DNA from: Nocardia sp. NBC_00565
Lineage (GTDB): Bacteria > Actinomycetota > Actinomycetes > Mycobacteriales > Mycobacteriaceae
Direction: 5' to 3'
NCBI RefSeq assembly: GCF_036345915.1
Contig: NZ_CP107785.1
Span: 1,798,001-1,862,000, forward strand
Length of the DNA: 64,000 nt
Shown piece by piece: positions 1 to 64,000 of this stretch. The notes beneath the pieces were generated by a model. It was not told where the DNA came from. It ran no database searches and saw only the letters and a program-made list of their open reading frames with translations. Each line of letters opens with the position of its first letter. Position 1 is the first letter of the stretch. A program made the position numbers and the translations under genes.

Positions 1-581
1 CGGAATACCGACGCGCCGACCTGTGCGGCGCCTACCTCGATGTGCACGGCCCGCTCGGCGACGTCCGGGTGCTCATCGCTGACCGGTGCCCGGGATGTGC
101 TGCGGGACAACTGGATTTGAGCACGTCGGCGTTCGAGCAGATCGCGGACCGGTCCGACGGCGTCGCACGGATCCGCTATACGGTGGTCCGCGATCCGGTC
201 CCGGCACCGGAGCTGATCTATGAACTGAAGCCGGATTCCTCGGCCGATTGGCTGGCCATGCTGGTATCCGGATCGGGAAATCCCATCCAGCGCATCGCTT
301 TACGGTCCGCGCTCGGCGGGCCGTGGCGCGAGCTCAACCGCGGTATGGACAACTACTGGACGATCAGCGGCGCGGGACCCGGGCCGTTCGAGGCGCAGGT
401 GAGCGATATTCACGGCCATCAGGCCAAAATATCCGGGATATTCCTGGAGCAGGGCCCGCGATACACCGGCGTGCGCCTGTATGCCGAGCCGACCCCGGAA
501 CCGTCGCCCGCGCCGACGACGCAGGTCACGACGATGCCCCAACCGCCGTCCGGCGTCGCCGCGACCGGCTGTACGAGCTAG
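1..581 (+). CDS. Expansin-like (EXLX1-type) secreted protein, 3' part
   Basis: The 5' end lies outside the window; the frame is open from base 3. The readable part contains a double-psi beta-barrel segment (CGAYLDVHGPLGDVRVLIADRCPGC, given here only as the key features C-G-A-Y and DRCPGC, followed by LDLS and F-x-Q-I-A) and then a second, CBM63-like domain (Y-E-L-K-P-D-S-S-x-x-W and the L-N-R-G-M-D-N-Y-W segment). This order matches bacterial expansins of the EXLX1 family, which loosen or bind cell-wall polysaccharides outside the cell without hydrolysing them. The tail is rich in Pro, Thr and Glu and ends at a TAG. Only 3 bases separate it from the stop of the convergent gene. Its signal peptide cannot be seen because the start is missing. 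Confidence 0.75.
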   Translation, partial: EYRRADLCGAYLDVHGPLGDVRVLIADRCPGCAAGQLDLSTSAFEQIADRSDGVARIRYTVVRDPVPAPELIYELKPDSSADWLAMLVSGSGNPIQRIALRSALGGPWRELNRGMDNYWTISGAGPGPFEAQVSDIHGHQAKISGIFLEQGPRYTGVRLYAEPTPEPSPAPTTQVTTMPQPPSGVAATGCTS

Positions 582-584
582 CGA

Positions 585-2276
585 TCAACCAAGTTTCGCC
601 GCCAGTGCCCGACCGGCGGCGCGGCCGGAGAAGATGCAGCCACCGAGGAAGGTGCCCTCCAGCGCGTTGTAGCCGTGCACACCACCGCCGCCGAAACCCG
701 CGACCTCGCCCGCGGCGTACAGGCCGGGCAGCGGTATGCCGTCCGGGCGCATCACCTGCGATTCCAGATTAGTCTGCAAACCGCCGAGGGTTTTGCGGGT
801 CAAGATGTTGAGCCGCACCGCGATGAGCGGCCCATGCGCCGGATCGAGGATGCGGTGCGGTTTGGCGACCCGGCCCGCCTTGTCGCCGAAGTACTGGCGC
901 GCGTTGGTGATCGCCATCAGCTGCGCGTCCTTGGAGTACTTGTTGGCGACATCGCGATCGCGGGCGATGATCTGGCGCTCCAGCTCGTCGAAGTCCAGCT
1001 GCGGGCCGCGCGCGATCTTGTTCATGCCATCGACCAACTCGCGCAACGTATCCGCGACGACGAAGTCGACGCCGTGCTGTTTGAACGCCTCGACCGGTCC
1101 GGGTGCGCCCTTGGCCACCCGGCTCTTGAGGGTGAGCTTGAGATCCTTGCCGGTGATATCCGGATTCTGTTCCGAGCCCGAGAGCGCGAACTCCTTCTCG
1201 ATGATCGACTGGGTGAGCACGAACCAGGAGTAGTCGTAGCCGGTGGCCAGGATCTCCTTCATGGTCGAGTTGGTGTCGAAACCCGGGAAACACGGTGCGG
1301 GCAACCGCTTTCCGTTGGCGTCGAACCACAGCGAGGACGGGCCGGGAATGATCCGGATGGCGTGGTCGGGCCAGATCGGATTCCAGTTGATGATGCCCTC
1401 GGTGTAGTGCCACATGCGGTCGCGGTTCACGATGGTGCCGCCCGCCGCCTCGGAGATGCCGAGCATTCGCCCGTCGACATGGGCGGGGACACCGGAGATC
1501 ATGGTCTCCGGCGCCGGGCCGAGCCGCTCGGTGGGCCAGTTGCGGCGGATGAGCTCGTGGTTGTGGCCGATGCCGCCGGAGGTGACGATCACCGCCTCGG
1601 CGCGGAATTCGAAGTCGCCGACCACATTTCGCGAGGACGCCTGGCCGCGCTCCAGCTCGGTCGGCTCGAGCACACTGCCGCGAACACCGACGACGGCGCC
1701 GTCTTCGACGATCAACTCATCCACCCGGTGCCGGAAGCTGAAGCCCACCAGACCGCGTCGCTCACCCTCGAGCACCGGCTCCTGGAAGATCCGCACCACC
1801 TCGGGACCGGTGCCCCAGGTCAGATGGAAGCGCGGCACCGAATTCCCGTGCCCGTCGGCGAACGCGCCGCCGCGTTCGGCCCAACCGACCAGCGGAGTGA
1901 CCCGTAAACCCAACTCGTGCAGGTAATCCCGCTTCTCGGTGGCGGCGAAGCGCACATATTCCCGCGCCCACTGGCGAGCCCAATGGTCCTCGTCATCGCG
2001 ATCGAAACCCGCCGAGCCGAGCCAATCCTGCAGGGCCAGTTCGTAGGAGTCCTTGATGCCGAGGCGGCGTTGCTCCGGACTGTCCACGAAGAACAGGCCA
2101 CCCAGCGACCAGAACGCCTGGCCGCCGAGGTTATTGCGGTTCTCCTGGTCCAGCACGTGCACCTTGCGGCCCGCCTTGACCAGTTCGTGGGTCGCCACGA
2201 GCCCGGCCAGGCCCGCACCGACGACGATGACATCAGCCGTTTGCGTGAATTCGGGACTGGGGTCGGTCATGTTCAT
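585..2276 (-). CDS. FAD-binding dehydrogenase (ketosteroid-dehydrogenase/fumarate-reductase superfamily)
   Basis: A 563-residue flavoprotein. An N-terminal dinucleotide-binding motif G-A-G-L-A-G sits at about residues 20-25. The acidic end of the FAD fold follows, and a C-terminal [20 protein letters not shown] segment closes the FAD site. It resembles the conserved actinobacterial FAD-binding dehydrogenases of the Rv0785 type; the substrate is unknown. Its ATG (2274-2276) overlaps the TGA of the upstream tetR gene (ATGA), so the two are translationally coupled. A second in-frame ATG lies six bases downstream. Very likely controlled by the adjacent TetR protein. Confidence 0.85.
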
Positions 2277-2908
2277 CCTTCGGTCGCGGTGCTGTAGGCC
2301 AGCACGATGTGGCAGAACAGGTCGGTGCGCCGCGTGCGCACCTTGCGGCTGCGCGGCTCCATCAGCACCTGCACGGAGGTGCCGTCGTGCACGGCGACCA
2401 GCGCCTGGCCGAGCGCGACGGGATCGGGGACGGTGCGGCCGATGCGGGTCAGAGCGGTGACGATGGTCGGCATCAGCGCCGCGACGATAGCCTCCTCGCG
2501 CGCGGCCATCACCTGCCGCAGCCCGGGGGTTCGCAGCGCGTGCGTGGTGAACTCGGCGGTGATCCGGTACCAGTCCTCGTCGATCGGCACCGCGCGGTCG
2601 AGGCGCTCGACCGCGGCGCGAATATCGACGACACCCTCGACCGAGAACGCGTCGAGCGTCGCCCGGACACCGGCGATCATGGCGGCCGAACGCTGTTCCC
2701 ACATGGCCAGGAACAACTCGTCGAGGGAGGTGAAGTTGGAGTAGAAGGCACCTCGGGTGAAGCCCGCCCGGTCGCAGACCCGCTCCACCGTGGCACGGCC
2801 GAAGCCCTCCTCGGCGAAGACCTGGTAGGCGGCGCTGAGCAGGCGCTTGCGGGTCTCGGTGCGGCGGCGGGTCACCCGGCGCGCCGGGGCGTCCGCGGTC
2901 GAAGCCAA
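2273..2908 (-). CDS. TetR family transcriptional regulator
   Basis: A 211-residue regulator if it starts at the TTG at 2906-2908, which is preceded at 6-nt spacing by a strong GAGGAGG. No in-frame ATG is nearby; the open frame continues upstream to 3235 without a better site. The N-terminus has the TetR HTH ([17 protein letters not shown] then [16 protein letters not shown]). The rest is a helical ligand-binding domain. It is the first gene of the pair with the FAD dehydrogenase and diverges from the alcohol dehydrogenase. The shared upstream region carries alternating TGTATC/GATACA half-sites, the likely operator. Confidence 0.88.
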
Positions 2909-2939
2909 CGCGCACCTCCTCGAGCGTCCGGTCCGTTCA

Positions 2940-2971
2940 ATACAGCAATGTATCCGATACAGAAATGTATC
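2940..2971. promoter_or_regulatory. Alternating half-site operator between tetR and adh
   Basis: Four half-sites alternate in orientation: ATACA (2940-2944), TGTATC (2949-2954), GATACA (2956-2961) and TGTATC (2966-2971). The central pair is a perfect inverted repeat around one C, and each neighbouring pair is also inverted. Repeated palindromes of this size directly upstream of a divergently placed tetR gene are the usual form of an autoregulatory operator. Two overlapping palindromes suggest cooperative binding of two dimers. Confidence 0.65.
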
Positions 2972-3067
2972 AGAAGCTCGACTCACCTTCGATGGAACGG
3001 GTGGACCCGGGCGCTCGGCGTGGATAATCCGAAGAGATCGTCCCCCCGTCGGCGAGGAGTGATCGGT

Positions 3068-4129
3068 ATGAATGCGAGTGCGGCGAGCACGGGCATGACC
3101 GGCTGGCGCGTGCGCCGGCCGGGTCCGATCGATGGCGGACCCCTGGATTTCGTTCGGGAGACGGTGCCCGAACCCGCTGCCGATGAACTTCTGGTCCGGG
3201 TGCTGGCCTGCGGGGTCTGCCGGACCGACCTGCATGTGACCGAGGGTGATCTACCGGTGCATCGACCCGGTGTGGTGCCCGGACACGAGGTCGTGGGGGA
3301 GGTGGTGGCGCTCGGGCCGACGGTCGTATCGGGTTCGCCTGGGGCGGTGGGTTCTTCGGCGAACGAGTTCGCGGTCGGTGATCGCGTCGGCATCGCCTGG
3401 CTGCGCCACACCTGTGGCGTCTGCCGATACTGCCTGCGCGGTGCGGAGAATCTCTGCCCGAATTCGGCGTACACGGGCTGGGACGCCGATGGCGGCTACG
3501 CCGAATACACCACTGTGCCAGCCGCTTACGCGTATCGGCTGCCCGCCGGATACACCGATGTGGAGACCGCGCCGCTACTGTGCGCCGGCATCATCGGCTA
3601 CCGAGCGCTGCAGCGTGCCGACCTCCCGCGCGGTGGGCGGTTGGGGATCTACGGCTTCGGCGGCAGCGCGCATATCGCCGCGCAGGTCGCGCTGGCACGT
3701 GGCGCGGAGGTGCATGTGATGACCAGGGATGCCGCGGCGCGTGAGTTGGCCCGCGACCTCGGCGCGGCCTCGGTGCAGGGTGCGGCGGATCGGCCGCCCG
3801 CGCAACTGCATTCGGCGATCTTGTTCGCGCCCGTCGGCGAGCTGGTGCTGCCCGCGCTCGAGGCGCTGGATCGAGGTGGCGTGCTGGCCATCGCGGGCAT
3901 CCATCTCAGCGATATTCCGGCGCTGAACTATCAGCGGCACCTGTTCCAGGAGCGCGAGATTCGCTCGGTGACTGCCAACACCCGCGCCGACGCGCGCGAA
4001 TTCCTCGCGATGGCGGGCAAACACCGGATACATGTGACCGCAACGGGGTACTCCCTCGGTACGGCGGATCGCGCCCTCGCGGATCTCGCACACGGACGTT
4101 TCACCGGCGCGGCGGTTCTCATCCCATAG
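3068..4129 (+). CDS. Zinc-dependent alcohol dehydrogenase (AdhA-like)
   Basis: A 353-residue medium-chain dehydrogenase. Catalytic-zinc ligands are visible as Cys51 (A-C-G-V-C-R-T-D) and the G-H-E motif at His73-Glu74. The structural-zinc loop is present with Cys116, Cys119, Cys122 and Cys130. A Rossmann motif G-x-G-F-G-G follows in the second half. GAGGAG at 3054-3059 decides the ATG at 3068. It oxidises alcohols or reduces aldehydes with NAD(P)H in the cytoplasm; the natural substrate is not evident. The long open frame running upstream through tetR is a shadow. Confidence 0.9.
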
Positions 4130-4171
4130 GCGCCGAAATCTCCGTGGGCGCAACAGGGTAGCCAGGACACG

Positions 4172-4185
4172 ATTCAGTGCTGAAT
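4172..4185. repeat. Short inverted repeat upstream of the cutinase promoter
   Basis: ATTCAG and CTGAAT, 6 bp each, flank two bases. It lies about 25 bp upstream of the proposed -35 box of the cutinase gene. It may be a regulator site or chance. Confidence 0.3.
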
Positions 4186-4208
4186 GGGTCTCGCTTCAGC
4201 TGAGTTGC

Positions 4209-4237
4209 TTGACGCAACTCGCCATCGTTCCTACTCT
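4209..4237 (+). promoter_or_regulatory. Cutinase promoter (-35 TTGACG, -10 TACTCT)
   Basis: TTGACG at 4209-4214 and TACTCT at 4232-4237 are separated by 17 bp, the ideal spacing for a principal sigma factor. The -35 box lies in the loop of a small inverted repeat (GAGTTGC 4202-4208 and GCAACTC 4214-4220), so a repressor bound there would block it. The predicted transcription start, near 4244, is just before the large palindrome. Confidence 0.6.
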
Positions 4238-4246
4238 CGCAGATAT

Positions 4247-4285
4247 AGCCAGGTGACACTTGTCTATGACAAGTGTCACCTGGCT
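4247..4285. repeat. Perfect palindrome, 18-bp arms, at the cutinase transcription start
   Basis: AGCCAGGTGACACTTGTC (4247-4264) and its exact reverse complement (4268-4285) flank the trinucleotide TAT. It lies 30 bp before the cutinase ATG and a few bases after the predicted transcription start. As DNA it is a repressor-sized operator; as RNA it would be an extremely stable 5'-UTR hairpin. Which of the two it is cannot be told from sequence. Confidence 0.75.
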
Positions 4286-4314
4286 GTCTCACAACGGCGT
4301 GAGAGGTGATCACG

Positions 4315-4974
4315 ATGGAAAGCCGGAAGGTACATTTATTCGAAAAGTGGCGGCTGGCGCGGGTATTCGCTGTGCTATTGCTCGTGGCTGGAGCCGGTGC
4401 GGTGACCGGTATGGGCGCGAGAGCACATGCGGACTGCGCCGCGGTCGATGTGGTAGTCGCCAGAGGCACCGGGGAACCGGGGTGGCTCGGCTCGGTCGTC
4501 GGCGACCCACTCTACGAGACGCTACTGCAAGCACTTCCGGTGAGCAGCAGTGCTTACCGGGTGAACTATCCGGCGGATCTGCTCGATCCCACCTCGCTCA
4601 GCCGCGGCACCCAGGACATGACCGACCATGTCATTCGGCAGTCGCAAATGTGCCCGGATCAGCAGTTCATCCTGGTCGGCTACTCGCAGGGCGCGGCCGT
4701 CGTGCACGGCGTGGTCGGCACCGGCATCGTGACCCAACTGCCCGGGATCTACGTGCTCCCCGGCGATCTCGAATGGAAGGTGTCCGCGGTACTGCTGTTC
4801 GGGGATCCGCTCCGGCTGATCGGCTGGGGCGTCCCGGGCAACTACGCCTGGAAGACCGCCGACTACTGCACCGGTGGTGACCCGGTCTGCGGCGGCGGCT
4901 TCGACCCGAACCAGCACGGGAACTACGGCTGGGCCTTCTGGCCCGCCGCGGATTTCGCGGCCGGCCGGGTGTAA
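4315..4974 (+). CDS. Secreted cutinase
   Basis: A 219-residue alpha/beta hydrolase with a signal peptide (positive start, hydrophobic core about 18-32, likely cleavage after A-R-A-H-A-39). The cutinase nucleophile motif G-Y-S-Q-G has Ser124; Asp189 (Y-C-T-G-G-D-P-V-C) and His201 complete the triad. Cysteines are placed as in CFP21/Cut proteins. It hydrolyses ester bonds of cutin, acylglycerols or surface lipids outside the cell. GAGAGG (4301-4306) favours the ATG at 4315 over the GTG at 4306. It has its own promoter, a large palindrome upstream and a terminator downstream, so it is monocistronic. Confidence 0.9.
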   Translation: MESRKVHLFEKWRLARVFAVLLLVAGAGAVTGMGARAHADCAAVDVVVARGTGEPGWLGSVVGDPLYETLLQALPVSSSAYRVNYPADLLDPTSLSRGTQDMTDHVIRQSQMCPDQQFILVGYSQGAAVVHGVVGTGIVTQLPGIYVLPGDLEWKVSAVLLFGDPLRLIGWGVPGNYAWKTADYCTGGDPVCGGGFDPNQHGNYGWAFWPAADFAAGRV

Positions 4975-4991
4975 TACACCGGGAAATCCAT

Positions 4992-5025
4992 ACGGCGGGG
5001 TCGATTTTCGAATCGGCCCCGCCGT
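4992..5025. terminator. Bidirectional stem-loop terminator
   Basis: A 15-bp stem (4992-5006 with 5011-5025, one T-G pair) closed by a TTCG tetraloop. It lies between the cutinase gene and the convergent SDR gene and can serve both. Confidence 0.75.
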
Positions 5026-5078
5026 TGGCGTGGTCACACCTTGCGGACCCAAGTGGCCATCAGGCCATTATGGCGCGA

Positions 5079-7109
5079 TCACCAATGCAGGCCCGGGATC
5101 ACGCGGGTGACGCGGGCGGCAGGACTCGGCAGTGTCATCAGCGGCAGCATGACCGGCGCGAGGTACGACAGTGCGCTGCGGCCGGACTCCTGGTCGGCAT
5201 CGTCGGTCTGTGCACCCGGAACCACCGTCTGCTTCCCCTGCGCCGCATGCGATTCCCCGAACCAGCGGAAGCCCTGGTGCATGATCGTCCGCTTGACCGA
5301 AGGCATCAGCAGTTCGACCGCCTGCGCGAAGGTGCCGACCGGGGTGTCGATGCGGTGCGGGCGATCCTCCAACGCCCGCACCACGATGGCGGCGGCGCGT
5401 TCGGGATCCGGAACCGGCAGCGAGCGATAGAGATCGGTGGGCGCGATCATCGGGGTGCGCACCAAGGGCATGCGGACCGAGGTGAAAGTGATGTCCGCGT
5501 CCCGATTTTCGACGGCGGCGATTTCGCTGAAGTTGTCGAGCGCGGATTTGCTCGCCACATACGCGGCAAATCGCGGCACCTTCGTCTGTACGGCAATCGA
5601 GGAGATATTGACGATATGCCCGAACCGCCGCGTACGCATCGACGGCAGCAACGCGAGAATCAGCCGCACCGCGCCGAAGTAATTGACCGCCATGGTCCGC
5701 TCGAAATCATGCATGCGATCAGTGGAATTCACCACCGAGCGGCGAATCGAACGGCCCGCATTGTTCACCAGATAATCGACGTGACCGTGATCGGCGAGTA
5801 CGCCCGCGACCAATTCCTCCACGCCGTCGGAATCGGTGATATCGCACGGATAGGCATGGGCGACACCACCATCGGCGCGCACCGCGGCCGCGGCGGCCGC
5901 CAGGTCCTCGACACCGCGCGCCACCATCACGACGGTCGCGCCGCGCTGGGCCACGGCATGTGCGGTGGCCAGGCCGATTCCGGAGGAGGCCCCGGTGATC
6001 AGGACGACGCGGCCGTCCAGCGGGTCACCGCTGTCGCCCGGCCGGTCCCGGTTCGGATCGAGGTGCTCGGCCCAGTACTGCCACAGCCGCTCGGCGTAGC
6101 TGTCGAAAGACGGTACCGTCAGACCGGTTCCGCGCAGCTGGGCCCGCGTGGAGTCGGAGACGAAATCCGCCGCGAACGAGGTGTGCGGTGCGACGGTGGC
6201 GGGAATTCCCAACTGCTCCAACAGGAAATCGCGCACCGTCGCGACGCCCGGAATGTGGGCGAGCCCGCTCAGCGCGAGTCCACTGCCCGGCACCGTACCG
6301 ATTCCGGTCGGTGCGCCCGCCGCCGCGGCGAGCGCGCCGTAGATCTCGCCGAACGGCTGCGGCTCCGGGTTGACCAGGTGGAACGTGCGCCCGTCGAGCC
6401 CGCTGCGACGCACCAGTTCGACCATCGCACTCGCCACGTAGTCGACCGGCACGATATTGGTCGAGCCCAACTCGGGCAGCAGCATCGGCAGTTCGGTCGG
6501 TAGTGCGCCCAGGCGCGAGATGGCCGGGAAGAAGTAGTACGGACCGTCGATCTTGTCCATCTCGCCGGTGCGGGAGTCACCGACCACGATCGCGGGCCGG
6601 TACACCCGCCAGCGCACGCCCTCGGATTCGCGGACCAGCTTCTCCGCCGCGAACTTGGTGCGGTGGTACGGCGAGGTCAGCCGCTGGCCGAGATCGAAAT
6701 CCTCCTCGAAGAACTTGCCCTTGTGATCACCGGCCACGGCCACCGAGGAAACGTGGTGCAGGACCGCGCCCAGCTCGCGGGCCAGCTCGAGCACCGAGCG
6801 GGTGCCCGCGACATTGGCCGCGTGCGCGGTCTGCTCATCGGCGGTCATGTCGTAAACCGCGCCGAGGTGGATCACGTGGTCGGCCCGCGGCGCATCCTCG
6901 ATCAATCCGAGGCCATCGGCGGTCAGATCACCGAGCATCGGAAAGGCGCGTTCGCCGCCTTTCCAGCCCGCGGTGAGTTCGCCGAATTTCGCTACCGACG
7001 CGGTACGAACCAGCACATGCACAATGGCTTCGGAATCGGCCGCCAGCAGTTCCTGAACGACCCTCCGGCCCAAGAATCCGGTTCCGCCCGTCACGATGAA
7101 AGTAGTCAT
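5079..7109 (-). CDS. Fused fatty acyl-CoA reductase-like / short-chain dehydrogenase
   Basis: A 676-residue two-domain protein. Residues 1-350 form an extended SDR with T-G-G-T-G-F-L-G near the N-terminus and Y-H-R-T-K as the Tyr-Lys pair. Residues ~375-640 form a classical SDR with T-G-A-S-S-G-I-G, N-N-A-G and S-S-I-A...Y-V-A-S-K. This order matches the mycobacterial AcrA1 (Rv3391) type, which reduces acyl-CoA to aldehyde or alcohol for wax or lipid synthesis. That assignment is by architecture, not proof. GGAGG seven bases before the ATG at 7107-7109 fixes the start; an earlier in-frame start at 7148 lacks a ribosome site. Confidence 0.82.
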   Translation of the reverse strand: MTTFIVTGGTGFLGRRVVQELLAADSEAIVHVLVRTASVAKFGELTAGWKGGERAFPMLGDLTADGLGLIEDAPRADHVIHLGAVYDMTADEQTAHAANVAGTRSVLELARELGAVLHHVSSVAVAGDHKGKFFEEDFDLGQRLTSPYHRTKFAAEKLVRESEGVRWRVYRPAIVVGDSRTGEMDKIDGPYYFFPAISRLGALPTELPMLLPELGSTNIVPVDYVASAMVELVRRSGLDGRTFHLVNPEPQPFGEIYGALAAAAGAPTGIGTVPGSGLALSGLAHIPGVATVRDFLLEQLGIPATVAPHTSFAADFVSDSTRAQLRGTGLTVPSFDSYAERLWQYWAEHLDPNRDRPGDSGDPLDGRVVLITGASSGIGLATAHAVAQRGATVVMVARGVEDLAAAAAAVRADGGVAHAYPCDITDSDGVEELVAGVLADHGHVDYLVNNAGRSIRRSVVNSTDRMHDFERTMAVNYFGAVRLILALLPSMRTRRFGHIVNISSIAVQTKVPRFAAYVASKSALDNFSEIAAVENRDADITFTSVRMPLVRTPMIAPTDLYRSLPVPDPERAAAIVVRALEDRPHRIDTPVGTFAQAVELLMPSVKRTIMHQGFRWFGESHAAQGKQTVVPGAQTDDADQESGRSALSYLAPVMLPLMTLPSPAARVTRVIPGLHW

Positions 7110-7241
7110 CGCACACCTCCTGCTGTCGCACTCGAATCGAGTTGTCACACAAGCGCGCCCGGCATGCAGCAGTGAATGCGGACATCATTGAATCGGCCTC
7201 CAGACAACAATGGTCGGGCCGGAGTAGGAACGTCTTTGCCC

Positions 7242-7255
7242 TTACTGATCAGTAA
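7242..7255. promoter_or_regulatory. Perfect 14-bp palindrome TTACTGATCAGTAA
   Basis: A perfect uninterrupted palindrome 133 bp upstream of the SDR start, in the 301-bp gene-free stretch 7110-7410. The shape (TTACT...AGTAA) is typical of TetR-family operators. No regulator gene is adjacent, so a regulator elsewhere is implied. Apart from this site I see nothing definite in the stretch. Confidence 0.45.
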
Positions 7256-7410
7256 CTTTAATCGGTGCAGCTAGCTCCGGGCAAGCGAGCAGCGGCCCAG
7301 TGTGATGTGTGAATGGTCACCACTGGGGAGACGCGAATATTGTGTGTTACAAGAGTTTTCAGTTAATGCGCGGCACGCGGTCGTTACCGAAACGAGACTG
7401 CCAGCACAAC

Positions 7411-9117
7411 TCAGCGCTTCTCGGCGCGGGCGGGCGGGTTTTCCAGTGCCGGGCGGCCCTTCAGATAGGTCTCGAAGGCGTCGAGATCGATGGGGCCGAC
7501 GGCCTTGTCGGTGCCCTCGGTGAAGACGGTGAAGCCGTCGCCGCCGGAGGCCAGGAAGCTGTTGGTGGTGATCCGGTAGGTGGCGACCGGATTGAGCGGC
7601 CGGCCACCGACGCGCACGCTGTCGGCGACGACCTTGCCGCCAGTGGGGCTCGATTCGACGTAGGTGTAGGTGAGCCCGGCGGGTGAGAGGACGGTCGGCT
7701 TGCCCGGGTTGCTCCATTGTTGTTCGAGCAGGCGCAGGATCTGACTGCCGGTGAGGGTGAGGGTGACGACCTGGTTGCCGAACGGCTGGACGGTGTAGAT
7801 ATCGCCGTAGGTGATCTGACCGGACTTCAAATCGGTGCGCACGCCGCCCGGGTTCATGAAGGCCGCGACCGCCGAGGCGGGCGCCGCCGCGGTGACCGAG
7901 AGCATCGAATCGGCGATGACGTCACCGAGCGGCGATTCGCCCGAGCCCGCCGGTTCGTGCGGCAGTGCCGCGGCCGCGATGCCGACCGGGCGATCCGCCC
8001 GCGGCTTGGCCTGCCCGGCATAGAAGTCGATCAGCGATGTGGTCGCCGCGTCCGGTGTGACCTCGCGGGTCACTACGCGGTTGACCGCCGACGCCTGCAC
8101 GCCGTCGGCGCCGAAGCGTAGGGTGATATCGGTGATGAGTCGGCCGTAGGAGGCGGCCTGGGTGACCACCTTGCCGTCGATGGTGCAGACATATGGCTGA
8201 TGCGAATGTCCGGTGATCAGCGCCCGCACCGCCGGATCGACGCCGGTGGCCATGGCGGTGACTTCGGATGAGATGTTCGCGCAGCCGTTGTAGTCGACCG
8301 CGACGTTCTGGGCGGTTTTCTGTACCCCACCGTCGTGCAGCAGTGCCACAACGGTTTCCGCGCCCGCCGCCTTCACCTCGGGAACGTACCGATTGATCGC
8401 CGCGACCTCGTCGCCGAAGCTGTATCCCCGAATGCCTTCGGGGAAAACGATACTCGCGGTCTCCTGGGTCACCGTGCCGATGACTCCGATCTTGTGACCG
8501 CCGACCTCGAGCATCGTCCACGGCCGCAGCGCGGGCGGCAGCTTGCCCTCGGCATTGGTCACGTTGGCGGCCAGATATGGGAACTTGGCCCCGGTGAACG
8601 GCGTACCGGGCGAGCACCCCGCCGGCGCACAGCCGCCCTGCTGCAGCCGCGCCAATTCGATGACGCCGTTATCGAATTCGTGATTGCCGACCGCGGAGGC
8701 GGCCAGCCCGATGGAGTTCAGAAATGTGATGGTCGGCTCGTCGTGGAAGAGTCCGGACACCAGCGGGCTGGCCCCGATATTGTCGCCCGCCGCCACTACG
8801 GCACTGGCCGGGTAGGCCTGCTTCAACCGCGCGAGATGCGTGGCAAGGTAGGCCGCGCCGCCCGCGTCGTAGCCAGCGATCTTGCCGGTCGAACCGGCGG
8901 GCGGCTGCAGGTTGCCGTGTAAATCGTTGAGCCCGAACAGATGCACCTCGTCCGGCTGCGCGCCGCGCAGATCGTCGGTCGAGATGAGTGGGACCACTCC
9001 TGGCACGGTCGAGGTGGTCTTGCCGCCGCTGTTGTCCGAGGCGGTCCCGCACCCCGCCGCCAGGGTGATGCTTACGAGTCCCGCGATGATCATGCGGATG
9101 CGACGATGCGCTGTCAT
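7411..9117 (-). CDS. Lipoprotein 5'-nucleotidase / UshA-like metallophosphatase
   Basis: A 568-residue lipoprotein: signal peptide ending in L-A-A-G-C (lipobox). The calcineurin-like domain shows N-D-L-H-G-N-L, A-G-D-N-I-G-A-S, V-G-N-H-E-F-D-N-G and G-H-S-H, the metal-binding motifs. A 5'-nucleotidase C-terminal domain follows (N-P-G-G-V-R-T-D and the closing S-G-G-D-G-F). It removes phosphate from extracellular nucleotides or cyclic nucleotides at the cell surface, feeding purine salvage. Start taken at the ATG 9115-9117; an earlier in-frame start at 9180 would bury the signal peptide. Confidence 0.9.
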   Translation of the reverse strand: MTAHRRIRMIIAGLVSITLAAGCGTASDNSGGKTTSTVPGVVPLISTDDLRGAQPDEVHLFGLNDLHGNLQPPAGSTGKIAGYDAGGAAYLATHLARLKQAYPASAVVAAGDNIGASPLVSGLFHDEPTITFLNSIGLAASAVGNHEFDNGVIELARLQQGGCAPAGCSPGTPFTGAKFPYLAANVTNAEGKLPPALRPWTMLEVGGHKIGVIGTVTQETASIVFPEGIRGYSFGDEVAAINRYVPEVKAAGAETVVALLHDGGVQKTAQNVAVDYNGCANISSEVTAMATGVDPAVRALITGHSHQPYVCTIDGKVVTQAASYGRLITDITLRFGADGVQASAVNRVVTREVTPDAATTSLIDFYAGQAKPRADRPVGIAAAALPHEPAGSGESPLGDVIADSMLSVTAAAPASAVAAFMNPGGVRTDLKSGQITYGDIYTVQPFGNQVVTLTLTGSQILRLLEQQWSNPGKPTVLSPAGLTYTYVESSPTGGKVVADSVRVGGRPLNPVATYRITTNSFLASGGDGFTVFTEGTDKAVGPIDLDAFETYLKGRPALENPPARAEKR

Positions 9118-9320
9118 GGCTCGACTTTCCCATGTCCGTCCCGGCGGTGCCATCGGTACGACGGTGTGCGCGTGGGCCATTCGACCCTGGTGTGGACGGC
9201 GAGTGTTTCGTATTCTGGCGAAGTCGACCCGCCGTATTGCCGCGGCGTAGCGGCGGTCCGATGCCGGTGCGGTAACGAATCCGGGACATGGACTGTCGAG
9301 CTCGTGGCAGGGCGACGGTC

Positions 9321-10049
9321 GTGAGAGTTCGTAGGATCAGTGTGGGGAAGTTCGATCAGTTGACCGATGAATTTCTATCGGCCCTCGAGTTTCTGACGAA
9401 GCGGTCGGCCGACGGCGGCGGCATCGCCGCTCTGTGCGGCGCCTGTGTGCGGGTGCTGCCGGTGCAGCGTGCCGCGATCCTGATTCACGAGCGCGAGGCC
9501 GGGCTGCAACCGTGGTGGGCCACCGATCCGATCGCGACGCGGGTGGAGGCCGTGCAGGCCACCGCGGGTCAGGGGCCCGCCGTGGACGCCGTTGCCGCGG
9601 GGGTGCCGGTGCTGGTCGCCGATCTGGCCGCGATCGGTGCACGGTGGCCGGGCTTCGCCGGTGAGCTGAATCGGGTCGATGCGGCCGGTTCGATGGTCGC
9701 GGTGCCGCTGCGGTTGGGTGTGGTGCGCTTCGGTGTGCTCGACCTGTATCGGGAACAGCCGGGACGGCCGGAACCGTCGGTGATTTCGGCGGGGTTGCAT
9801 ATCGCCGATCTCGTGATCGCGCAGTTGGTGGCCGGTTCGACGCGATCCGATCATGCCGCGACGCAGTGGTGGGATCAGCCGCTGACCAGCCGCACCATCC
9901 ACCAGGCGGCCGGCATGGTGATCGCGCAGCTGGGTATCGACGCGTCGGACGCCTACGCGCGCCTACGCGCCCATGCCTTCGCACACGGTCTGTCGCTGGC
10001 CGAGGTGGCCCAGTTGGTGGTGGGCGACCGCATTCGCTTCGACGGTTGA
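9321..10049 (+). CDS. GAF-ANTAR regulator 1
   Basis: About 242 residues: an N-terminal GAF sensor domain (roughly 15-165) and a C-terminal ANTAR RNA-binding domain (about 180-240, with R-T-I-H-Q-A-A-G-M-V-I-A-Q-L-G). ANTAR proteins bind paired hexaloop hairpins in nascent RNA and prevent termination. The start is uncertain: GTG 9321 is used here, with GTG 9342 (AGGA just upstream) as the alternative. It converges on the second GAF-ANTAR gene with 6 bases between stops. Confidence 0.8.
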   Translation: MRVRRISVGKFDQLTDEFLSALEFLTKRSADGGGIAALCGACVRVLPVQRAAILIHEREAGLQPWWATDPIATRVEAVQATAGQGPAVDAVAAGVPVLVADLAAIGARWPGFAGELNRVDAAGSMVAVPLRLGVVRFGVLDLYREQPGRPEPSVISAGLHIADLVIAQLVAGSTRSDHAATQWWDQPLTSRTIHQAAGMVIAQLGIDASDAYARLRAHAFAHGLSLAEVAQLVVGDRIRFDG

Positions 10050-10055
10050 ATCCGG

Positions 10056-10817
10056 TCAGTCCTTCGCGTCGGCGGTGAGGTCGACACGACCTTCGATGAT
10101 GTCACCGGCGATATCGGTGAGCCGTAGGCCGGTGGCGCGGGCATGACTGCGCATGAGTTCGAAGGCCAGATCCATATCCCGGCTGCCGCGCTCGGCCAGC
10201 ACGCCTTTCGCCTGCTCGATCGTCACCCGGGTATTCAAAGCGGTGGGCAACTGCACGTGGATCGTCGCGGCGTGGGCGAGCACGATGTGATGCGCGACGC
10301 CGATGGCCGCGATATCGGCGAGTATCTGCCCGATGCGCAGACTCAGGTGCCCCAGCGCGGCGGCGGGCGCGGCGAAGATCGTGAGCGCGCCGATGCTGTC
10401 GTGGTGCAGCCGCAGCGGCACGGCGTAGGCCGAGCCGAACCCCGCGGCCAACGCGGCGGGTGCGAACTCCGGCCAGCGGTCGCCGGCGGTTCGCAGATCG
10501 GGGACGGTCGCCGGACTCTTGCTGCGGTACGCCAACTGGCCGGGGCCCTCGTGGTGCAGCAGTTCCAGCAGACGCGGCGCTTCGGTGGTGGAGGCGAGCA
10601 CCTGCAGATCGCCGCGCTGATCGGCGAGCAGTAGTCCGGCATCGGCCGCGCCGGTCACTTCGGTGCAGGCCTCGAGCAACTGCTGACACAGCTCGACCAC
10701 GTCGAAATCGCTGGCGAGGGCGTCTACCGCGCGGACAAGTATCCGCAATAGCTGCGTCGAATGCGGTAGTGGCTCGGTGCATCGGTCGCGGTGCCGATCG
10801 TCGGATGCGGGCCCCAT
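10056..10817 (-). CDS. GAF-ANTAR regulator 2
   Basis: A 253-residue protein with the GAF domain at about 25-170 and ANTAR at about 185-245 (N-T-R-V-T-I-E-Q-A-K-G-V-L-A-E-R, the classic ANTAR helix). GGGAG seven bases before the ATG at 10815-10817 decides the start; the frame remains open to 10970 but without a ribosome site. Role: signal-responsive transcription antitermination. It is not a close copy of its neighbours, so the three genes are old paralogues rather than a recent duplication. Confidence 0.85.
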   Translation of the reverse strand: MGPASDDRHRDRCTEPLPHSTQLLRILVRAVDALASDFDVVELCQQLLEACTEVTGAADAGLLLADQRGDLQVLASTTEAPRLLELLHHEGPGQLAYRSKSPATVPDLRTAGDRWPEFAPAALAAGFGSAYAVPLRLHHDSIGALTIFAAPAAALGHLSLRIGQILADIAAIGVAHHIVLAHAATIHVQLPTALNTRVTIEQAKGVLAERGSRDMDLAFELMRSHARATGLRLTDIAGDIIEGRVDLTADAKD

Positions 10818-11151
10818 TGCAGTCTCCCGGAATCGGTCGCGGTGAAATGCTGCTCGCCGCATTATCGACACATTTACGCGGAGAGAATTCAGCGAAAATA
10901 GCTCACCGGGCACGTCGTTGTGTACGGTGAGGTCAAGCCTCGTCCATGGTGGCATCCGGGTAGTGGTCATGTCGACCAGTGTTTGTGGTCATGTCAGTGG
11001 AATACAAAGAGTAGCTGGACATTTCATGGGCACGCGAGCAGATCGAATTTCCGGTGTGGCAGTTCGCTGGGCCATATCATGGATATGTCAGCAAGTGCGG
11101 CGCGGGACTTGATCGGGACGACCGATTTTTCGCGCGTGCGAGGTGATTCGG
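10818..11151. other. Gene-free 334 bp with an 11-bp direct repeat
   Basis: The divergent region between two GAF-ANTAR genes. GTGGTCATGTC occurs at 10963-10973 and again at 10985-10995, exactly 22 bp apart, two helical turns, which suits an activator or repressor dimer. No gene is supported here. Confidence 0.4.
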
Positions 11152-11871
11152 GTGTCTGATAACGAGGTGCTTGTTGTGGCCGCGGCGCGGCTCGCGGAAT
11201 TGCTGCCCGTGCTCGGTAACACGTCAGAGATGGTGCGACAGCTGATGCACAGCGCCATCACCGCACTGGACTTGGCGGGTTGCACCGTCATGCTGATGCC
11301 GGACGAGACGCTCACCCCCGACGAGCAGTCGCGCTTCGCCGCGGCGGACCCGGAGGAATTCGTCGACATAGAACTCTGTCAGCACAGCAGTGCCCGCGGT
11401 CCGAGCATGGATGTGTTCCGTACCGGCGAGCCGATCGCGGTCGACGAGATCGGCCGGCGGCGCGACCGCTGGCCGGAGTTCTCGGCCGAGGCGGTCCGGC
11501 ACGGGGTGTCCTCGCTGGCGGAGATCCCGATGCGGGTGGGCTCGACCACGGTGGGCGCGCTCGGCCTCTACGGCCCGGCGCCGCGGGCCTGGACCGACAG
11601 CGATCTCTCGGTAGGTGGACTGCTGGCCAGCATGGCGACCGGGCATATCTTGAACGCTCATGTCCTGCGCCGCCAACAGCGGGTGACCGAGCAGCTCCAG
11701 CACGCGCTGGATGCACGGATCGTCGTCGAACAGGCCAAGGGGGTGATCGCCAATGCCAGGCGAACCACGCCGGAGGCCGCGTACGAGCTGATTCGGCAGC
11801 ATGCGCGCAAGAATCGGGTCGCGGTGCAGGCGGTGGCGAAGGGCGTCGTGGAACTCGGCCTGCGCATCTGA
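11152..11871 (+). CDS. GAF-ANTAR regulator 3
   Basis: A 239-residue GAF plus ANTAR protein (ANTAR helix D-A-R-I-V-V-E-Q-A-K-G-V-I-A-N-A). The GAF part keeps the D-R-W-P-E-F segment seen in the second protein. GCGAGGTGA followed by five bases favours the GTG at 11152 over the GTG at 11143. Together with the two preceding genes it makes a cluster of three putative RNA-binding antiterminators in 2.6 kb, followed by an ECF sigma factor. Confidence 0.85.
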   Translation: MSDNEVLVVAAARLAELLPVLGNTSEMVRQLMHSAITALDLAGCTVMLMPDETLTPDEQSRFAAADPEEFVDIELCQHSSARGPSMDVFRTGEPIAVDEIGRRRDRWPEFSAEAVRHGVSSLAEIPMRVGSTTVGALGLYGPAPRAWTDSDLSVGGLLASMATGHILNAHVLRRQQRVTEQLQHALDARIVVEQAKGVIANARRTTPEAAYELIRQHARKNRVAVQAVAKGVVELGLRI

Positions 11872-12084
11872 TGCACCGCGCGGCCGATTCGGTGCCTTTG
11901 CGAAAATGTATGGGCACGCACACGCGGCGCGGTATTCTTGCTGATGGTGGATTCGCGGCCCCTGTCCCCGGCCGCACCCCATTCTCTGACGGTTCCGTCC
12001 ATGCCCTCGACGGTCCGCTTCGACGCATCCTAGTTCGTCGAAGCGCTTCGCTTGTCGCATCATCTGTTTGTCTGGGGGCTCATC

Positions 12085-12738
12085 GTGATCATGCTCGCGC
12101 CACAACGGCCCGAACGAATTTCAACCAGTCGAGGACGCTTTTCGCGTCCGCACCGTGATTCGGTCGATACCGAATCCATCAATGTCGATCCCGAATTGGT
12201 ACACCGCGTCGGCGGTGGCGATCAAGCGGCGTTCGCCGAGCTCTACCGGCGTACCCACGGCCTCGTCTACCGCCGCGTGCTCGCCATCGTCCGCGATCGC
12301 GGGTACGCCGAAGAGACCTGTCACGACGTCTACCTCGAGGTGTGGCGCTGCGCGGTCGCCTTCGACGAGCACCGCGGCTCGGTGCTGACCTGGCTGCGCA
12401 TGCTGGCCCACCGCCAGGCCGTGGACCGGGTCCGGCACGAGCGCGCCGTCCTCGACCACAACCATTCCTGGGGCAGTCGTGACTACCAGCCGCCGACCGA
12501 TGTGGTCGCCGAGGAGGCGCTACGGCGCGATGAACGAGCAGCGCTGCGCAAGAGTCTCACCAATCTGACCGCTCTGCAGCACGAATCCATCGCTCTCGCT
12601 TACTATTCCGGCCTCACCTATCCGCAGGTGGCCGCGCGCCTCGGCGTCGGCCTGCCCACCGTCAAATCCCGGATCCGGGCCGGACTCGAGCACCTGAAGA
12701 CCGACCTCACCGATCATCGGGAGGCCGTTACGCCGTAG
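12085..12738 (+). CDS. ECF sigma factor, SigK-like
   Basis: A 217-residue sigma-70 family protein. Region 2 covers about 45-110 (A-F-A-E-L-Y-R-R-T, E-E-T-C-H-D-V-Y-L-E-V-W); region 4 covers about 150-205 (Q-H-E-S-I-A-L-A-Y-Y-S-G-L-T-Y-P-Q-V-A-A-R-L-G-V, split here for length). GGGGG at 12074-12078 is six bases before GTG 12085; ATG 12091 is an alternative. In mycobacteria SigK is followed by its anti-sigma factor RskA. Here no anti-sigma gene follows; the next gene is convergent. Confidence 0.82.
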   Translation: MIMLAPQRPERISTSRGRFSRPHRDSVDTESINVDPELVHRVGGGDQAAFAELYRRTHGLVYRRVLAIVRDRGYAEETCHDVYLEVWRCAVAFDEHRGSVLTWLRMLAHRQAVDRVRHERAVLDHNHSWGSRDYQPPTDVVAEEALRRDERAALRKSLTNLTALQHESIALAYYSGLTYPQVAARLGVGLPTVKSRIRAGLEHLKTDLTDHREAVTP

Positions 12739-12739
12739 C

Positions 12740-13171
12740 TCAGGCCTTGGTCAGACTGCCGGTGCCGACGGTGAAGGCGTCATTGTGCTCGTCGGCGCCG
12801 ATCATGATGGCGTCCTGGTGGTGACCGTCGGTGGCGATGGTCCAGGAGCGCAGGGTGATCGTGGTATCGCCGGGCCGCGGGCAGGTTTGCGCCGGTGGGT
12901 CGAGTTTCGCGGTGTTGCCGCGCGCGAGCAGGGTCCAGGTGCATCCGTCCGCCGTGCGGGCGGTGAGACGGTTGTCGTAGTCCGCGGTGATGGCGACGGC
13001 CCCCTGCTCCGGTGTGTCGGATAGCGACGTGCCGCCCTGGCCCATGGTTCGGGTCGAGCGGATATTGCGGCGGGTGACCGGATCGGCGGGGTCGTAGCGC
13101 CAGGTGCCCGTGAAGGCCGCGGTGGCCGCCGGATCGGATTCGGCGGTCCTGGTGCGTGCGCCCTTGTTCAC
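12740..13171 (-). pseudogene. Probable 5'-truncated secreted protein, function unknown
   Basis: The 143-residue frame (GTG at 13169-13171) begins directly in mature-like sequence (A-A-F-T-G-T-W-R-Y-D-P-A-D-P) without a signal peptide or a ribosome site. The rest looks well coded: two cysteines (D-G-C-T-W-T and Q-T-C-P-R-P) that could pair, and alternating beta-rich segments resembling small actinobacterial lipoproteins. I do not recognise the family. Its upstream edge coincides with the broken edge of the convergently shaped MarR remnant, so I think the N-terminus was deleted. A short intact gene is possible but less likely. Confidence 0.5.
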
Positions 13172-13174
13172 ACG

Positions 13175-13429
13175 ATGATCGACCGGCTGGAGCGGGCCGG
13201 ATTCGTTGCCCGTACGCGGGATCCGCATGATCGTCGCCGGGTGGTGGTCGAACTCCAGATCGACCGTGCCCGAAGCGATATCGCACCGATCTTCGTGCCG
13301 CTGATCAAGTCGTGGCGGACCGGGCTGGCCGACCACGACGAACGCGACCTACAGGTGATCGCCGACTTCCTGGCCGCCGTGGAGCAAGCCTTCGAATACG
13401 AGGTGGATCGTCCGCGCGATGCCGATTGA
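13175..13429 (+). pseudogene. 3' remnant of a MarR family regulator
   Basis: The 84-residue frame starts inside the recognition helix/wing of a MarR protein (M-I-D-R-L-E-R-A-G-F-V, then R-D-P-H-D-R-R-R-V-V-V-E-L) and continues through the C-terminal dimerisation helix. The N-terminal dimer helix and first half of the HTH, normally about 60-70 residues, are absent, and no coherent frame continues upstream. It is therefore a truncated gene whose left edge meets the neighbouring truncated gene at about 13.17 kb. Confidence 0.65.
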
Positions 13430-13442
13430 CCGAGTTCGGCGG

Positions 13443-14558
13443 TTACGTGGAGCCGAGGGCGCTGGCGACGGTGTCGGCGATATTCGCTCGGAATACCTTG
13501 GAGGAGAAGGTCATTGCGTGGGCGCGGATGACCGCTGGATCGTAGGCGTCGGGGTCGAACTCGCGCATGGCCGTAGCCAAGCCCTCGATGACGTGCTCGT
13601 CGGTGCCGTGTTCGATGTACTCGCCGGTCACCCCGGGGCGCACGGTATCGCGGGCGCCGCCTTGATCGACGGCGAGAACCGGTGTGCCGCAGGCCATTGC
13701 CTCGACGGGGACGATGCCGAAGTCCTCGACGCCGGGCATGAGCAGGGCGCGGCAGCGGCGGTACCTGTCCAGCAGGGTCTGGAAGGAGGTGGCGCCGAGG
13801 AAGGTGGTTTCGGGGCCCGCGATGGCGTCGAGGTACGGGCGGAAGCGGCCGTCACCGAGGATGACCAGGCGTACGCCCGCCCGCTGGGCGGCGCGAATGG
13901 CCAGGTCGGGGCGCTTGTACGGGACCAGGCGGCCCGCGGCGAGGAAGAAGTCCTCGCGGGGGACGGCCGGATCGGGGGTGAAGTCGTCGACCTGGACCGG
14001 GGGATTGATGACGGTCGAGGGCAGATTCCACCAGTCGCGGATGCGATCGGCGACGGCGTGTGAGTTGGCGATGACGTGCGTGAGGTGTGGGGCGGCGCGC
14101 AGTTCGGCGCGGCGCGCGAGGTGACCGAGTGCGGTGAGTGCGAGTTGGCCCGCGCGCCCGCCCGCTTCCTGGGCTCGGAATTCGGGGTCCCAGGCCCAGC
14201 GCGCCGGGCTGTGCACGTACACGATCGTCGGTGCGTCCGTGGCGAATACGGCCTGGGTGGCGAAGGCGTGATGGCTGATGAGGACCGCGTCGAACTCGCC
14301 GCGCAACGGTAGCCGACGCAGCGCGCGCGGCACGAAGGGGAGCAGCGGAGCATGCGTGCGGGTCGCGGCGTGGGCCCGGCTCAGCCAGGTGTCGTGCACC
14401 GAGGTCAACGGTGGGCGCACGCCAGCGGGATCGACAATCGGGGCGAATACCCGTGCGCCGGGCCAGGTTTCGACGAATTCACCGACCACGGCCTCCGAAC
14501 CGCCGAACTCGGTGAACCTTTCGTGCACGATCGCGATGCGCGGCTCGAACAGCGTCAT
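13443..14558 (-). CDS. GT4 family glycosyltransferase
   Basis: A 371-residue GT-B fold enzyme. The N-terminal domain has H-E-R-F-T-E-F-G-G-S-E near residue 12. The C-terminal nucleotide-sugar domain has A-A-G-R-L-V-P-Y-K-R-P-D, L-G-D-G, then M-P-G-V-E-D-F-G-I-V-P-V-E-A-M-A-C-G-T-P. It transfers a sugar (WbaZ-like mannosyl/glycosyl transfer is the nearest known activity) onto a lipid-linked glycan at the cytoplasmic membrane face. Its start overlaps the stop of the aminotransferase gene (ATGA), the last link of the minus-strand polysaccharide operon. Confidence 0.88.
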   Translation of the reverse strand: MTLFEPRIAIVHERFTEFGGSEAVVGEFVETWPGARVFAPIVDPAGVRPPLTSVHDTWLSRAHAATRTHAPLLPFVPRALRRLPLRGEFDAVLISHHAFATQAVFATDAPTIVYVHSPARWAWDPEFRAQEAGGRAGQLALTALGHLARRAELRAAPHLTHVIANSHAVADRIRDWWNLPSTVINPPVQVDDFTPDPAVPREDFFLAAGRLVPYKRPDLAIRAAQRAGVRLVILGDGRFRPYLDAIAGPETTFLGATSFQTLLDRYRRCRALLMPGVEDFGIVPVEAMACGTPVLAVDQGGARDTVRPGVTGEYIEHGTDEHVIEGLATAMREFDPDAYDPAVIRAHAMTFSSKVFRANIADTVASALGST

Positions 14559-15928
14559 TCGGGCACCGCGGCGATCTGTCGCGGCGCGGCCTTGCGCCGG
14601 ATGGCGGGTGCCACCGGGCGTCCCTCCAACAGTCCGTCCACCGTGCCTTGCTCAATTGCCTTGCGGTACACCGTCGCCGACTCACCGCAGGCGGTAATGG
14701 TCTGGGCGATATCGGATTCGGTATGGGCGGCCGAGGTGACGAAGGACTGGCCGAGCACGCCGCGTTCCAGCAGTTCCTGCAGGAACAGCGTGCGGAACTC
14801 CTGCGAGGGTTGGCCTTCGGGATCGCGCGTGACGAAGATCAGGCAGGAGGGGCGACCGAGCACCTGCAGGTAGTCGGCGATGCCCAATTCGGCGGCGATG
14901 GCATTGACGCCGTCGGCGAGCAGTCGACCGGCGTGCTCCATCCGCGCGATCGGGTCGCCGGTGGTGTATTCGTGGGCGACGGCGCGAAACGCGGCGAGTG
15001 AGCCCGACTCCGGGCCGTGCGTGGTGGAGAGCAGGAAGACTCGATCGCGGTCGGTGCGCAGCCCGCCGAGCTCCATGAACTCGCGCTTACCAGCCAGTGC
15101 CGAGATCGGAAAGCCATTGCCCATGGCCTTGCCCCAACAGGACAGGTCGGGCGTGACGCCATAGATGGCCTGCGCCCCGCCCGCCGACCAGCGGAATCCG
15201 GTGATCATCTCGTCGAAGATGAGTAGCGTGCGGTGCCGATCGCAGAGTTCGCGCACTCCTTCAAGGAAGCCGGGCTCGGGTTCGTGCAGTGCGGTGGCCG
15301 CCTCCAGCACGACCGCGGCGACCGCGCCGGTGTCGAGCACGGCGGCCAGCGAGGGCAGGTCGTTGTACCCGAAGCCCACGGTCCCCGCGACGGCCTCGGT
15401 GGGGATACCGCTGTCCATCGGGGTGGTCCCGATGAACCAGTCGTCCACCGAGAAGAACGGTTGATCGCAGACCGCGATGACAGTGCGCCCGGTCGCGGCG
15501 CGAGCCAGCCGGACCGCGGCGGTGGTCGCGTCGGAGCCGTTCTTGGCGAATTTGACCATATCCGCGCCCGGCACCAGCGACAGGAAGTCCTGTGCCGCCA
15601 GCAGTTCGAGTTCGGTCGGGCGGCTGAAGCTGACACCGTCGGCGATGGCTTTGGTCACCGCCTCGACAACCGGGCGGTACGCGTGGCCGAGGGTGACCGA
15701 GCGCAGCCCCATGCCGTACTCGATATAGCAGTTGCCGTCGGCATCCCAGACTCGGCAGCCCTCGCCGCGCACCAGGATCGGTGCCATGAATTCCGGATAT
15801 TGGTCGGGTCCGCGGGCGTAGGTGTGCGCGCCGCCGGGTACCAGGTCGTGCAACCGCGCTTGGAGTTCGTTGCTGCGCGCGAAGCGGTTGCGGCGGGCCG
15901 TAGGGCTGTCGCGGTCAACGTGGTCCAT
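14555..15928 (-). CDS. Class III aminotransferase (glutamate-1-semialdehyde aminomutase-like)
   Basis: A 457-residue PLP enzyme with F-A-K-N-G-S-D-A-T-T (phosphate binding), I-F-D-E-M-I-T-G-F-R and the lysine in W-G-K-A-M-G-N-G. It belongs to the GSA-aminomutase-like branch often found in polysaccharide clusters, where such enzymes amino-transfer onto small linkers or sugars. A role in heme synthesis (true HemL) is unlikely given the location. CAGGAG six bases before the ATG at 15926-15928 fixes the start. Its stop overlaps the following GT gene. The 175 bp upstream (15929-16103) show no gene. Confidence 0.85.
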   Translation of the reverse strand: MDHVDRDSPTARRNRFARSNELQARLHDLVPGGAHTYARGPDQYPEFMAPILVRGEGCRVWDADGNCYIEYGMGLRSVTLGHAYRPVVEAVTKAIADGVSFSRPTELELLAAQDFLSLVPGADMVKFAKNGSDATTAAVRLARAATGRTVIAVCDQPFFSVDDWFIGTTPMDSGIPTEAVAGTVGFGYNDLPSLAAVLDTGAVAAVVLEAATALHEPEPGFLEGVRELCDRHRTLLIFDEMITGFRWSAGGAQAIYGVTPDLSCWGKAMGNGFPISALAGKREFMELGGLRTDRDRVFLLSTTHGPESGSLAAFRAVAHEYTTGDPIARMEHAGRLLADGVNAIAAELGIADYLQVLGRPSCLIFVTRDPEGQPSQEFRTLFLQELLERGVLGQSFVTSAAHTESDIAQTITACGESATVYRKAIEQGTVDGLLEGRPVAPAIRRKAAPRQIAAVPE

Positions 15929-16103
15929 GGTGTGCTCCTGGGCAGTGATGACGCACGCAGTCGCAGAGCCCCCGACACGAATCGGCTTGCGCGCGATGTG
16001 TTCGCCCACCCGCCTCCCGGCCGCCGCCCCCCATCGAATCGCTGCGCGACGCTGTCTCGGATTCACTCTACGTCCGGTGCGTCGTCGTGTCCGCGCAACT
16101 GAG

Positions 16104-17429
16104 TCACGTCTGGTCGATAGGGGTGGTAACCGCCCACAGGTCGTAATCCGCGCGACGGCCGGTGGCGCCGACGAAGCAGTGCATCCGCCCCTCGCGGACC
16201 ATGCCGACGCGGGCGGCGACATCGGCCGCATGCACGTCACCGGGTTCGATGGCGGTCGCCACCCGGCACAGGCCGAGCGTGGTGAACGCGTGGTCGAGTA
16301 GCAGCCGGGTGGCCGCGATCCGGACCCGTTCACCAGCTACGGCCGGATCGGTCCACACGAACATCCGCGCGTTGCGATCGAACATGTCCAGATCGAACAA
16401 CCGGCATTCGCCCGCGTAGTCGCCGTCCACCGCGATGGCCAGCACCAGACCGCGCATGGAGCGCAAACCTGGTCGGGCGAAAAGGAATTCGCGCAACCAA
16501 CGCCACCGGCCGTGCTGTCGCGCCCACGCCGCGCCCGGCGCCGTGAGATCGGGATCGAGTGCGTTTCGCGTACTGATCCGCGCCGCGCGCCAGGACGCCC
16601 AGTCGAGCAATCGGCGACTGCGCAGCACCACCGTCGGATCGCCGGAATCGGTGAGCCGGACGGAGGCCGGCGTGCGCAGCGGATCGAACCGATGCAAGGC
16701 CCGGCCCGCACAGTGCCTGGCGACGGAGACCAGCACCGTGGTCCGGCTCAGCGGAATATCGGCACTGGTGTCGGCCGCCGCTGGTGGTGTTATCTCCGGG
16801 TGCTGGACGGCGTGATTGTCGATCCAGTGCCGCGCGAAGCCGTTCGGCGGTATTGCCGCATTGGTGATCGCCCACAGTTCGTGGTCGCGTCGCGCCCCGC
16901 CGACATCGAAGTACCTGGTCATCATCGCTTCCCGTTGGAAGCCGAGCTGCGCCGCGCCGCGAGCGGTGGCGAGGTTGGCCGGGGAGATCGGCGCGGTGAT
17001 GCGCTGCAGGCCGGCCGGTCCGAAACCGAAGTCCAGCGCCATGGACGAGGCCAGACCGCCGATACCGTGGCGCGCCACCTGCGCGTCCACCCAGAGCCCC
17101 ATTTCGGCCGAGCCGGTGGCGGTCTCGATCGAGACGAGTTCGATCTGGCCCGCGAACCTGCCGTCGACCTCGATTACCAGTGACAGCCGATGACCCGCCC
17201 GCGCCTCCGCGCGCACGCTGAGACATTCACGGACCCAGAGCCTGCCGGTGTGCCGCGCGTTCCAATCCAGCGGCGAGCTGGACCAGAAGGGTTCGATATA
17301 GCGCTGATCGCGTAGCCGGATCCGCCGCCATTGCGCGAAATCGTCGACGCGCGGCGGGCGCAACACGATCGTCGCGCCGTGCAATGTCGTCGGTCCGAGC
17401 CGGATTCCGGACAACGAACTGCTGGACAT
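16104..17429 (-). CDS. Tandem double-GNAT acetyltransferase
   Basis: A 441-residue protein made of two GNAT folds. The first (about 15-195) has L-R-P-P-R-V-D-D-F, then G-L-W-V-D and R-H-G-I-G-G-L-A (acetyl-CoA loop) and A-R-G-A-A-Q-L-G-F. The second (about 235-435) is diverged, with V-W-T-D-P and A-A-R-V-G-M-V-R-E-G. RimJ/RimL-type single GNATs are about 190 residues, so this is a fusion or duplication. In this operon it may N-acylate an amino sugar or O-acylate the polymer. Its ATG (17427-17429) is two bases from the stop of the beta-helix lipoprotein gene. Confidence 0.82.
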   Translation of the reverse strand: MSSSSLSGIRLGPTTLHGATIVLRPPRVDDFAQWRRIRLRDQRYIEPFWSSSPLDWNARHTGRLWVRECLSVRAEARAGHRLSLVIEVDGRFAGQIELVSIETATGSAEMGLWVDAQVARHGIGGLASSMALDFGFGPAGLQRITAPISPANLATARGAAQLGFQREAMMTRYFDVGGARRDHELWAITNAAIPPNGFARHWIDNHAVQHPEITPPAAADTSADIPLSRTTVLVSVARHCAGRALHRFDPLRTPASVRLTDSGDPTVVLRSRRLLDWASWRAARISTRNALDPDLTAPGAAWARQHGRWRWLREFLFARPGLRSMRGLVLAIAVDGDYAGECRLFDLDMFDRNARMFVWTDPAVAGERVRIAATRLLLDHAFTTLGLCRVATAIEPGDVHAADVAARVGMVREGRMHCFVGATGRRADYDLWAVTTPIDQT

Positions 17430-17431
17430 GC

Positions 17432-18787
17432 TCACTCCCGGGGTCGTTGGCGGCCGAGCGAGGTCGTCTTCACCGCACCGTCGGTGCCGACCGACAGGCG
17501 CCAATAGCCGCCCGCCGCGTCCTTCAGCACGATCCCGCTCTCTGGATGATCGGAAAGCCATGTGCCGCTGGACAATACGGCCGAACGCACGGTGCCGTCG
17601 GCGGCCTGCGCCTGGAAGATATCCGCATCGCCGTGCCCGGCGCGCCCGACCATGGTGCCGCTGTACTGCGGTGCGTGCATGCCCTCGCGCCCCATGACCT
17701 GCCACTTGTCCGGGAACATACTGGGCGCGAGATCATCGGCGGCGCTGGAGATCAAGTTGATCGCGGTGCCCTCCGGGCAGCCTTTCGCATCGATGCGCAG
17801 CTCGATCGGCGGGTTGTCGGAATCCTTGTCGAATTGCACATTGGCCAGATACGGCTGACGGCAATAGATCAGGTCCAAACCGACTGTGCGGGCAGCGACC
17901 TTGCAGTTGATCATGCCGAACTGGGCGGGTCCGCCGCGATCGCGCTGGCCCACCGACAGCGCGGTGTCGGCGCCCTCGAACCAGACGTTGGTCAGCCACC
18001 AGTCGTTCGCGGCGCCGTCGATGCTGATGTGCCTATCGGTGGTTTTCGGATCCTCATCGGAGACGAATTCGACATTGGTGAGCGACAGGCCCGCGTTGTG
18101 GTCGTTGCCGGTGCCGAGCACGCCGATGTAGTTGCTGGTGAGTTTGGAGGAGGTTACGTAGTTCTGGATGCAGGAGGTGACGATGCCGTAGCCGAAGTTG
18201 TTGATATCGCAGTTGACGAAGGCGGTGCCGCCGGTGTTCTGGTCGAGCACGACGCCGCGCTGCTGCAGGAAGCGTGGATGGTTGTCGCTGAGGTGATTGC
18301 CGCGGATCACCACCCCGTCGAAGGAGCAGCGGAACGACTCCGACAGTTGCACGGCTGTCGAGCGGGGACCGGTCAGGAAGAAACCGATACGGGAGAACCG
18401 CACCCGGTTGCGCTTGCGCAGGGTGATGAGCGTGACATCGGCATCGCAGATGACCAGCGAGACGTCGCCGCCGTCGCCGAGAACCGTTGCATAGTCGGGT
18501 AAGTCGGGCCAGGAGCTGACCTTGTACCGGCCCGCGGGCAGATACAGCACCAGCGGTGCGTTCCCGACGGCGGCGGCCGAGTGGATGGCCGCGGTGTCGT
18601 CGGCGACGCCGTCCCCGACGGCCCCGAAGTCACGGACATTGCGCGCCGCGGGCGCGTCGGTGACATGCGGCGACCGGAATTGGATGTCGGTGGAGTCGGA
18701 GGAGGTGCAGGCCGCCAGTGGCAGCGCGGCTGCAGCACCGACTGATCCGGCCAGTAGTCGTCGACGACGGATAGCCTCTCCACTCAT
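17432..18787 (-). CDS. Tat-type lipoprotein with right-handed beta-helix (pectate-lyase-like)
   Basis: A 451-residue exported protein. The N-terminus R-R-R-R-L-L-A-G-S plus L-A-A-C combines a twin-arginine-like signal with a lipobox, so it is probably exported folded and lipid-anchored. The start of the mature part has N-V-R-D-F-G-A-V-G-D-G-V-A-D-D-T-A-A-I, the Pectate_lyase_3 signature, followed by parallel beta-helix coils rich in Asn. Such proteins cleave or bind polysaccharides; here a polymer-specific lyase or length control of the locus product is plausible. Its ATG overlaps the stop of the Wzz-like gene by four bases. Confidence 0.82.
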   Translation of the reverse strand: MSGEAIRRRRLLAGSVGAAAALPLAACTSSDSTDIQFRSPHVTDAPAARNVRDFGAVGDGVADDTAAIHSAAAVGNAPLVLYLPAGRYKVSSWPDLPDYATVLGDGGDVSLVICDADVTLITLRKRNRVRFSRIGFFLTGPRSTAVQLSESFRCSFDGVVIRGNHLSDNHPRFLQQRGVVLDQNTGGTAFVNCDINNFGYGIVTSCIQNYVTSSKLTSNYIGVLGTGNDHNAGLSLTNVEFVSDEDPKTTDRHISIDGAANDWWLTNVWFEGADTALSVGQRDRGGPAQFGMINCKVAARTVGLDLIYCRQPYLANVQFDKDSDNPPIELRIDAKGCPEGTAINLISSAADDLAPSMFPDKWQVMGREGMHAPQYSGTMVGRAGHGDADIFQAQAADGTVRSAVLSSGTWLSDHPESGIVLKDAAGGYWRLSVGTDGAVKTTSLGRQRPRE

Positions 18788-20103
18788 ATACGCAGGCTCC
18801 CCGCCAGCCGCTGCAGGCCCGTGCCCAGCTTGCTGTACGCTACCGCGCCGGTGAGTTGGTTGTCCCCGAATGTGGCTAGCGCGCCGCGTATTTGCGATGC
18901 GGTGGTGCTGCCGAGCTCGACCACCGCGACGGTGTGCTCGCACAGCGGGGCGAGCGCGATCGCGTCGGCGGCGTGGGCGACCGGCGCGGCCTGGATCACC
19001 ACATGTTCGTAGTCGGTACGCAGCTTCGCGACTACCGCCGCGAATCGGTCCGAGGCGAGCAGATCCGCGGTGTGCGCATCGGCCTCACCCAACGGCAGCA
19101 CCGTCACACCGGCCTGCGGCCAGCCGGTCAGGGCATCGGAAACCGGTATCGATCCGGCCAGGACGGCGGCAAGTCCGGGTGTCGGGCCGATGACGATCTT
19201 CTGCGATCCACCCTGACCGGAGGTGTCGGCGTCGATATAGACGACATGGCGGCCGGTATCGGCGAACGACTTCGCCAGCGCCATCGCGATTTCCGGCTCG
19301 GACCGGGCGGTCAGGCTGGTCAGCAGTACCGTCGTCGCCTCGCCGTTGCGCTGCAAACGCGTACGCAGCCTGCGGGTTTCCTCGACCGCGCCCGGACGGC
19401 CGATATCGATGATGCCCAGGATCGGTACCGGTGCGGTGGCATGCGCAGACCCGGGGATCGGCGCGGCCAGTACCGCCTCGAGATCGTTGGAGGTGCGCAG
19501 CTTTCGGTCGGTGCGGTCGCGTACAAAGGCAGCGAGCCCGCCGAGCACGAGTCCGGCCAGCAGCCCGAGCGCGAGTAGGCGGGTGGATTGCGGACCGCTT
19601 GCACCCGACGGCAGTTCGGCGCGGTCCACCACCTCGGCCCGAGCGGCGGGCGCCGCGCCCTGCTCGATGGACTCGAGTTCGGCGATGAACTGACGGAACT
19701 GCGCGACCACGGTATTGGCGATATCGCGAGCGCGCTCGGCCGAACTGTCCTTGACCGATACCACGATCAAGGTGGTGGCGGGCGGGGAGGCCGCGGTGAT
19801 CTTGCCGCGCAGTTCGTCGACAGACATCTTCAGGCTGAGATCATCGATGGTGCGTTTGGCCACATTGGCGCTGGTGACCAGATCGAGGTAGGAGCGCACG
19901 CGCTGCTGGGCGGCCAGACCGCCCTGGTACGAGTCGTTCACCGAGGTGCCGGTCGCCATCGAGACGTACACGCTGCTCGCGGCCACATAGTTGGTCGGTT
20001 GGCTGCGCGAGTAACCCACCGCCGCGAACAGGCAGAGGATCAGCACGCCGAGGATGAGCAGCCAGCGTCTGCGCGCGATATGCCAGTAATCGATCAATCC
20101 CAT
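18784..20103 (-). CDS. Wzz/BY-kinase-like chain-length protein with degenerate P-loop
   Basis: A 439-residue membrane protein: transmembrane helices at about 14-32 and 176-194 bracket an extracellular Wzz domain, followed by a cytoplasmic ATPase-like domain. A Walker A' motif (V-V-Y-I-D-A-D, 287-293) is present. However the expected Walker A (G-x-G-K-T/S) is replaced by L-T-S-L-T-A-R-S-E-P-E at 261-271, and no tyrosine-rich C-terminus is seen. It probably controls polymer length or polymerase assembly without kinase activity. The start overlaps the end of the Wzy-like gene by 10 bases. Confidence 0.82.
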   Translation of the reverse strand: MGLIDYWHIARRRWLLILGVLILCLFAAVGYSRSQPTNYVAASSVYVSMATGTSVNDSYQGGLAAQQRVRSYLDLVTSANVAKRTIDDLSLKMSVDELRGKITAASPPATTLIVVSVKDSSAERARDIANTVVAQFRQFIAELESIEQGAAPAARAEVVDRAELPSGASGPQSTRLLALGLLAGLVLGGLAAFVRDRTDRKLRTSNDLEAVLAAPIPGSAHATAPVPILGIIDIGRPGAVEETRRLRTRLQRNGEATTVLLTSLTARSEPEIAMALAKSFADTGRHVVYIDADTSGQGGSQKIVIGPTPGLAAVLAGSIPVSDALTGWPQAGVTVLPLGEADAHTADLLASDRFAAVVAKLRTDYEHVVIQAAPVAHAADAIALAPLCEHTVAVVELGSTTASQIRGALATFGDNQLTGAVAYSKLGTGLQRLAGSLRI

Positions 20104-21527
20104 GGTCCGGATCCTCTTTTCCCGATGACGACTAATGGCTGGCCCAGCACCCCGCGCGCGATCGGCTGCGGCGGTGGCCGGCCATTTCGAGCGACCTGCA
20201 AGCTGTCGCTAGCGGTTGGTTTCGCGCAGCGCCGATACTCCTTGACCGCCAGATAGATCAGCGTCGCGAGCACCGCGGCCTGCAGGAATTTGCCCAGCGC
20301 CTCCATGCTGCCCAGGATGCCGCGCTCGAACAGCGACGAGGCGCCGGTCAGCGCGAGTGCGAGCACCACCATCGGGAAGTACCGGGAATACAGCGCTGTG
20401 GCCCAGGCGAGCAACAGCACGAAGGTGAAGCCGACACTGACCACGATGCCGGTGTAGCCGCCGATGACGTAGCCCTCGTTGACATTTCCCTCGGCGAGCG
20501 ACACCTGGACCCGGGTCATATCCACCGACGCGCCGCGAATGTCGTTGGCCCATGCGGTGCCGGATTGGAACTTCGCGGTGCCCAGCAATTGGGTCGGGAT
20601 CAGGCTGAGCGTGGCGTGCCGGAAGACCTCGTCGGGTGCGAGCCAGTAGCCGGTGCCATGATAGTAGGCGTCGGTCGCGGCCTCGAGTAGATCGAAGCGC
20701 CGCAGGATGGACAGGAACGGCCGCACGGTCGGCGGATAGGCCGAACTCACCATCGCCGCTTCGGCTTTGCCGACCTCGGTGGTCTTGAACGACTGCAGCC
20801 AGCCGAAACCGCCGATGCCGAGCACCGCGATGGCCAGCACGCCGACGACCTTGGCCTTGGTCCATCCGAGGATCGCGAACCGGACGGCCACGGCGAGCGC
20901 CGCCCCGAGGATGGGGGTCTTCGATTCGACGACCACGGTCCACATCAGCTCACCGGCCAGTAGTGCGCCGATCAACAGTGCGGCGGTGCGCGGCCGGGCC
21001 GGACGGATGAAGATGATCAGCCCGAGCGCGGCGACGGTCGCGAGAATACTGACGAAGTTGAGAATCGGATTGGCGCTGTCGACATCACCGGCGTGGCCGA
21101 TGGATCCGGTGGCATAGGAAGCCCCGCGCCCGAGCAGGCCGATCACATAGATGGTGGCCAGGGCGGGCACGAAATCCGGGTTCGTACTCATCGCTGGTAG
21201 GCCCTGAACCGGATGGCGGCGCGACCAGATCGCATATCCCACAATGAGTATCGCGTACACCCATAGTCCGAATACGACGTGGTGCAGGACCAGCGCGATA
21301 CCGCGGTCGTAGCCGAGTTCGGCCAGACGTGGGTCGGGCACATTGTCGCCGTAGTGCGGTTCGGGCTGCACCACCAGCAGCACCACGGGCCGGGCGACAT
21401 AGGATAGCGACCAGAATGCGGCCTGCGCGATGATGAAAACCCTTGCGACACTTGGTACCCACGCCGCGGCGACCGCGAGCGTGGCCAAGGCGCAGGCGAT
21501 CGCGATGATCTCGGCATAGGCACTCAT
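20094..21527 (-). CDS. Wzy-like multi-spanning polysaccharide polymerase candidate
   Basis: A 477-residue protein with about ten hydrophobic segments and an extended loop around A-T-D-A-Y-Y-H-G-T-G-Y-W, consistent with an O-antigen polymerase/ligase topology. There is no catalytic signature, as is usual for Wzy. Position between flippase and Wzz genes supports the role. The ATG at 21525-21527 overlaps the upstream stop (ATGA). The last 40 residues are unusual: the coding sequence there contains a dispersed repeat (20181-20215), and the polar Pro/Gly-rich tail runs into the next gene, as if an insertion moved the stop. Confidence 0.72.
   Translation of the reverse strand: MSAYAEIIAIACALATLAVAAAWVPSVARVFIIAQAAFWSLSYVARPVVLLVVQPEPHYGDNVPDPRLAELGYDRGIALVLHHVVFGLWVYAILIVGYAIWSRRHPVQGLPAMSTNPDFVPALATIYVIGLLGRGASYATGSIGHAGDVDSANPILNFVSILATVAALGLIIFIRPARPRTAALLIGALLAGELMWTVVVESKTPILGAALAVAVRFAILGWTKAKVVGVLAIAVLGIGGFGWLQSFKTTEVGKAEAAMVSSAYPPTVRPFLSILRRFDLLEAATDAYYHGTGYWLAPDEVFRHATLSLIPTQLLGTAKFQSGTAWANDIRGASVDMTRVQVSLAEGNVNEGYVIGGYTGIVVSVGFTFVLLLAWATALYSRYFPMVVLALALTGASSLFERGILGSMEALGKFLQAAVLATLIYLAVKEYRRCAKPTASDSLQVARNGRPPPQPIARGVLGQPLVVIGKRGSGPWD
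20181..20215 (-). repeat. Dispersed hairpin repeat, copy A
   Basis: One copy of the ~34-bp repeat found also at 26381-26448 and 62733-62805. On the plus strand it reads CCATTTCGAG followed by an inverted repeat AGCGAC-N9-GTCGCT. It lies inside the 3' end of the Wzy-like coding sequence. Confidence 0.7.
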
Positions 21528-22540
21528 GTCTTCGCCTCCCCGAGTGCGTCGAGGATCTCGCGTGCGCGATCGACGTACCGGTGCCCGCCCTCGGTGATCC
21601 GCCGGTACCCGGCCTCGGCGATGGCGTCGGCCTTGTCCGGATGCCGCGCGCACCAGTCCAGGATCTCGCGCAGTTCCGTGGGCCCGGTGAAGAGGAAGCA
21701 TTCGACGGTGTCGCGCAACAGTTCCGCGTGCTCATCGGTGCGCTCGCCGACGAAAAGTCCACCCGCGGCCGGCACTTCGAAGGTGCGGCAGGTGTGGGTG
21801 TCGCGGTTGTCGGAATTGAGCAGCACGAGATTCGCGGTGATATCGGCGATCACGGCCGAATACTGTGGGCCATACACCGGACCGCCGACCGCGGCACCGG
21901 TGGTGCGCAGTTCCGGGATCCGCCGCCAGCCCGGTCCGCGCACCAGCATCCGGTCACCGTGATCGCGTGCGAGCGCGACCAGCTCGCCGCGCCGATCGGG
22001 GCGGCAGACGCCGATGAAGCCGACGAGGTATCGCGGTGTGCGCCGCCGCGCGGCGGCATAGTGCCACGCCGGGTCGTAGGCACTGCGGACGAAGGTCACC
22101 GCCTGCGCGCCCCGATCGAGCAGTTCGGGCACATTGTGCCGTTTCGTGGTGACGATCAGATCCCAATCGGGTTCGTGCGCAAGGTATTCCGGGCTGATGT
22201 TGTCGAGGTTGGCGACATCGTCCGGGCTGTAGTGCACGTGCAGCCGCGCGGGGATATCCAGCAACCTGCGCTGATCGAGATGGACGGCCTTGAAGGCGAA
22301 GACCATATCCGGCTGGAATTCCGCTGCGGCACGGTCGATTTCGCCGTGCAGGTCGGTGATCGTCCACGGAGCCCGGCGATGCGCGAACTTGGCATAGACC
22401 CACGGCGGTGACAGTCGCGCCGGCAGGGTGACCGGCGTGGAGTCGATGACGACCACGTCGTGTCCCGCCTGCCGGAAGCCGTCCGCGAGCGAGCGCGCGT
22501 TGCTGCCGACCCAATCGTCCCCGACGAACAGGATCTTCAC
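21524..22540 (-). CDS. CgeB-like glycosyltransferase
   Basis: A 338-residue GT-B protein. It starts M-K-I-L-F-V-G-D-D-W, has a central V-H-Y-S-P-D-D and a C-terminal T-H-T-C-R-T-F-E-V-P-A-A-G-G segment characteristic of the Glyco_trans_1_2 (CgeB) family. Enzymes of this group transfer sugars in spore-coat and surface polysaccharide synthesis. Four-base overlaps with both neighbours show it is within the same translated operon. Confidence 0.82.
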   Translation of the reverse strand: MKILFVGDDWVGSNARSLADGFRQAGHDVVVIDSTPVTLPARLSPPWVYAKFAHRRAPWTITDLHGEIDRAAAEFQPDMVFAFKAVHLDQRRLLDIPARLHVHYSPDDVANLDNISPEYLAHEPDWDLIVTTKRHNVPELLDRGAQAVTFVRSAYDPAWHYAAARRRTPRYLVGFIGVCRPDRRGELVALARDHGDRMLVRGPGWRRIPELRTTGAAVGGPVYGPQYSAVIADITANLVLLNSDNRDTHTCRTFEVPAAGGLFVGERTDEHAELLRDTVECFLFTGPTELREILDWCARHPDKADAIAEAGYRRITEGGHRYVDRAREILDALGEAKT

Positions 22541-23943
22541 CGCATACCCTCCTCGCGCATCAGCACGACAGCGGGACTCGTGGATATCGGCACGGTCCGT
22601 TCACGCACGATGAGGGTGCGGACCCGCACGAGATACCAGATGGCCGTGCTGAATTCGACGAGCACACTGCCGTAGACCAGCGTCCAGACCGAATGCGTGT
22701 GGAACGCGATGAACAGCGCGATACCCGCGACGCAGGTGCCCAGCACCGCGCCGATCAGCACACCGGTGGTGTCCTGGCGCACCGGCAACAGCGCCGTGGT
22801 GACGAACGAGGTGATCGTGGTCGCGGGCAACATGAAGATCTCGACCCGCAGCAACCCGACGGCCCCGGTGAATTCCTCGCCGAAGATGAGCCGGATCATC
22901 AGCGGCGCGGCGAGCCATACGGCGACCGCGGCGACGGTGGCGACACAGATACAGGCCGTCAGTGCCATCAGGGCGTGCCGCCAGAACCGGTGATCGGTAC
23001 TGCGCCGCGCCATCCGGGGCAGTAGCGCGAAACCGATGGGATCCAGGGTGGATTGGATGGCGCGGACCAGTCGGTCGCCCGCCGAGTAGAGGCCCAGCGA
23101 TACCGTGTCCAGGACCGCGGAGTACACCGCCGCCGCGCCCTGTCCGTAGCTGGTCACCAGCACCCGCGAGGTGAGAACCGGTGCGCCTGTGCGCAATACG
23201 CTCTTGAAATGCCGCGGCCGGGTCGGCAGACCGAAGGTGCGCAGCGAATCCCACCACGTCAGCACCACGGTTGGCACGGAGGAAATGAGCAGGCACAGCA
23301 GCGCGAGCTGTGCGCTCGGCATGCGGGGGAGTAGCGCGACGAGCAGGATCAGATAGCCGATCCGCCCGACGGCCTGGTAGGCGGTGGAGGCGCCGAATCG
23401 GCCCTGCCCGATCAGCAGCCAGTCCTCCGATACCGACCAGAATCCGCCCGCGAACAGGCCGAGCAGGATCATCTCGAGCTGTACCGGCGCACTCGCCGCC
23501 AGGCTGAGCAGCAGTGCGATCCCGATGGCGCCGAGGGTGGTCGACCGGATGGCCAGATAGTCGCCGCGCAACTGATTGATGGTGCGCAGCCGCTCGCTCT
23601 CGCCGTCGCGTTCCCGCGAATCGTGCACCCGGGCCGCGAGGAACGAGGTGATGCCGAGGTCGACCAGCAGTGAACCGATGAAGTACGCCGACATGCCGAT
23701 CGCCAGCAACCCGAGTCCGTGGGTGCCGAGTACCCGCGCGATCAGCGGAACGGTGACGATGGTGATGACGTACTGCCCGTATTTACCGAAGGTGACGTAG
23801 CCGATATCGCGCAGGATGGCGCCGAGACCGTGCGTGCGATGTAGGCCGCCGCCGCGTTCATCGCTGCGGTGCGCGCCGCCGGGAGTGACGGGAGTTGGTG
23901 GGGTGGGCAGTGGCTGGCCTGCGGCATGTTTGGGCTCAGACAT
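22537..23943 (-). CDS. Wzx-like polysaccharide flippase
   Basis: A 468-residue MOP/PST superfamily membrane protein with about 12-14 hydrophobic segments after a ~45-residue polar N-terminus. A typical first helix region is G-Y-V-T-F-G-K-Y-G-Q-Y and the mid-protein has G-L-Y-S-A-G-D-R-L-V-R-A. It should flip the undecaprenyl-linked repeat unit across the membrane. The ATG at 23941-23943 is chosen because it falls just inside the preceding gene, overlapping it by 8 bases. Confidence 0.87.
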   Translation of the reverse strand: MSEPKHAAGQPLPTPPTPVTPGGAHRSDERGGGLHRTHGLGAILRDIGYVTFGKYGQYVITIVTVPLIARVLGTHGLGLLAIGMSAYFIGSLLVDLGITSFLAARVHDSRERDGESERLRTINQLRGDYLAIRSTTLGAIGIALLLSLAASAPVQLEMILLGLFAGGFWSVSEDWLLIGQGRFGASTAYQAVGRIGYLILLVALLPRMPSAQLALLCLLISSVPTVVLTWWDSLRTFGLPTRPRHFKSVLRTGAPVLTSRVLVTSYGQGAAAVYSAVLDTVSLGLYSAGDRLVRAIQSTLDPIGFALLPRMARRSTDHRFWRHALMALTACICVATVAAVAVWLAAPLMIRLIFGEEFTGAVGLLRVEIFMLPATTITSFVTTALLPVRQDTTGVLIGAVLGTCVAGIALFIAFHTHSVWTLVYGSVLVEFSTAIWYLVRVRTLIVRERTVPISTSPAVVLMREEGMR

Positions 23944-25129
23944 GCGGAGTCCGTTCTCGCGGATTCTGCTGTCCCGCAGCGCCATTGCGTCGGGTGATGG
24001 TCTCGAGGAAGGCGGCGACGGTGTGCGCCGACGCCGTGATGTCGAAGTCCTCGGCTCGGATGCGCGCCGCCGTTGCCAGACGGGTGCGCAGTGCCGGGTC
24101 GCCGATGAGTGTGTCCAAGGCTGCGGTGAGTTGCCGCTGGTCGCCGCCGTCGACGAGCAGTCCGTTGACACCCGGCTCGACGATTTCGGCCGGACCGCCC
24201 GGACCGGAGGCGATCACCGCACAGCCCGCGTGCATACCCTCCACCACGACCTGCCCGAACGGTTCGGGGAGTGTCGAGGAGTGCACCAGGATGTCGGCGT
24301 CGCGCAGATAGCGGCTCGGATCCGCCACATGTCCGGTGAAGGTCACCGGCAGTTCGAGTTCCCGCGCCAGGCGTTCGAGTTCGGCGTGGTAGGGCTCTTC
24401 GTCGAAGAAGGTGCCGCCGACGAGAAAGACTTGTCGCGGTGGCACTTTCGCGGCCGCGACGGCGCGGAGCAGGACGTCCTGCCCCTTCCATGGCGTCAGC
24501 CGGCCGACGGCGACGAGCACGGTGTCGGTGGGCGAGCGTTGTTCGGCGCGCTCGCAGCGGTCGTCGAGTTCCACACCCGGGTAGGCGACTACGGCGGGTC
24601 CGCGTCCGATCCGCAAGGTACGCAAGGTGGTTCGACTATTGGCGATGTAGCCGTGCGCCGTCAGTCTGCCGAGTAGCTGGATCACCATGGTCGGTAGTCG
24701 GCCGAAGTAGTCCACCGCGATCCGGTCGTGCACCTGCCAGATCAGCGGAATGCCCGCGCGCCGGGCCGCTACCGCCCCCATCACCAACGCTTTGGTGCTC
24801 TCGGCGACGAGTACATCGGCACCCAGTTCGCGCGCGGTGGCTCCCAGCGCCCAGCCGAGTCGCACCAGCGCAATGAATCCGGCCACCATACGCAGCGGCC
24901 CGGATCCGATGGTCATCGCACGGCTGTCGAACGCGCCACGCAGCACGCGGGTCTCGACCCCGCGCGCCCGCATGCGTTCGACCATCGGGCCGTCCTCCGT
25001 ATAGATCTGAGCCACGTCGATGAGCCGTAGTTCGCGCAGCGCGGCCAGCAACCGCAGGGTCGCCAGTTCCGCACCGGACGGGGCTGCGGTGTGCGCGAGG
25101 AAGAGGGCCTTGGTCCTCGATGGGGTCAT
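23936..25129 (-). CDS. GT4 family glycosyltransferase
   Basis: A 397-residue GT-B enzyme. Motifs: H-T-A-A-P-S-G-A-E-L near residue 12; donor domain V-A-V-G-R-L-T-P-W-K-G-Q-D, then H-S-S-T-L-P-E-P-F-G-Q-V-V-V-E-G-M-H-A-G, with the E-x7-E pattern of retaining GT4 enzymes. The start at 25127-25129 overlaps the stop of the preceding GT gene by ATGA; an earlier start at 25207 is inside that gene. It adds one sugar of the repeat unit. Confidence 0.9.
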   Translation of the reverse strand: MTPSRTKALFLAHTAAPSGAELATLRLLAALRELRLIDVAQIYTEDGPMVERMRARGVETRVLRGAFDSRAMTIGSGPLRMVAGFIALVRLGWALGATARELGADVLVAESTKALVMGAVAARRAGIPLIWQVHDRIAVDYFGRLPTMVIQLLGRLTAHGYIANSRTTLRTLRIGRGPAVVAYPGVELDDRCERAEQRSPTDTVLVAVGRLTPWKGQDVLLRAVAAAKVPPRQVFLVGGTFFDEEPYHAELERLARELELPVTFTGHVADPSRYLRDADILVHSSTLPEPFGQVVVEGMHAGCAVIASGPGGPAEIVEPGVNGLLVDGGDQRQLTAALDTLIGDPALRTRLATAARIRAEDFDITASAHTVAAFLETITRRNGAAGQQNPRERTPHV

Positions 25130-26235
25130 CGCTTTAATTCCTGATACATCGTCAGATGACGCTCCGCTGTGACATCCCACGAGAAAGTTTCTGCGTGCGA
25201 GCGACATTGCTCGGGTGTGGGCAGCTCGCCGTTGAGGGCGGACACAATGCGCGCGCCGAGTGTGTCGGCATCGCGAGCGGGCACGATCAGCGAAGAATCC
25301 AGTCCGCGTACCGAATCCGGCAGTCCACCGCAGTCGGTGACGATCGGCGCGCGGCCAGCGGCCAGAGATTCCAGGGCGATGAGGCCGAATCCTTCCAGGG
25401 CAGTCGTCGGGACAACAGTCAGTTCGGCCTGTTCGTACAGGTCGGTGAGCTGTTTGTCATCGACGTTGCCCGCGAACGTGATCGAATCGCCGAGCCCCGC
25501 GCCCGCGGCTTGGGCGCGCAATTCGCCTTCGGCGGTACCGGTTCCGACGAGGACCAGGCGGGCGTCCGGGTGTTCGGCGACTACCCCCGGCCAGCAGCGC
25601 AGCAAGGTGTCGATGCCCATGCGGCGTTCGAGTCTGCGCACGCACAGGACCGTTCGGTGCGCACCGGTCGGTATCGGCGTAGCGCGGAAACGGGTCAGAT
25701 CGACGCCGGGCGGGATCACCTGGATCCGTTCGGCCGGTACCCGGTAGTCCGCGCTCAGCACCTCGCGGAAGTGGTTGGACAGCACCACGAATCGGTCCGC
25801 GCCCGCATATCTGACCCGCTCGATCAGATATTTCGCTCTCGTACCGAGCTCGCCCTGTCCGGTCAGCCGGCTCTCCGCGGCCCACGGTCCGTGGAAGTGC
25901 ACGACCAACGGCACCCGGCCGTCCCGCGCGAACGCCGCCGGACCGTATAGGGCGAAATGCCGATCCAGCACATCCGCGCGGCGCAGGTCGGCCCGCTCCA
26001 GAAATGCGGAGCGGGCCCGGTCGATGGTCGAACCGCCGGTTCGCCCCCAGGAACGCGCGCCGGGCGGATCGTCGGGGGAGACCGCACCGAACGCGGCCGC
26101 CGAGACCGTCACCCCCGGTTGCCGCGCGAGTGCGTGGAACAGTTCGGTGAAGTACCGATTGAGTCCGCCGGGGGCCGATGCGAACCACTCCGAACCCGTC
26201 ATATGCACACGCAATGCCCCGGCCACTGCCGTCAC
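25126..26235 (-). CDS. GT4 family glycosyltransferase, first gene of the minus-strand operon
   Basis: A 369-residue GT-B enzyme with G-S-E-W-F-A-S-A-P-G-G-L-N-R-Y near the N-terminus. The donor domain has L-C-V-R-R-L-E-R-R-M-G and T-T-A-L-E-G-F-G-L-I-A-L-E-S-L-A-A-G. Start is GTG 26233-26235 with AGGAG and a G-rich stretch upstream. It heads a run of at least seven overlapping genes, so the operon promoter should lie in 26236-26446, which also holds two repeat copies. Confidence 0.88.
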   Translation of the reverse strand: MTAVAGALRVHMTGSEWFASAPGGLNRYFTELFHALARQPGVTVSAAAFGAVSPDDPPGARSWGRTGGSTIDRARSAFLERADLRRADVLDRHFALYGPAAFARDGRVPLVVHFHGPWAAESRLTGQGELGTRAKYLIERVRYAGADRFVVLSNHFREVLSADYRVPAERIQVIPPGVDLTRFRATPIPTGAHRTVLCVRRLERRMGIDTLLRCWPGVVAEHPDARLVLVGTGTAEGELRAQAAGAGLGDSITFAGNVDDKQLTDLYEQAELTVVPTTALEGFGLIALESLAAGRAPIVTDCGGLPDSVRGLDSSLIVPARDADTLGARIVSALNGELPTPEQCRSHAETFSWDVTAERHLTMYQELKR

Positions 26236-26380
26236 CGCGCCCCCTACTCCTGGCGATGCTGGGGCGAGTTTGCTGCCCGAACCCGCTTCCCGCGCAACAG
26301 TCTATGTGAGTTGCGGTGTTCCGGCGGGGGTCGAGATCAACTGTGATCAGGGCGAACGACCAGTTCGCTACGCGGTCGCT

Positions 26381-26448
26381 GCTGACCATTTCGAGTGACC
26401 TGCAAGCAGTCACTGCTGACCATTTCGAGTGACCTGCAAGCAGTCACT
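26381..26448 (-). repeat. Dispersed hairpin repeat, copies B1 and B2 (perfect tandem)
   Basis: Two identical 34-bp units, 26381-26414 and 26415-26448. Each reads GCTGACCATTTCGAG and then the inverted repeat AGTGAC... as GTGAC-CTGCAAGCA-GTCAC(T) on this strand. Relative to copy A the arm bases differ but remain complementary. They lie between the first GT4 gene of the operon and an oxidoreductase remnant, in the likely promoter region. Confidence 0.8.
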
Positions 26449-26794
26449 ACGGTAGATCGAACAGATTCGGCTGCCCGGACCGATATCGCGCGGCATCCAT
26501 CTGCCGGAACGGCTCGAACGCCGGAATCGAATCGCGAGTGAACAGCTGAGCGCGTGCGGCATTGGAGCCGGACGCGCCCAGCAGCGCGTTCACCGCGGTC
26601 CGACCCGCCTCGTTCGCCCCCTCCATCGTGGTACTGGCCACTTCGCCGGAGCGTCGTTGCGCGCGGTCTACGGTGGCCAGATATCCAAGCGGCCAACGGA
26701 TTAGCGTTGCGCGGCCGGTCTCGACAGCTCCGATTCGGACATTCGCGACGTGGTGTTCGGCCAGGTGGCCGACGGCACCCGGGTGGGGTAAATT
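26447..26794 (-). pseudogene. 3' remnant of an FAD-dependent oxidoreductase
   Basis: The minus-strand frame is open from 26794 to a TAG at 26447, about 115 codons, and reads as a coherent protein end. Its key segments are H-V-A-N-V-R-I-G-A-V-E-T-G, R-W-P-L-G-Y-L-A-T-V-D and then S-T-T-M-E-G-A-N-E-A-G-R-T-A-V-N-A-L-L. The T-M-E-G-A-N-E-A-G-R motif is how many FAD-dependent amine-oxidase/desaturase-like enzymes end. An in-frame TGA at 26795-26797 closes it upstream and no FAD-binding N-terminus exists, so about three quarters of the gene is gone. Confidence 0.55.
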
Positions 26795-26858
26795 TCACAT
26801 CGAGTTCGTGCCCGGCACGGACCGACCCGCGGGGGACCGGCGGGAGGACTGAGGGACT

Positions 26859-28229
26859 GTGGGGACCGAGGGCTCGGTAGCCGAACGTATCGCCGTCGAC
26901 GAGCGCGAGATCCGAGTGCTCGTCGAGAACGGCGAGTACTGGCTGCGCAACCGTGGTGATATCGCGATGATGGTCGTCACCGTCGATCGGATCCGGGCGC
27001 GCTGGCCCCGGGCGCGCATCGGTGTACTGACCCATCAGCCCAGCGTATTGCGGGGTTTGTTACCGGAGGCGGAGCCGATCAGCGGACCCGATTGGAGCTG
27101 GGGCGCCGAAGGCTGGCACGGGCTGCTGACGCGGACCGCGGGCACGAAAGTGGTCGGACCGGCGGCGTTGTGGTGGCGGGCGACCACGGACGGACCGAAG
27201 GATCGGCTGCGCGCGATCCGCACGCGCGCTCGCGGCGATACCGACACCACCGAGCAGTGCGTGGTCGCACCGGAACTCGAGTTTCCGGTGGAGATCCCGG
27301 CGGCGGTCGAACAGGCCTCGCTGGTGCTCGCGAACGGCGGCGGCTATATGACCGATGTCGACCGCTACCAGGCGCACCGCACCCTCAACCTGCTCGAACA
27401 TGCCTGCGCGCTCGGCATTCCGACCGCCCTGATCGGTCAGGGCATGGGCCCCATGCGCGACCCGTACTTGTTACGCCGGGCCGCCGAGGTGCTGCCGAAG
27501 GTCGATTTCGTGGCGCTGCGCGAGGGGCGGCGCGGCCCGGAGTTGCTCGGTACGTTCGGCGTCACATCCGATCGAGTCCTGGTCACCGGCGACGACGCGG
27601 TCGAATTCGCCTATCGCAGCCGCGATGCCAGGATCGGCGCCGATATCGGCGTGTGTCTGCGCGTCGCGGACTACGCGCAGGTCAGCGCGGAAGCGCAGGC
27701 GATTGTCGGAGAGGTTGTCCGCACCCGCGCCGCGGAATTGGACGCCGGGCTGGTGCCGCTGATCATCTCCGAATACGCCTCCGAGGATCGGCTCTCGACG
27801 TTGCCGCTGCTGGCGGGTGCGATCAAGCCGCAGCCGCCGGTCGGTCGTGGCGGCACCGCGCAGGAGGTGGCCCGCCAGGTCGGGCAGTGCCGGGTGCTGG
27901 TGACCAGCGCCTACCATCTGGCCGTCTTCGCACTCGCGCAGGGTATTCCGGCCGTCGGCATCACCGCCTCGGAGTACTACGACGATAAATTCCACGGACT
28001 GGCGCAGATGTTCGGGGCGGGTCTGCGGGTGGTGCATCTGAACGATCCCAAACTGGAACAAGAACTGACCATGGCGGTCGACGAGCTGTGGGACGATGCA
28101 CCTGCGCTCCGAGATCCGCTGCAACAGCGCGCCGTCGAACAGATCGACGCCGGCCGTAGTGGACTGGAACGAGTGTTCGGATTGGTGGAAAGTGGACCGG
28201 TTCGGCCGGTCCCTCGATCAGGGGGTTAA
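26859..28229 (+). CDS. Polysaccharide pyruvyl transferase family protein
   Basis: A 456-residue protein of the CsaB/WcaK-like family: N-G-E-Y-W-L-R-N-R-G-D near the start, A-N-G-G-G-Y-M-T-D, G-Q-G-M-G-P, and the C-terminal T-S-A-Y-H-L-A-V-F-A-L-A-Q-G-I-P. Members add ketal pyruvate to sugars of surface polymers. GTG start with GGGAGG about 12 bases upstream. A TnpB element begins directly after the stop, and the last residues (S-G-P-V-R-P-V-P-R-S-G-G) look non-native, so the C-terminus may have been trimmed by the insertion. Confidence 0.82.
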   Translation: MGTEGSVAERIAVDEREIRVLVENGEYWLRNRGDIAMMVVTVDRIRARWPRARIGVLTHQPSVLRGLLPEAEPISGPDWSWGAEGWHGLLTRTAGTKVVGPAALWWRATTDGPKDRLRAIRTRARGDTDTTEQCVVAPELEFPVEIPAAVEQASLVLANGGGYMTDVDRYQAHRTLNLLEHACALGIPTALIGQGMGPMRDPYLLRRAAEVLPKVDFVALREGRRGPELLGTFGVTSDRVLVTGDDAVEFAYRSRDARIGADIGVCLRVADYAQVSAEAQAIVGEVVRTRAAELDAGLVPLIISEYASEDRLSTLPLLAGAIKPQPPVGRGGTAQEVARQVGQCRVLVTSAYHLAVFALAQGIPAVGITASEYYDDKFHGLAQMFGAGLRVVHLNDPKLEQELTMAVDELWDDAPALRDPLQQRAVEQIDAGRSGLERVFGLVESGPVRPVPRSGG

Positions 28230-28380
28230 CGCTTCTCTCGCCTGAAGGCGGGAGATTTCACGCTCGGACCGCAACCGGACCAGCCACCCGAGGGAGGTGA
28301 TCGGATTGTCTGACGTCGTCAACACGTGTGTGGCCGCGCTCTGCCACAGCCAGAATCACTCTGGCGGCGTTCTGATCCCG
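28230..28380 (-). ncRNA. Possible omega-RNA (reRNA) of TnpB
   Basis: TnpB proteins use a guide RNA made from the 3' end of tnpB and the element's right end, followed by flanking DNA as guide. By that rule the scaffold would cover roughly this interval, including the hairpin at 28235-28254. The guide would be copied from bases just below 28230, the 3' end of the pyruvyltransferase gene. Inferred from the family; limits approximate. Confidence 0.3.
28235..28254 (-). repeat. Right-end hairpin of the TnpB element
   Basis: CTCTCGCC (28235-28242) and GGCGGGAG (28247-28254) pair over 8 bp with one T-G, closed by TGAA. It lies 4 bases past the tnpB stop. IS605-type right ends carry such hairpins, and the same RNA forms the 3' part of the omega-RNA scaffold. 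Confidence 0.65.
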
Positions 28381-29418
28381 ACAGGCGGTAAACCCGCAGC
28401 CGTGGCACCGGAAGATTCGTTCGGCGAGTCCGAGGGGCTGCTTGGCTCTCGCGAAACACCTCGAACACGTCATCGTCGTATAAGCGGGCCGCACCAACAC
28501 CACCCTCCGGCCGGCCCGCATACCACGCTCGATCAATTCGGTCTTCGCCGCGCCGATAGCCGCATCGGCGGCCTTACGCGCCAGCGTGGATTTGGCCAGA
28601 AACTTCGGCGTGAAGTCCTCCACCGCGATCAAACCATGGTGGTCGACAACGCTTTTCGCCCACACCCGCGCATCATGCCGGGTTTGACGGGCAGCCTTGA
28701 TGTGCAGCTTCGCGGCCTCGCGGGCCGCCCGGTGATACCCCCTCGACTGCGGGCCGCGTTTACTGCGGCGACGCCTAGCCATCTTGCGTTGCGCCCGCGC
28801 GAGTTCGGCGGCACAGCGTGCACGATGTCCGCGATAGGGCAGATCGAACGACGGGTCGGTGGTCGTAGCCGTGGCACGCACACCCCAGTCGATCCCGATC
28901 GTGCTCTCGGCCACGGGTGCGGGATCGACGGTGCGGCGCACGACGAACGAGGCATACCAGTGCCCGAGCGAATCTCGAGTGACGCGCACGCTGGTCGGTT
29001 CGGACGGCAACTCCCGCGACCACACCACCGGAATGCTCACCCCTTTGGCCAGCACGAGCCGCCCGTCGCGGAGGCTGAACCCACGCTTCGTGTACTCCAG
29101 CGACAGCGCGGACGTCTTGCGGGGTTTGAACACCGGCCGACCCCGGCCCTTGACGGTGAACGACTGAGCAAGCGCCTGCGCATACGTTCGCAGCGTCTGC
29201 TGCTGGGCGACCTGCGAACCCTCCCGCAACCACACGCTCCCCGCGCGGGCCGCGGTCAAGAGCTTGCCCAGTGTGCCGTACGTCGGCTTGTTGCCCGACT
29301 TCTGTTGGTGGACAGCCTCATTCCACAGGAACCGGCAGCGATGCCACTCGGCCAGCAAAATCGACTGCGCGGCGCGGCCCGGCCGCAGCCGATAGTTGTA
29401 CCGCACCACCTCCTCCAT
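28258..29418 (-). CDS. tnpB: TnpB RNA-guided nuclease (IS605 OrfB)
   Basis: A 386-residue TnpB with an apparently intact RuvC site: Asp177 (G-I-D-W-G), Glu267 (V-E-D-F) and Asp348 (C-R-D-Q-N-A). The zinc ribbon has Cys318, Cys321, Cys338 and Cys341. The N-terminus R-Y-N-Y-R-L-R-P and the Arg-rich linker (M-A-R-R-R-R-S-K-R) are typical. The ATG at 29416-29418 is preceded by sequence without a strong ribosome site; the frame is open to 29466. It would cut DNA next to a TAM under guide-RNA control, favouring retention of the element. Confidence 0.9.
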   Translation of the reverse strand: MEEVVRYNYRLRPGRAAQSILLAEWHRCRFLWNEAVHQQKSGNKPTYGTLGKLLTAARAGSVWLREGSQVAQQQTLRTYAQALAQSFTVKGRGRPVFKPRKTSALSLEYTKRGFSLRDGRLVLAKGVSIPVVWSRELPSEPTSVRVTRDSLGHWYASFVVRRTVDPAPVAESTIGIDWGVRATATTTDPSFDLPYRGHRARCAAELARAQRKMARRRRSKRGPQSRGYHRAAREAAKLHIKAARQTRHDARVWAKSVVDHHGLIAVEDFTPKFLAKSTLARKAADAAIGAAKTELIERGMRAGRRVVLVRPAYTTMTCSRCFARAKQPLGLAERIFRCHGCGFTACRDQNAARVILAVAERGHTRVDDVRQSDHLPRVAGPVAVRA

Positions 29419-29531
29419 GCCCGCGAATCTAGCCGACACCACCGACACATCACCCCGACCCAACAACCTCGATTAGGAGGACGGCGCTTGCTCACCCTCG
29501 CGAACGATAGAGTCTCCGCGCCCAACATCCG

Positions 29532-30368
29532 ATGACGACGCTGTCGGTATGCGTTCCGGCCTATAACTCTGGCCGGACGCTCGCCACGACACTGCGGTCG
29601 GTCCTCGACCAGGACGCGGAATTCGAACTGGTCGTTCTGGACAACGCGAGTACGGACGACACGTCGGAGATCGCGAAATCGTTCGACGATCCGCGAATCC
29701 GGTTGTTGCGCAACGACACCGTGCTCCCGATCGGTGAGAACTGGGACAAGGCGATCCGTGCCTGCACCGGTCAGCTGATCAAGGTCGTCTGCGCCGATGA
29801 CGTGCTGCGGCCCGATGCGCTCAGTACGCAACTCGCGGTGATGTCCGATCCGTCGATCGCGATCTCCTCCAGTCGCTTCGAGGTGATCGATGAGGACGGC
29901 GAGGTGCTGGAGTCCGGACTCGGCCTGGCCGGTCTGGCAGGTCGGCAGACGCCGCGGGCGTTGGCGCGCACCATTGTCCGTCGCGGACCAGCGGATTTCG
30001 GGCCGACCGCCGCGGCGATGTTCTACCGCGAGCACTACAACCGCGTCGGCGGATTGCGCGGCGATCTGGTGTTCCCGATGGATGTGGACCTGTTCGCGCG
30101 GGTCTCGTCGTTCGGCGTCTTCTTCGGTATGACCGAAATCCTGGCCGCCTGGCGCAATTCATCGTTCAACCTGTGCAGCCAAACCTCCACGGTAAGCAAG
30201 CTGACCGATATGTATCGCTTCCACCACCGCATCGCCAGCGACTATCCGGAGCTGGTGCATCGCGGCGATGTGCTGGCCGGTGACGCGCGGTTGGCCAAGG
30301 CGGCGTGGCACCGCCTGCGGGTGCGCACCGTCGCGACCGTCCGTCACCGCCCGGACCTGCTCGTCTGA
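29532..30368 (+). CDS. GT2 family glycosyltransferase
   Basis: A 278-residue GT-A enzyme: S-V-C-V-P-A-Y-N-S-G-R-T-L, V-L-D-N-A-S-T-D-D-T, V-C-A-D-D-V (metal-binding DxD-type region) and F-P-M-D-V-D-L-F-A-R. It is an inverting transferase acting on a nucleotide sugar. The ATG at 29532 overlaps a TGA at 29533-29535 that ends a short frame (L-T-L-A-N-D-R-V-S-A-P-N-I-R). That tail may be the original C-terminus of the gene upstream before the TnpB element landed, since ATGA overlaps are the rule in this locus. Confidence 0.88.
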   Translation: MTTLSVCVPAYNSGRTLATTLRSVLDQDAEFELVVLDNASTDDTSEIAKSFDDPRIRLLRNDTVLPIGENWDKAIRACTGQLIKVVCADDVLRPDALSTQLAVMSDPSIAISSSRFEVIDEDGEVLESGLGLAGLAGRQTPRALARTIVRRGPADFGPTAAAMFYREHYNRVGGLRGDLVFPMDVDLFARVSSFGVFFGMTEILAAWRNSSFNLCSQTSTVSKLTDMYRFHHRIASDYPELVHRGDVLAGDARLAKAAWHRLRVRTVATVRHRPDLLV

Positions 30369-30516
30369 CGCCGTAGCTCGCGGTTTCGCCGCCCTGCTCT
30401 CGCGGCGTATGACGAATCCGACACCTAAGGGACTATTAACTATTCCGTTGCCGATGCGCGCGGTTCAGCGAGTCGAAGTAGAACGGGGTGGCGGGGACTC
30501 GCGGTAGGAAGCGTTG

Positions 30517-31758
30517 GTGTGGATGATTATTGACCAGGTATCGCACGTGACGGGGCTGGCGGGCACACTTCCGGACGAGCGGGGACGCTTCGGTGCGTTC
30601 GGCGGTCGATATGTTCCCGAAGGTTTGATGGCGGCATTGCTGGAGCTGGAAGAGACCTATCTGCTGGCGCGGGCCGATTCCCGATTCAGCGCTGAGCTCG
30701 GCGAATTGCTGCGCACCCGGGTGGGCCGTCCGACGCTGCTGCATCAGGTGCCGCGCTTCGCGCAGACGCTGGCGGTGCCGGGTGTGCGGGTGTATCTGAA
30801 ACGCGAGGATATGACGCATACCGGTGCGCACAAGATCAATAACGCGCTGGGACAGGGTTTGCTGGCCAAGCGGATGGGCAAGACTCGGATCATCGCCGAG
30901 ACCGGTGCGGGACAGCACGGGGTGGCGGTGGCGACCGTCTGCGCGATGCTCGGCATGACGTGCGTGATCTATATGGGCGCCCACGATATGCGGCGACAGG
31001 CTTCTAATGTCATGCGGATGAAACTGCTCGGCGCCGAGGTGCGGGCGGTGGATACCGGCAGTCGCCGGCTCAAGGACGCCATCAGCGAGTCGGTCCGCGA
31101 TTGGGTGGCCAACCTCGCCACCACCCACTATCTGTTCGGCACCTCGGCTGGGCCGGCGCCGTATCCGATGATCGTGCGCGACCTGCAGACGGTGATCGGT
31201 ATGGAAACCAGAAACCAGATCTTGCAGGCCGAAGGCCGTCTGCCGGATTACCTGGTCGCGTGTGTCGGCGGCGGGAGCAACGCCATCGGTCTGTTCCACC
31301 CCTTCGTCGATGATCCCCTGGTCGAGCTGATCGGCGTCGAGGCCGCGGGCCACGGTGTCGAGACCGGCGACCATGCCGCGACTCTGAGCGCGGGCAGCCC
31401 TGGCGAAATGGACGGCGCCTACAGCTATCTCCTGCAGGACGACGACGGACAGATCACCCGGACGCACAGTATCGCCGCGGGCCTGGACTATCCCGGCGTC
31501 GGCCCGGAACTGAGCTACCTCAAGGACAACGGCCGCGTCACCTACCGCACGGCCACCGACGCCGTTGCCCTGCACGGCCTGCACACACTCACCCGCACCG
31601 AAGGCATCATCGCGGCCCTCGAATCCGCCCACGCCGTCGGCTATTTGCTGGAAATGGCCGAGCACGGCGACCTGCCCGCCGATTCGACGGTCGTACTCGG
31701 ACTGTCCGGGCGCGGTGACAAGGATCTCGCCATCGCGGCGGAGCGGCTGATCCGGTAA
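30517..31758 (+). CDS. trpB: Orphan tryptophan synthase beta chain (TrpB-like)
   Basis: About 413 residues with the TrpB fold: [10 protein letters not shown], the PLP lysine in H-T-G-A-H-K-I-N-N (about Lys106), the catalytic glutamate region E-T-G-A-G-Q-H-G, and the phosphate loop G-G-G-S-N-A. The canonical enzyme joins indole and serine with TrpA. No trpA, trpC or other trp gene is in the window. Several normally strict segments differ, for example R-R-Q-A-S-N-V where E-R-Q-A-L-N-V is usual. Start is ambiguous: TTG 30514, GTG 30517 or ATG 30523; AGGAA at 30506-30510 favours the GTG. Confidence 0.82.
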
Positions 31759-31796
31759 GGCGGCTCGCTGTCGGTGCCGCATGCCAGGATGGCCGG

Positions 31797-32082
31797 ATGA
31801 GCCCTGTCGCGACCCAGATCGCTGAGCACACAGTCGAATTGGCGATGGATTACGGCTGCCCGGATACGGCATTCCCGAGGATTCGCCGATGCCCGAGTCG
31901 ACGGCACCGGTGGATTCGGCGGAGCCGGAATGGATCACCGTCATGGATGCCGAAGGCCCCCGACAAGTCCATATCGATGAACTGAAGGCGGAGGGCGCGG
32001 CGGCGCAGCGCGCGCTCTCACGTTCGGTGCCGATGCATCGGTGTTATTCGCCGAGATCGATAGCGAGTTCCTCGAGCGCTGA
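31797..32082 (+). pseudogene. Decayed small gene, frames shifted twice
   Basis: Three consecutive coding-like pieces lie in different frames: M-S-P-V-A-T-Q-I-A-E-H-T-V-E-L-A-M-D-Y-G (frame from 31797), then E-W-I-T-V-M-D-A-E-G-P-R-Q-V-H-I-D-E-L-K (about 31925-32010), then G-A-D-A-S-V-L-F-A-E-I-D-S-E-F-L-E-R ending at TGA 32080-32082. Each change equals loss of one base. Joined, they would give a protein of about 95 residues that I do not recognise. Sequencing error is the alternative. A lone 69-residue frame at 31889-32098 covers only the middle piece. Confidence 0.4.
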
Positions 32083-32486
32083 TCACGACTGTCCATAAAC
32101 CGGTGTGGCGCCCGAAGTCCGGACAAGCTGAGAGGTTTCTGCCGACGCCATCGAACAAGTGGCAACAACGAGGTCGTGCCCTTCGTTCGGTCCCGAGCGT
32201 CCGCGCCGGGAGCAGCCGATGGAGACCCGTCCGCTGTCGGCCGCCAAGCGGGGTCACCGGGCTGGCGTCGTCGGGGTAGACGCTGGTGGCCTCAGCGCCA
32301 CGGCCATCGCCACACGATCCTGCTGCGCCGGCGACGTAACCAGACCACCGGCAAACGAGTCCAGCAGCTCGTCCACGCGCACCAACCCACCGACGGCCAT
32401 ACCCCAACGGTCAGCTAATTGCTTAGCGCAAGTAATCTATGTATAGTTGCGTACCGCAAGTAACTAATATCGTGCTGGGAGTGGGC
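32083..32486. other. 404 bp upstream of marR without a convincing gene
   Basis: Several short frames exist on both strands. The best is a 48-codon minus-strand frame (32254-32400, with R-V-D-E-L-L-D-S-F-A-G-G-L-V), which lacks a clear family. The stretch ends with the marR promoter and operators at 32419-32459. It may be old mobile-element debris. Confidence 0.4.
32419..32459 (+). promoter_or_regulatory. marR promoter with two operator palindromes
   Basis: -35 TTGCTT (32419-32424) and -10 TATAGT (32442-32447) are 17 bp apart. Two related palindromes overlap them: TTGCTTAGCGCAA (32419-32431) and TTGCGTACCGCAA (32447-32459), 28 bp apart, each followed by GTAA. A MarR dimer on either site would occlude RNA polymerase, so this looks like autorepression of the marR-MFS-yceI operon. 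Confidence 0.72.
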
Positions 32487-32984
32487 ATGGCAGTGTCATC
32501 CAATACGGCTCAGAGTCTGATAAAGGAGCTCTATTTCATGGGCCGGGCGATCCGCGCTGCCCTCTCTCACCCGGAAGAAGGGCACCTGCTTCCAGGCGGT
32601 ATCGGCGTGCTGGGCTCGCTCGAGGCCAAGGGGCCGTGCCGGCAGGTGGATCTGGCTGTGGACTTGTGTATCAGCCCATCGACATTGAGCAGGCATGTCG
32701 CCGAGCTGGTGAGCTCCGGCGACATTGCCCGCCATGCCGATCCCAGCGACGGCCGGGCCACCCTCATCCAAATCACCGACGAAGGACGTGATCTGCTGCG
32801 GCGCGTCCAAGTGTCGCGGTCACACGGATTGCAGGCTGCTCTCGCCGATTGGAGCGAGGACGAAGCCGAGCAGGCCGCCATGGTTGTTCAGAAGCTCAGG
32901 AAGTCACTGGCCGCAGTTGCGCACCACACCACGGTGGGCGAGTGCCAGCCGGTTTCGACAGAAAGTCAGGAAGTGGATGTCTAA
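32487..32984 (+). CDS. MarR family transcriptional regulator
   Basis: A 165-residue winged-helix regulator: Q-V-D-L-A-V-D-L-C-I-S-P-S-T-L-S-R-H-V (HTH) followed by A-D-P-S-D-G-R-A-T-L-I-Q-I-T-D-E-G (wing). GGGAG at 32477-32481 is five bases before ATG 32487. The operon's MFS gene starts inside its last codons. It is the likely repressor acting at the palindromes just upstream and may respond to a compound exported by the transporter. Confidence 0.9.
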   Translation: MAVSSNTAQSLIKELYFMGRAIRAALSHPEEGHLLPGGIGVLGSLEAKGPCRQVDLAVDLCISPSTLSRHVAELVSSGDIARHADPSDGRATLIQITDEGRDLLRRVQVSRSHGLQAALADWSEDEAEQAAMVVQKLRKSLAAVAHHTTVGECQPVSTESQEVDV

Positions 32985-35571
32985 TTCAGTCGAGGCGGGG
33001 ACGCGGCGCGATCCGGACGCGATGACCCATCGTCAAGTCCTGGAAGCCATGACGGGCCTGCTGGCAGCGCTGTTCACGGCGCTGCTCAGCACCACGATCG
33101 TGGCGACCGCGCTGCCCACGATCATCGGCGACCTGGAGGGGTCGCAGACCGCATACGCCTGGGTCATCACCACGGCGCTGCTGGCCAACGCCGCGTCCAC
33201 CCCGATCTGGGGCAAGTTCGCCGATCTGTTCAACAAGAAGCTGTTGGTTCAGTCGGCCATCGTCATCTTCGTCGTCGGTTCGGTGATCGCAGGCGTCGCG
33301 GGCAACGTGCCCATGCTGTTGGCGGCACGCGTCATCCAGGGCATCGGCATGGGCGGGTTGACCGCGCTCGTCGTCGCGATCATCGGCTCCATCGTCTCGC
33401 CGCGTGAACGCGGACGCTACTCCGGCTACATGGGCGCCGTGATGGCGGTTTCGATGTCCGGCGGACCCATCCTCGGCGGCGTCATCGTCGACAGTCCGCT
33501 CGGCTGGCGCTGGTGCTTCTTCGTGTGTGTGCCCCTGGCCGTGATCGCGCTGGTGCTGTTGCAGCGGACCTTGCGGCTGCCCACCGAGCGCAAGGATGGG
33601 GTGTCGATCGACTGGCTCGGCGCCGCCCTGCTGACCGGCGGTGTGTCGGTGCTGCTCGTCTGGGTGTCGTTCGCAGGGAAGGCGGACTACTACGCGTGGT
33701 TCTCCCGCGAATCGGCTCTGTATGTCGCCGCGGGCGTGTTGCTGCTGCTCGCGACCGTGGGGGTCGAATCCCGAGCCAAGTCGCCGATCATCCCGCTGTC
33801 GATCGTCAGCGAACGCACCACCGGTCTGGCGATCATCGCCTCGATCGCGGTCGGAATCGGCATGTTCGGTGCGACCACCTTCCTGGGCCAATACTTCCAG
33901 ACCGCGCGCGGATACTCACCGACTGTGGCCGGTGTGCTGACCATCCCGCTGGTCATGGGCATGCTCGTCGGGTCGACCGGCTCCGGACAGCTGATCACCC
34001 GATTCGGGAAGTGGAAGGGGTTCGTCGTCGCCGGTGGTGCGCTGTTGGTGGTCGGGTTCGGGCTGCTCTCGACGATCGATCACGCCACGAGCCTGTGGCT
34101 GGTCGGTATATACATCGCTATTGTCGGGCTCGGCGTCGGCATGATGATGCAGAACCTGGTGCTGGCCGTGCAGAACACCGTGAGCGTGCACAACATCGGC
34201 GCGGCGTCGAGCAGCGTCGCCTTCTTCCGCACGTTCGGCGGCGCGATCGGCGTCTCGGTGCTGGGGTCGGTGCTGGCTACCCGAGTGAGCGAGCTCTCGG
34301 CAGAGGGTATCGCCAGGCTCGGTGTGACGACTAGGTCCTCCGGCGGCAGCAACCTGAACCTCGATGCCTTGCCGAGACCGATAGCCACGATCGTGCGCGC
34401 CTCCTACGGTGATGCGACCGGCCGGATCTTCCTCATCGCCGCGGCGGCGGCGGTCGTCGCCCTCATCGCGACCGCGCTGCTGCCGAACCGTCCGCTGCGC
34501 CGCACGATCGACATCGATCCTGCCGCCGACCCGACCACGGAAAAGTCTCCGTCGCAGGACATTCCGACGGCCGCGGACGACATGGCATCACTGGATGCCG
34601 AACTGGCTGCATTCGCGGAGTCGAGCTGGGACGAAAACGAACTCTGGGAAGACGCCGAGCGGGTGTTGTCCGAGCCTGAACCGGTGTCTGCCGCGTCGGT
34701 CGGGCGGCATTCGTCGGTGGAACAGAACGGTCATCGTGTGTACCAGGTCGATCCGTCGTCGCAGACCGGTCTGTCGACGGGCGGGTTGTCCGGGTCGGAC
34801 TTCGACGGTGGGACGTTAGGTGGTCGCGTCCACCGTGAGGACGGTCGTCCGGTGCCGAGTGCGGTGTTGACGTTGATCGATCAGGGTGGCCGTCAGGTCG
34901 CGCGGGCGAGCGGTGCTGGTGATGGTGGTTACGCGATCAGTGCGCCGGAGGTGGGTAGCTATGTGTTGATCGTGTCGGCGATGGGGCACCAGCCGGCCGC
35001 AGTCAATGTGTCGGTCGGTCAGCGGCCCCAACGGCTGGATGTGACCATGGTGGGTTCCGGTGAGTTGTCGGGTGTGGTCCGTACCGCCGGCCACGGTGTG
35101 CCGTTGTCGGGTGCGACCGTCACGTTGACCGATTTGCGTGGTGAGGTGGTCGGGGCGGCTGTCACGGGCGGCGACGGCACCTACGTGTGTCACGGTGTGG
35201 TGTCGGGTGTCTATACCTTGGTCGCGGTCGCTGAGCATATGCGGCCCAGTGCGACCACATTGACGGTGCCGGACAGTGGTGTGTTGCGTCATGACATCGA
35301 GTTGGCTGCGATGGCGGTGCTTGCCGGGTCTGCGTGGGCCGACGGCGGCCGGGCGGTGCCGGATGTGCTGGTCAGTGTGCTCGATGCGGCGGGTGAGGTG
35401 ACCGCGACGGCACGGACCGACGAGAACGGCTGCTATGTCGTGACCGATCTGCTCGAAGGGCAGTACACCGTGGTTGCTCGTGGTTACCCGCCGGTGACCG
35501 GGCAGGTCACTGTGTCCGGTGGCGAGGTCGCCTACGATGTGCGGCTCGGTTACGAGCCTGGGGATCGTTGA
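32977..35571 (+). CDS. DHA2-type MFS exporter with three C-terminal carboxypeptidase-regulatory-like repeats
   Basis: An 864-residue fusion. Residues ~20-510 are a 14-helix DHA2 multidrug transporter (A-L-P-T-I-I-G-D-L, then G-R-Y-S-G-Y-M-G-A and S-G-G-P-I-L-G-G-V). An acidic linker follows (~510-612, W-D-E-N-E-L-W-E-D-A-E). Then come three beta-sandwich repeats of the CarboxypepD_reg/CnaB-like type (~613-690, 690-775, 775-864), each with a G-R/G-V...G-x-P-V/L-x-x-A...L-T/V-D and a D-G-x-Y turn. Standard members stop near 500-540. The repeats should be cytoplasmic by topology. Codon use shifts to GGT, CGT and TTG in the repeat part. AGGAAG precedes ATG 32977. Confidence 0.85.
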   Translation: MSNSVEAGTRRDPDAMTHRQVLEAMTGLLAALFTALLSTTIVATALPTIIGDLEGSQTAYAWVITTALLANAASTPIWGKFADLFNKKLLVQSAIVIFVVGSVIAGVAGNVPMLLAARVIQGIGMGGLTALVVAIIGSIVSPRERGRYSGYMGAVMAVSMSGGPILGGVIVDSPLGWRWCFFVCVPLAVIALVLLQRTLRLPTERKDGVSIDWLGAALLTGGVSVLLVWVSFAGKADYYAWFSRESALYVAAGVLLLLATVGVESRAKSPIIPLSIVSERTTGLAIIASIAVGIGMFGATTFLGQYFQTARGYSPTVAGVLTIPLVMGMLVGSTGSGQLITRFGKWKGFVVAGGALLVVGFGLLSTIDHATSLWLVGIYIAIVGLGVGMMMQNLVLAVQNTVSVHNIGAASSSVAFFRTFGGAIGVSVLGSVLATRVSELSAEGIARLGVTTRSSGGSNLNLDALPRPIATIVRASYGDATGRIFLIAAAAAVVALIATALLPNRPLRRTIDIDPAADPTTEKSPSQDIPTAADDMASLDAELAAFAESSWDENELWEDAERVLSEPEPVSAASVGRHSSVEQNGHRVYQVDPSSQTGLSTGGLSGSDFDGGTLGGRVHREDGRPVPSAVLTLIDQGGRQVARASGAGDGGYAISAPEVGSYVLIVSAMGHQPAAVNVSVGQRPQRLDVTMVGSGELSGVVRTAGHGVPLSGATVTLTDLRGEVVGAAVTGGDGTYVCHGVVSGVYTLVAVAEHMRPSATTLTVPDSGVLRHDIELAAMAVLAGSAWADGGRAVPDVLVSVLDAAGEVTATARTDENGCYVVTDLLEGQYTVVARGYPPVTGQVTVSGGEVAYDVRLGYEPGDR

Positions 35572-36392
35572 TGAGTGGGTTGACCGGTCGTGTTCGCACC
35601 GCGGAGGGGTGGCCGGTGCCGGATGCGGTGTTGACGGTGACGGATATGAGGGGGCGCCAGATCGCCCGTGCGGTCGTCGATGAGACCGGGGCGGTGGGCA
35701 CCGAGCTGTTGCCTGCGGGTGTTCATACCGCGGTGCTCACTGCTGTCGGGTTCGGGCCGGTGGCGCGGACCGTGCAGATCTCATCGGTGGGGACGGGTGT
35801 GCTCGGTGAGGTGGTGTTGGTGCCGGTGGTGGGGGCGGTGGCGTCGCCGCCGCCGGGGCCGTGGACGATCGATCCGGTGCATTCGACGGTGATCGCAACT
35901 GCGCGTCATCTGGGTATTGCGAGTATCAAGGCCCGATTCGCGGAGGTGAGTGGGCGGCTCGATATTGCTGAGCCGTTCGAGCGGTCCACGGGGCACGCGG
36001 AGATCAAGGCGGCGGGTATCGATACCGGTATCTCGATGCGTGACAATCACCTGCGTTCGCCGGAGTTCTTGGATGTCGACAGTTATCCGATGATCACTTT
36101 CACCGGCAGCGGGTTGCGTCGTACCGGTGGTGACACCTGGGTGATGTCGGGTGAGCTGACCCTGCACGGGCAGCGTCGCTCGGTCGATCTCGAGGTGACC
36201 TATGGTGGGTTCGGAGCGGATCCGTGGGGTGGTGTGCGTGCCGCGTTCCACGCCGAAACACTATTGCACCGCAACGACTTCGCGATCGATTACAGTGCGG
36301 TCGTGCGCGCGGGAGTGGCCGCCATCGGCACCACCGTCAAACTCGAACTCGACATCGAAGTCGTACAAGGCGAGCAGCTACCCGCAATCTAG
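35571..36392 (+). CDS. YceI family protein with N-terminal carboxypeptidase-regulatory-like repeat
   Basis: A 273-residue protein. Residues ~1-85 are one repeat closely related to those ending the preceding MFS protein (shared P-V-P-D-A-V-L-T-V-T-D-M-R-G-R-Q). Residues ~95-273 are a YceI lipocalin-like barrel (W-T-I-D-P-V-H-S-T, then M-R-D-N-H-L-R-S-P-E-F-L-D, and G-E-L-T-L-H-G). YceI proteins bind isoprenoid-like lipids. There is no signal peptide, so it should stay inside with the transporter's tail. ATG 35571 overlaps the MFS stop by one base (TGATG). Confidence 0.88.
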   Translation: MSGLTGRVRTAEGWPVPDAVLTVTDMRGRQIARAVVDETGAVGTELLPAGVHTAVLTAVGFGPVARTVQISSVGTGVLGEVVLVPVVGAVASPPPGPWTIDPVHSTVIATARHLGIASIKARFAEVSGRLDIAEPFERSTGHAEIKAAGIDTGISMRDNHLRSPEFLDVDSYPMITFTGSGLRRTGGDTWVMSGELTLHGQRRSVDLEVTYGGFGADPWGGVRAAFHAETLLHRNDFAIDYSAVVRAGVAAIGTTVKLELDIEVVQGEQLPAI

Positions 36393-36603
36393 GTAACTGT
36401 CGCCGAAATATCTTGTACCGGAAGAGCTTTGGTCGAATAGCGAGAGAATTTTCCGGCCAACCGGACCGTGGTCGTGCTTCGCCGGCGCAACTCGGCCGTG
36501 CGCATCGCGCGCAACGGCACCGGGCCCAGCCCGCAACTCGGCCTCGTGGGGCCGGCCAATCTCGTGGCTGACCGGCTACCGCCGACTCGAGCTGCATTGA
36601 CCG

Positions 36604-36636
36604 GTGTCCGACCAACCCACACGGGTTGTCAGACAC
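36604..36636. terminator. Stem-loop between convergent yceI and porin genes
   Basis: GTGTC-GAC-AACCC pairs with GGGTT-GTC-GACAC, with one mismatch and one bulge, loop ACAC. It lies just past the porin stop and about 210 bp past the yceI stop. No T-run follows, as is common in high-GC actinomycetes. The rest of 36393-36640 shows no gene. Confidence 0.5.
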
Positions 36637-36640
36637 GCTT

Positions 36641-37276
36641 TCAGATCGTCCAGAGGCGGCCGTAGGTGTAGACCGCGTCGCCGTTGGCGCTGATCACCCG
36701 GACGAACGGGCGGATCGTGGTCTGGCCGAGGACACCGGTGACGGTGCCGTGGAATCCGGACATGCGAATGAATCCCTCGACACCGGAGACATCGCCGCCG
36801 GTGCATTCGAAGGTTTGGATGCCGGGGCCGAAGCCGACCTCGAGCTCCACGCCGGCGCGGGGGATCAGGTCGAAGAGCCTGAGTCCGCCGCCTTCGGTAC
36901 CGCCGAGATCGAGACCGAGACCCGGTGTGTACCACTGGAACTTGATCCGCCCGCTGAAGGTCGCGGGGTAGCCGACCTGGTAGCCGATGGTGATGTGGCC
37001 CGACCAGTCCTGCGCGTTCGGTCCGGAGACCCGGTAGGAGGCCTCACCATTGTGGAACCACTCGCGGGTCAGTGGATTTCCGTCCAGCGGTGGCACGAAG
37101 TCGATCCGGGTGTCGGATTGGATCGCCTCGACCGTGCGGTCCTGTCGGTCGATGATCTGACTGGAGCTGTCTATCGCCGCGGTAGCGGTGCCGGTGGTGC
37201 AGGCCAGACCCGAGACCAGCACCGAGGCCAGGATGAACGCACGCAGACTCCGGTTACGGAGTGTGTTTTCCCTCAT
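36641..37276 (-). CDS. MspA family outer-membrane porin
   Basis: A 211-residue exported protein: signal peptide of about 34 residues (ending A-T-A-A), then the MspA core with T-R-I-D-F-V-P-P-L-D-G-N-P-L-T-R-E-W-F-H-N, G-H-I-T-I-G-Y-Q-V-G-Y-P-A and S-G-F-H-G-T-V-T-G-V-L-G-Q-T. MspA proteins form octameric channels for small hydrophilic solutes through the mycolate outer membrane. This is one of the strongest clues to a mycolate-containing host. It is not obviously in an operon. Confidence 0.92.
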   Translation of the reverse strand: MRENTLRNRSLRAFILASVLVSGLACTTGTATAAIDSSSQIIDRQDRTVEAIQSDTRIDFVPPLDGNPLTREWFHNGEASYRVSGPNAQDWSGHITIGYQVGYPATFSGRIKFQWYTPGLGLDLGGTEGGGLRLFDLIPRAGVELEVGFGPGIQTFECTGGDVSGVEGFIRMSGFHGTVTGVLGQTTIRPFVRVISANGDAVYTYGRLWTI

Positions 37277-37379
37277 CAGTATTTCCCTTTGTCAACCAGA
37301 AGAGCAGATGTCCTAGCAACAAACCCGCGCGGCGCCGACGACAAGCTCACTGTTGGCGCAGCGATTTCAAGGCAGGATG

Positions 37380-38501
37380 TCACCGCCCTTCCGCGGGGCC
37401 GGCCGGATCGTCGACGACCCAGCGGCCGTCGAGTTCGGGAAACCTGGCGCGGACCTCCGGGAGCAGGTCGCGCAGCGTCAACAGCACGAAATCCGGCCTG
37501 GCCGAGATGAGTTCGGTCGGCGAGATGATCGGTATATCGGTGCCGGGCATGCGGCGGCCGTGTTTGGCGGGCGAGGCGTCGGCGACCGCGGCGATCAGCC
37601 CGCGGTGCACCCCGGCGAGGCTGAACAGCGCGACCGCACGCGATGCCGCGCCATAGGCATAGACGCGCTTGTGGCGCGCGGCCAGGGCTTCGAGCCAGCG
37701 GCGCAATAGCCGGGCATGCTGGTCGGTAGTGTACTGCAGGCTTTGTAGCGCGACGAGATCGGTCTGTGCGGATTCGGCGGCTCGGATGGCGCGCGCCGCG
37801 GCGTCCGGCTCGGCCGCACCGTGCACCGCGCCGATCAGCACGGTGCCGCCGTACAGGTCGAACGGCCACGCCCGCACCACGCTCATGTCCGCGAACCGCA
37901 ACAGCCGCTGCAACGCATCCAGCGAATAGTAGGCGAAGTGCCCGTGCCGCAACGCATTCCATTGACCCGAGCCGACAATGGTCGCCAGCGAGTGATATTG
38001 CAGCAGCAGCAGACCCGTCGGCGCGGTCGCCGCGGCCCGCTCCAGAATCGCGGCACGCTGATCCGGCTCGTGCATGATGCCGAAGCAGTCCAGGACCACA
38101 TCGGCGACGTCCCCGACGGTCTCGAAGCCACGCTCGGCGAGCAGCGGCAGCCAGCTGCCGCCGTGCGGACTGCCGAATTCGCGTACCGTGCGCCCGCGCA
38201 ACAACCCGGCCCGCGCGACTCGTGCCACCGCATCGACGGCTTGATCTCGCAACGCCTGCGGTTCGACCCCGCGCGGCTCCTCGGTACGGGTGTCATCGTC
38301 TGCCAGTTGCGCGAGCCCGCACGCACCGCACCGGTCCATCCGCAGCGGGTGGGCGATCTCGGTGGCTTCGATCGCGCTGCGCGCGAGCGGAAAGTGGTCG
38401 GCGGCCGGGACTTTGCCGAGGTCCAGTACTGGGGTGAGGTCGGTGCTGCGGCAGCCTCGGCAGGCGCGGTCCGAAGCGGTGTCCATGGCGGCGGTGTTCA
38501 T
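37380..38501 (-). CDS. C-methyltransferase-like protein with N-terminal zinc site
   Basis: A 373-residue protein with the layout of sugar C-methyltransferases (NovU/TylCIII type). The N-terminal zinc-binding part has C-R-G-C and C-G-A-C-G, the middle is a SAM-fold domain, and the C-terminal domain has K-R-V-Y-A-Y-G-A-A-S-R-A and D-A-S-P-A-K-H-G-R-R-M-P-G-T. The SAM-binding glycine motif is poor (V-R-E-F-G-S-P-H-G-G), so it may be weakly active or a partner of the second methyltransferase at 41538. It diverges from the RmlC-like gene, 14 bases apart. Confidence 0.75.
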   Translation of the reverse strand: MNTAAMDTASDRACRGCRSTDLTPVLDLGKVPAADHFPLARSAIEATEIAHPLRMDRCGACGLAQLADDDTRTEEPRGVEPQALRDQAVDAVARVARAGLLRGRTVREFGSPHGGSWLPLLAERGFETVGDVADVVLDCFGIMHEPDQRAAILERAAATAPTGLLLLQYHSLATIVGSGQWNALRHGHFAYYSLDALQRLLRFADMSVVRAWPFDLYGGTVLIGAVHGAAEPDAAARAIRAAESAQTDLVALQSLQYTTDQHARLLRRWLEALAARHKRVYAYGAASRAVALFSLAGVHRGLIAAVADASPAKHGRRMPGTDIPIISPTELISARPDFVLLTLRDLLPEVRARFPELDGRWVVDDPAGPAEGR

Positions 38502-38515
38502 GACACGATGGCCCG

Positions 38516-39085
38516 GTGCGCATCGAACAGACCGATCTCGCGGACGTCCTGGTGCTGGTGCCCGAACCGTACCGGGATGACCGCGGGCTGTTCACCCGCA
38601 CCTTCGACGCCGCGGAGTTCGACGCTCATCTCGACGCGCCGGGGACAGCCGCCACGTTCGGCCAGGATTCGCAATCCCGGTCGGCGCGCGGAGTGATCCG
38701 CGGTATGCACGGGCGATCGGGACGGGGTGAGGCGAAGTTGGTGCGCTGCGCGCACGGCGCGGTGCACGATGTGCTCATCGATATCCGGCCCGCATCGCCA
38801 ACCTTCGGGCGGCAGCGGGCATTCCGGCTCGACGACGAGGAATTCCGGCACCTGTACGTGCCGCCGGGCTTCCTGCACGGCTTCCAGGCGCTCACCACGA
38901 CCGCCGACGTCTGCTACCGGATCGATCGCGCGCACGATCCGGCCGAGGATATCGGCGTCGCCTACGACGATCCGGAGCTGGCCATCGCCTGGCCGCTGCC
39001 GGTCACCGTGGTCTCGGCCCGCGACCGGGCCGCGGGCAGTTGGCGACAGCTCCTCACGACTGTGCGGGCACCGCAGGAGAGCTGA
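38516..39085 (+). CDS. RmlC-like dTDP-4-keto-sugar epimerase
   Basis: A 189-residue cupin. Visible are R-D-D-R-G-L-F-T-R (substrate loop), R-G-M-H with the catalytic histidine, V-L-I-D-I-R, and P-P-G-F-L-H-G-F. It should epimerise a nucleotide 4-keto-6-deoxy sugar at C3 and/or C5. The final 32 bases overlap the end of the convergent epimerase gene. GTG start. With the nucleotidylyltransferase, NAD-epimerase and methyltransferases it forms a deoxysugar pathway. Confidence 0.87.
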   Translation: MRIEQTDLADVLVLVPEPYRDDRGLFTRTFDAAEFDAHLDAPGTAATFGQDSQSRSARGVIRGMHGRSGRGEAKLVRCAHGAVHDVLIDIRPASPTFGRQRAFRLDDEEFRHLYVPPGFLHGFQALTTTADVCYRIDRAHDPAEDIGVAYDDPELAIAWPLPVTVVSARDRAAGSWRQLLTTVRAPQES

Positions 39086-40097
39086 TCCGGCGCATCGAGG
39101 CGTCCAGTACCCCGGTAGCTCGCAATCTCTCCAGATGTGGCAACCGGGTGAACCGTTGGAAGAAATCGTCACTGGTCAGTCCCCTGGCGGTGTATTCGCG
39201 ATACAGCTGCTCGGCTCCCGCGGCCACCGTCCAGGTGGCGTGGTAGCCGAGAGCCGCACGGGCGGCGGAGAAATCGACGCGGTAGGACCTCGGGTCCGCG
39301 CCGCTCTCACCGGTGATGGATAGCTGAGAGCCCGGCACCGCGTCCACCACGGCCTTGGCGATATCGGCCACGGTGAGGTTGTTCGCCTCGGTGCCGATGT
39401 TGAACGCCCGGCAGTCGATCGCCTCGATCGGCGCGGTCAGGCAGGTGGCGAAGGCGGCGGCGATATCGTCGGCGTGCACGAGTGGTCGCCACGGCGTGCC
39501 GTCGGAGAGCACCTTGACCTCACCGGTGAGCACCGCGTACCCGACCAGATTGTTGAGCACGATATCCGCGCGCAATCGCGGCGAGAAACCGAATGCTGTC
39601 GCGTTGCGCAGGAATACGGGTACGAACTCGGCGTCGGCGAGCGCCGCGACATCGTCTTCGACCCGCACCTTGCTCTCGGCATACGGGGTGATCGGGCGCA
39701 GTGGGGCGTCCTCGGTGACCAGTTCGTCACCGGCCGCGCCGTACACCGAACAAGTTGAAGCGTACAGAAACCGCCGCACCCCAGCCTCTTTCGCGAGCCG
39801 GGCCAGCCGGACCGAAGCGTGGTGATTGATGGCGTAGGTGATGTCGGGATCGAGTGCGCCGAGCGGATCGTTGGACAGCGCCGCCAGGTGGATCACCGCA
39901 TCGAATCCGGCCAGCTGCTCGACGGTGACATCGCGCAGATCGACCGCGAGGCCGGGCGGATCACCGGGCAGCTGCCCGAGCACACAGTCGGCGAAGAAGC
40001 CCGAATCGAGCCCGACCACATCGTGTCCGGCGGCGCGCAGCACCGGCGCCATGACCGTGCCGAGATAACCCTGATATCCGGTGAGCAGAACCCGCAT
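39054..40097 (-). CDS. NAD-dependent sugar epimerase/dehydratase
   Basis: A 347-residue extended SDR: G-Y-Q-G-Y-L-G (NAD loop), S-T-C-S-V-Y-G and Y-A-E-S-K (catalytic Tyr-Lys), and R-P-L-V-H-A-D-D-I. It acts on a nucleotide sugar, as 4-epimerase or 4-ketoreductase/dehydratase; exact reaction not clear. The ATG at 40095-40097 lies 17 bases after the deacetylase stop. The frame is open to 40934 but that part is a shadow of the neighbours. Confidence 0.87.
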   Translation of the reverse strand: MRVLLTGYQGYLGTVMAPVLRAAGHDVVGLDSGFFADCVLGQLPGDPPGLAVDLRDVTVEQLAGFDAVIHLAALSNDPLGALDPDITYAINHHASVRLARLAKEAGVRRFLYASTCSVYGAAGDELVTEDAPLRPITPYAESKVRVEDDVAALADAEFVPVFLRNATAFGFSPRLRADIVLNNLVGYAVLTGEVKVLSDGTPWRPLVHADDIAAAFATCLTAPIEAIDCRAFNIGTEANNLTVADIAKAVVDAVPGSQLSITGESGADPRSYRVDFSAARAALGYHATWTVAAGAEQLYREYTARGLTSDDFFQRFTRLPHLERLRATGVLDASMRRISSPAVPAQS

Positions 40098-40114
40098 GCC
40101 CGTTTCTCCCGCGT

Positions 40115-40765
40115 TCACGACAGACCAAAATCGACGACGACTTTGTCGACAATGAATGCTTCGGCATGCTGCGCCCGGCACTGCACCCCACGCAGCCTGG
40201 ACAGACCGGTGAACGACAATTCGTCGAACCAGTCCCGCCCCACTTGTGAAGAGTAGTGCTTCTGCAGCAGCCGCGCCTTTTCCTCGGCGAATTCCGTTGG
40301 TATCGGAACGAATACGATCGGGGTGGGGGTGTCGCTCTCCCACTTGAGAATTTCGTAGCCGAGCACCAGATGGTCGCGGAATTCGGTGGTCGCCAGCTCG
40401 GCGATCAGGCGATGATCCTGATGGGCGTCGCGGCGCTGCGGTGCGAAGACCAGATCCGGTTCGGTGCCGGCCCGAAAGGTGGCCAGTGCCTGCTTGATCT
40501 GGTCCCAGTGCGCGGGCGCGCGACCGTCGGGAATATCGAGCACCGTCACCGCGAGATCGGCGCCGGGACAGAACGCGGCCAGCGCGGCCCGTTCCTCCTG
40601 CTCGCGCACGGTGTCGGCGCCGGAGAGCACCAGGGCGCGCACGCGCAGCCCGGAGTGCTTGCGCGTCAAGGTGAGCAGCGTCGCGCCCATCCCGATCGCG
40701 ATATCGTCGCAGTGCGCGCCGAGCACCGCGATCTCGGACAGTGGCCCGGTGGTCAGTGCGATCAT
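40115..40765 (-). CDS. PIG-L/LmbE family deacetylase
   Basis: A 216-residue zinc hydrolase with G-A-H-C-D-D-I-A-I-G (family A-H-P-D-D, here Cys for Pro) and Q-R-R-D-A-H-Q-D-H for metal binding. Members remove N-acetyl from GlcNAc-type sugars (MshB, PIG-L). In this cluster it may free an amine on the special sugar. The start at 40763-40765 overlaps the nucleotidylyltransferase stop (ATGA). Confidence 0.87.
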   Translation of the reverse strand: MIALTTGPLSEIAVLGAHCDDIAIGMGATLLTLTRKHSGLRVRALVLSGADTVREQEERAALAAFCPGADLAVTVLDIPDGRAPAHWDQIKQALATFRAGTEPDLVFAPQRRDAHQDHRLIAELATTEFRDHLVLGYEILKWESDTPTPIVFVPIPTEFAEEKARLLQKHYSSQVGRDWFDELSFTGLSRLRGVQCRAQHAEAFIVDKVVVDFGLS

Positions 40766-41541
40766 GCGTACTGCTTCTCCCAGAGCATCCACGGCCGGAT
40801 GCCGGAACGGTAGGCGGCGTCGAGTTCGGCGCGCTCCTTGAATGTGTCGGCGGGCTTCCAGAAGCCGAGGTGCTGATAACCATAGAGCCTGCCCTGCCCG
40901 GCGAGCCGGCCGCAGGCGTCGGCGACCAGATCACCGCCCTCCGGCAACAGGTCGAGCACCTCGTGGCTGAGCACGAAGTAGCCGCCGTTCTCCCACAACG
41001 GCATCGACGACACCGGCCGGATCTCCTTGACCTCGCCGTTGGGTTTGATGTCGACGCAGTGGAAGGACTGCTGCGGCGGTACCACCATCATCGAGGCGGC
41101 CGCACCGGAGACGGTGAAGCGTTCGATCATATCGTCCAACGGTGCGTCGGTGAGTACATCGGCGTAGTTGGCCAGGAAGGTCTGCTCGCCTTCGAGATAC
41201 GGGCGCACCCGGCGCAGCCGCTCGCCGATGGCCGAGTCGAGGCCGGTGTCGACGAAGGTGATCGACCAGTCGCTGATATCGGTGCGCAGCAACTCCACCG
41301 AGCCGTCGCGCATGACGAAATCGTTGGACACCGACTCCTGATAGGTCAGGAAGAAATTCTTGATGTGCTCGGCGCCGTAGCCGAGGCAGAGAATGAAATC
41401 CTTGTGGCCGAAGTGCGCGTAATAACGCATCACATGCCACAGCAGCGGTCGTGGACCGACCAATTGCATGGGCTTCGGGAGCATGTCGGAGCCGTCGCGC
41501 ATCCGCATCCCGTAACCGCCGCAGAACAGCACAACCTTCAT
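40762..41541 (-). CDS. Sugar-1-phosphate nucleotidylyltransferase (RfbF-like)
   Basis: A 259-residue enzyme with the nucleotide-binding start V-L-F-C-G-G-Y-G-M-R-M-R, the P-K-P-M-Q-L-V-G segment and Y-A-D-V-L-T-D (metal Asp). Closest in pattern to glucose-1-phosphate cytidylyltransferases, so it may make a CDP-sugar; dTDP or UDP remain possible. The start overlaps the stop of the methyltransferase gene upstream by four bases, so both are in one operon. Confidence 0.85.
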   Translation of the reverse strand: MKVVLFCGGYGMRMRDGSDMLPKPMQLVGPRPLLWHVMRYYAHFGHKDFILCLGYGAEHIKNFFLTYQESVSNDFVMRDGSVELLRTDISDWSITFVDTGLDSAIGERLRRVRPYLEGEQTFLANYADVLTDAPLDDMIERFTVSGAAASMMVVPPQQSFHCVDIKPNGEVKEIRPVSSMPLWENGGYFVLSHEVLDLLPEGGDLVADACGRLAGQGRLYGYQHLGFWKPADTFKERAELDAAYRSGIRPWMLWEKQYA

Positions 41542-42854
41542 CGCGCGTGCCTTCCCCTTGTTTCAGCGTTGTTCGATTCCCCGAGCACGGCTCTGTGTTC
41601 GTCGGAGAGCACGGCTCTATGTTCGTCGGAGAGCACGGCTCCGTGCAAAGTTGGTAGTGGATAGATCAGTTCGCCGCCCCATTCGGCGATATGGCGCAGC
41701 TGTGCGGTGATCTCGGCCTCGAGGTTCCACGGCAGCACCAGCACCACATCGGGTCGATCGAGATCGATGCGTGCTGTCGGGTAGATCGGGATTCGTGTGC
41801 CAGGGGTGAATCGACCGTGCTTATAGGGATTTCGGTCGACCGTGTAGCTCAGCAGGTCGGGGCGGATTCCGCAGTAGTTGAGCAGCGTGTTGCCCTTGCC
41901 CGGTGCACCGTAGCCGACCACCCGCTTGCCCTGCGCGCGTGCGTCGAGCAGGAAGCGCAGCAGTTCGTGGCGGACCCGTTGCGCGCTGGTCTCGAGGTGC
42001 CGGTAGCCCTCGGGCCGGTGCAGGCCCGCGGCCGCCTCGCGGCGCAACACCTCGTGCACCCGGTCGCTCGGCGCGTCCGCGACCGCCTCGGGGCGGGCCC
42101 ACAGCCGGATCGAACCGCCGTGGGTGGCAACCAATTCGACATCCACCACGGCCAAGCCCGCGGTGGCCAGCGCACGCTGGGCCGAGAGCACGGTGTAGTA
42201 CTGGAAATGCTCGTGGTAGATCGTGTCGAACTGGCCCAGTTCCATCAGGTTCAGCGCATGGTGCACCTCGATCGAGAGCCAGCCGTCATCGGCCATCAGT
42301 TCGCGCAGCGCGCGGGTGAATCCGCGCAGGTCGGGGACGTGCGCGTAGACATTGTTGGCGACGACCAGGTCCGCTGGTCCGTGCTGCGCGCGGATCCGTT
42401 TGGCGAATTCCTCGTCGAGGAACGCCGTTTCGGTCGGCACCCCGATCTCCCGCGCGGCGGCACCGACATTCACCGAGGGCTCGATGCCCAGGCACGGGAT
42501 CCCCGCGGCGACCACGTGGCGCAGCAGGTAGCCGTCGTTGCTGGCGGCCTCGACTACGAGTGAATCCGCATTCAGGTTAAGCCTTTTGATAGCATCCGTG
42601 ACAAATACCTCGGCATGCCTTACCCAGCTATCGGAATATGACGCGAAATACGCGTATTCCGTGAAGGTTTCCTCCGGAGTGATCAGTGCGGGGATCTGCA
42701 ACAGTAGGCAGTCCTCGCAAACCCGCAGATGGAGCGGGTAGGTCGGTTCGGGGAGGTCGAGTTCGTCCACTGCCAGGAATTTTTCGCAGGGTGGGGTGGC
42801 ACCGAGGTCCAGCACGCTCGCGAGACGTTCGGAATCACAAAGCCGACAACGCAT
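41538..42854 (-). CDS. Sugar C-methyltransferase (NovU/TylCIII-like)
   Basis: A 438-residue SAM enzyme. The N-terminal zinc site has C-R-L-C and C-E-D-C, then V-V-E-A-A-S-N-D-G-Y (SAM motif I), H-V-P-D-L, E-H-F-Q-Y-Y-T (active-site His-Glu region) and the C-terminal K-R-V-V-G-Y-G-A-P-G-K-G-N-T. It methylates a carbon of a 4-keto nucleotide sugar. Two oddities: codons for about residues 60-100 are unusually AT-rich, and the tail holds an eight-residue tandem repeat (A-V-L-S-D-E-H-R). It heads the four-gene minus-strand operon. Confidence 0.87.
   Translation of the reverse strand: MRCRLCDSERLASVLDLGATPPCEKFLAVDELDLPEPTYPLHLRVCEDCLLLQIPALITPEETFTEYAYFASYSDSWVRHAEVFVTDAIKRLNLNADSLVVEAASNDGYLLRHVVAAGIPCLGIEPSVNVGAAAREIGVPTETAFLDEEFAKRIRAQHGPADLVVANNVYAHVPDLRGFTRALRELMADDGWLSIEVHHALNLMELGQFDTIYHEHFQYYTVLSAQRALATAGLAVVDVELVATHGGSIRLWARPEAVADAPSDRVHEVLRREAAAGLHRPEGYRHLETSAQRVRHELLRFLLDARAQGKRVVGYGAPGKGNTLLNYCGIRPDLLSYTVDRNPYKHGRFTPGTRIPIYPTARIDLDRPDVVLVLPWNLEAEITAQLRHIAEWGGELIYPLPTLHGAVLSDEHRAVLSDEHRAVLGESNNAETRGRHAR
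41583..41646 (-). repeat. 24-bp tandem repeat in the methyltransferase 3' end
   Basis: Units at 41583-41606 and 41607-41630 differ at one base, and a 16-base third copy follows to 41646. The unit keeps frame (8 residues, AVLSDEHR), so it can expand or shrink by slippage without breaking the gene. Confidence 0.8.
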
Positions 42855-43343
42855 ACAGGCCCCCTGTCTCCTGCCGAGTGGGTTGCCGGGCGAACTACCG
42901 GCACGCCAATCACGTCGGCGCGATCAAGTGAGACGTTACAACGAATGGCTTGCGTATGGCCTATGAAATCGATTGGGCGGTAGCGGTTTCCGGACGTTTT
43001 TCGAGGCGTTCGAACCGATAGCATCCGGCTGGCAAACAATACTGTTGGGGGTGGCGCCCCCAACGCCACTTCCGGATGGTGCTGGCGCGAGTGCGTCACC
43101 TGCCGACTTTCCTCGGGTCGCAGTTCGGTCATGGGTCAGGAAAACCGACCGTCCGCATGTTGGCTACTCCGTGGAATACCTTGCGGCACTTTCTATTCGG
43201 TATGTGAAACGGATTGTGTTCTGTAACAATCGCCTTCTGGCCGCCGACTGAAGGAACACCCTGTGCGGTCAGTATCGCGTCGTGGGGACCGGTCGACGGG
43301 GATCGGGGGCAACGAAATTCTCCCAGGGGGAGGTGCGTGTTCA
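42855..43343. other. 489-bp divergent regulatory region before wcaJ-like gene
   Basis: No gene is convincing. It contains a strong hairpin, GTTGGGGG (43044-43051) with CCCCCAAC (43057-43064), and a weaker inverted repeat, GATTGT (43212-43217) with ACAATC (43226-43231). It is locally AT-richer than the surroundings and must hold the promoters of the methyltransferase operon and of the initiating transferase. Confidence 0.5.
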
Positions 43344-44858
43344 ATGAGCTTCGAGCTCACCGACGATGACGACCTGGACGTCACAGGCCCGTCACGGATA
43401 CTGCCGCGCTCGGAGCGCGAACGCTGGCAGTCAGAGTATGTGCGGCGCCTGGCCACAACGGATTTCGCGGTGATCGCCGCGGCCGTCGGTCTGGCGCAGC
43501 TGATCCGATTCGGTGGTCCCGTCGCGCCGCCGCTGGCGTGGCCGATGCCGTACGAGGTCGGCTACACCGTGGTTTCGGTGTTGCTCGCGCTCGCTTGGCT
43601 TTCCTTCCTGGCCGCATGCAATACCCGATCGCCCCAGGTGGTCGGCAGTGGGTCGGAAGAATACCGCCGGTTGGTTTCGGCCACCCTGCGGCTGTTCGGG
43701 GCTTTGGCGATCATGTCGCTGATCTTCCAGATCGAGTTCGCGCGTGGGTATCTCGCGATCGCGTTGCCGCTCGGCCTGTTCGGGCTGATGGCCAGTCGAT
43801 TGCTGTGGCGGCTGCAGGCCAGGCAGCGGCGACGTCGGCAGGGCGAGTACCGGACCTCGGTGCTCGTGGTCGGCTGCGCCGAGGCGGCGCAGGCGATGGC
43901 AACCGCGTTCTCCCGCGACCCGGATTCCGGTTATCAGGTTGTCGGGGTGTGCATTCCGGATGGCGGTGCAGGCACCACCGAATACTCGATCCGGGCGTCC
44001 GGGCGATCGTTCTCGGTGGTCGGCGACGATCGTTCGGTGCTCGACGCGGTGCGCCGCAGCGGGGCCGATACGGTCGCGGTGACGGCGACCGATCACCTCG
44101 GGCCCGTCGAATTGCGTCGGATGGCTTGGGATCTCGACCCGCTCGGCGTGGAATTGATTGTCGCGCCCGGGGTCGTCGATATCGCGGGCACCCGGTTGAC
44201 GAACCGTCAGGTCGCGGGCGTGCCGATGTTACATATCGCCAAGCCGCAGTACGACCGGGCGAAGTCGACCGGCAAGGGGTTCTTCGACGTATGCTTCGCC
44301 GGCGCGGTGCTGTTGGCGATCCTGCCCGTGCTGGTCGGCATCGCGCTGTCGGTGAAGCTGACCAGTGCCGGGCCGGTCTTCTATCGGTCCGAGCGAATCG
44401 GGCGCGGTGGCAAGCCGTTCCAGATGATCAAATTCCGCAGCATGTATCTCGACGCGGATCGCAATGTCGCGGCACTCATCGAGGCCAACGGCGGCAACCC
44501 GGTGTTCTTCAAGATGAAGGACGATCCGCGCATCACTCCGGTCGGCAAGATCATTCGCAAGTTCAGCCTCGACGAGCTACCGCAGTTCCTCAATGTGCTG
44601 CGCGGCGAGATGAGCGTGGTCGGCCCGCGCCCGCAGGTGCAGCGCGAGGTCGACACCTACGACGGCAATATGCGGCGCAGGCTGCTGGTCAAACCGGGCG
44701 TCACCGGTCTGTGGCAGGTGAGCGGGCGTTCGGATCTGTCGCTGGAGGATGCGGTGCGGCTGGACCTGTCCTATGTCGAGAACTGGTCGATGATCCTGGA
44801 TCTGCTGTTGATCGCCAAGACCATCGGCGCCGTCGCGCGCGGCGAGGGCGCCTACTGA
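43344..44858 (+). CDS. WcaJ-like polyprenyl-phosphate sugar-1-phosphate transferase
   Basis: A 504-residue PHPT-type initiating enzyme: four to five N-terminal helices, a Rossmann-like middle (V-L-V-V-G-C-A-E-A-A), a further helix near 335, and the conserved catalytic part (F-D-V-C-F-A-G, then S-A-G-P-V-F-Y-R-S-E-R-I-G, K-F-R-S-M, S-L-D-E-L-P-Q-F-L-N-V and S-V-V-G-P-R-P). It loads the first sugar phosphate onto undecaprenyl phosphate, starting the repeat unit. GGGGGAGG ending 8-10 bases before ATG 43344 fixes the start over the GTG at 43263. Confidence 0.92.
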   Translation: MSFELTDDDDLDVTGPSRILPRSERERWQSEYVRRLATTDFAVIAAAVGLAQLIRFGGPVAPPLAWPMPYEVGYTVVSVLLALAWLSFLAACNTRSPQVVGSGSEEYRRLVSATLRLFGALAIMSLIFQIEFARGYLAIALPLGLFGLMASRLLWRLQARQRRRRQGEYRTSVLVVGCAEAAQAMATAFSRDPDSGYQVVGVCIPDGGAGTTEYSIRASGRSFSVVGDDRSVLDAVRRSGADTVAVTATDHLGPVELRRMAWDLDPLGVELIVAPGVVDIAGTRLTNRQVAGVPMLHIAKPQYDRAKSTGKGFFDVCFAGAVLLAILPVLVGIALSVKLTSAGPVFYRSERIGRGGKPFQMIKFRSMYLDADRNVAALIEANGGNPVFFKMKDDPRITPVGKIIRKFSLDELPQFLNVLRGEMSVVGPRPQVQREVDTYDGNMRRRLLVKPGVTGLWQVSGRSDLSLEDAVRLDLSYVENWSMILDLLLIAKTIGAVARGEGAY

Positions 44859-44865
44859 TCCGTAC

Positions 44866-45528
44866 TCACGAGGGGCGGCGTGCCGGGAACTCGGCGGCGA
44901 GTTCGGCGAAGACCGCGGTGTTCAGCGCGAAGGCGTGCTGTCCCTCGTCGATTACCCGACGCCGCTCCAGATCATCGAGTGGCAGCTGATCGAGCTGTCC
45001 GCGGTATTCGCGTTTGAAGGCGGCGGGGTTGCCGACGCCGTCGAAGACGTAGAAGCGGACGCCGTCGCCGCGGTGCGGGAGGTCCCACAGCTTCTCGGCG
45101 GTGCCGCGGATGACCTGCCCGCCCGAGAGGTCGCCGAGATAGCGGGTGTAGTGGTGGGCGATGTACCCGGCGGGCCAGTCGCGGGCGCACTCATCGATGC
45201 GGGCGGCGTAGGCGGCCGTGGCGGGCAGCGCCTCCAGCGCGTTGCGCCAGTCGGGGCCGATCAGGTGGGTCAGGTCGCGTTCCAGCTCGGCGGTTCTGGC
45301 CAGTTCTGGGCGGATGAAGGGGCCCGCGACCGGGTCGTCGGCCAGGCAGTCCCAGCGGGCTTCCAGCGCGCGGTAGATGAACCACAACTGAGCGGTGTAG
45401 CGGTGGTAGGAGTCGATGCCGAGTGCGCCGCCGAGCATGTCGCTGATGAACGAGGAATTCTCGGCCTCGTTGTGCTGCTGCTCGGTAGCGGTGCGGATCG
45501 CCGTGGAGAACGGGATCGTATCCGACAT
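44866..45528 (-). CDS. Biliverdin-producing heme oxygenase
   Basis: A 220-residue HmuO-like enzyme. His19 (T-E-Q-Q-H-N-E-A-E-N) is the proximal heme ligand position, and the distal helix has L-G-D-L-S-G-G-Q. It opens heme to biliverdin, CO and iron, usually to gain iron. GAGGTGG precedes the ATG at 45526-45528. I could not confirm an iron-regulator box upstream. The convergent WcaJ gene ends 7 bases away. Confidence 0.93.
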   Translation of the reverse strand: MSDTIPFSTAIRTATEQQHNEAENSSFISDMLGGALGIDSYHRYTAQLWFIYRALEARWDCLADDPVAGPFIRPELARTAELERDLTHLIGPDWRNALEALPATAAYAARIDECARDWPAGYIAHHYTRYLGDLSGGQVIRGTAEKLWDLPHRGDGVRFYVFDGVGNPAAFKREYRGQLDQLPLDDLERRRVIDEGQHAFALNTAVFAELAAEFPARRPS

Positions 45529-45620
45529 TCCTGAACCACCTCACTATCGCGGACAGGGTCTTTGGGCACCCTAATTAACGGGTACAACCATACCGGCTCA
45601 CCCTGGCAGCCAGGCGAGCA

Positions 45621-47156
45621 TCATGATCGACGGCGGGATTCGCGACGCAGCGAAACGCGCGGGCGGCGTCGGCGCACGATGACCGGCCGACGGATCGAGC
45701 CGAACCGGCTCATGATCCGCGGTCTGCGCACGGTGCGGTCGATCCACTCGCCGAGGGTCACCCCCGCCGCCAGCGCGCAGCCGACGCCGACCGCGGCGAG
45801 CATCTGGTTGGCTCCGATCAGCAGTTCGTCGTTGAGCAGCGCGTAGAGCCCGCGATACACCTTGAGACCCGGTAGCAGCGGGGTGATGCCCGCAAGTGCG
45901 ACGACCAGTGGGGGAGTCAGCGCCCGCCGCGCCATCAGACCACCGGCCAGCCCGACCAGTGTCGCCGCCACCGCGGAGGAGATCACCGGGCCGAAGCCGA
46001 GGTGCTGCACGAGCAGAAAACAGATCGTGCCCGCCGCGCCGCCGAACGCCGCCGCGGTGAGTGCGCGCCGCTCGGCGTAGCAGGCCAGGGCGAAGGCCAG
46101 CGCGGCCACCGCACCGGCCGCGATCTTGACCGGCAGATCGGCGACATCCTGCCCGGAAGTCAGATAGACCGGCGGCACCGTGGCACCGGCGAACTCGCCG
46201 ACCCGCAGCGCCAGCGCGATGCCCGCGATGATGCCGCCGGTCATCATCAGCACCTCGAGCATGCGCGCGGTGGCAGTGATCGGCGCGCCGGTTATCGCAT
46301 CCTGCACCGCGCCGACCAGCTGCAATCCACTGAGCAGCACGGTGATTCCGGCAGCGATGATGAGTGTCGGATCGACATCGATGTGCAGTGTCGCCGCCAG
46401 CGTCGCCAGCAGTAGCGCCGGTGTCGCGGCGATCGCGCCGCCCACCACATGCTGGAAGAAGAACGGCAGGCCATAGCGATTCAGGACGCGATTGGCGCGG
46501 TCGATCGCCAGCGTGGTGCCGAAACTGATCACGGCGACGAGCCAGCCGCCGCCGAGCAGGGCCGCGATCGCTGCGGCGAGCAGGGACCAGCCGAAGGTCG
46601 CGGTCCAGCGGTGGTACGGGTGCGGCGCGGTGGTGATCGCGTCCAGCATGGTCCGCGCGTGCTCCGGCGGAACGACCTCGTTGCGGATGCGGCGGGTGAG
46701 CCGGTCGACCGCGGCGAGGCGGGTGAGGTCCAGGGATCGGTACTTCACGACCCGCATGGTGCTCGCGGGCGGCAGCAGCGGACCGCGGTCGGCCCAGATC
46801 CTGATCGCGTCGTAGGTGACATCGATATCGCAGCGGGACAGGCCGTAGGTGGCGGCGATGAAGCGCACCTGGGTGGTGGTGTCGATGACACCAGTGCCCG
46901 AGGCCAGCACCACCTCACCGACGCGCACCGCCAGATCGAGGACCTCCGCGACCCTGGCGTCGTCGCCGAGATCGATCGGCCGCAGCGGTGTCGGGGCCGC
47001 GACGATGGTGTCGGCGGTGGCCTGGCGGTCCGCGACCAGGAGCCCGACCGCATGACTGACCACGGGAATGCGGAGAAAGCGCGGCCCGCGTCGCCGGCCC
47101 AGGTGATCGACCCGGTCGGTGACGTCGCCTCCTCCCTGAAATGTGTCAGGAGCCAT
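45621..47156 (-). CDS. thrE: ThrE family threonine/serine exporter
   Basis: A 511-residue membrane protein. The N-terminal ThrE domain has A-S-G-T-G-V-I-D-T-T-T and S-R-C-D-I-D-V-T-Y; ten or so helices follow, ending in an Arg-rich cytoplasmic tail. The single-polypeptide form matches Corynebacterium ThrE, which exports threonine and serine by proton antiport. ATG at 47154-47156 chosen; an ATG at 47192 in frame is an alternative. It diverges from the LLM oxidoreductase. Confidence 0.87.
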   Translation of the reverse strand: MAPDTFQGGGDVTDRVDHLGRRRGPRFLRIPVVSHAVGLLVADRQATADTIVAAPTPLRPIDLGDDARVAEVLDLAVRVGEVVLASGTGVIDTTTQVRFIAATYGLSRCDIDVTYDAIRIWADRGPLLPPASTMRVVKYRSLDLTRLAAVDRLTRRIRNEVVPPEHARTMLDAITTAPHPYHRWTATFGWSLLAAAIAALLGGGWLVAVISFGTTLAIDRANRVLNRYGLPFFFQHVVGGAIAATPALLLATLAATLHIDVDPTLIIAAGITVLLSGLQLVGAVQDAITGAPITATARMLEVLMMTGGIIAGIALALRVGEFAGATVPPVYLTSGQDVADLPVKIAAGAVAALAFALACYAERRALTAAAFGGAAGTICFLLVQHLGFGPVISSAVAATLVGLAGGLMARRALTPPLVVALAGITPLLPGLKVYRGLYALLNDELLIGANQMLAAVGVGCALAAGVTLGEWIDRTVRRPRIMSRFGSIRRPVIVRRRRPRVSLRRESRRRS

Positions 47157-47264
47157 GGGGCGAACGTAGTCACCCGGGGCGGGGTTGCGCATCAGCGGTG
47201 GTCGAAGGGGCGTGTCGATGGCTCGATGCGCGCCGGAACTCTTGGGCGGAGCCGGGAAAAGTGG

Positions 47265-47278
47265 TAGAACTTGTTCTA
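47265..47278 (+). promoter_or_regulatory. KstR-type box TAGAACTTGTTCTA
   Basis: The 14 bases match the published KstR consensus TnnAACnnGTTnnA at every fixed position, and are a 6-2-6 perfect palindrome. It lies 48 bp upstream of the LLM oxidoreductase start and about 110 bp from thrE. KstR represses sterol-catabolism genes in mycolate actinomycetes and is released by cholestenoyl-CoA-type ligands. Confidence 0.75.
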
Positions 47279-47325
47279 ATTTGCTGGTTCTTCGGAGCCA
47301 CCCGCAAGCGAATGGGAGCGCGACG

Positions 47326-48180
47326 GTGCGGTACGGAATTGTGTTGTTCACCAGTGACCGGGGTATTACGCCCGCCGATGCGGCCGCGACCGCCGAACAG
47401 GCCGGATTCGACGCGTTCTACGTGCCCGAGCACACCCATATCCCGGTGGTGCGGGCCGCGGCGCATCCGCGCACCGGGGACGCGAGCCTGCCCGACGACC
47501 GGTATCTGCGCACCCTGGACCCCTGGGTCGCGCTCGCCACCGCGGCGGCGGTGACCAGCCGGATCACACTGTCCACGGCGGTCGCGCTACCCGCCGAACA
47601 TCATCCGATCACCCTCGCGAAGACCCTCGCGTCACTGGATCATCTGTCCGGCGGCCGGGTCAGCCTCGGCGTCGGATTCGGGTGGAACACCGACGAGATG
47701 GCGCATCACGGGGTGCCGGCGAACAAGCGCAGGACTGTGTTGCGCGAACATCTGGACGCCATGCGCGCCCTCTGGTCCGAGGAGGAGGCCAGCTTCGCGG
47801 GGCAGTTCGTGAACTTCGGACCGAGCTGGTCCTGGCCCAAGCCGATGCAGAAGCGGATCCCGGTGATCCTCGGCGCGGCCGGGACCGAGCAGTCGTTCAC
47901 CTGGCTGGCCAAGAACGCGGACGGCTGGCTCACCACGCCCACCGAGGACGGGCTCGGCGAGAAGATCGAACTGCTGCGCCGGGTGTGGCGCGAGCACGAG
48001 CGCGAAGGTGATCCGGAGATCATCGCGTTGGCCGGACGCCACGATGCCGCGCAACTCGCGCAGTGGGCCGAACTGGGGGTCACCGAGGCGGTCTTCGGGC
48101 TGCCGGATCGCGATGCCGAGGATGTGCGCGGGTACCTGGGACGGCTTGCCGGGAAGCTGGGCATCGAAGCGGCGGGCTGA
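47326..48180 (+). CDS. F420-dependent LLM class oxidoreductase
   Basis: A 284-residue TIM-barrel luciferase-like protein (G-F-D-A-F-Y-V-P-E-H, then G-R-V-S-L-G-V-G-F-G-W, and N-A-D-G-W-L-T-T-P) of the TIGR03619 type. Such enzymes use F420 or FMN. A KstR box in front suggests a role in sterol breakdown, like the KstR-linked Rv3520c. GGGAG eight bases upstream decides GTG 47326. A strong terminator follows. Confidence 0.87.
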   Translation: MRYGIVLFTSDRGITPADAAATAEQAGFDAFYVPEHTHIPVVRAAAHPRTGDASLPDDRYLRTLDPWVALATAAAVTSRITLSTAVALPAEHHPITLAKTLASLDHLSGGRVSLGVGFGWNTDEMAHHGVPANKRRTVLREHLDAMRALWSEEEASFAGQFVNFGPSWSWPKPMQKRIPVILGAAGTEQSFTWLAKNADGWLTTPTEDGLGEKIELLRRVWREHEREGDPEIIALAGRHDAAQLAQWAELGVTEAVFGLPDRDAEDVRGYLGRLAGKLGIEAAG

Positions 48181-48187
48181 GATAGCC

Positions 48188-48226
48188 GAAAGCCCGCTGA
48201 CACCATTGTGGTGTCAGCGGGCTTTC
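48188..48226. terminator. Bidirectional terminator, perfect 18-bp stem
   Basis: GAAAGCCCGCTGACACCA (48188-48205) pairs perfectly with 48209-48226 across a TTG loop; A- and T-rich ends face both directions. It lies between the convergent LLM and VWA genes. Confidence 0.9.
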
Positions 48227-48234
48227 TCGTAGCG

Positions 48235-50157
48235 CTAGCTCCGTCGCCTGCGTGCGGCGAGCCAGCCGCCGAGCACGCCGAGCACGCCGATGACCGCGAC
48301 ACCGATGACGGCGATCACGATCAAGGCCGTGGACGACTTCGACTCCGACGCCGCCGATTCCGCCGCCGCGGTGGCAGTCCCCGGAGTGCGGCTGGTCGGG
48401 ACCTTTGCGCCGGTAGAGTTCTCGCCGAATACGCCGTCGCCCACCGTGGTCGCGTACGTCGGGCCGCTTTCCGTAGCGCCGGTCACGGTGAGATTCAATT
48501 GCACTGATACCGGCGTGTTGATGCCCTTGTCGGTGAAGTTCGAGCCGAGCTTCACCGCGATGTAGTACCAGCCCGCCACCGCCTCTTTGCGGGGATCGAG
48601 CGCATCGGATTTGCGGTTGTTGTACCGAATCGGCACGGTGCCCATCGCCTTGTTCGTCGGCAGCACGGTGTCGCTGCCGGTGTAGGAGGCGAAGTCCGAG
48701 TCGATTGCCTCGCGGATCGGGTTGTAGAGGGTGGTGCGGACACTGGAGATGTTGTCGACGCCGTGCCGGCCGTTGCCGCCGTAGTGGACTCGGTACGCCA
48801 GTCCTTGGCCCCAATCCAGCTTGACCCGATAGAACACGAACTCACCCTGCTGCATGGTGTCGGTGTAGCGGCCGCTGCCGGGCAGGGTGCTGGCCGCTGT
48901 GAAGGACGGGCCGCCGGAGACGGGGGTGCCCGCACCGCTCGGCTCGGTGAAAGCCGTGAACGGCGCAACCGCGACCGGACCGGCGTCGGTCACCGCGGGT
49001 TCGATGCCGACCAGCAGCTCGATCGGAAGTCGTTCCGGCACACCGGCGGATACTCGATCCCAGGTCAGCTGGAAGTAGTAGCGGCCGCCGCCCTTGCACT
49101 TATCGGAGCTGCCGCTGGTGGGTTGCTTGGTCGCGCCGTCGAACGCCTCGGCCACCGTGAGTGCGACGCCGTCGCTGGAGCTGGTCGCCTGCTCGAATTC
49201 GAAGGCATTGCAGTCTTGGCCGTCTGCGTCGTAGATCCGCAGCTGCAGTGTGTTCATATCCTCGGTCGCGGGGATATCGGGCAGACGCGGGAAGGACAGG
49301 GTGCCGCTGAAGTAGGCGGTCGCTCCGGCCGGGACATCGACTGCCCAGTAACGCTTTTCCTTCTGACCGAGGGTGTCCAAATACTGACCCGGGGTGGCCA
49401 CCGGAGCGGTGTCGTATTTTCCGGTGCCCGTGATCGGGGTACCGACCGCCTTGTAGTTGCGCAGTGCGGCGGAGCTCACGCGCGGCAGGGTCCGCTCCAG
49501 TGCGGGGCCGTCGGCGGCGTCGCTGTACGTGCCGCCGGTCGCCTGCGCCATGCAGGTGAGTTGGGCGCGGGCCTTGGCGTCCACGGCGAAACCGATCGCG
49601 TGCACCACCAGATCGAGCCCCTGTTGCTTCAATTCCCGTGCCACCTCGCAGGGATCGGGCGGGGAGCAGGTGTCGTCGCCGTCGGAAACCAGCACGATGG
49701 AGCGCGGTCCGGACTTCGGGAGGGTGCCGGCGGCTTGGCGCAGTGCGGTACCCATCGGCGTCCAGCCGCTGGCCTTGATCCCGTCGACGGCACTGGTCAA
49801 TGCGGTCCGGTCGAGAGTTTCGGGTTTGTGCAGGACCTGCACGTCACGGCAGCCGGAGGTCTTCTCCGCCTCGGTGTTTCCGGTGCTCGTGCCGTAAACG
49901 GTAAGTCCCACTTTGGATTCGGCGGGTGCGGTGCCGACGAACGAACGGACGGCACTCTTCGCGGCGTCCATCATGGTGCCCGCCGGATCAGGTCGCTGCA
50001 TGGAGCCGGAGGCATCCAGGATGAGCATGGTCGGCGCATACTGCGGGGCCTCCGGACTCTGCTGTGCCTGCGCGGGTAACGCGGCCACGGAGAGCCCGAT
50101 CAACCCCGCGGCGGCCGCCGCGGTGAATCGGGTAATGCGTTGGGTGAATCTCGACAT
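48235..50157 (-). CDS. Secreted, membrane-anchored VWA-domain protein
   Basis: A 640-residue protein: signal peptide (~1-31), then a von Willebrand A domain with an intact MIDAS start D-A-S-G-S (Asp48, Ser50, Ser52), T-P-M-G-T and S-D-G-D-D. A long beta-rich part without recognised family follows, and a C-terminal transmembrane helix with an R-R-R-R stop-transfer end. It is probably a metal-dependent adhesion or protein-interaction module on the cell surface. A hairpin (GCTTCG 50177-50182 with CGAAGC 50187-50192) lies just upstream of its start. Confidence 0.85.
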   Translation of the reverse strand: MSRFTQRITRFTAAAAAGLIGLSVAALPAQAQQSPEAPQYAPTMLILDASGSMQRPDPAGTMMDAAKSAVRSFVGTAPAESKVGLTVYGTSTGNTEAEKTSGCRDVQVLHKPETLDRTALTSAVDGIKASGWTPMGTALRQAAGTLPKSGPRSIVLVSDGDDTCSPPDPCEVARELKQQGLDLVVHAIGFAVDAKARAQLTCMAQATGGTYSDAADGPALERTLPRVSSAALRNYKAVGTPITGTGKYDTAPVATPGQYLDTLGQKEKRYWAVDVPAGATAYFSGTLSFPRLPDIPATEDMNTLQLRIYDADGQDCNAFEFEQATSSSDGVALTVAEAFDGATKQPTSGSSDKCKGGGRYYFQLTWDRVSAGVPERLPIELLVGIEPAVTDAGPVAVAPFTAFTEPSGAGTPVSGGPSFTAASTLPGSGRYTDTMQQGEFVFYRVKLDWGQGLAYRVHYGGNGRHGVDNISSVRTTLYNPIREAIDSDFASYTGSDTVLPTNKAMGTVPIRYNNRKSDALDPRKEAVAGWYYIAVKLGSNFTDKGINTPVSVQLNLTVTGATESGPTYATTVGDGVFGENSTGAKVPTSRTPGTATAAAESAASESKSSTALIVIAVIGVAVIGVLGVLGGWLAARRRRS

Positions 50158-50234
50158 TGCCTCATCTGCTTATTTCGCTTCGATAACGAAGCAGACGTTA
50201 CCCACATAAGGCGAGTGTTCCCATTGCTGAACGT

Positions 50235-50804
50235 TCACCACCGACCGGACAAGACATGGTCGGCGGACATCCCGGTGGGGTGGACGAGATCGGTGACGGT
50301 GTTCGGGACGGCCGTGTGGCGTACCCGATTGTGCTGATCGACCAGAACGGCGAGCGGGGTGCGGCCCACCTCGAGACCCTCCGACAATTCGTCCTCGTGC
50401 TCGTGCAGGATGGCAAGCCAATCCGGCAGTGTGCCATCGCGCAACACGCGCGCGGATTCTTCGTCGGTGACGAGCATGACCGGGATCGCCGGTTCCGGGA
50501 CGGTGGGGGTGCGGAGATCATCGAGCAGTGCCGTGCACGGCGGGCAGGTCGCGGTGGCGAACAGCAACAGGCGAGGCCGTCCGAGCCATTGGCTCGAATA
50601 GACAGGTGCGCCGTCACCGTCGCGCAACTCGGCATCCGGGAGCCGAGTCCCGGCGGCGGGACGCAGCGTTGTCCGCCGGTCGAGCAGAGTCTGCATATGC
50701 GTCAGCATCGGCTCGATCCGCGTCATCAACCCGATCATCAGAAGGCCCTGCGCGACGACCACGACGACAAGCATGAGGACCACAGCAATCCAGGGCCACG
50801 ACAT
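50235..50804 (-). CDS. MauD/TlpA-like membrane thioredoxin-fold protein
   Basis: A 189-residue protein: one N-terminal membrane helix (~4-25), then a thioredoxin fold with T-C-P-P-C (Cys87, Cys90). It resembles MauD, which with MauE helps form disulfides in methylamine dehydrogenase. Its ATG (50802-50804) overlaps the MauE-like stop by one base. No structural amine-dehydrogenase gene is nearby, so the client protein is unknown. Confidence 0.8.
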   Translation of the reverse strand: MSWPWIAVVLMLVVVVVAQGLLMIGLMTRIEPMLTHMQTLLDRRTTLRPAAGTRLPDAELRDGDGAPVYSSQWLGRPRLLLFATATCPPCTALLDDLRTPTVPEPAIPVMLVTDEESARVLRDGTLPDWLAILHEHEDELSEGLEVGRTPLAVLVDQHNRVRHTAVPNTVTDLVHPTGMSADHVLSGRW

Positions 50805-51337
50805 CAGATCGAACTCCTTGTCATCAGACGGTCGACACGTCCTGCCAGCACGGCAACCTGTCGAGCGGTCACCAGCAGGCGGGCCGAGAACGCAGCGATC
50901 GTGGCCAGCATGATCACCGCGACCATGTCGGTACCGGAAAGGCGAGTAGGGGGAAAGGCCACAAGCGATGCCGCAGCCGCGGCGGCGACGAGGTTCTGCA
51001 GTACCAGCGTCCAGTCGATGACCCGGCCGCCGCCGCGGCACCCGCAATCGAAGGACCGGCCGCGCAACAGATTGACGCTGATCGCCATCGCGAACGCCGC
51101 GTGCAGCACTACCGCTGCGAACGCCGCCGGCTGAACGGTCACACCGGTCAGCAGCAATGCGCCGATCGCGAGCTCCGCGACCGGCAATACCACCGCTGTC
51201 GGCACCAGCAGAGATACGGGCACAATTCTGTACCGCGCCACAGCAATTCGCGTTGCGGTCGGTTCGCGCACCATTCCGGCGCCGGCGGCCAGCAATCGCA
51301 CGGCGACTACAACCTGCACGACTACCATCAGCACCAT
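50804..51337 (-). CDS. MauE-like membrane protein
   Basis: A 177-residue, four- to five-helix DoxX/MauE-family protein with F-D-C-G-C-R-G-G-G in a loop, the two cysteines typical of MauE. The partner of the following MauD-like gene in redox maturation. A TTG at 51412 opens the frame earlier, but ATG 51337 has GGGGGATC at proper spacing and begins directly at the first helix, so I prefer it. Confidence 0.75.
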   Translation of the reverse strand: MVLMVVVQVVVAVRLLAAGAGMVREPTATRIAVARYRIVPVSLLVPTAVVLPVAELAIGALLLTGVTVQPAAFAAVVLHAAFAMAISVNLLRGRSFDCGCRGGGRVIDWTLVLQNLVAAAAAASLVAFPPTRLSGTDMVAVIMLATIAAFSARLLVTARQVAVLAGRVDRLMTRSSI

Positions 51338-51707
51338 TGGGATCCCCCGAACAGCCCACCGGTCGTCAACAGCCGCTGCCGCATGCTCATATGCGACTCG
51401 AACAACGTCCAAACGTCGAGAGGACGAGGCGGGTCATGTTACGTCGATTCATCGAGTCCCTACTTCTGATGAGGAGGTGGGTAGGTCCGGCGGTCGGATC
51501 ATGGTTGTTCGATGTATCTGGCGCGGCAGTGTATTCGATCCAGCAAACTATCAGCAGTAGGCACTCCGGCTAGCTTGGGAACGGCAGTGTTGAGTTCGTC
51601 GCGTGATCCGCTACCTGTCGCGATCCCGTATGACCATCATCTGTTCCCAACGGGAAGTGCCCCGCCACGAGTCGCAACTTGTGGCGGGGCACTGGGGTTG
51701 TTGTCGA
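51338..51707. other. 370 bp without a supported gene
   Basis: Short frames on both strands lack family features. The stretch ends with the terminator of the ABC operon (51656-51693) and otherwise holds the mauE-side promoter, which I cannot pinpoint. Confidence 0.45.
51656..51693 (-). terminator. Terminator of the tetR-ABC operon
   Basis: AGTGCCCCGCCAC (51656-51668) and GTGGCGGGGCACT (51681-51693), 13 perfect pairs with a 12-base loop, 15 bases after the permease stop. Confidence 0.75.
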
Positions 51708-53345
51708 TCAGCGCAGATCGCGGCGGCGGAAGGCGCCGATACCCACGCCGAGCAGCACGACTGCGATGCCGAGCAGCCACACGATCGGGGTTGCCTCGAA
51801 GGCCGAGCCCGGCAGCTTCGGCGGATGCACGAACGGGACCAGATCGCTGACCCATTGTGGCAACCCGTCCAGCGCGCCCATGACGAAGATGATGATCATC
51901 GCGCTGAGTACGCCCCACGCGACCGGCGTGTAGCGGGGCGCCAGACCGTAGATCGCCACGGTAATCGCGGTGAGCACCCACACCGCGGGCAGCTGGACCG
52001 CCGCGGCGCCGAGGCAATCACCGACCTTGCCCGCCAGCTCGCCATCCGACAGGCCGTAGATGACCCCGACCGCGGCCCCCGCGACGCCCAGCAGCACCGC
52101 GGGGCCGAGCAGGGCGATGCCGATGTGGCTGAGCGCGTAGCGTTCTCGGCTCACCGATCCGGCCAGGGTGGCCTCGGCGCGCTGGCTCGACTCCTCCTCG
52201 TGTAGCCGGAGCACGGCCGAGATGGAGAAGGCCGACGCCGCGACGGCCAGCATGCTGAGGGCGAAGGTGATGAAGGAATTCTGCAGCACATTCGTGCCGC
52301 CCATCCGGGTGATCACATCGCGGACCTGCTTGCTGTTGTCGAGCATGTCGCCGACGCTATTGATGGCGCCGCCCATCAGCGATCCGTAGAGCAGGAAGCC
52401 GATGGACCAGACCAGTAGCGAGCCGCGCTGCAGCCGCCACGCCAGTCCCGATGGACCGGAAAGCGCGGGAGCCGCGACCGGTGCACCGGGCCGCTCGGCG
52501 AGCAGGCCCGATCCGGTATCACGTTGCCGCAGTAGCATATACGCGGCGACCTTGGTCACAACGGCGACGGTGAGCAGCGGGATCAGCACCCACCAGCGCT
52601 CATCCGCATACGGTCGCATATTGATACACCATCCCAGCGGCGAAAACCATGACAGCACACCGTTTCCCGCGTCGCCGACCGCGCGCAGCGCGAAGGCCGT
52701 GCCGAGTGCGCCGAACGCCACCCCGCGCGCGACCCGCGCACCCACGCTCACCTGTGCCGCGACGGCGGCGACCCCGGCCCAGACCAGACCGGAGCAGCCG
52801 AGCGTCGCGCCGTAGGCCAGCGAACCGGCGGCGGGCAGGTCACTGCTGTACAGTGCGAACGCACTCAGGATGCCGACAATCAGACAGCCGGTCGCAGTCA
52901 ATATCATGGCGGCGGTCAGCCCTGCGTAGCGGCCGATGCTGGTGGCGCCGACCAACTCCGCGCGACCGGTCTCCTCCTCGACCCGAGTGTGCCGGATGAT
53001 GGTGAGGATCACTGCGACCGCGATCATCGCGTAGAACGGCCCGGCCTTCCACAGTCCGACAGAGCCGAGGTCGGTGCTGAAGACCGGCCCGTACATGGCC
53101 ACCAGCGCCGGGCTTTCCATGACCGACTTCGCCGCATGATCGAGGTCGGCCTGCGTAGCGTAGACGGCCTTGGCGCTACTGACATAGGCTGCGGGCAGCA
53201 GTCCGAAGGTAAGTACCCACAGCGGCAATACGATTCGGTCGCGACGCAGGAACAGTCGCAGCAATTGGGCGGTACCGGCGAAGTCGGCCCACCCGCGCAC
53301 GGCGGGTGGGGCGTAATGCCTACCGCCCACGGTTGCGGTTGTCAT
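51708..53345 (-). CDS. ABC exporter permease
   Basis: A 545-residue protein with about twelve hydrophobic helices in two similar halves, as in actinobacterial anthracycline/tetronasin-type exporter permeases. Transmembrane part of the ABC system whose ATPase gene overlaps its start by four bases. The substrate is probably an antibiotic or other amphiphile. Confidence 0.87.
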
Positions 53346-54274
53346 GATCCCACCTTCTGCATGGCTGCGGTCGCCTGCTCGGGTGTCGCGCCGTCGACGT
53401 GGTAATGCCGCATGAACAGCTCCTCCAGCGTCGGCGGCGCACTGGTGAGGCTGCGCACCCCCGTATCGCCGAGGATCCGGATCAGCTCGCCGAGATGCTC
53501 GCTGTCCACCTGGCAGCGCAGCGTCGCACCGTCGCGTTCGATATCCTCGACCCCCGGTACCCGGCTGAGATCCCCTGGGTCACCGAGTAATTCGGCCGTA
53601 ATGGAGGTGCGCGACAGATGCCGCATATCCGCGAGCGATCCGCTTTCCACGGTGCGCCCGGCCCGGATGATGGTCACCCGGTCGCACAGCACCTCCACCT
53701 CGGAGAGAATATGGCTGGAGAGCAGGACGGTGGTGCCGCGCTGTTTGGCCTCTTCGACGCATTCGCGAAAGACCTGCTCCATCAATGGATCCAAGCCCGA
53801 GGTCGGTTCGTCGAGCAGCAGCAGACGGACATCGGAAGCGAGCGCGGAGATCAATGCGACCTTCTGCCGGTTGCCCTTGGAGTAGGTGCGGGCCTTCTTG
53901 CGCGGATCCAGGTCGAACCGCTCGATCAGTTCGGCGCGACGCTGCGGGTTGATTTCGCCGCGCATCCTGGCGAGTAGGTCGATGGTCTCACCGCCGGACA
54001 GCGACGGCCACAGCGTGACATCGCCTGGTACGTACGCGAGTTCGCGATGCAGTTCGACCGCGTCGGTCCACGGGTCGCGGCCGAGCAGCCGGGCCTCGCC
54101 GGAGCTGGCGCGCAGGATCCCCAGCAGGGTACGGATGGTGGTCGACTTACCCGCGCCGTTGGGGCCGAGGAAGCCATGGATTTCGCCCTCGCTAACCGCG
54201 AGATCGAGCCCATCGAGGGCGGCGAAGTGGCCGAAGTTCTTGTGCAGATCGTGAACTTCGATGATGTCGGACAT
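53342..54274 (-). CDS. ABC exporter ATPase
   Basis: A 310-residue DrrA-like ATPase: Walker [10 protein letters not shown], signature Y-S-K-G-N-R-Q-K-V, Walker B L-L-L-L-D-E-P, H-loop S-S-H. It powers the permease encoded next. Its start shares one base with the tetR stop. A C-terminal extension of about 80 residues is usual for this class. Confidence 0.93.
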
Positions 54275-54909
54275 CAGATCTCCTTGCTGAGTGTGTCCAA
54301 AATCGTTGGGTCTGTAAGGAATCCCTGTGTGTACAGCTCTACGGCGGGCAGCGCGAACTCCTCGGTCATCTCGCGAACGAGTTTGCGATAGTCGAGCTTT
54401 TCGCCGCGTTGTTGCAGCAGGGTGAAGTACATGACAGTCGCGCCGACATTGACCGTCGTCAGATATTTGGCCCGCGCGGCCGGATCGCGGCTCGGTTTGA
54501 TGGTGCCCGCCTCGACGCCCGCCTGGATGTACTCTTCGGCGTCCGAGATCATGTGCTCGAGCAGGGATTCGGCCAACGGGCCGCCCGCCTGCAGGCTACG
54601 CACCATGTAGGCGACCAGTGGGCCGTAGGCCTCGATCTCGACCATGGACGCGAGCATGCCTTTGGCGACGTTCGTATCGGTGGCGGTCTTCCATTTCTGT
54701 TCCCGGATCAACCGCAGCACCTGCTCGTCGCAGGCGGCCCGCAGGCCGTCCTTGGAGCCGAAGTGATGGTTGACCAATCCGGGGGAGACCCCGGCCGCTG
54801 CGGCGATCGCGCGCACTCCGACCTGAAATCCATTGTCACCGAACACCTCGATGGCGATATCGCGAATGCGGGCGGCGGTGGTGAGATCCGACTTCGGGGT
54901 CGGTGTCAC
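54274..54909 (-). CDS. TetR family repressor of the ABC exporter
   Basis: A 211-residue TetR protein: [14 protein letters not shown], then [20 protein letters not shown] (HTH). GTG start at 54907-54909. First gene of the three-gene operon. A 36-bp palindrome 45 bases upstream is the evident operator, so the exporter is probably induced by its substrate. Confidence 0.9.
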
Positions 54910-54953
54910 GCTGCACTCCTAGCTCGGCGGATCTTTGCGGTATGGCTCTCTGG

Positions 54954-54989
54954 TTGAACGCATGTTTAGTATATTAAACACGTGTTCAA
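54954..54989. promoter_or_regulatory. 36-bp near-perfect operator palindrome
   Basis: TTGAAC...TGTTTA (left) and TAAACA...GTTCAA (right) mirror each other around an AT-rich centre, with mismatches only at isolated positions. The AT-rich centre may include the -10 region. Length and place fit a TetR repressor binding as a pair of dimers. Confidence 0.8.
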
Positions 54990-55107
54990 TCGCAAGGCAA
55001 GGGTTTCGCGAGGATGTCGTGTCACGGTGTTTCCGCGGCCGGATGCGCCGGTGTTGCTGTTGGCGCGGACCGATCGCGAGCCGGAGCGAGAACGCTAGGG
55101 TCGGGGT

Positions 55108-57060
55108 ATGGCTGACACCGAGAACGCCTCGACATCGGACCACCTTCGCGACGCACTCGATGGCTCGTGGCGCGCGGTTCGCGCCGAGGCCCGGGTACAG
55201 CTGGCCGGTGACGAGCTCGCCGGAGATCCCTATCTCGACTATCACGCGGCGCGGGCGCGGGTGCTCGAGCAGATGCGGGTCATCGCGACGATGGGGTATG
55301 CCGAGCGCGGATTCCGGCTGGAGAACGGCGGCACCGGGGAGCCGGGCGCGGCCGTGGTCGGGCTGGAGATGCTGGCCTACGCGGACCTGTCGCTCTGGGT
55401 GAAGTCCGGTGTGCAGTGGGGACTGTTCGGCGGGGCGGTGGAGAACCTCGGGACCGAGCGGCACCGGGAGGTGGTGCGGCGGCTGATATCGCTGGATCTG
55501 CTCGGATGTTTCGCGATGACCGAATCCGGGCACGGCAGCGATGTCGCCAACCTCGAGACCACCGCCACCTACGATCCGGACACCCAGGAGTTCGTGGTGC
55601 ATTCGCCGACGCCGTCGGCGCGCAAGGATTACATCGGCGGCGCGGCCGAACATGCCAGGATGGCAGCGGTTTTCGCGCAGCTGATCACCGAGGGGGAGAG
55701 TAAGGGGGTGCACTGTCTGCTGGTGCCGATCCGCGATGAGCAGGGCAATGATCTGCCCGGGGTCACCACCTTCGACGACGGTCTCAAGGGCGGTCTGCCG
55801 GGTGTCGATAACGGGCGCATCGTCTTCGACCACATGCGAGTACCACGGGAGAACCTGCTCAACCGGTACGCCGATGTCGCCCCCGACGGCAGCTACAGCT
55901 CCGAGATCGAGAACCCGAGCCGCCGCTTCTTCACCACGCTCGGCACGCTGGTGCGCGGCCGGGTCAGCGTCGGCGGCGCGGCGGCCGCCGGTGCGCGGGT
56001 CGCGCTGAGCATCGCCACCCGATACGCGCTGCGGCGGCGGCAGTTCTCCGATCCGGACAACGGCCAGGAGACACTGCTGCTGGACTACCGCAGCCACCAG
56101 CGTCGGCTGCTGCCGCTGATCGCCCGGTCCTATGCGCTGGCCTTCGCGCAGAACGATCTGGTGCGGCGCATGCATCTGGTGCAGACGGGTCAGGATCTGG
56201 ATCCGGGTGCACAGCGGGCACTGGAGACACGGGCCGCGGGTCTGAAGGTCGCGCAGACCAGGTACGCCACCCGCGCCATCCAGGAATGTCGCGAAGCCTG
56301 CGGCGGCGCAGGTTATCTCACCGAGAACCGACTGGTCACGCTGAAGGCCGATACCGATGTGTTCACCACCTTCGAGGGTGACAACGTCGTGCTCACTCAA
56401 CTGGTGGCCAAGGAAGTGCTCACCGCCTACTCCGACGAGATCCGCGATCTGGACGCGCTCGGCTGGGTGCGCTTCGCCGCCACCATGGCCGGTGACGTGG
56501 TGCGCAAGCGTTCCGGTGTGCGCCAGCTGATCCAGACGCTGCGCGACCGCGGCGACGACACCGTCGACGAGGGTGATCTGTCCCGCCGCTCGGTACAGCT
56601 GCAGCTGTTCGCCGACCGCGAGGACTACCTGGTCCGCACCGCGGGACACCGGCTGCGCGCTCGCGCCGAGGACACCACGCCGTTCGAGGCGTTCAACAAT
56701 GCGCAGGACCACATCCTGGCCGCGGGCACCGCGCATATCGACCGGCTGATCCTCGAGGAATTCATCGAGGGCATCGCGGGCATCGCCGACCCGGCCGCGC
56801 GCGAACTCGCCGAGACACTCTGCGACCTGTATGTCTACTCGATGCTCGAGGAGAACCAGGCCTGGTTCATCATGCACCGGTTCATGTCGGTCGACCGTGC
56901 GAAGGCCGTGCGCCGTGGCGTCAATGAACTCGTCGACCGGCTGCGCCCGGACGCCCTGACATTGGTCGAGGGCATGGGTGTGCCCGAGAGCATGTTGCGC
57001 GCGGCGCTATTGGAGGATGCCAGCGTTTTCGATCGGACGAGCAGCCCGACGACCGTGTAG
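55108..57060 (+). CDS. Acyl-CoA oxidase-like acyl-CoA dehydrogenase
   Basis: A 650-residue flavoprotein, the length of acyl-CoA oxidases rather than dehydrogenases (~390). Segments: F-A-M-T-E-S-G-H-G-S-D-V, R-K-D-Y-I-G-G, C-R-E-A-C-G-G-A-G-Y, and the T-T-F-E-G-D-N-V-V-L motif with the catalytic glutamate. It introduces the 2,3-double bond in fatty acyl-CoA in beta-oxidation, passing electrons to oxygen or to an electron-transfer protein. Own transcription unit, ATG at 55108. Confidence 0.9.
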   Translation: MADTENASTSDHLRDALDGSWRAVRAEARVQLAGDELAGDPYLDYHAARARVLEQMRVIATMGYAERGFRLENGGTGEPGAAVVGLEMLAYADLSLWVKSGVQWGLFGGAVENLGTERHREVVRRLISLDLLGCFAMTESGHGSDVANLETTATYDPDTQEFVVHSPTPSARKDYIGGAAEHARMAAVFAQLITEGESKGVHCLLVPIRDEQGNDLPGVTTFDDGLKGGLPGVDNGRIVFDHMRVPRENLLNRYADVAPDGSYSSEIENPSRRFFTTLGTLVRGRVSVGGAAAAGARVALSIATRYALRRRQFSDPDNGQETLLLDYRSHQRRLLPLIARSYALAFAQNDLVRRMHLVQTGQDLDPGAQRALETRAAGLKVAQTRYATRAIQECREACGGAGYLTENRLVTLKADTDVFTTFEGDNVVLTQLVAKEVLTAYSDEIRDLDALGWVRFAATMAGDVVRKRSGVRQLIQTLRDRGDDTVDEGDLSRRSVQLQLFADREDYLVRTAGHRLRARAEDTTPFEAFNNAQDHILAAGTAHIDRLILEEFIEGIAGIADPAARELAETLCDLYVYSMLEENQAWFIMHRFMSVDRAKAVRRGVNELVDRLRPDALTLVEGMGVPESMLRAALLEDASVFDRTSSPTTV

Positions 57061-57067
57061 TACTGTG

Positions 57068-57113
57068 GCGCACCGCGTTTGCCGATCAACCCGAGTGGAC
57101 TCGGGCGGTGCGC
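57068..57113. terminator. Nested stem-loops between convergent genes
   Basis: Outer arms GCGCACCGC (57068-57076) and GCGGTGCGC (57105-57113) enclose an inner hairpin CCCGAG-TGGA-CTCGGG (57090-57105). It starts 7 bases after the acyl-CoA oxidase stop and runs into the last codons of the PAP2 gene. Confidence 0.55.
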
Positions 57114-57733
57114 TGCGTCGGCTCGAGTAAGTGTCCGGTGAGTCGGCAGAGCGCGGTGACCATCGCGATCGCCGCGGCCGCGCCGCCGAGAATGTCGGTG
57201 GGCAGATGATAGCCGAGTCCGATCATGCCGATCGCGGCGCAGAGCAGGGCGGCGATAGCGAGCGCGGCCGTGCGCACCCGCGCCCGGGGCGAGTCGGTCA
57301 GCAGTACGAACGCGGTGGCGATCGCGACCAGGTGCACGGTATGCCCGCTCGGATACGCGAGATAGTCGTGCAGCGGCCGGTCCCAGAGCGGTTTCAGCAC
57401 CCAGCTGTTGATCCCGACCGCGACCTCCGGAGTCACCACCATGGCCACGGCGCGCCGCCACCACCCCCGATAGCCGAACCAGGCTGCGGCCGCGAACAAT
57501 AGCGGGATCAGGATGTAGCCGTTGCTAGGAATCACCAGGGCCCGATATACCCCGGGATGGCCGTCAGCGGCCGAGTGGATCGGGTCCGCCAGCGCACCAT
57601 CCACACCGGTCGGACCGCCGCTATGCGGAAAAGTCAGCGGTAGCAGGACGGCAATGAGCGCGCCGGAGATGACCACGCACAGCGCGATGACGTCGGCCCG
57701 GTACCGGCCGAGCAGCTCCCGTAGTGCGATCAC
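57086..57733 (-). CDS. PAP2 family phosphatase
   Basis: A 215-residue, six-helix membrane phosphatase with K-P-L-W-D-R-P, Y-P-S-G-H-T and G-Y-H-L-P-T-D-I-L-G-G, the three PAP2 motifs. Candidates for the substrate are undecaprenyl pyrophosphate or phosphatidic acid. GTG start (57731-57733), 9 bases from the stop of the upstream gene, so co-transcribed with it. Confidence 0.9.
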   Translation of the reverse strand: MIALRELLGRYRADVIALCVVISGALIAVLLPLTFPHSGGPTGVDGALADPIHSAADGHPGVYRALVIPSNGYILIPLLFAAAAWFGYRGWWRRAVAMVVTPEVAVGINSWVLKPLWDRPLHDYLAYPSGHTVHLVAIATAFVLLTDSPRARVRTAALAIAALLCAAIGMIGLGYHLPTDILGGAAAAIAMVTALCRLTGHLLEPTQRTARVHSG

Positions 57734-57742
57734 GGATTGATA

Positions 57743-58645
57743 TCACAGGGGCCCGTAGGTCAGCACCGCGGTGATGACGAACCAGATTGCCCAGGCGAAG
57801 GCGATGAGCATGCCGGTCGCCAGTGCGATGCGCATGAACGCGCGACCGAGATCCATATCACCCGGCACCCGCGGATAGAGCTTCCACGGGCTGTACCAGG
57901 GCGCCTCGATGACCAGGGCCGGTGCGTGCGCTTCCTTTTCGGCCGCCGCCAACTCCTCGGCGTAGGCCTCCGCCTGTGCTTGTTGCGGGCCGCCGTGCCA
58001 CAGCGTGATGTCGATGGGGCCGAGAAAGCCCTCGTTGATCAGATCCTGCGGTGCGGGCAGAGCGGGCAGAATGCCCAGGCTGCGGAACGCCACCGCCACA
58101 TCATTGGCCGTCCAGAGGTGGATGTTCTGCTCGGAGTCGGCCAGCGTCTCGAAGTAGTGCCGCAGCCGGTCGGGGTCGTTGCCGAGGATCACATCGAAAC
58201 TCGGATCGCTCCACTCCTGCTTGACCGACAGCTCGGCGCCGCGCAGCGGGACGATCAGCGCGACACCGTGCACCGCGCGCTGGCCGAGACCGCGCGCGGC
58301 CAGCCAGTTCTGCAGCGCCAGGGTGTGTTCGCGGGATTTGTCCAGCGGGGTGCGGCGGTCACGGCCCTCCGTGGCCATGGGCGCACCGGAGATCGCCCAT
58401 GGTCCGCTGAGCGGCACCTCCAGCACACCGTCCTGGCGCGTGACCAGCGCCTCGGCCTCGATCACCACACAGCTGGTCGGGGTCCAGACCACGGCGTCGA
58501 ACTGGTGCAGCCGATCGTTGTGGAACAGACTGCAATTCACCGTGGCGACACCGTGCGGGCTGGCCGGATCCTTCCAGGTGCGCAGCCAGTCGATCAGCGC
58601 CCGCTCGGCATTGGTGCCTGCCGGGTTCTGCACTCGCACGAGCAT
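57743..58645 (-). CDS. NERD-like nuclease-related membrane protein
   Basis: A 300-residue protein. The N-terminal half looks like a NERD domain (A-E-R-A-L-I-D-W-L near the start, then F-D-A-V-V-W-T and V-V-I-E-A-E-A), the pattern of a restriction-endonuclease-like fold. The C-terminus carries a membrane helix (~275-295). Function not established; membrane-linked DNA processing is one idea. Confidence 0.65.
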   Translation of the reverse strand: MLVRVQNPAGTNAERALIDWLRTWKDPASPHGVATVNCSLFHNDRLHQFDAVVWTPTSCVVIEAEALVTRQDGVLEVPLSGPWAISGAPMATEGRDRRTPLDKSREHTLALQNWLAARGLGQRAVHGVALIVPLRGAELSVKQEWSDPSFDVILGNDPDRLRHYFETLADSEQNIHLWTANDVAVAFRSLGILPALPAPQDLINEGFLGPIDITLWHGGPQQAQAEAYAEELAAAEKEAHAPALVIEAPWYSPWKLYPRVPGDMDLGRAFMRIALATGMLIAFAWAIWFVITAVLTYGPL

Positions 58646-58735
58646 TCGCGACCGCCCTTCACGTCGTCACTCGATGGTGGCAAGGATACGGACAACACCG
58701 CCCGGTTGGCCGCGCCTGCGACCAGATCCGGCGTG

Positions 58736-60127
58736 TCACTGTGGATGTTCGACGGCGATCTTCCCGGTGCGTACCGCGTCGACCAATTCGGCGTGGTCGG
58801 CCTCGGTCTGATCGGCGTAGCGGACCGCGAAGCGTGCGACGGCAGCTTCGAAAGCCTCGTCACCGTCGAGATACCCGGCGATCAGGCGGGGATCCAGTGA
58901 CCGCGAATGCGCGCGGGCCAGCAGCGCACCGGCGAGTCGCCCGTAATCGTCGAGGTCATTCGAAGACAGCTCCGCGGGGTCGATACTGCCTTTCATATTG
59001 CGGAATTGGCGCACCGTGAACGGCAGCTCGCCATTGTCGAAACGCAGTGTGGTCCACCCGAGCAGGATATCGGTTTCGGACTGAACCAGCCTGGCGCCTT
59101 GCACGATTCGTTCGCCCTCGTGTCGCGGCGACGGTGCGTCCAGAAACGGTGACAGGGCCGACGGGTTGGCCTGCTTCAACTGCAGCACCAGCGCCTCGCC
59201 CGCATTGCCGTGCAGCAGCGCCACATAACTGTGCAGTCCGACGCTGCCGGTGCCGACGATACGAAAGGCGATGTCGGACACCGCGAATCGGGTGAGCAGG
59301 TTGCGCCGGGACGCACGCAGGGTGTCGCCGTAGCGCTCGAGCCCATCGATGACCTGCTCGGCCACCACGGTGTCGACCGGCGTGAGAATCGGTGGGTCAC
59401 TGACGAATCGGTGCTTGCTGATGCCGGTTTCGTGATCCTCGAGATGTTCGGTCCACTTCTCGACCACCTTCGCGCTGGTGTTCTTACGCGCCTTCTTCGC
59501 GGCCTTCTTGAAGTCGTCGAGCAGATCGTCGGCTCGCGCCCGGCTGAGGATCGACTCGTCCGGCAGCGCGCTCCACGATTCCATGAACGGTTGCTCGGCG
59601 AGGTGGTCGATGGCGAGGCGGTAGAAGCGCGCCGCGTCCCGGGCCGCGGTCGCGCAATCGTCTTCGGCCGCACCGCCTTCGCGGCCCGCCAGCACCAGAC
59701 TGGCCGCGAGCCGCTCCAGATCCCACTCCCACGGGCCGACGATGGTTTCGTCGAAATCATTGATGTCCATGATGATTTCGCCGCGTGGCGTGCCGTACAG
59801 GCCGAAATTCGCGGCGTGTGCGTCACCGCAGATCTGCGCGGGCAGACCGCTGTCCGGGCTGCCCGCGAGATCGGCGGCCATCAGCCCGGCTGCGCCCCGA
59901 TAGAAGGTGAACGGCGAGGCGACCATCCGGCCCACCCGCAGCGGCACCAGATGCGGCAACCGGCCCATATTGCTCGCGTCCACGAACTCGAGCACACCCG
60001 GCCGCTTCGACCAGGTGGCCGCCCGGTCCCGCGCGGTTACCGGCACCCGCTGCCGCAACGCGCGACCACGGGCACGGACCTCCTCGGCCGGCACATAACT
60101 ACGAAGATCGACACCACTCGTTGACAC
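58736..60127 (-). CDS. DUF2252 family protein
   Basis: A 463-residue protein with F-Y-R-G-A-A, C-G-D-A-H-A-A-N-F-G and D-I-N-D-F-D-E-T (kinase-like catalytic HxD and metal segments). DUF2252 proteins belong to a kinase-like fold without a defined substrate. GTG start at 60125-60127 with no strong ribosome site. Confidence 0.85.
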   Translation of the reverse strand: MSTSGVDLRSYVPAEEVRARGRALRQRVPVTARDRAATWSKRPGVLEFVDASNMGRLPHLVPLRVGRMVASPFTFYRGAAGLMAADLAGSPDSGLPAQICGDAHAANFGLYGTPRGEIIMDINDFDETIVGPWEWDLERLAASLVLAGREGGAAEDDCATAARDAARFYRLAIDHLAEQPFMESWSALPDESILSRARADDLLDDFKKAAKKARKNTSAKVVEKWTEHLEDHETGISKHRFVSDPPILTPVDTVVAEQVIDGLERYGDTLRASRRNLLTRFAVSDIAFRIVGTGSVGLHSYVALLHGNAGEALVLQLKQANPSALSPFLDAPSPRHEGERIVQGARLVQSETDILLGWTTLRFDNGELPFTVRQFRNMKGSIDPAELSSNDLDDYGRLAGALLARAHSRSLDPRLIAGYLDGDEAFEAAVARFAVRYADQTEADHAELVDAVRTGKIAVEHPQ

Positions 60128-60179
60128 AACGGTCCAGATTAGTGTGCCGCGCAGACCGGTGCCGACTACCCGTTCGCCG

Positions 60180-61874
60180 TCAGGTTGCCGGGATGGCCGG
60201 ATCGACCGGCGCGATCGGCAGCCGCAACGCGCCGGAGGCGGCTGCGGGCACGGTCGGATGCTTCGGCGCGACGGGGGAGATCCGGCGGTACGCCGAGCCC
60301 AGCTCCGGCCGCGGATCGGCCTCGTTCTTGTTGGGCCAGAACGCCATCGCGCGCTCGGCCTGCGCGGTGATGGTCAGCGACGGATTCACCCCGAGGTTCG
60401 CCGTGACCGCCGAACCGTCCGCGACATGCAGCCCGGGATATCCGAACACCCGCTGATACGGGTCGACCACACCGGATTCCGGCCCCTCGCCGATCACACA
60501 GCCGCCGATGTAGTGCGCGGTGGCCGGGATGTTCAGCACATCCATGATCAGGCCATGGGTGTCGCCGCGCACCTTGGCGCCGAACCGGCGGCCGATATCG
60601 TGCGCCAGCGGAATCCAGGTCGGATTCGGTTCGCCGGTGCCCTGTTTTGTCTTCAGCTGCCCACGCTTGCGGTAGGAGGTCAGCGAATTGTCCAGCGACT
60701 GCATCACCAGCAGGATCACCGACTTCTCCGAGGCGTGGTGCGCGTTGAGGCTGCGCAGGAATACCAACGGGTGCACCACGATTGCCAGCAGGAAGCGCAG
60801 GAACCGGAACGCGCCGCCGTCCACGATCGGCACCGACATCGGGAACAGCGCGTTCTGGCCCTTGCCGTAATGGCATACCTCGATGTGGGTATCGGCCTCC
60901 GGATGGATCGATGAGGTGATCGCGATGCCTTCGGCGAAATCGCGGCGCGAGCGGCTCACCACATTGAGGATCGCCTCGGAATTGCTGCGAGTCAGTTCAC
61001 CCAGGCGCGGTGAAAGATTCGGCAGCACGGCCTCATCGCGCATCTTGTGCAGCAACTTCTGGGTGCCGAGCGCGGCGCCGGCGAACACCACCTGCTCGGC
61101 GGTAAAGGTCTTGCGCTGCTTGCGAATCCAGCGATCCGAGCGCTCGGTCTCGACCGCGTAGCCGCCGCTGGACAGGGGCCGCACTTCGGTTGCGGTGGTC
61201 AGTGGATGCACCTCGGCCCCGGCCCGCTCGGCCAGGTACAGGTAGTTCGTGGTGGTGGTGTTCTTCGCGTTGTTCGGGCAGCCGGTGAAACATTGCGCGC
61301 AATGCACACAGCCGCGCCGGCGCGGGCCTGCGCCGCCGAAATACGGGTCGTCGACCTCGGCGCCCGGATCATCCTCGTTGAAGAACACACCGACGTTGGT
61401 CGGGTGGAAGGTGCTGCCGACGCCCAGATCGTCGGCGATCTCCTTGATCACCGCGTCGGCCGGTGTCATCCGCGGATTGGGCGCCACCCCGAGCATGCGC
61501 TGGGCCTGGTCGTAGTAGGGCGCGAGTTCGGCCTTCCAATCGGTGATGTGGGCCCACTGCCTGTCGGTGTAGAAGTTCGGCAACGGCTCGTAGAGGGTGT
61601 TGCCGTAGATGAGCGAGCCACCGCCGACGCCGGCGCCGGAGAAGACCGCGCACTTGCCGAGCACGCTGATCCGCTGCGGTCCGGTCAGACCCAGCCGCGG
61701 CGCCCAGATCGACTTACGCACATTCCAATTCGTCTTCGGAATGTCCTCGGCGTCCCAGCGACGGCCCGCCTCCAGCACGCCGACCCGATAGCCCTTCTCG
61801 GTGAGGCGCAGCGCGCTGACGCTGCCGCCGAATCCGGAACCGATCACTACCACGTCGTAGTCGAATGCGGGCAT
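60180..61874 (-). CDS. choD: ChoD-type GMC oxidoreductase
   Basis: A 564-residue GMC flavoenzyme: G-S-G-F-G-G near residue 12, G-A-G-V-G-G-G-S-L-I-Y-G-N, and the closing V-A-D-G-S-A-V...N-P-S-L-T-I. It is the size and pattern of Rv3409c, annotated as cholesterol oxidase in mycobacteria, though that activity is disputed. A four-cysteine cluster (Cys189, 192, 195, 199; C-x2-C-x2-C-x3-C-P) resembles a ferredoxin site. GAGGGAAG decides the ATG at 61872-61874. Confidence 0.85.
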   Translation of the reverse strand: MPAFDYDVVVIGSGFGGSVSALRLTEKGYRVGVLEAGRRWDAEDIPKTNWNVRKSIWAPRLGLTGPQRISVLGKCAVFSGAGVGGGSLIYGNTLYEPLPNFYTDRQWAHITDWKAELAPYYDQAQRMLGVAPNPRMTPADAVIKEIADDLGVGSTFHPTNVGVFFNEDDPGAEVDDPYFGGAGPRRRGCVHCAQCFTGCPNNAKNTTTTNYLYLAERAGAEVHPLTTATEVRPLSSGGYAVETERSDRWIRKQRKTFTAEQVVFAGAALGTQKLLHKMRDEAVLPNLSPRLGELTRSNSEAILNVVSRSRRDFAEGIAITSSIHPEADTHIEVCHYGKGQNALFPMSVPIVDGGAFRFLRFLLAIVVHPLVFLRSLNAHHASEKSVILLVMQSLDNSLTSYRKRGQLKTKQGTGEPNPTWIPLAHDIGRRFGAKVRGDTHGLIMDVLNIPATAHYIGGCVIGEGPESGVVDPYQRVFGYPGLHVADGSAVTANLGVNPSLTITAQAERAMAFWPNKNEADPRPELGSAYRRISPVAPKHPTVPAAASGALRLPIAPVDPAIPAT

Positions 61875-61916
61875 GGCTTCCCTCTCTGAACCGTGCGGCA
61901 GTCTGTTCGCCAACCA

Positions 61917-61933
61917 TGTGAGATGGTTTCACA
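61917..61933. promoter_or_regulatory. Inverted repeat TGTGA-N7-TCACA upstream of choD
   Basis: Five-base arms around seven bases, about 45 bp before the choD start and on the opposite side of pgsA2. It could be a CRP-like or TetR-type site; low certainty. Confidence 0.35.
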
Positions 61934-62029
61934 CTCATTCTGTCACCGCGGGGTTGCGGGCACGCGAAAGTATCCGTAACTGGCGTGCCCGGATGGCGTG
62001 AACCGGGGTCGGTGGGGTATGCACGGGCT

Positions 62030-62707
62030 GTGACAACCGAATCGGGGAAGACGGAACCAGGCGAACGCGCCGACTCCGGCACGGGCGCGCAGGGCACCGC
62101 GGGCGACCCGGCCGGGGGCGGCATCTTCGCCGACCGCATCCTCACCGTGCCGAATGTCTTGAGCGTGCTGCGACTAGCGGGCGTTCCGCTGTTCGTATGG
62201 TTGCTGCTGGTGGTGCGGGCCGACGGCTGGGCATTCGCGCTGCTGGTGGCCAGCGGCGTCACCGACTTCCTGGACGGCAAGCTGGCCCGGTTGCTCGACC
62301 AGTCCTCGCGGCTCGGCGCGCTGCTCGACCCGTTCGTGGATCGGCTCTACCTGGTGACCACGCTGGTGACCTTCGTGATCCGCGGGCTGATCCCGTGGTG
62401 GGTCGCGGTGATCCTGATCGGCCGCGACGCGATCCTGACCGTGACTCTTTCGGTGTACAAACGTCGCGAACTGGACCCGCCGGAGGTGATCTACCTCGGC
62501 AAAGCGGCCACCTTCGCACTCATGTCCGCGCTACCGTGGCTGCTCGCCGGTCAGATGGATTGGGCGCTGGCAGGTTTCGGCCGTGCCTTCGGCGGGGCAT
62601 TCCTGGTCTGGGGCACGGCGGTGTATGTGTGGACCGGCGTGCTCTACATATGGAAAGCTTTCGCCGTCGCGCGAGCGATACCGGCTGTGCCACACCGCAG
62701 TGAGTAG
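62030..62707 (+). CDS. pgsA2: CDP-alcohol phosphatidyltransferase (PgsA2-like)
   Basis: A 225-residue membrane enzyme with the CDP-alcohol motif D-F-L-D-G-K-L-A-R...G-A-L-L-D-P-F-V-D-R (D-x2-D-G-x2-A-R-x8-G-x3-D-x3-D pattern). A polar N-terminus of about 45 residues precedes the helices. It makes a phospholipid from a CDP-diacylglycerol and an alcohol; which one is not clear. Its place before gcvH and garA matches Rv1822. GTG 62030 chosen; GTG 61985 is possible. Confidence 0.85.
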   Translation: MTTESGKTEPGERADSGTGAQGTAGDPAGGGIFADRILTVPNVLSVLRLAGVPLFVWLLLVVRADGWAFALLVASGVTDFLDGKLARLLDQSSRLGALLDPFVDRLYLVTTLVTFVIRGLIPWWVAVILIGRDAILTVTLSVYKRRELDPPEVIYLGKAATFALMSALPWLLAGQMDWALAGFGRAFGGAFLVWGTAVYVWTGVLYIWKAFAVARAIPAVPHRSE

Positions 62708-62732
62708 CGATTAGAGTTGGCTCGTACACCCG

Positions 62733-62805
62733 TAGCGACTGCTTGCCGGTCGCTCGAAACGATCATCAACATGGACTGCTTGTAGGTCGCTCGAAGACGA
62801 TCGGC
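62733..62805 (+). repeat. Dispersed hairpin repeat, copies C1 and C2
   Basis: Two diverged units in the pgsA2-gcvH spacer, opposite in orientation to the copies at 20.2 and 26.4 kb. C1 (62733-62767) has AGCGAC-TGCTTGCCG-GTCGCT then CGAAACGATC; C2 (62771-62805) has GGAC-TGCTTGTAG-GTCGCT then CGAAGACGATC. The hairpin arms are kept perfectly in C1. Confidence 0.7.
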
Positions 62806-62826
62806 GGCGACTGGAAAGGACGGCCT

Positions 62827-63225
62827 GTGACCCAGATCCCCGAGGATCTGCGCTACACCGAGGAGCACGAGTGGGTGCAGCGGATGGGCCCGACCCGGGT
62901 TCGGGTGGGCATCACCGACTACGCCCAGTCTCAACTCGGTGACGTTGTGTTCGTACAGCTGCCCGATGTGGACAAGGATGTGGCCGCCGCGGACAGCATC
63001 GCCGAGGTGGAGTCGACCAAGAGCGTCTCCGACATCTACGCCCCGCTCGCCGCGAAAATCGTTGCGGTGAACGAGGATCTGACGTCGACGCCGGAAACGT
63101 TGAATACCGATCCCTACGGTGCCGGGTGGATCTTCGAGCTCGAGTTGAGCGACGAGGCCGGCGCGGATGCGGCACTCGGTGAACTGCTGGATGCCGCAGG
63201 TTATCAAGGAGTTATCGGGGGCTGA
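62827..63225 (+). CDS. gcvH: Glycine cleavage system H protein
   Basis: A 132-residue lipoyl carrier. The lipoyl lysine is Lys65 in E-S-T-K-S-V-S-D-I-Y-A-P; the start R-Y-T-E-E-H-E-W-V is typical. It shuttles the aminomethyl group between GcvP, GcvT and Lpd. GGAAAGGA eight bases before GTG 62827 fixes the start. Confidence 0.95.
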   Translation: MTQIPEDLRYTEEHEWVQRMGPTRVRVGITDYAQSQLGDVVFVQLPDVDKDVAAADSIAEVESTKSVSDIYAPLAAKIVAVNEDLTSTPETLNTDPYGAGWIFELELSDEAGADAALGELLDAAGYQGVIGG

Positions 63226-63395
63226 CCAAGCCTTCCCGGTTCTACCTGCACGGGTACGCCCTGGCAGGGTACGGTCAATGCCAACAGATGTGCCGGTGCT
63301 CGAAAGCCGGTGTTCTAGCGCCAGGATCCCCAGGTCGTGGCGGTAAAGGCATCACCTGCTTGCATGGATAATCAGGTTCGAGGAGGAGAGAAACG

Positions 63396-63881
63396 GTGAG
63401 CGAGAACAAAGACCCGGGTTACGGGGAGACCGCGGCCGAGACGACGTCGGTCTTCCGCGCGGATTTCCTGAACGAGGTCGACGCGTCGCGCTCCGCTGAG
63501 GCGACCGGCGAACAGCCGGTCCAAGGGGTCGAGGGTCTGCCTGTTGGTGCTGCCCTCTTGGTCGTCAAGCGCGGCCCGAACGCGGGCTCGCGGTTCCTGC
63601 TCGATCAGCCGACCACGTCGGCGGGGCGCCATCCCGACAGTGACATCTTTCTCGATGACGTCACCGTCAGCCGTCGGCACGCCGAATTCCGGCAGGACGA
63701 CGATTCCTTCCAGGTGGTCGATGTGGGCAGCCTCAACGGCACCTACGTCAACCGGGAGCCGGTGGACTCCTCGGAGCTGCAGAACGGTGACGAGGTACAG
63801 ATCGGCAAGTTCCGCCTCGTGTTCCTCACCGGACCGCGGGCCCAGGTGAACGAGCCGTCGGCGGGTGCGGGCAGCCTGTGA
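63396..63881 (+). CDS. garA: GarA-like FHA-domain metabolic regulator
   Basis: A 161-residue protein with the phospho-acceptor segment A-E-T-T-S-V-F (Thr16, Thr17) and an FHA domain (~60-145: S-A-G-R-H-P-D-S-D-I, then S-R-R-H-A-E-F and S-L-N-G-T-Y-V-N). In mycobacteria GarA/OdhI binds and inhibits 2-oxoglutarate dehydrogenase and glutamate dehydrogenase until PknB/PknG phosphorylates it. Context gcvH-garA-merR is conserved. GAGGAGGAGAG precedes GTG 63396. Confidence 0.95.
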   Translation: MSENKDPGYGETAAETTSVFRADFLNEVDASRSAEATGEQPVQGVEGLPVGAALLVVKRGPNAGSRFLLDQPTTSAGRHPDSDIFLDDVTVSRRHAEFRQDDDSFQVVDVGSLNGTYVNREPVDSSELQNGDEVQIGKFRLVFLTGPRAQVNEPSAGAGSL

Positions 63882-63886
63882 CATCA

Positions 63887-63908
63887 CCGGCACGGGTACC
63901 CGTGCCGG
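63887..63908. terminator. Perfect 22-bp palindrome after garA
   Basis: CCGGCACGGG-TA-CCCGTGCCGG, six bases after the garA stop. Without a T-run it fits the actinobacterial style of terminator; it could also be a regulatory palindrome before the next gene. Confidence 0.6.
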
Positions 63909-63953
63909 CCGTGTTGTCAGGAAAGACTGCTGTGTCATGAAAGACTCGATGCT

Positions 63954-64000
63954 ATGACGGGCGCGGCGCAGTGGGCTCGTGGAGGTATGTCGATCGGCTC
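63954..64000 (+). CDS. Start of a MerR-type regulator (Rv1828-like), cut by the window end
   Basis: The last 47 bases open a frame M-T-G-A-A-Q-W-A-R-G-G-M-S-I-G. The G-M-S-I-G segment is how the HTH of the MerR protein next to garA begins in mycobacteria (Rv1828). Assignment rests mainly on synteny. Confidence 0.5.
   Translation, partial: MTGAAQWARGGMSIG

Follow-up and report, generated by a model that had tools for sequence, protein, structure and literature searches.

The window analysed here is a stretch of 64,000 nucleotides of Nocardia sp. NBC_00565, whose genome of 9,711,624 bp forms one contig (window position C1:1798001-1862000, C1 standing here for the contig). It carries five copies of a short hairpin repeat at three sites, A, B and C; all five had been pointed out in an earlier note and all are present. 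They are listed below with the genes concerned, the coordinates of the copies being those of their 26-bp cores.

20094..21527, minus strand: ORF of 477 aa without Pfam match, carrying copy A near its 3′ end
20185..20210, plus strand: core of copy A, arms AGCGAC/GTCGCT, T at core position 19, in the 3′ end of ORF 20094-21527(-)
26389..26414, plus strand: core of copy B1, arms AGTGAC/GTCACT
26423..26448, plus strand: core of copy B2, arms AGTGAC/GTCACT, identical to B1
26447..26641, minus strand: 3′ part of an ORF that takes its stop codon from copy B2 and ends ...NLFDLP*
62734..62759, minus strand: core of copy C1, upstream of gcvH
62771..62796, minus strand: core of copy C2, degenerate with a broken 3′ arm, head to tail with C1, upstream of gcvH
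62836..63225, plus strand: gcvH, glycine cleavage H protein (PF01597, E 5.1e-36), downstream of C1/C2

The paired copies are spaced by 34 bp (B1-B2, a period also reported by a tandem-repeat program) and 37 bp (C1-C2). A 19-bp core pattern matched the window seven times at up to three mismatches, against 0.35 expected, and 0 of 100 shuffles reached seven; the matches at 28973 and 47291 (three mismatches each) are probably due to chance. The changes noted earlier as affecting both arms together are indeed paired in A, B1, B2 and C1, but not in C2, where AGCGAC faces an uncompensated GTCCAT. Copy A is translated in frame, as (A)SDSLQVARN, within its ORF, and the TAG stop of the ORF ending at 26447(-) is made up of the last two bases of B2 and the next A. 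No Rfam covariance model gave a gathering-threshold match in the window; two sub-threshold matches (31 of 80 bits) fell at the same place in L267 and L030.

A genome-wide search established that the window copies belong to a large family. With the 26-bp core TTTCGAGYGACCTGCAAGCNGTCRCT, 219 matches at up to three mismatches (120 forward and 99 reverse) were found in the whole NBC_00565 genome, against none for the same pattern read backwards. A closer survey of 935,516 bp of this genome, mostly regions picked around listed copies, yielded 152 copies at up to five mismatches and again none for the backward pattern. The degenerate core is matched exactly by 82 of these copies, the others having one (46), two (14), three (3), four (5) or five (2) mismatches; judged from these sequences, the family is young and beyond chance matching. 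In the 145 copies with at most three mismatches the conserved part comprises the core and the next A, while the flanks are less conserved (left GCYGRYYN, right (C/G)(C/G)G). The 5′ tail of the unit reads NTTTCG.

The earlier note had given the hairpin a nine-base centre. This is possible; alternatively, the stem may continue into the centre through CTG/CAG pairs, with one extra C and a CAAG loop. The latter fold, AGCGAC(C)TG-CAAG-CAGTCGCT, with its one extra C in the stem, is preferred by RNA folding, whereas DNA parameters give the bulged form and the nine-base loop equal energies and so do not separate them. The bulged-stem reading is supported because the pair formed by core positions 12 and 19 covaries. 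For consensus or combination units, as distinct from individual genomic copies, DNA folding energies were -6.1 kcal/mol (consensus unit), -4.6 (T-A version, compensated), -7.9 (version with C-G at 12-19), and -2.8 and -0.7 kcal/mol (the two one-sided arm versions).

Compensation was examined in 109 distinct cores, of which fetched DNA supplied 67 (at up to six mismatches) and the genome matches listed another 42. Pair 7-23 is C-G in 86 cores, T-A in 5, T-G in 4, C-A in 6 and otherwise composed in 8. Pair 12-19 is T-A in 69, C-G in 8, C-A in 11, T-G in 7, G-A in 6 and otherwise composed in 8, and pair 10-20 is C-G in 85, with two two-sided T-A changes, 10 C-A and others for the rest; in 36 of the 109, the outermost positions, 5 and 25, do not pair. 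Twenty-one joint two-position changes were seen at least three times, and the lowest Fisher p values, which ignore the kinship of copies, belong to 7-23 CG to TA (0.0014) and 12-19 TA to CG (0.0017), both of them stem base pairs of the bulged hairpin. Selection for a hairpin, as proposed earlier, is partly supported: the arms are significantly coupled at 7-23 and 12-19, but many copies are uncompensated, which had been named beforehand as refuting it. Since such copies are common, the pairing constraint is only partial.

Where relatives are occupied at the same site, the cores differ at 15 of 338 positions and the flanks at 577 of 5887, in 13 comparisons of eight NBC_00565 loci with G117, G121 and G009 for which the closest array copies were chosen, a choice that favours low values. 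Once the five window comparisons are left out, the core differences fall to 1 in 208. This low divergence at orthologous sites may come from selection or from conversion. Together with the coupled arm changes, it is what one would expect if the repeat were not mobile but served the host as a binding or regulatory site (DNA architecture, RNA hairpin or terminator) and was kept by selection. The distribution of the repeat speaks against this explanation: at up to two mismatches, a match was found in 46 of 148 genomes of the genus, NBC_00565 included, and in none of the other 102. The highest counts were 199 (NBC_00565), 137, 134 and 38. At up to three mismatches, the family sample gave matches in 9 of 301 genomes and 2 of 31 genera; in genus g22, two of six genomes carry the repeat, with 12 and 15 copies, some with exact cores. 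In the class sample, two of 394 genomes matched, both from the repeat's own genus (NBC_00565 included). The backward-pattern control in this sample gave one match, in one other genome, and therefore lone three-mismatch matches may be chance. No exact match was found in viral contigs, and no BLAST match (E <= 0.01) in plasmid and phage collections.

The comparison of occupied with empty sites in relatives, which the earlier note had called for, revealed a discrete insertion; ten of the 13 comparisons of single copies give 35-36 bp. These 13 rows represent 10 distinct insertions, and two arrays bring the comparison to 15 rows. The remaining single-copy rows are one of 39 bp (the same insertion measures 36 bp against another genome) and two of 47 bp, which are one insertion seen in two genomes with a poor alignment (49 of 75); the alignment was likewise poor (48 of 75) for L135:2358, a 35-bp row. 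The arrays account for 173 bp with five copies and 144 bp with four, that is 34.6 and 36 bp per copy. The insertion ends can be resolved to a few bases at best, and the phase of the inserted unit relative to the core varies between sites. One copy in G117 lies within the tRNA-Arg(CCG) gene of a tRNA cluster; this gene is intact in NBC_00565 and is missed by the tRNA finder in G117.

A second repeat of NBC_00565, which we call BIG (about 155 bp, strongly palindromic, 71 BLAST matches in the genome), provides a further set of occupied and empty sites, and the clearest example of the insertion. Among 26 aligned BIG copies, the unit is absent from 20 and present in six at an identical point. The inserted length is exactly 35 bp, with no duplication, in five of the six, the sixth (L295) having 38 bp beside a small deletion. 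Because the position is identical in all six, the insertion was probably a single event, later spread with BIG. Target-site duplication was not apparent in the flanks of 76 loci, whose direct repeats are not longer than those of shuffled pairings (z 0.9-1.6), one of nine settings (single loci) giving z 2.1. Likewise, an outer stem between left and right flanks showed no excess over shuffles near the core (z 0.0-1.0); we attribute a flank pairing of z 2.1 at 30/25 bases to the copies inside BIG. On these alignments, the moving unit is a single hairpin of 35-36 bp, found in both orientations.

The three window sites also vary between relatives. Two near relatives, L076 and L077, have no copy at site A, the aligned stretch being 51 bp shorter there. 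At site B, a single AGCGAC/GTCGCT copy is found in L076 (N. vinacea) / G117 (same flank) and in G121, and no copy in N. brasiliensis, N. vulneris, N. suismassiliense, N. ninae and N. altamirensis. N. vinacea and N. pseudovaccinii are the closest named relatives of NBC_00565 and equally close in their proteins (90% identity); N. pseudovaccinii has unrelated sequence and no copy at this site. By this comparison the two-sided arm change at site B is derived relative to two relatives, and it could alternatively have arisen by conversion from another copy. Site C, with two copies in the window, has one in each of G117, G121 and G009 and none in the 15 other genomes aligned (G112 and G045 among them).

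In the first set of NBC_00565 loci, 50 of 83 are single and the rest hold two to nine copies head to tail. Array periods are 33-38 bp, the same as the length of the inserted unit, and the spacers within one array are mostly near-identical and join the right to the left flank of their own locus. From these junctions, arrays appear to grow by local head-to-tail duplication, which site C, with one copy in three relatives and two in the window, illustrates. Within genes, all eight spacings (four arrays, one of them in a weakly scoring ORF) are 36 bp, compared with 11 of 113 between genes. Spread by local replication slippage and gene conversion alone, without any transposition, would explain such locus-specific spacers. 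We find it scarcely credible as the whole explanation: slippage is unable to seed new loci, relatives have empty sites, and flank matches among the 83 first loci are few, bar the six loci inside BIG.

With genes called by a home-made codon-usage caller (85% coding), 64 of 88 NBC_00565 loci are intergenic and 24 lie in genes (63 and 20 of 83 in a first count). Against 15% non-coding sequence this is a clear excess (p=4e-34), in regions mostly chosen around copies. In tandem gaps, 20 copies run along transcription and 18 against it, and the 63 intergenic loci include 21 in divergent and four in convergent gaps. Convergent gaps are rather under-represented in NBC_00565 (four against 9.7 expected, p=0.053), a shortage not seen in G117 (4/21) or G121 (6/23). 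Because the copies in tandem gaps are oriented at random with respect to transcription, an RNA-processing site, one of the meanings considered earlier, is unlikely. A terminator or RNA hairpin would likewise be expected to show a bias of orientation or position, and none appeared (20:18 in tandem gaps; 4/63 convergent). Given this random orientation, the empty sites, and the copies inserted within coding sequence and within a tRNA gene, we judge a non-mobile host site very unlikely.

In well-scoring genes, with orthologous copies taken more than once in the counts, the element is read 12 times in sense frame 1 (xSSDLQAVAS), 16 times in antisense frame 0 ((A)ASDCLQVARN) and 11 times in others; no copy lies in the one frame closed by TAG. 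At eight NBC_00565 loci a gene stop overlaps the element. A lagging-strand mechanism like that of IS608 would predict a replication-strand bias. With replichores inferred from partial GC skew, we saw none (52:43, p=0.41; loci with exact copies 34:22, p=0.14).

What moves the repeat? A RAYT-type Y1 driver, suggested in the earlier note, was sought in NBC_00565 and the 148 genomes of the genus without any being found, in a search confined to the Y1 family and including draft genomes, which may miss genes. NBC_00565 has five Y1 transposase matches, one of which spans the full model, and Y1 transposases occur in 28 of the 148 genomes. Of 21 Y1 proteins or fragments fetched, ten were typed; every one of them matches IS200/IS605 above the cut-off, and none reached that of the REP transposases (best 34 of 80 bits). 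No copy at up to five mismatches lies within 5-7 kb around 20 Y1 loci, and one six-mismatch match lies 1.7 kb from a Y1 locus in L154. A candidate driver gene, flanked by copies in G117 and G121, turned out to be a TerD-domain gene.

These results bear on two explanations. The repeat could be a true REP family whose RAYT (TnpA-REP) is missing today or too diverged to be recognised, its present copies being relics. Size, copy number, hairpin, mostly extragenic location, stop supply and intragenic copies are all as in REPs (as far as described in the main text of PMC3733652), and the lack of a clear target duplication fits single-strand transposition. However, the typed Y1 proteins all belong to IS200/IS605, no copy at up to five mismatches lies around the 20 Y1 loci, neither a GTAG nor a CGTC tag nor inverted pairs are seen, and the copies, 82 of 152 of which show no deviation from the degenerate core, are young for relics; we hold this explanation to be rather doubtful. 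Alternatively, a resident IS200/IS605 TnpA could move the repeat in trans. An intact TnpA is present in NBC_00565 (C1:8035241) and in G121 (two copies), two of the three genomes richest in the repeat. Against this, G117, also among the top three, has a fragment only (as does the copy-rich G009), the presence of Y1 and of the repeat are not associated (10 genomes share both against 8.7 expected, Fisher p=0.65), and the ends of the G121 IS605-like pair, the one IS pair read by eye, have no similar hairpin. We therefore consider movement by a resident TnpA unlikely.

In our view the repeat probably represents a REP-like mobile unit that is non-autonomous and 35-36 bp long, with a near-invariant 26-bp core in one bulged hairpin. 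The small mobile element envisaged in the earlier note is thus upheld, backed by the 219 copies, the empty sites and the coupled arms. An enzyme acting in trans would recognise the folded single strand, much as TnpA recognises the ends of IS200/IS605 and REP elements, and insert it into G+C-rich sites. Most copies would be tolerated passengers, persisting where genes stay unbroken, and the hairpin would be kept since foldable copies are those that are copied or converted. Against a REP-like mobile unit stand the Y1 search, which identified no enzyme, the absence of strand bias, the varying phase and the uncompensated copies, and the core conservation comes from few sites. More tentatively, and as a possibility rather than an expectation, the single hairpin of 35-36 bases may suffice on its own as a mobile unit, which would then rank among the smallest known; an enzyme other than Y1/RAYT would move it in Nocardia and in one related genus, with no target duplication and no fixed phase relative to the core. 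This could mean a circular or array-derived intermediate.

Short palindromic repeats are common across bacteria. What moves those without a RAYT was left open by Di Nocera et al. (PMC3733652), whose main text makes no mention of Nocardia, Mycobacterium or Actinobacteria; the Nocardia repeat opens this question in a group absent from that text. The family's youth, its abundance, the precision of its empty sites and its variation between close species make the question of what drives RAYT-less repeats testable. The family also offers naturally occurring in-frame insertions, each about 12 codons long, and a tRNA gene interrupted by a copy. Our literature search did not find the core sequence, nor anything on RAYT in Nocardia or on RAYT with REP sequences in Actinobacteria. 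Among the papers listed by broader searches, titles and abstracts showed no such repeat in Nocardia, and the general REP papers listed did not contain the word Nocardia; a word search in PMC10969869 and PMC6006769 gave no actinobacterial names.

Compared with known systems, the repeat resembles the GTAG-REP/RAYT systems in being a palindrome of 20-40 bp with more than 100 copies, mostly intergenic, and a hairpin with an unpaired end; intragenic copies and the supply of stop codons are further likenesses (main text of PMC3733652). It differs from them in that GTAG is not conserved (on the minus strand it needs a C at position 27, which 68 of 145 copies have, and its AG forms part of the stem), that no RAYT was found and that convergent gaps are not preferred in its own genome. 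The REPIN and BIME are inverted pairs, whereas the Nocardia unit occurs as a lone hairpin or in head-to-tail arrays. It is the inverted pair that moves in Pseudomonas, where sequence reads revealed excised REP pairs but no single-REP excision (sections of PMC3116915). With the CGTC-tagged REPs (Neisseria dRS3, Rickettsia RPE-4/RPE-6), our repeat shares the short palindrome, an unpaired end motif and an occurrence also in ORFs; those elements have no associated transposase gene and are mostly head-head dimers, head-tail ones being negligible (main text of PMC3733652). Around the 20 Y1 loci examined, the Nocardia repeat was likewise absent at up to five mismatches. The Nocardia unit is head-to-tail, has a bulged stem, and its consensus contains no CGTC (TGTC/CCTC) tag. 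As neither tag is conserved and the arrangement is head-to-tail, we class it as REP-like without assigning it to any REP family described so far.

MITEs are likewise non-autonomous, short and intergenic. The usual ones are, however, far longer than 35-36 bp, and the Nocardia repeat lacks a clear target duplication; terminal inverted repeats of a resident transposon were not seen in the one IS pair whose ends were read, that of G121. Finally, the small dispersed repeats (SDR) of cyanobacteria, reportedly described by Elhai et al. in 2008, are said to be very small, dispersed and apparently mobile without a known enzyme. They come from a different phylum and, on these general features and not on sequence, may be the nearest counterpart of the Nocardia repeat.

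Besides the 35-36-bp hairpin unit, the genome of Nocardia sp. NBC_00565 carries another dispersed repeat, BIG. It is about 155 bp in length and consists of long palindromes nested in one another (GTGTTCGCGGCC...GGCCGCGAAC), as in the following example copies.

C1:5374734-5374934 (L267), example copy of BIG, NBC_00565
C1:8385418-8385568 (L268), example copy of BIG, NBC_00565

Many BIG copies share at least 90% identity. In an alignment of 26 copies from this genome, three of the six that bear the hairpin unit contain a further 30-bp insert in the opposite arm. Flank matches are also present in stretches of G117 and G121, two congeneric genomes rich in hairpin units. An Rfam search of BIG returned nothing above the cut-off.

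In both congeneric genomes, hairpin units in mutually opposite orientation stand on either side of a TerD-domain gene, and the side bearing the long hairpin-unit array differs between the two.

L126:3068-5062, TerD-domain gene with flanking hairpin units, G117
L127:3449-5305, TerD-domain gene with flanking hairpin units, G121

Within a tRNA cluster of G117, a hairpin unit interrupts the tRNA-Arg(CCG) gene (L142:3581); compared with this locus, the NBC_00565 counterpart is intact (L018:2351-2426).

Along the NBC_00565 chromosome, 19 of the 56 loci with exact hairpin-unit copies lie at 7-9 Mb and a single one at 2-3 Mb. Copies appear denser around a sign change of the partial GC skew (6.5-8 Mb), which perhaps marks the replication origin. 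The same genome holds an intact tnpA of IS200/IS605 type (C1:8035241-8035606, L031), adjoined by a long divergent ORF that, judged by eye, resembles tnpB; partial matches to Y1 transposases were found at 8700467, 172348, 8217692 and 1682788. Window positions 41583-41645 hold a period-24 tandem repeat (2.6 copies) unrelated to the hairpin unit.

Outside Nocardia, the core was absent from four sampled genomes of genus g22 and present in two others, G168 and G209 (12 and 15 copies, respectively; stretches L194-L206), whose flanks match at some sites. The hairpin unit may have reached this genus by horizontal transfer.
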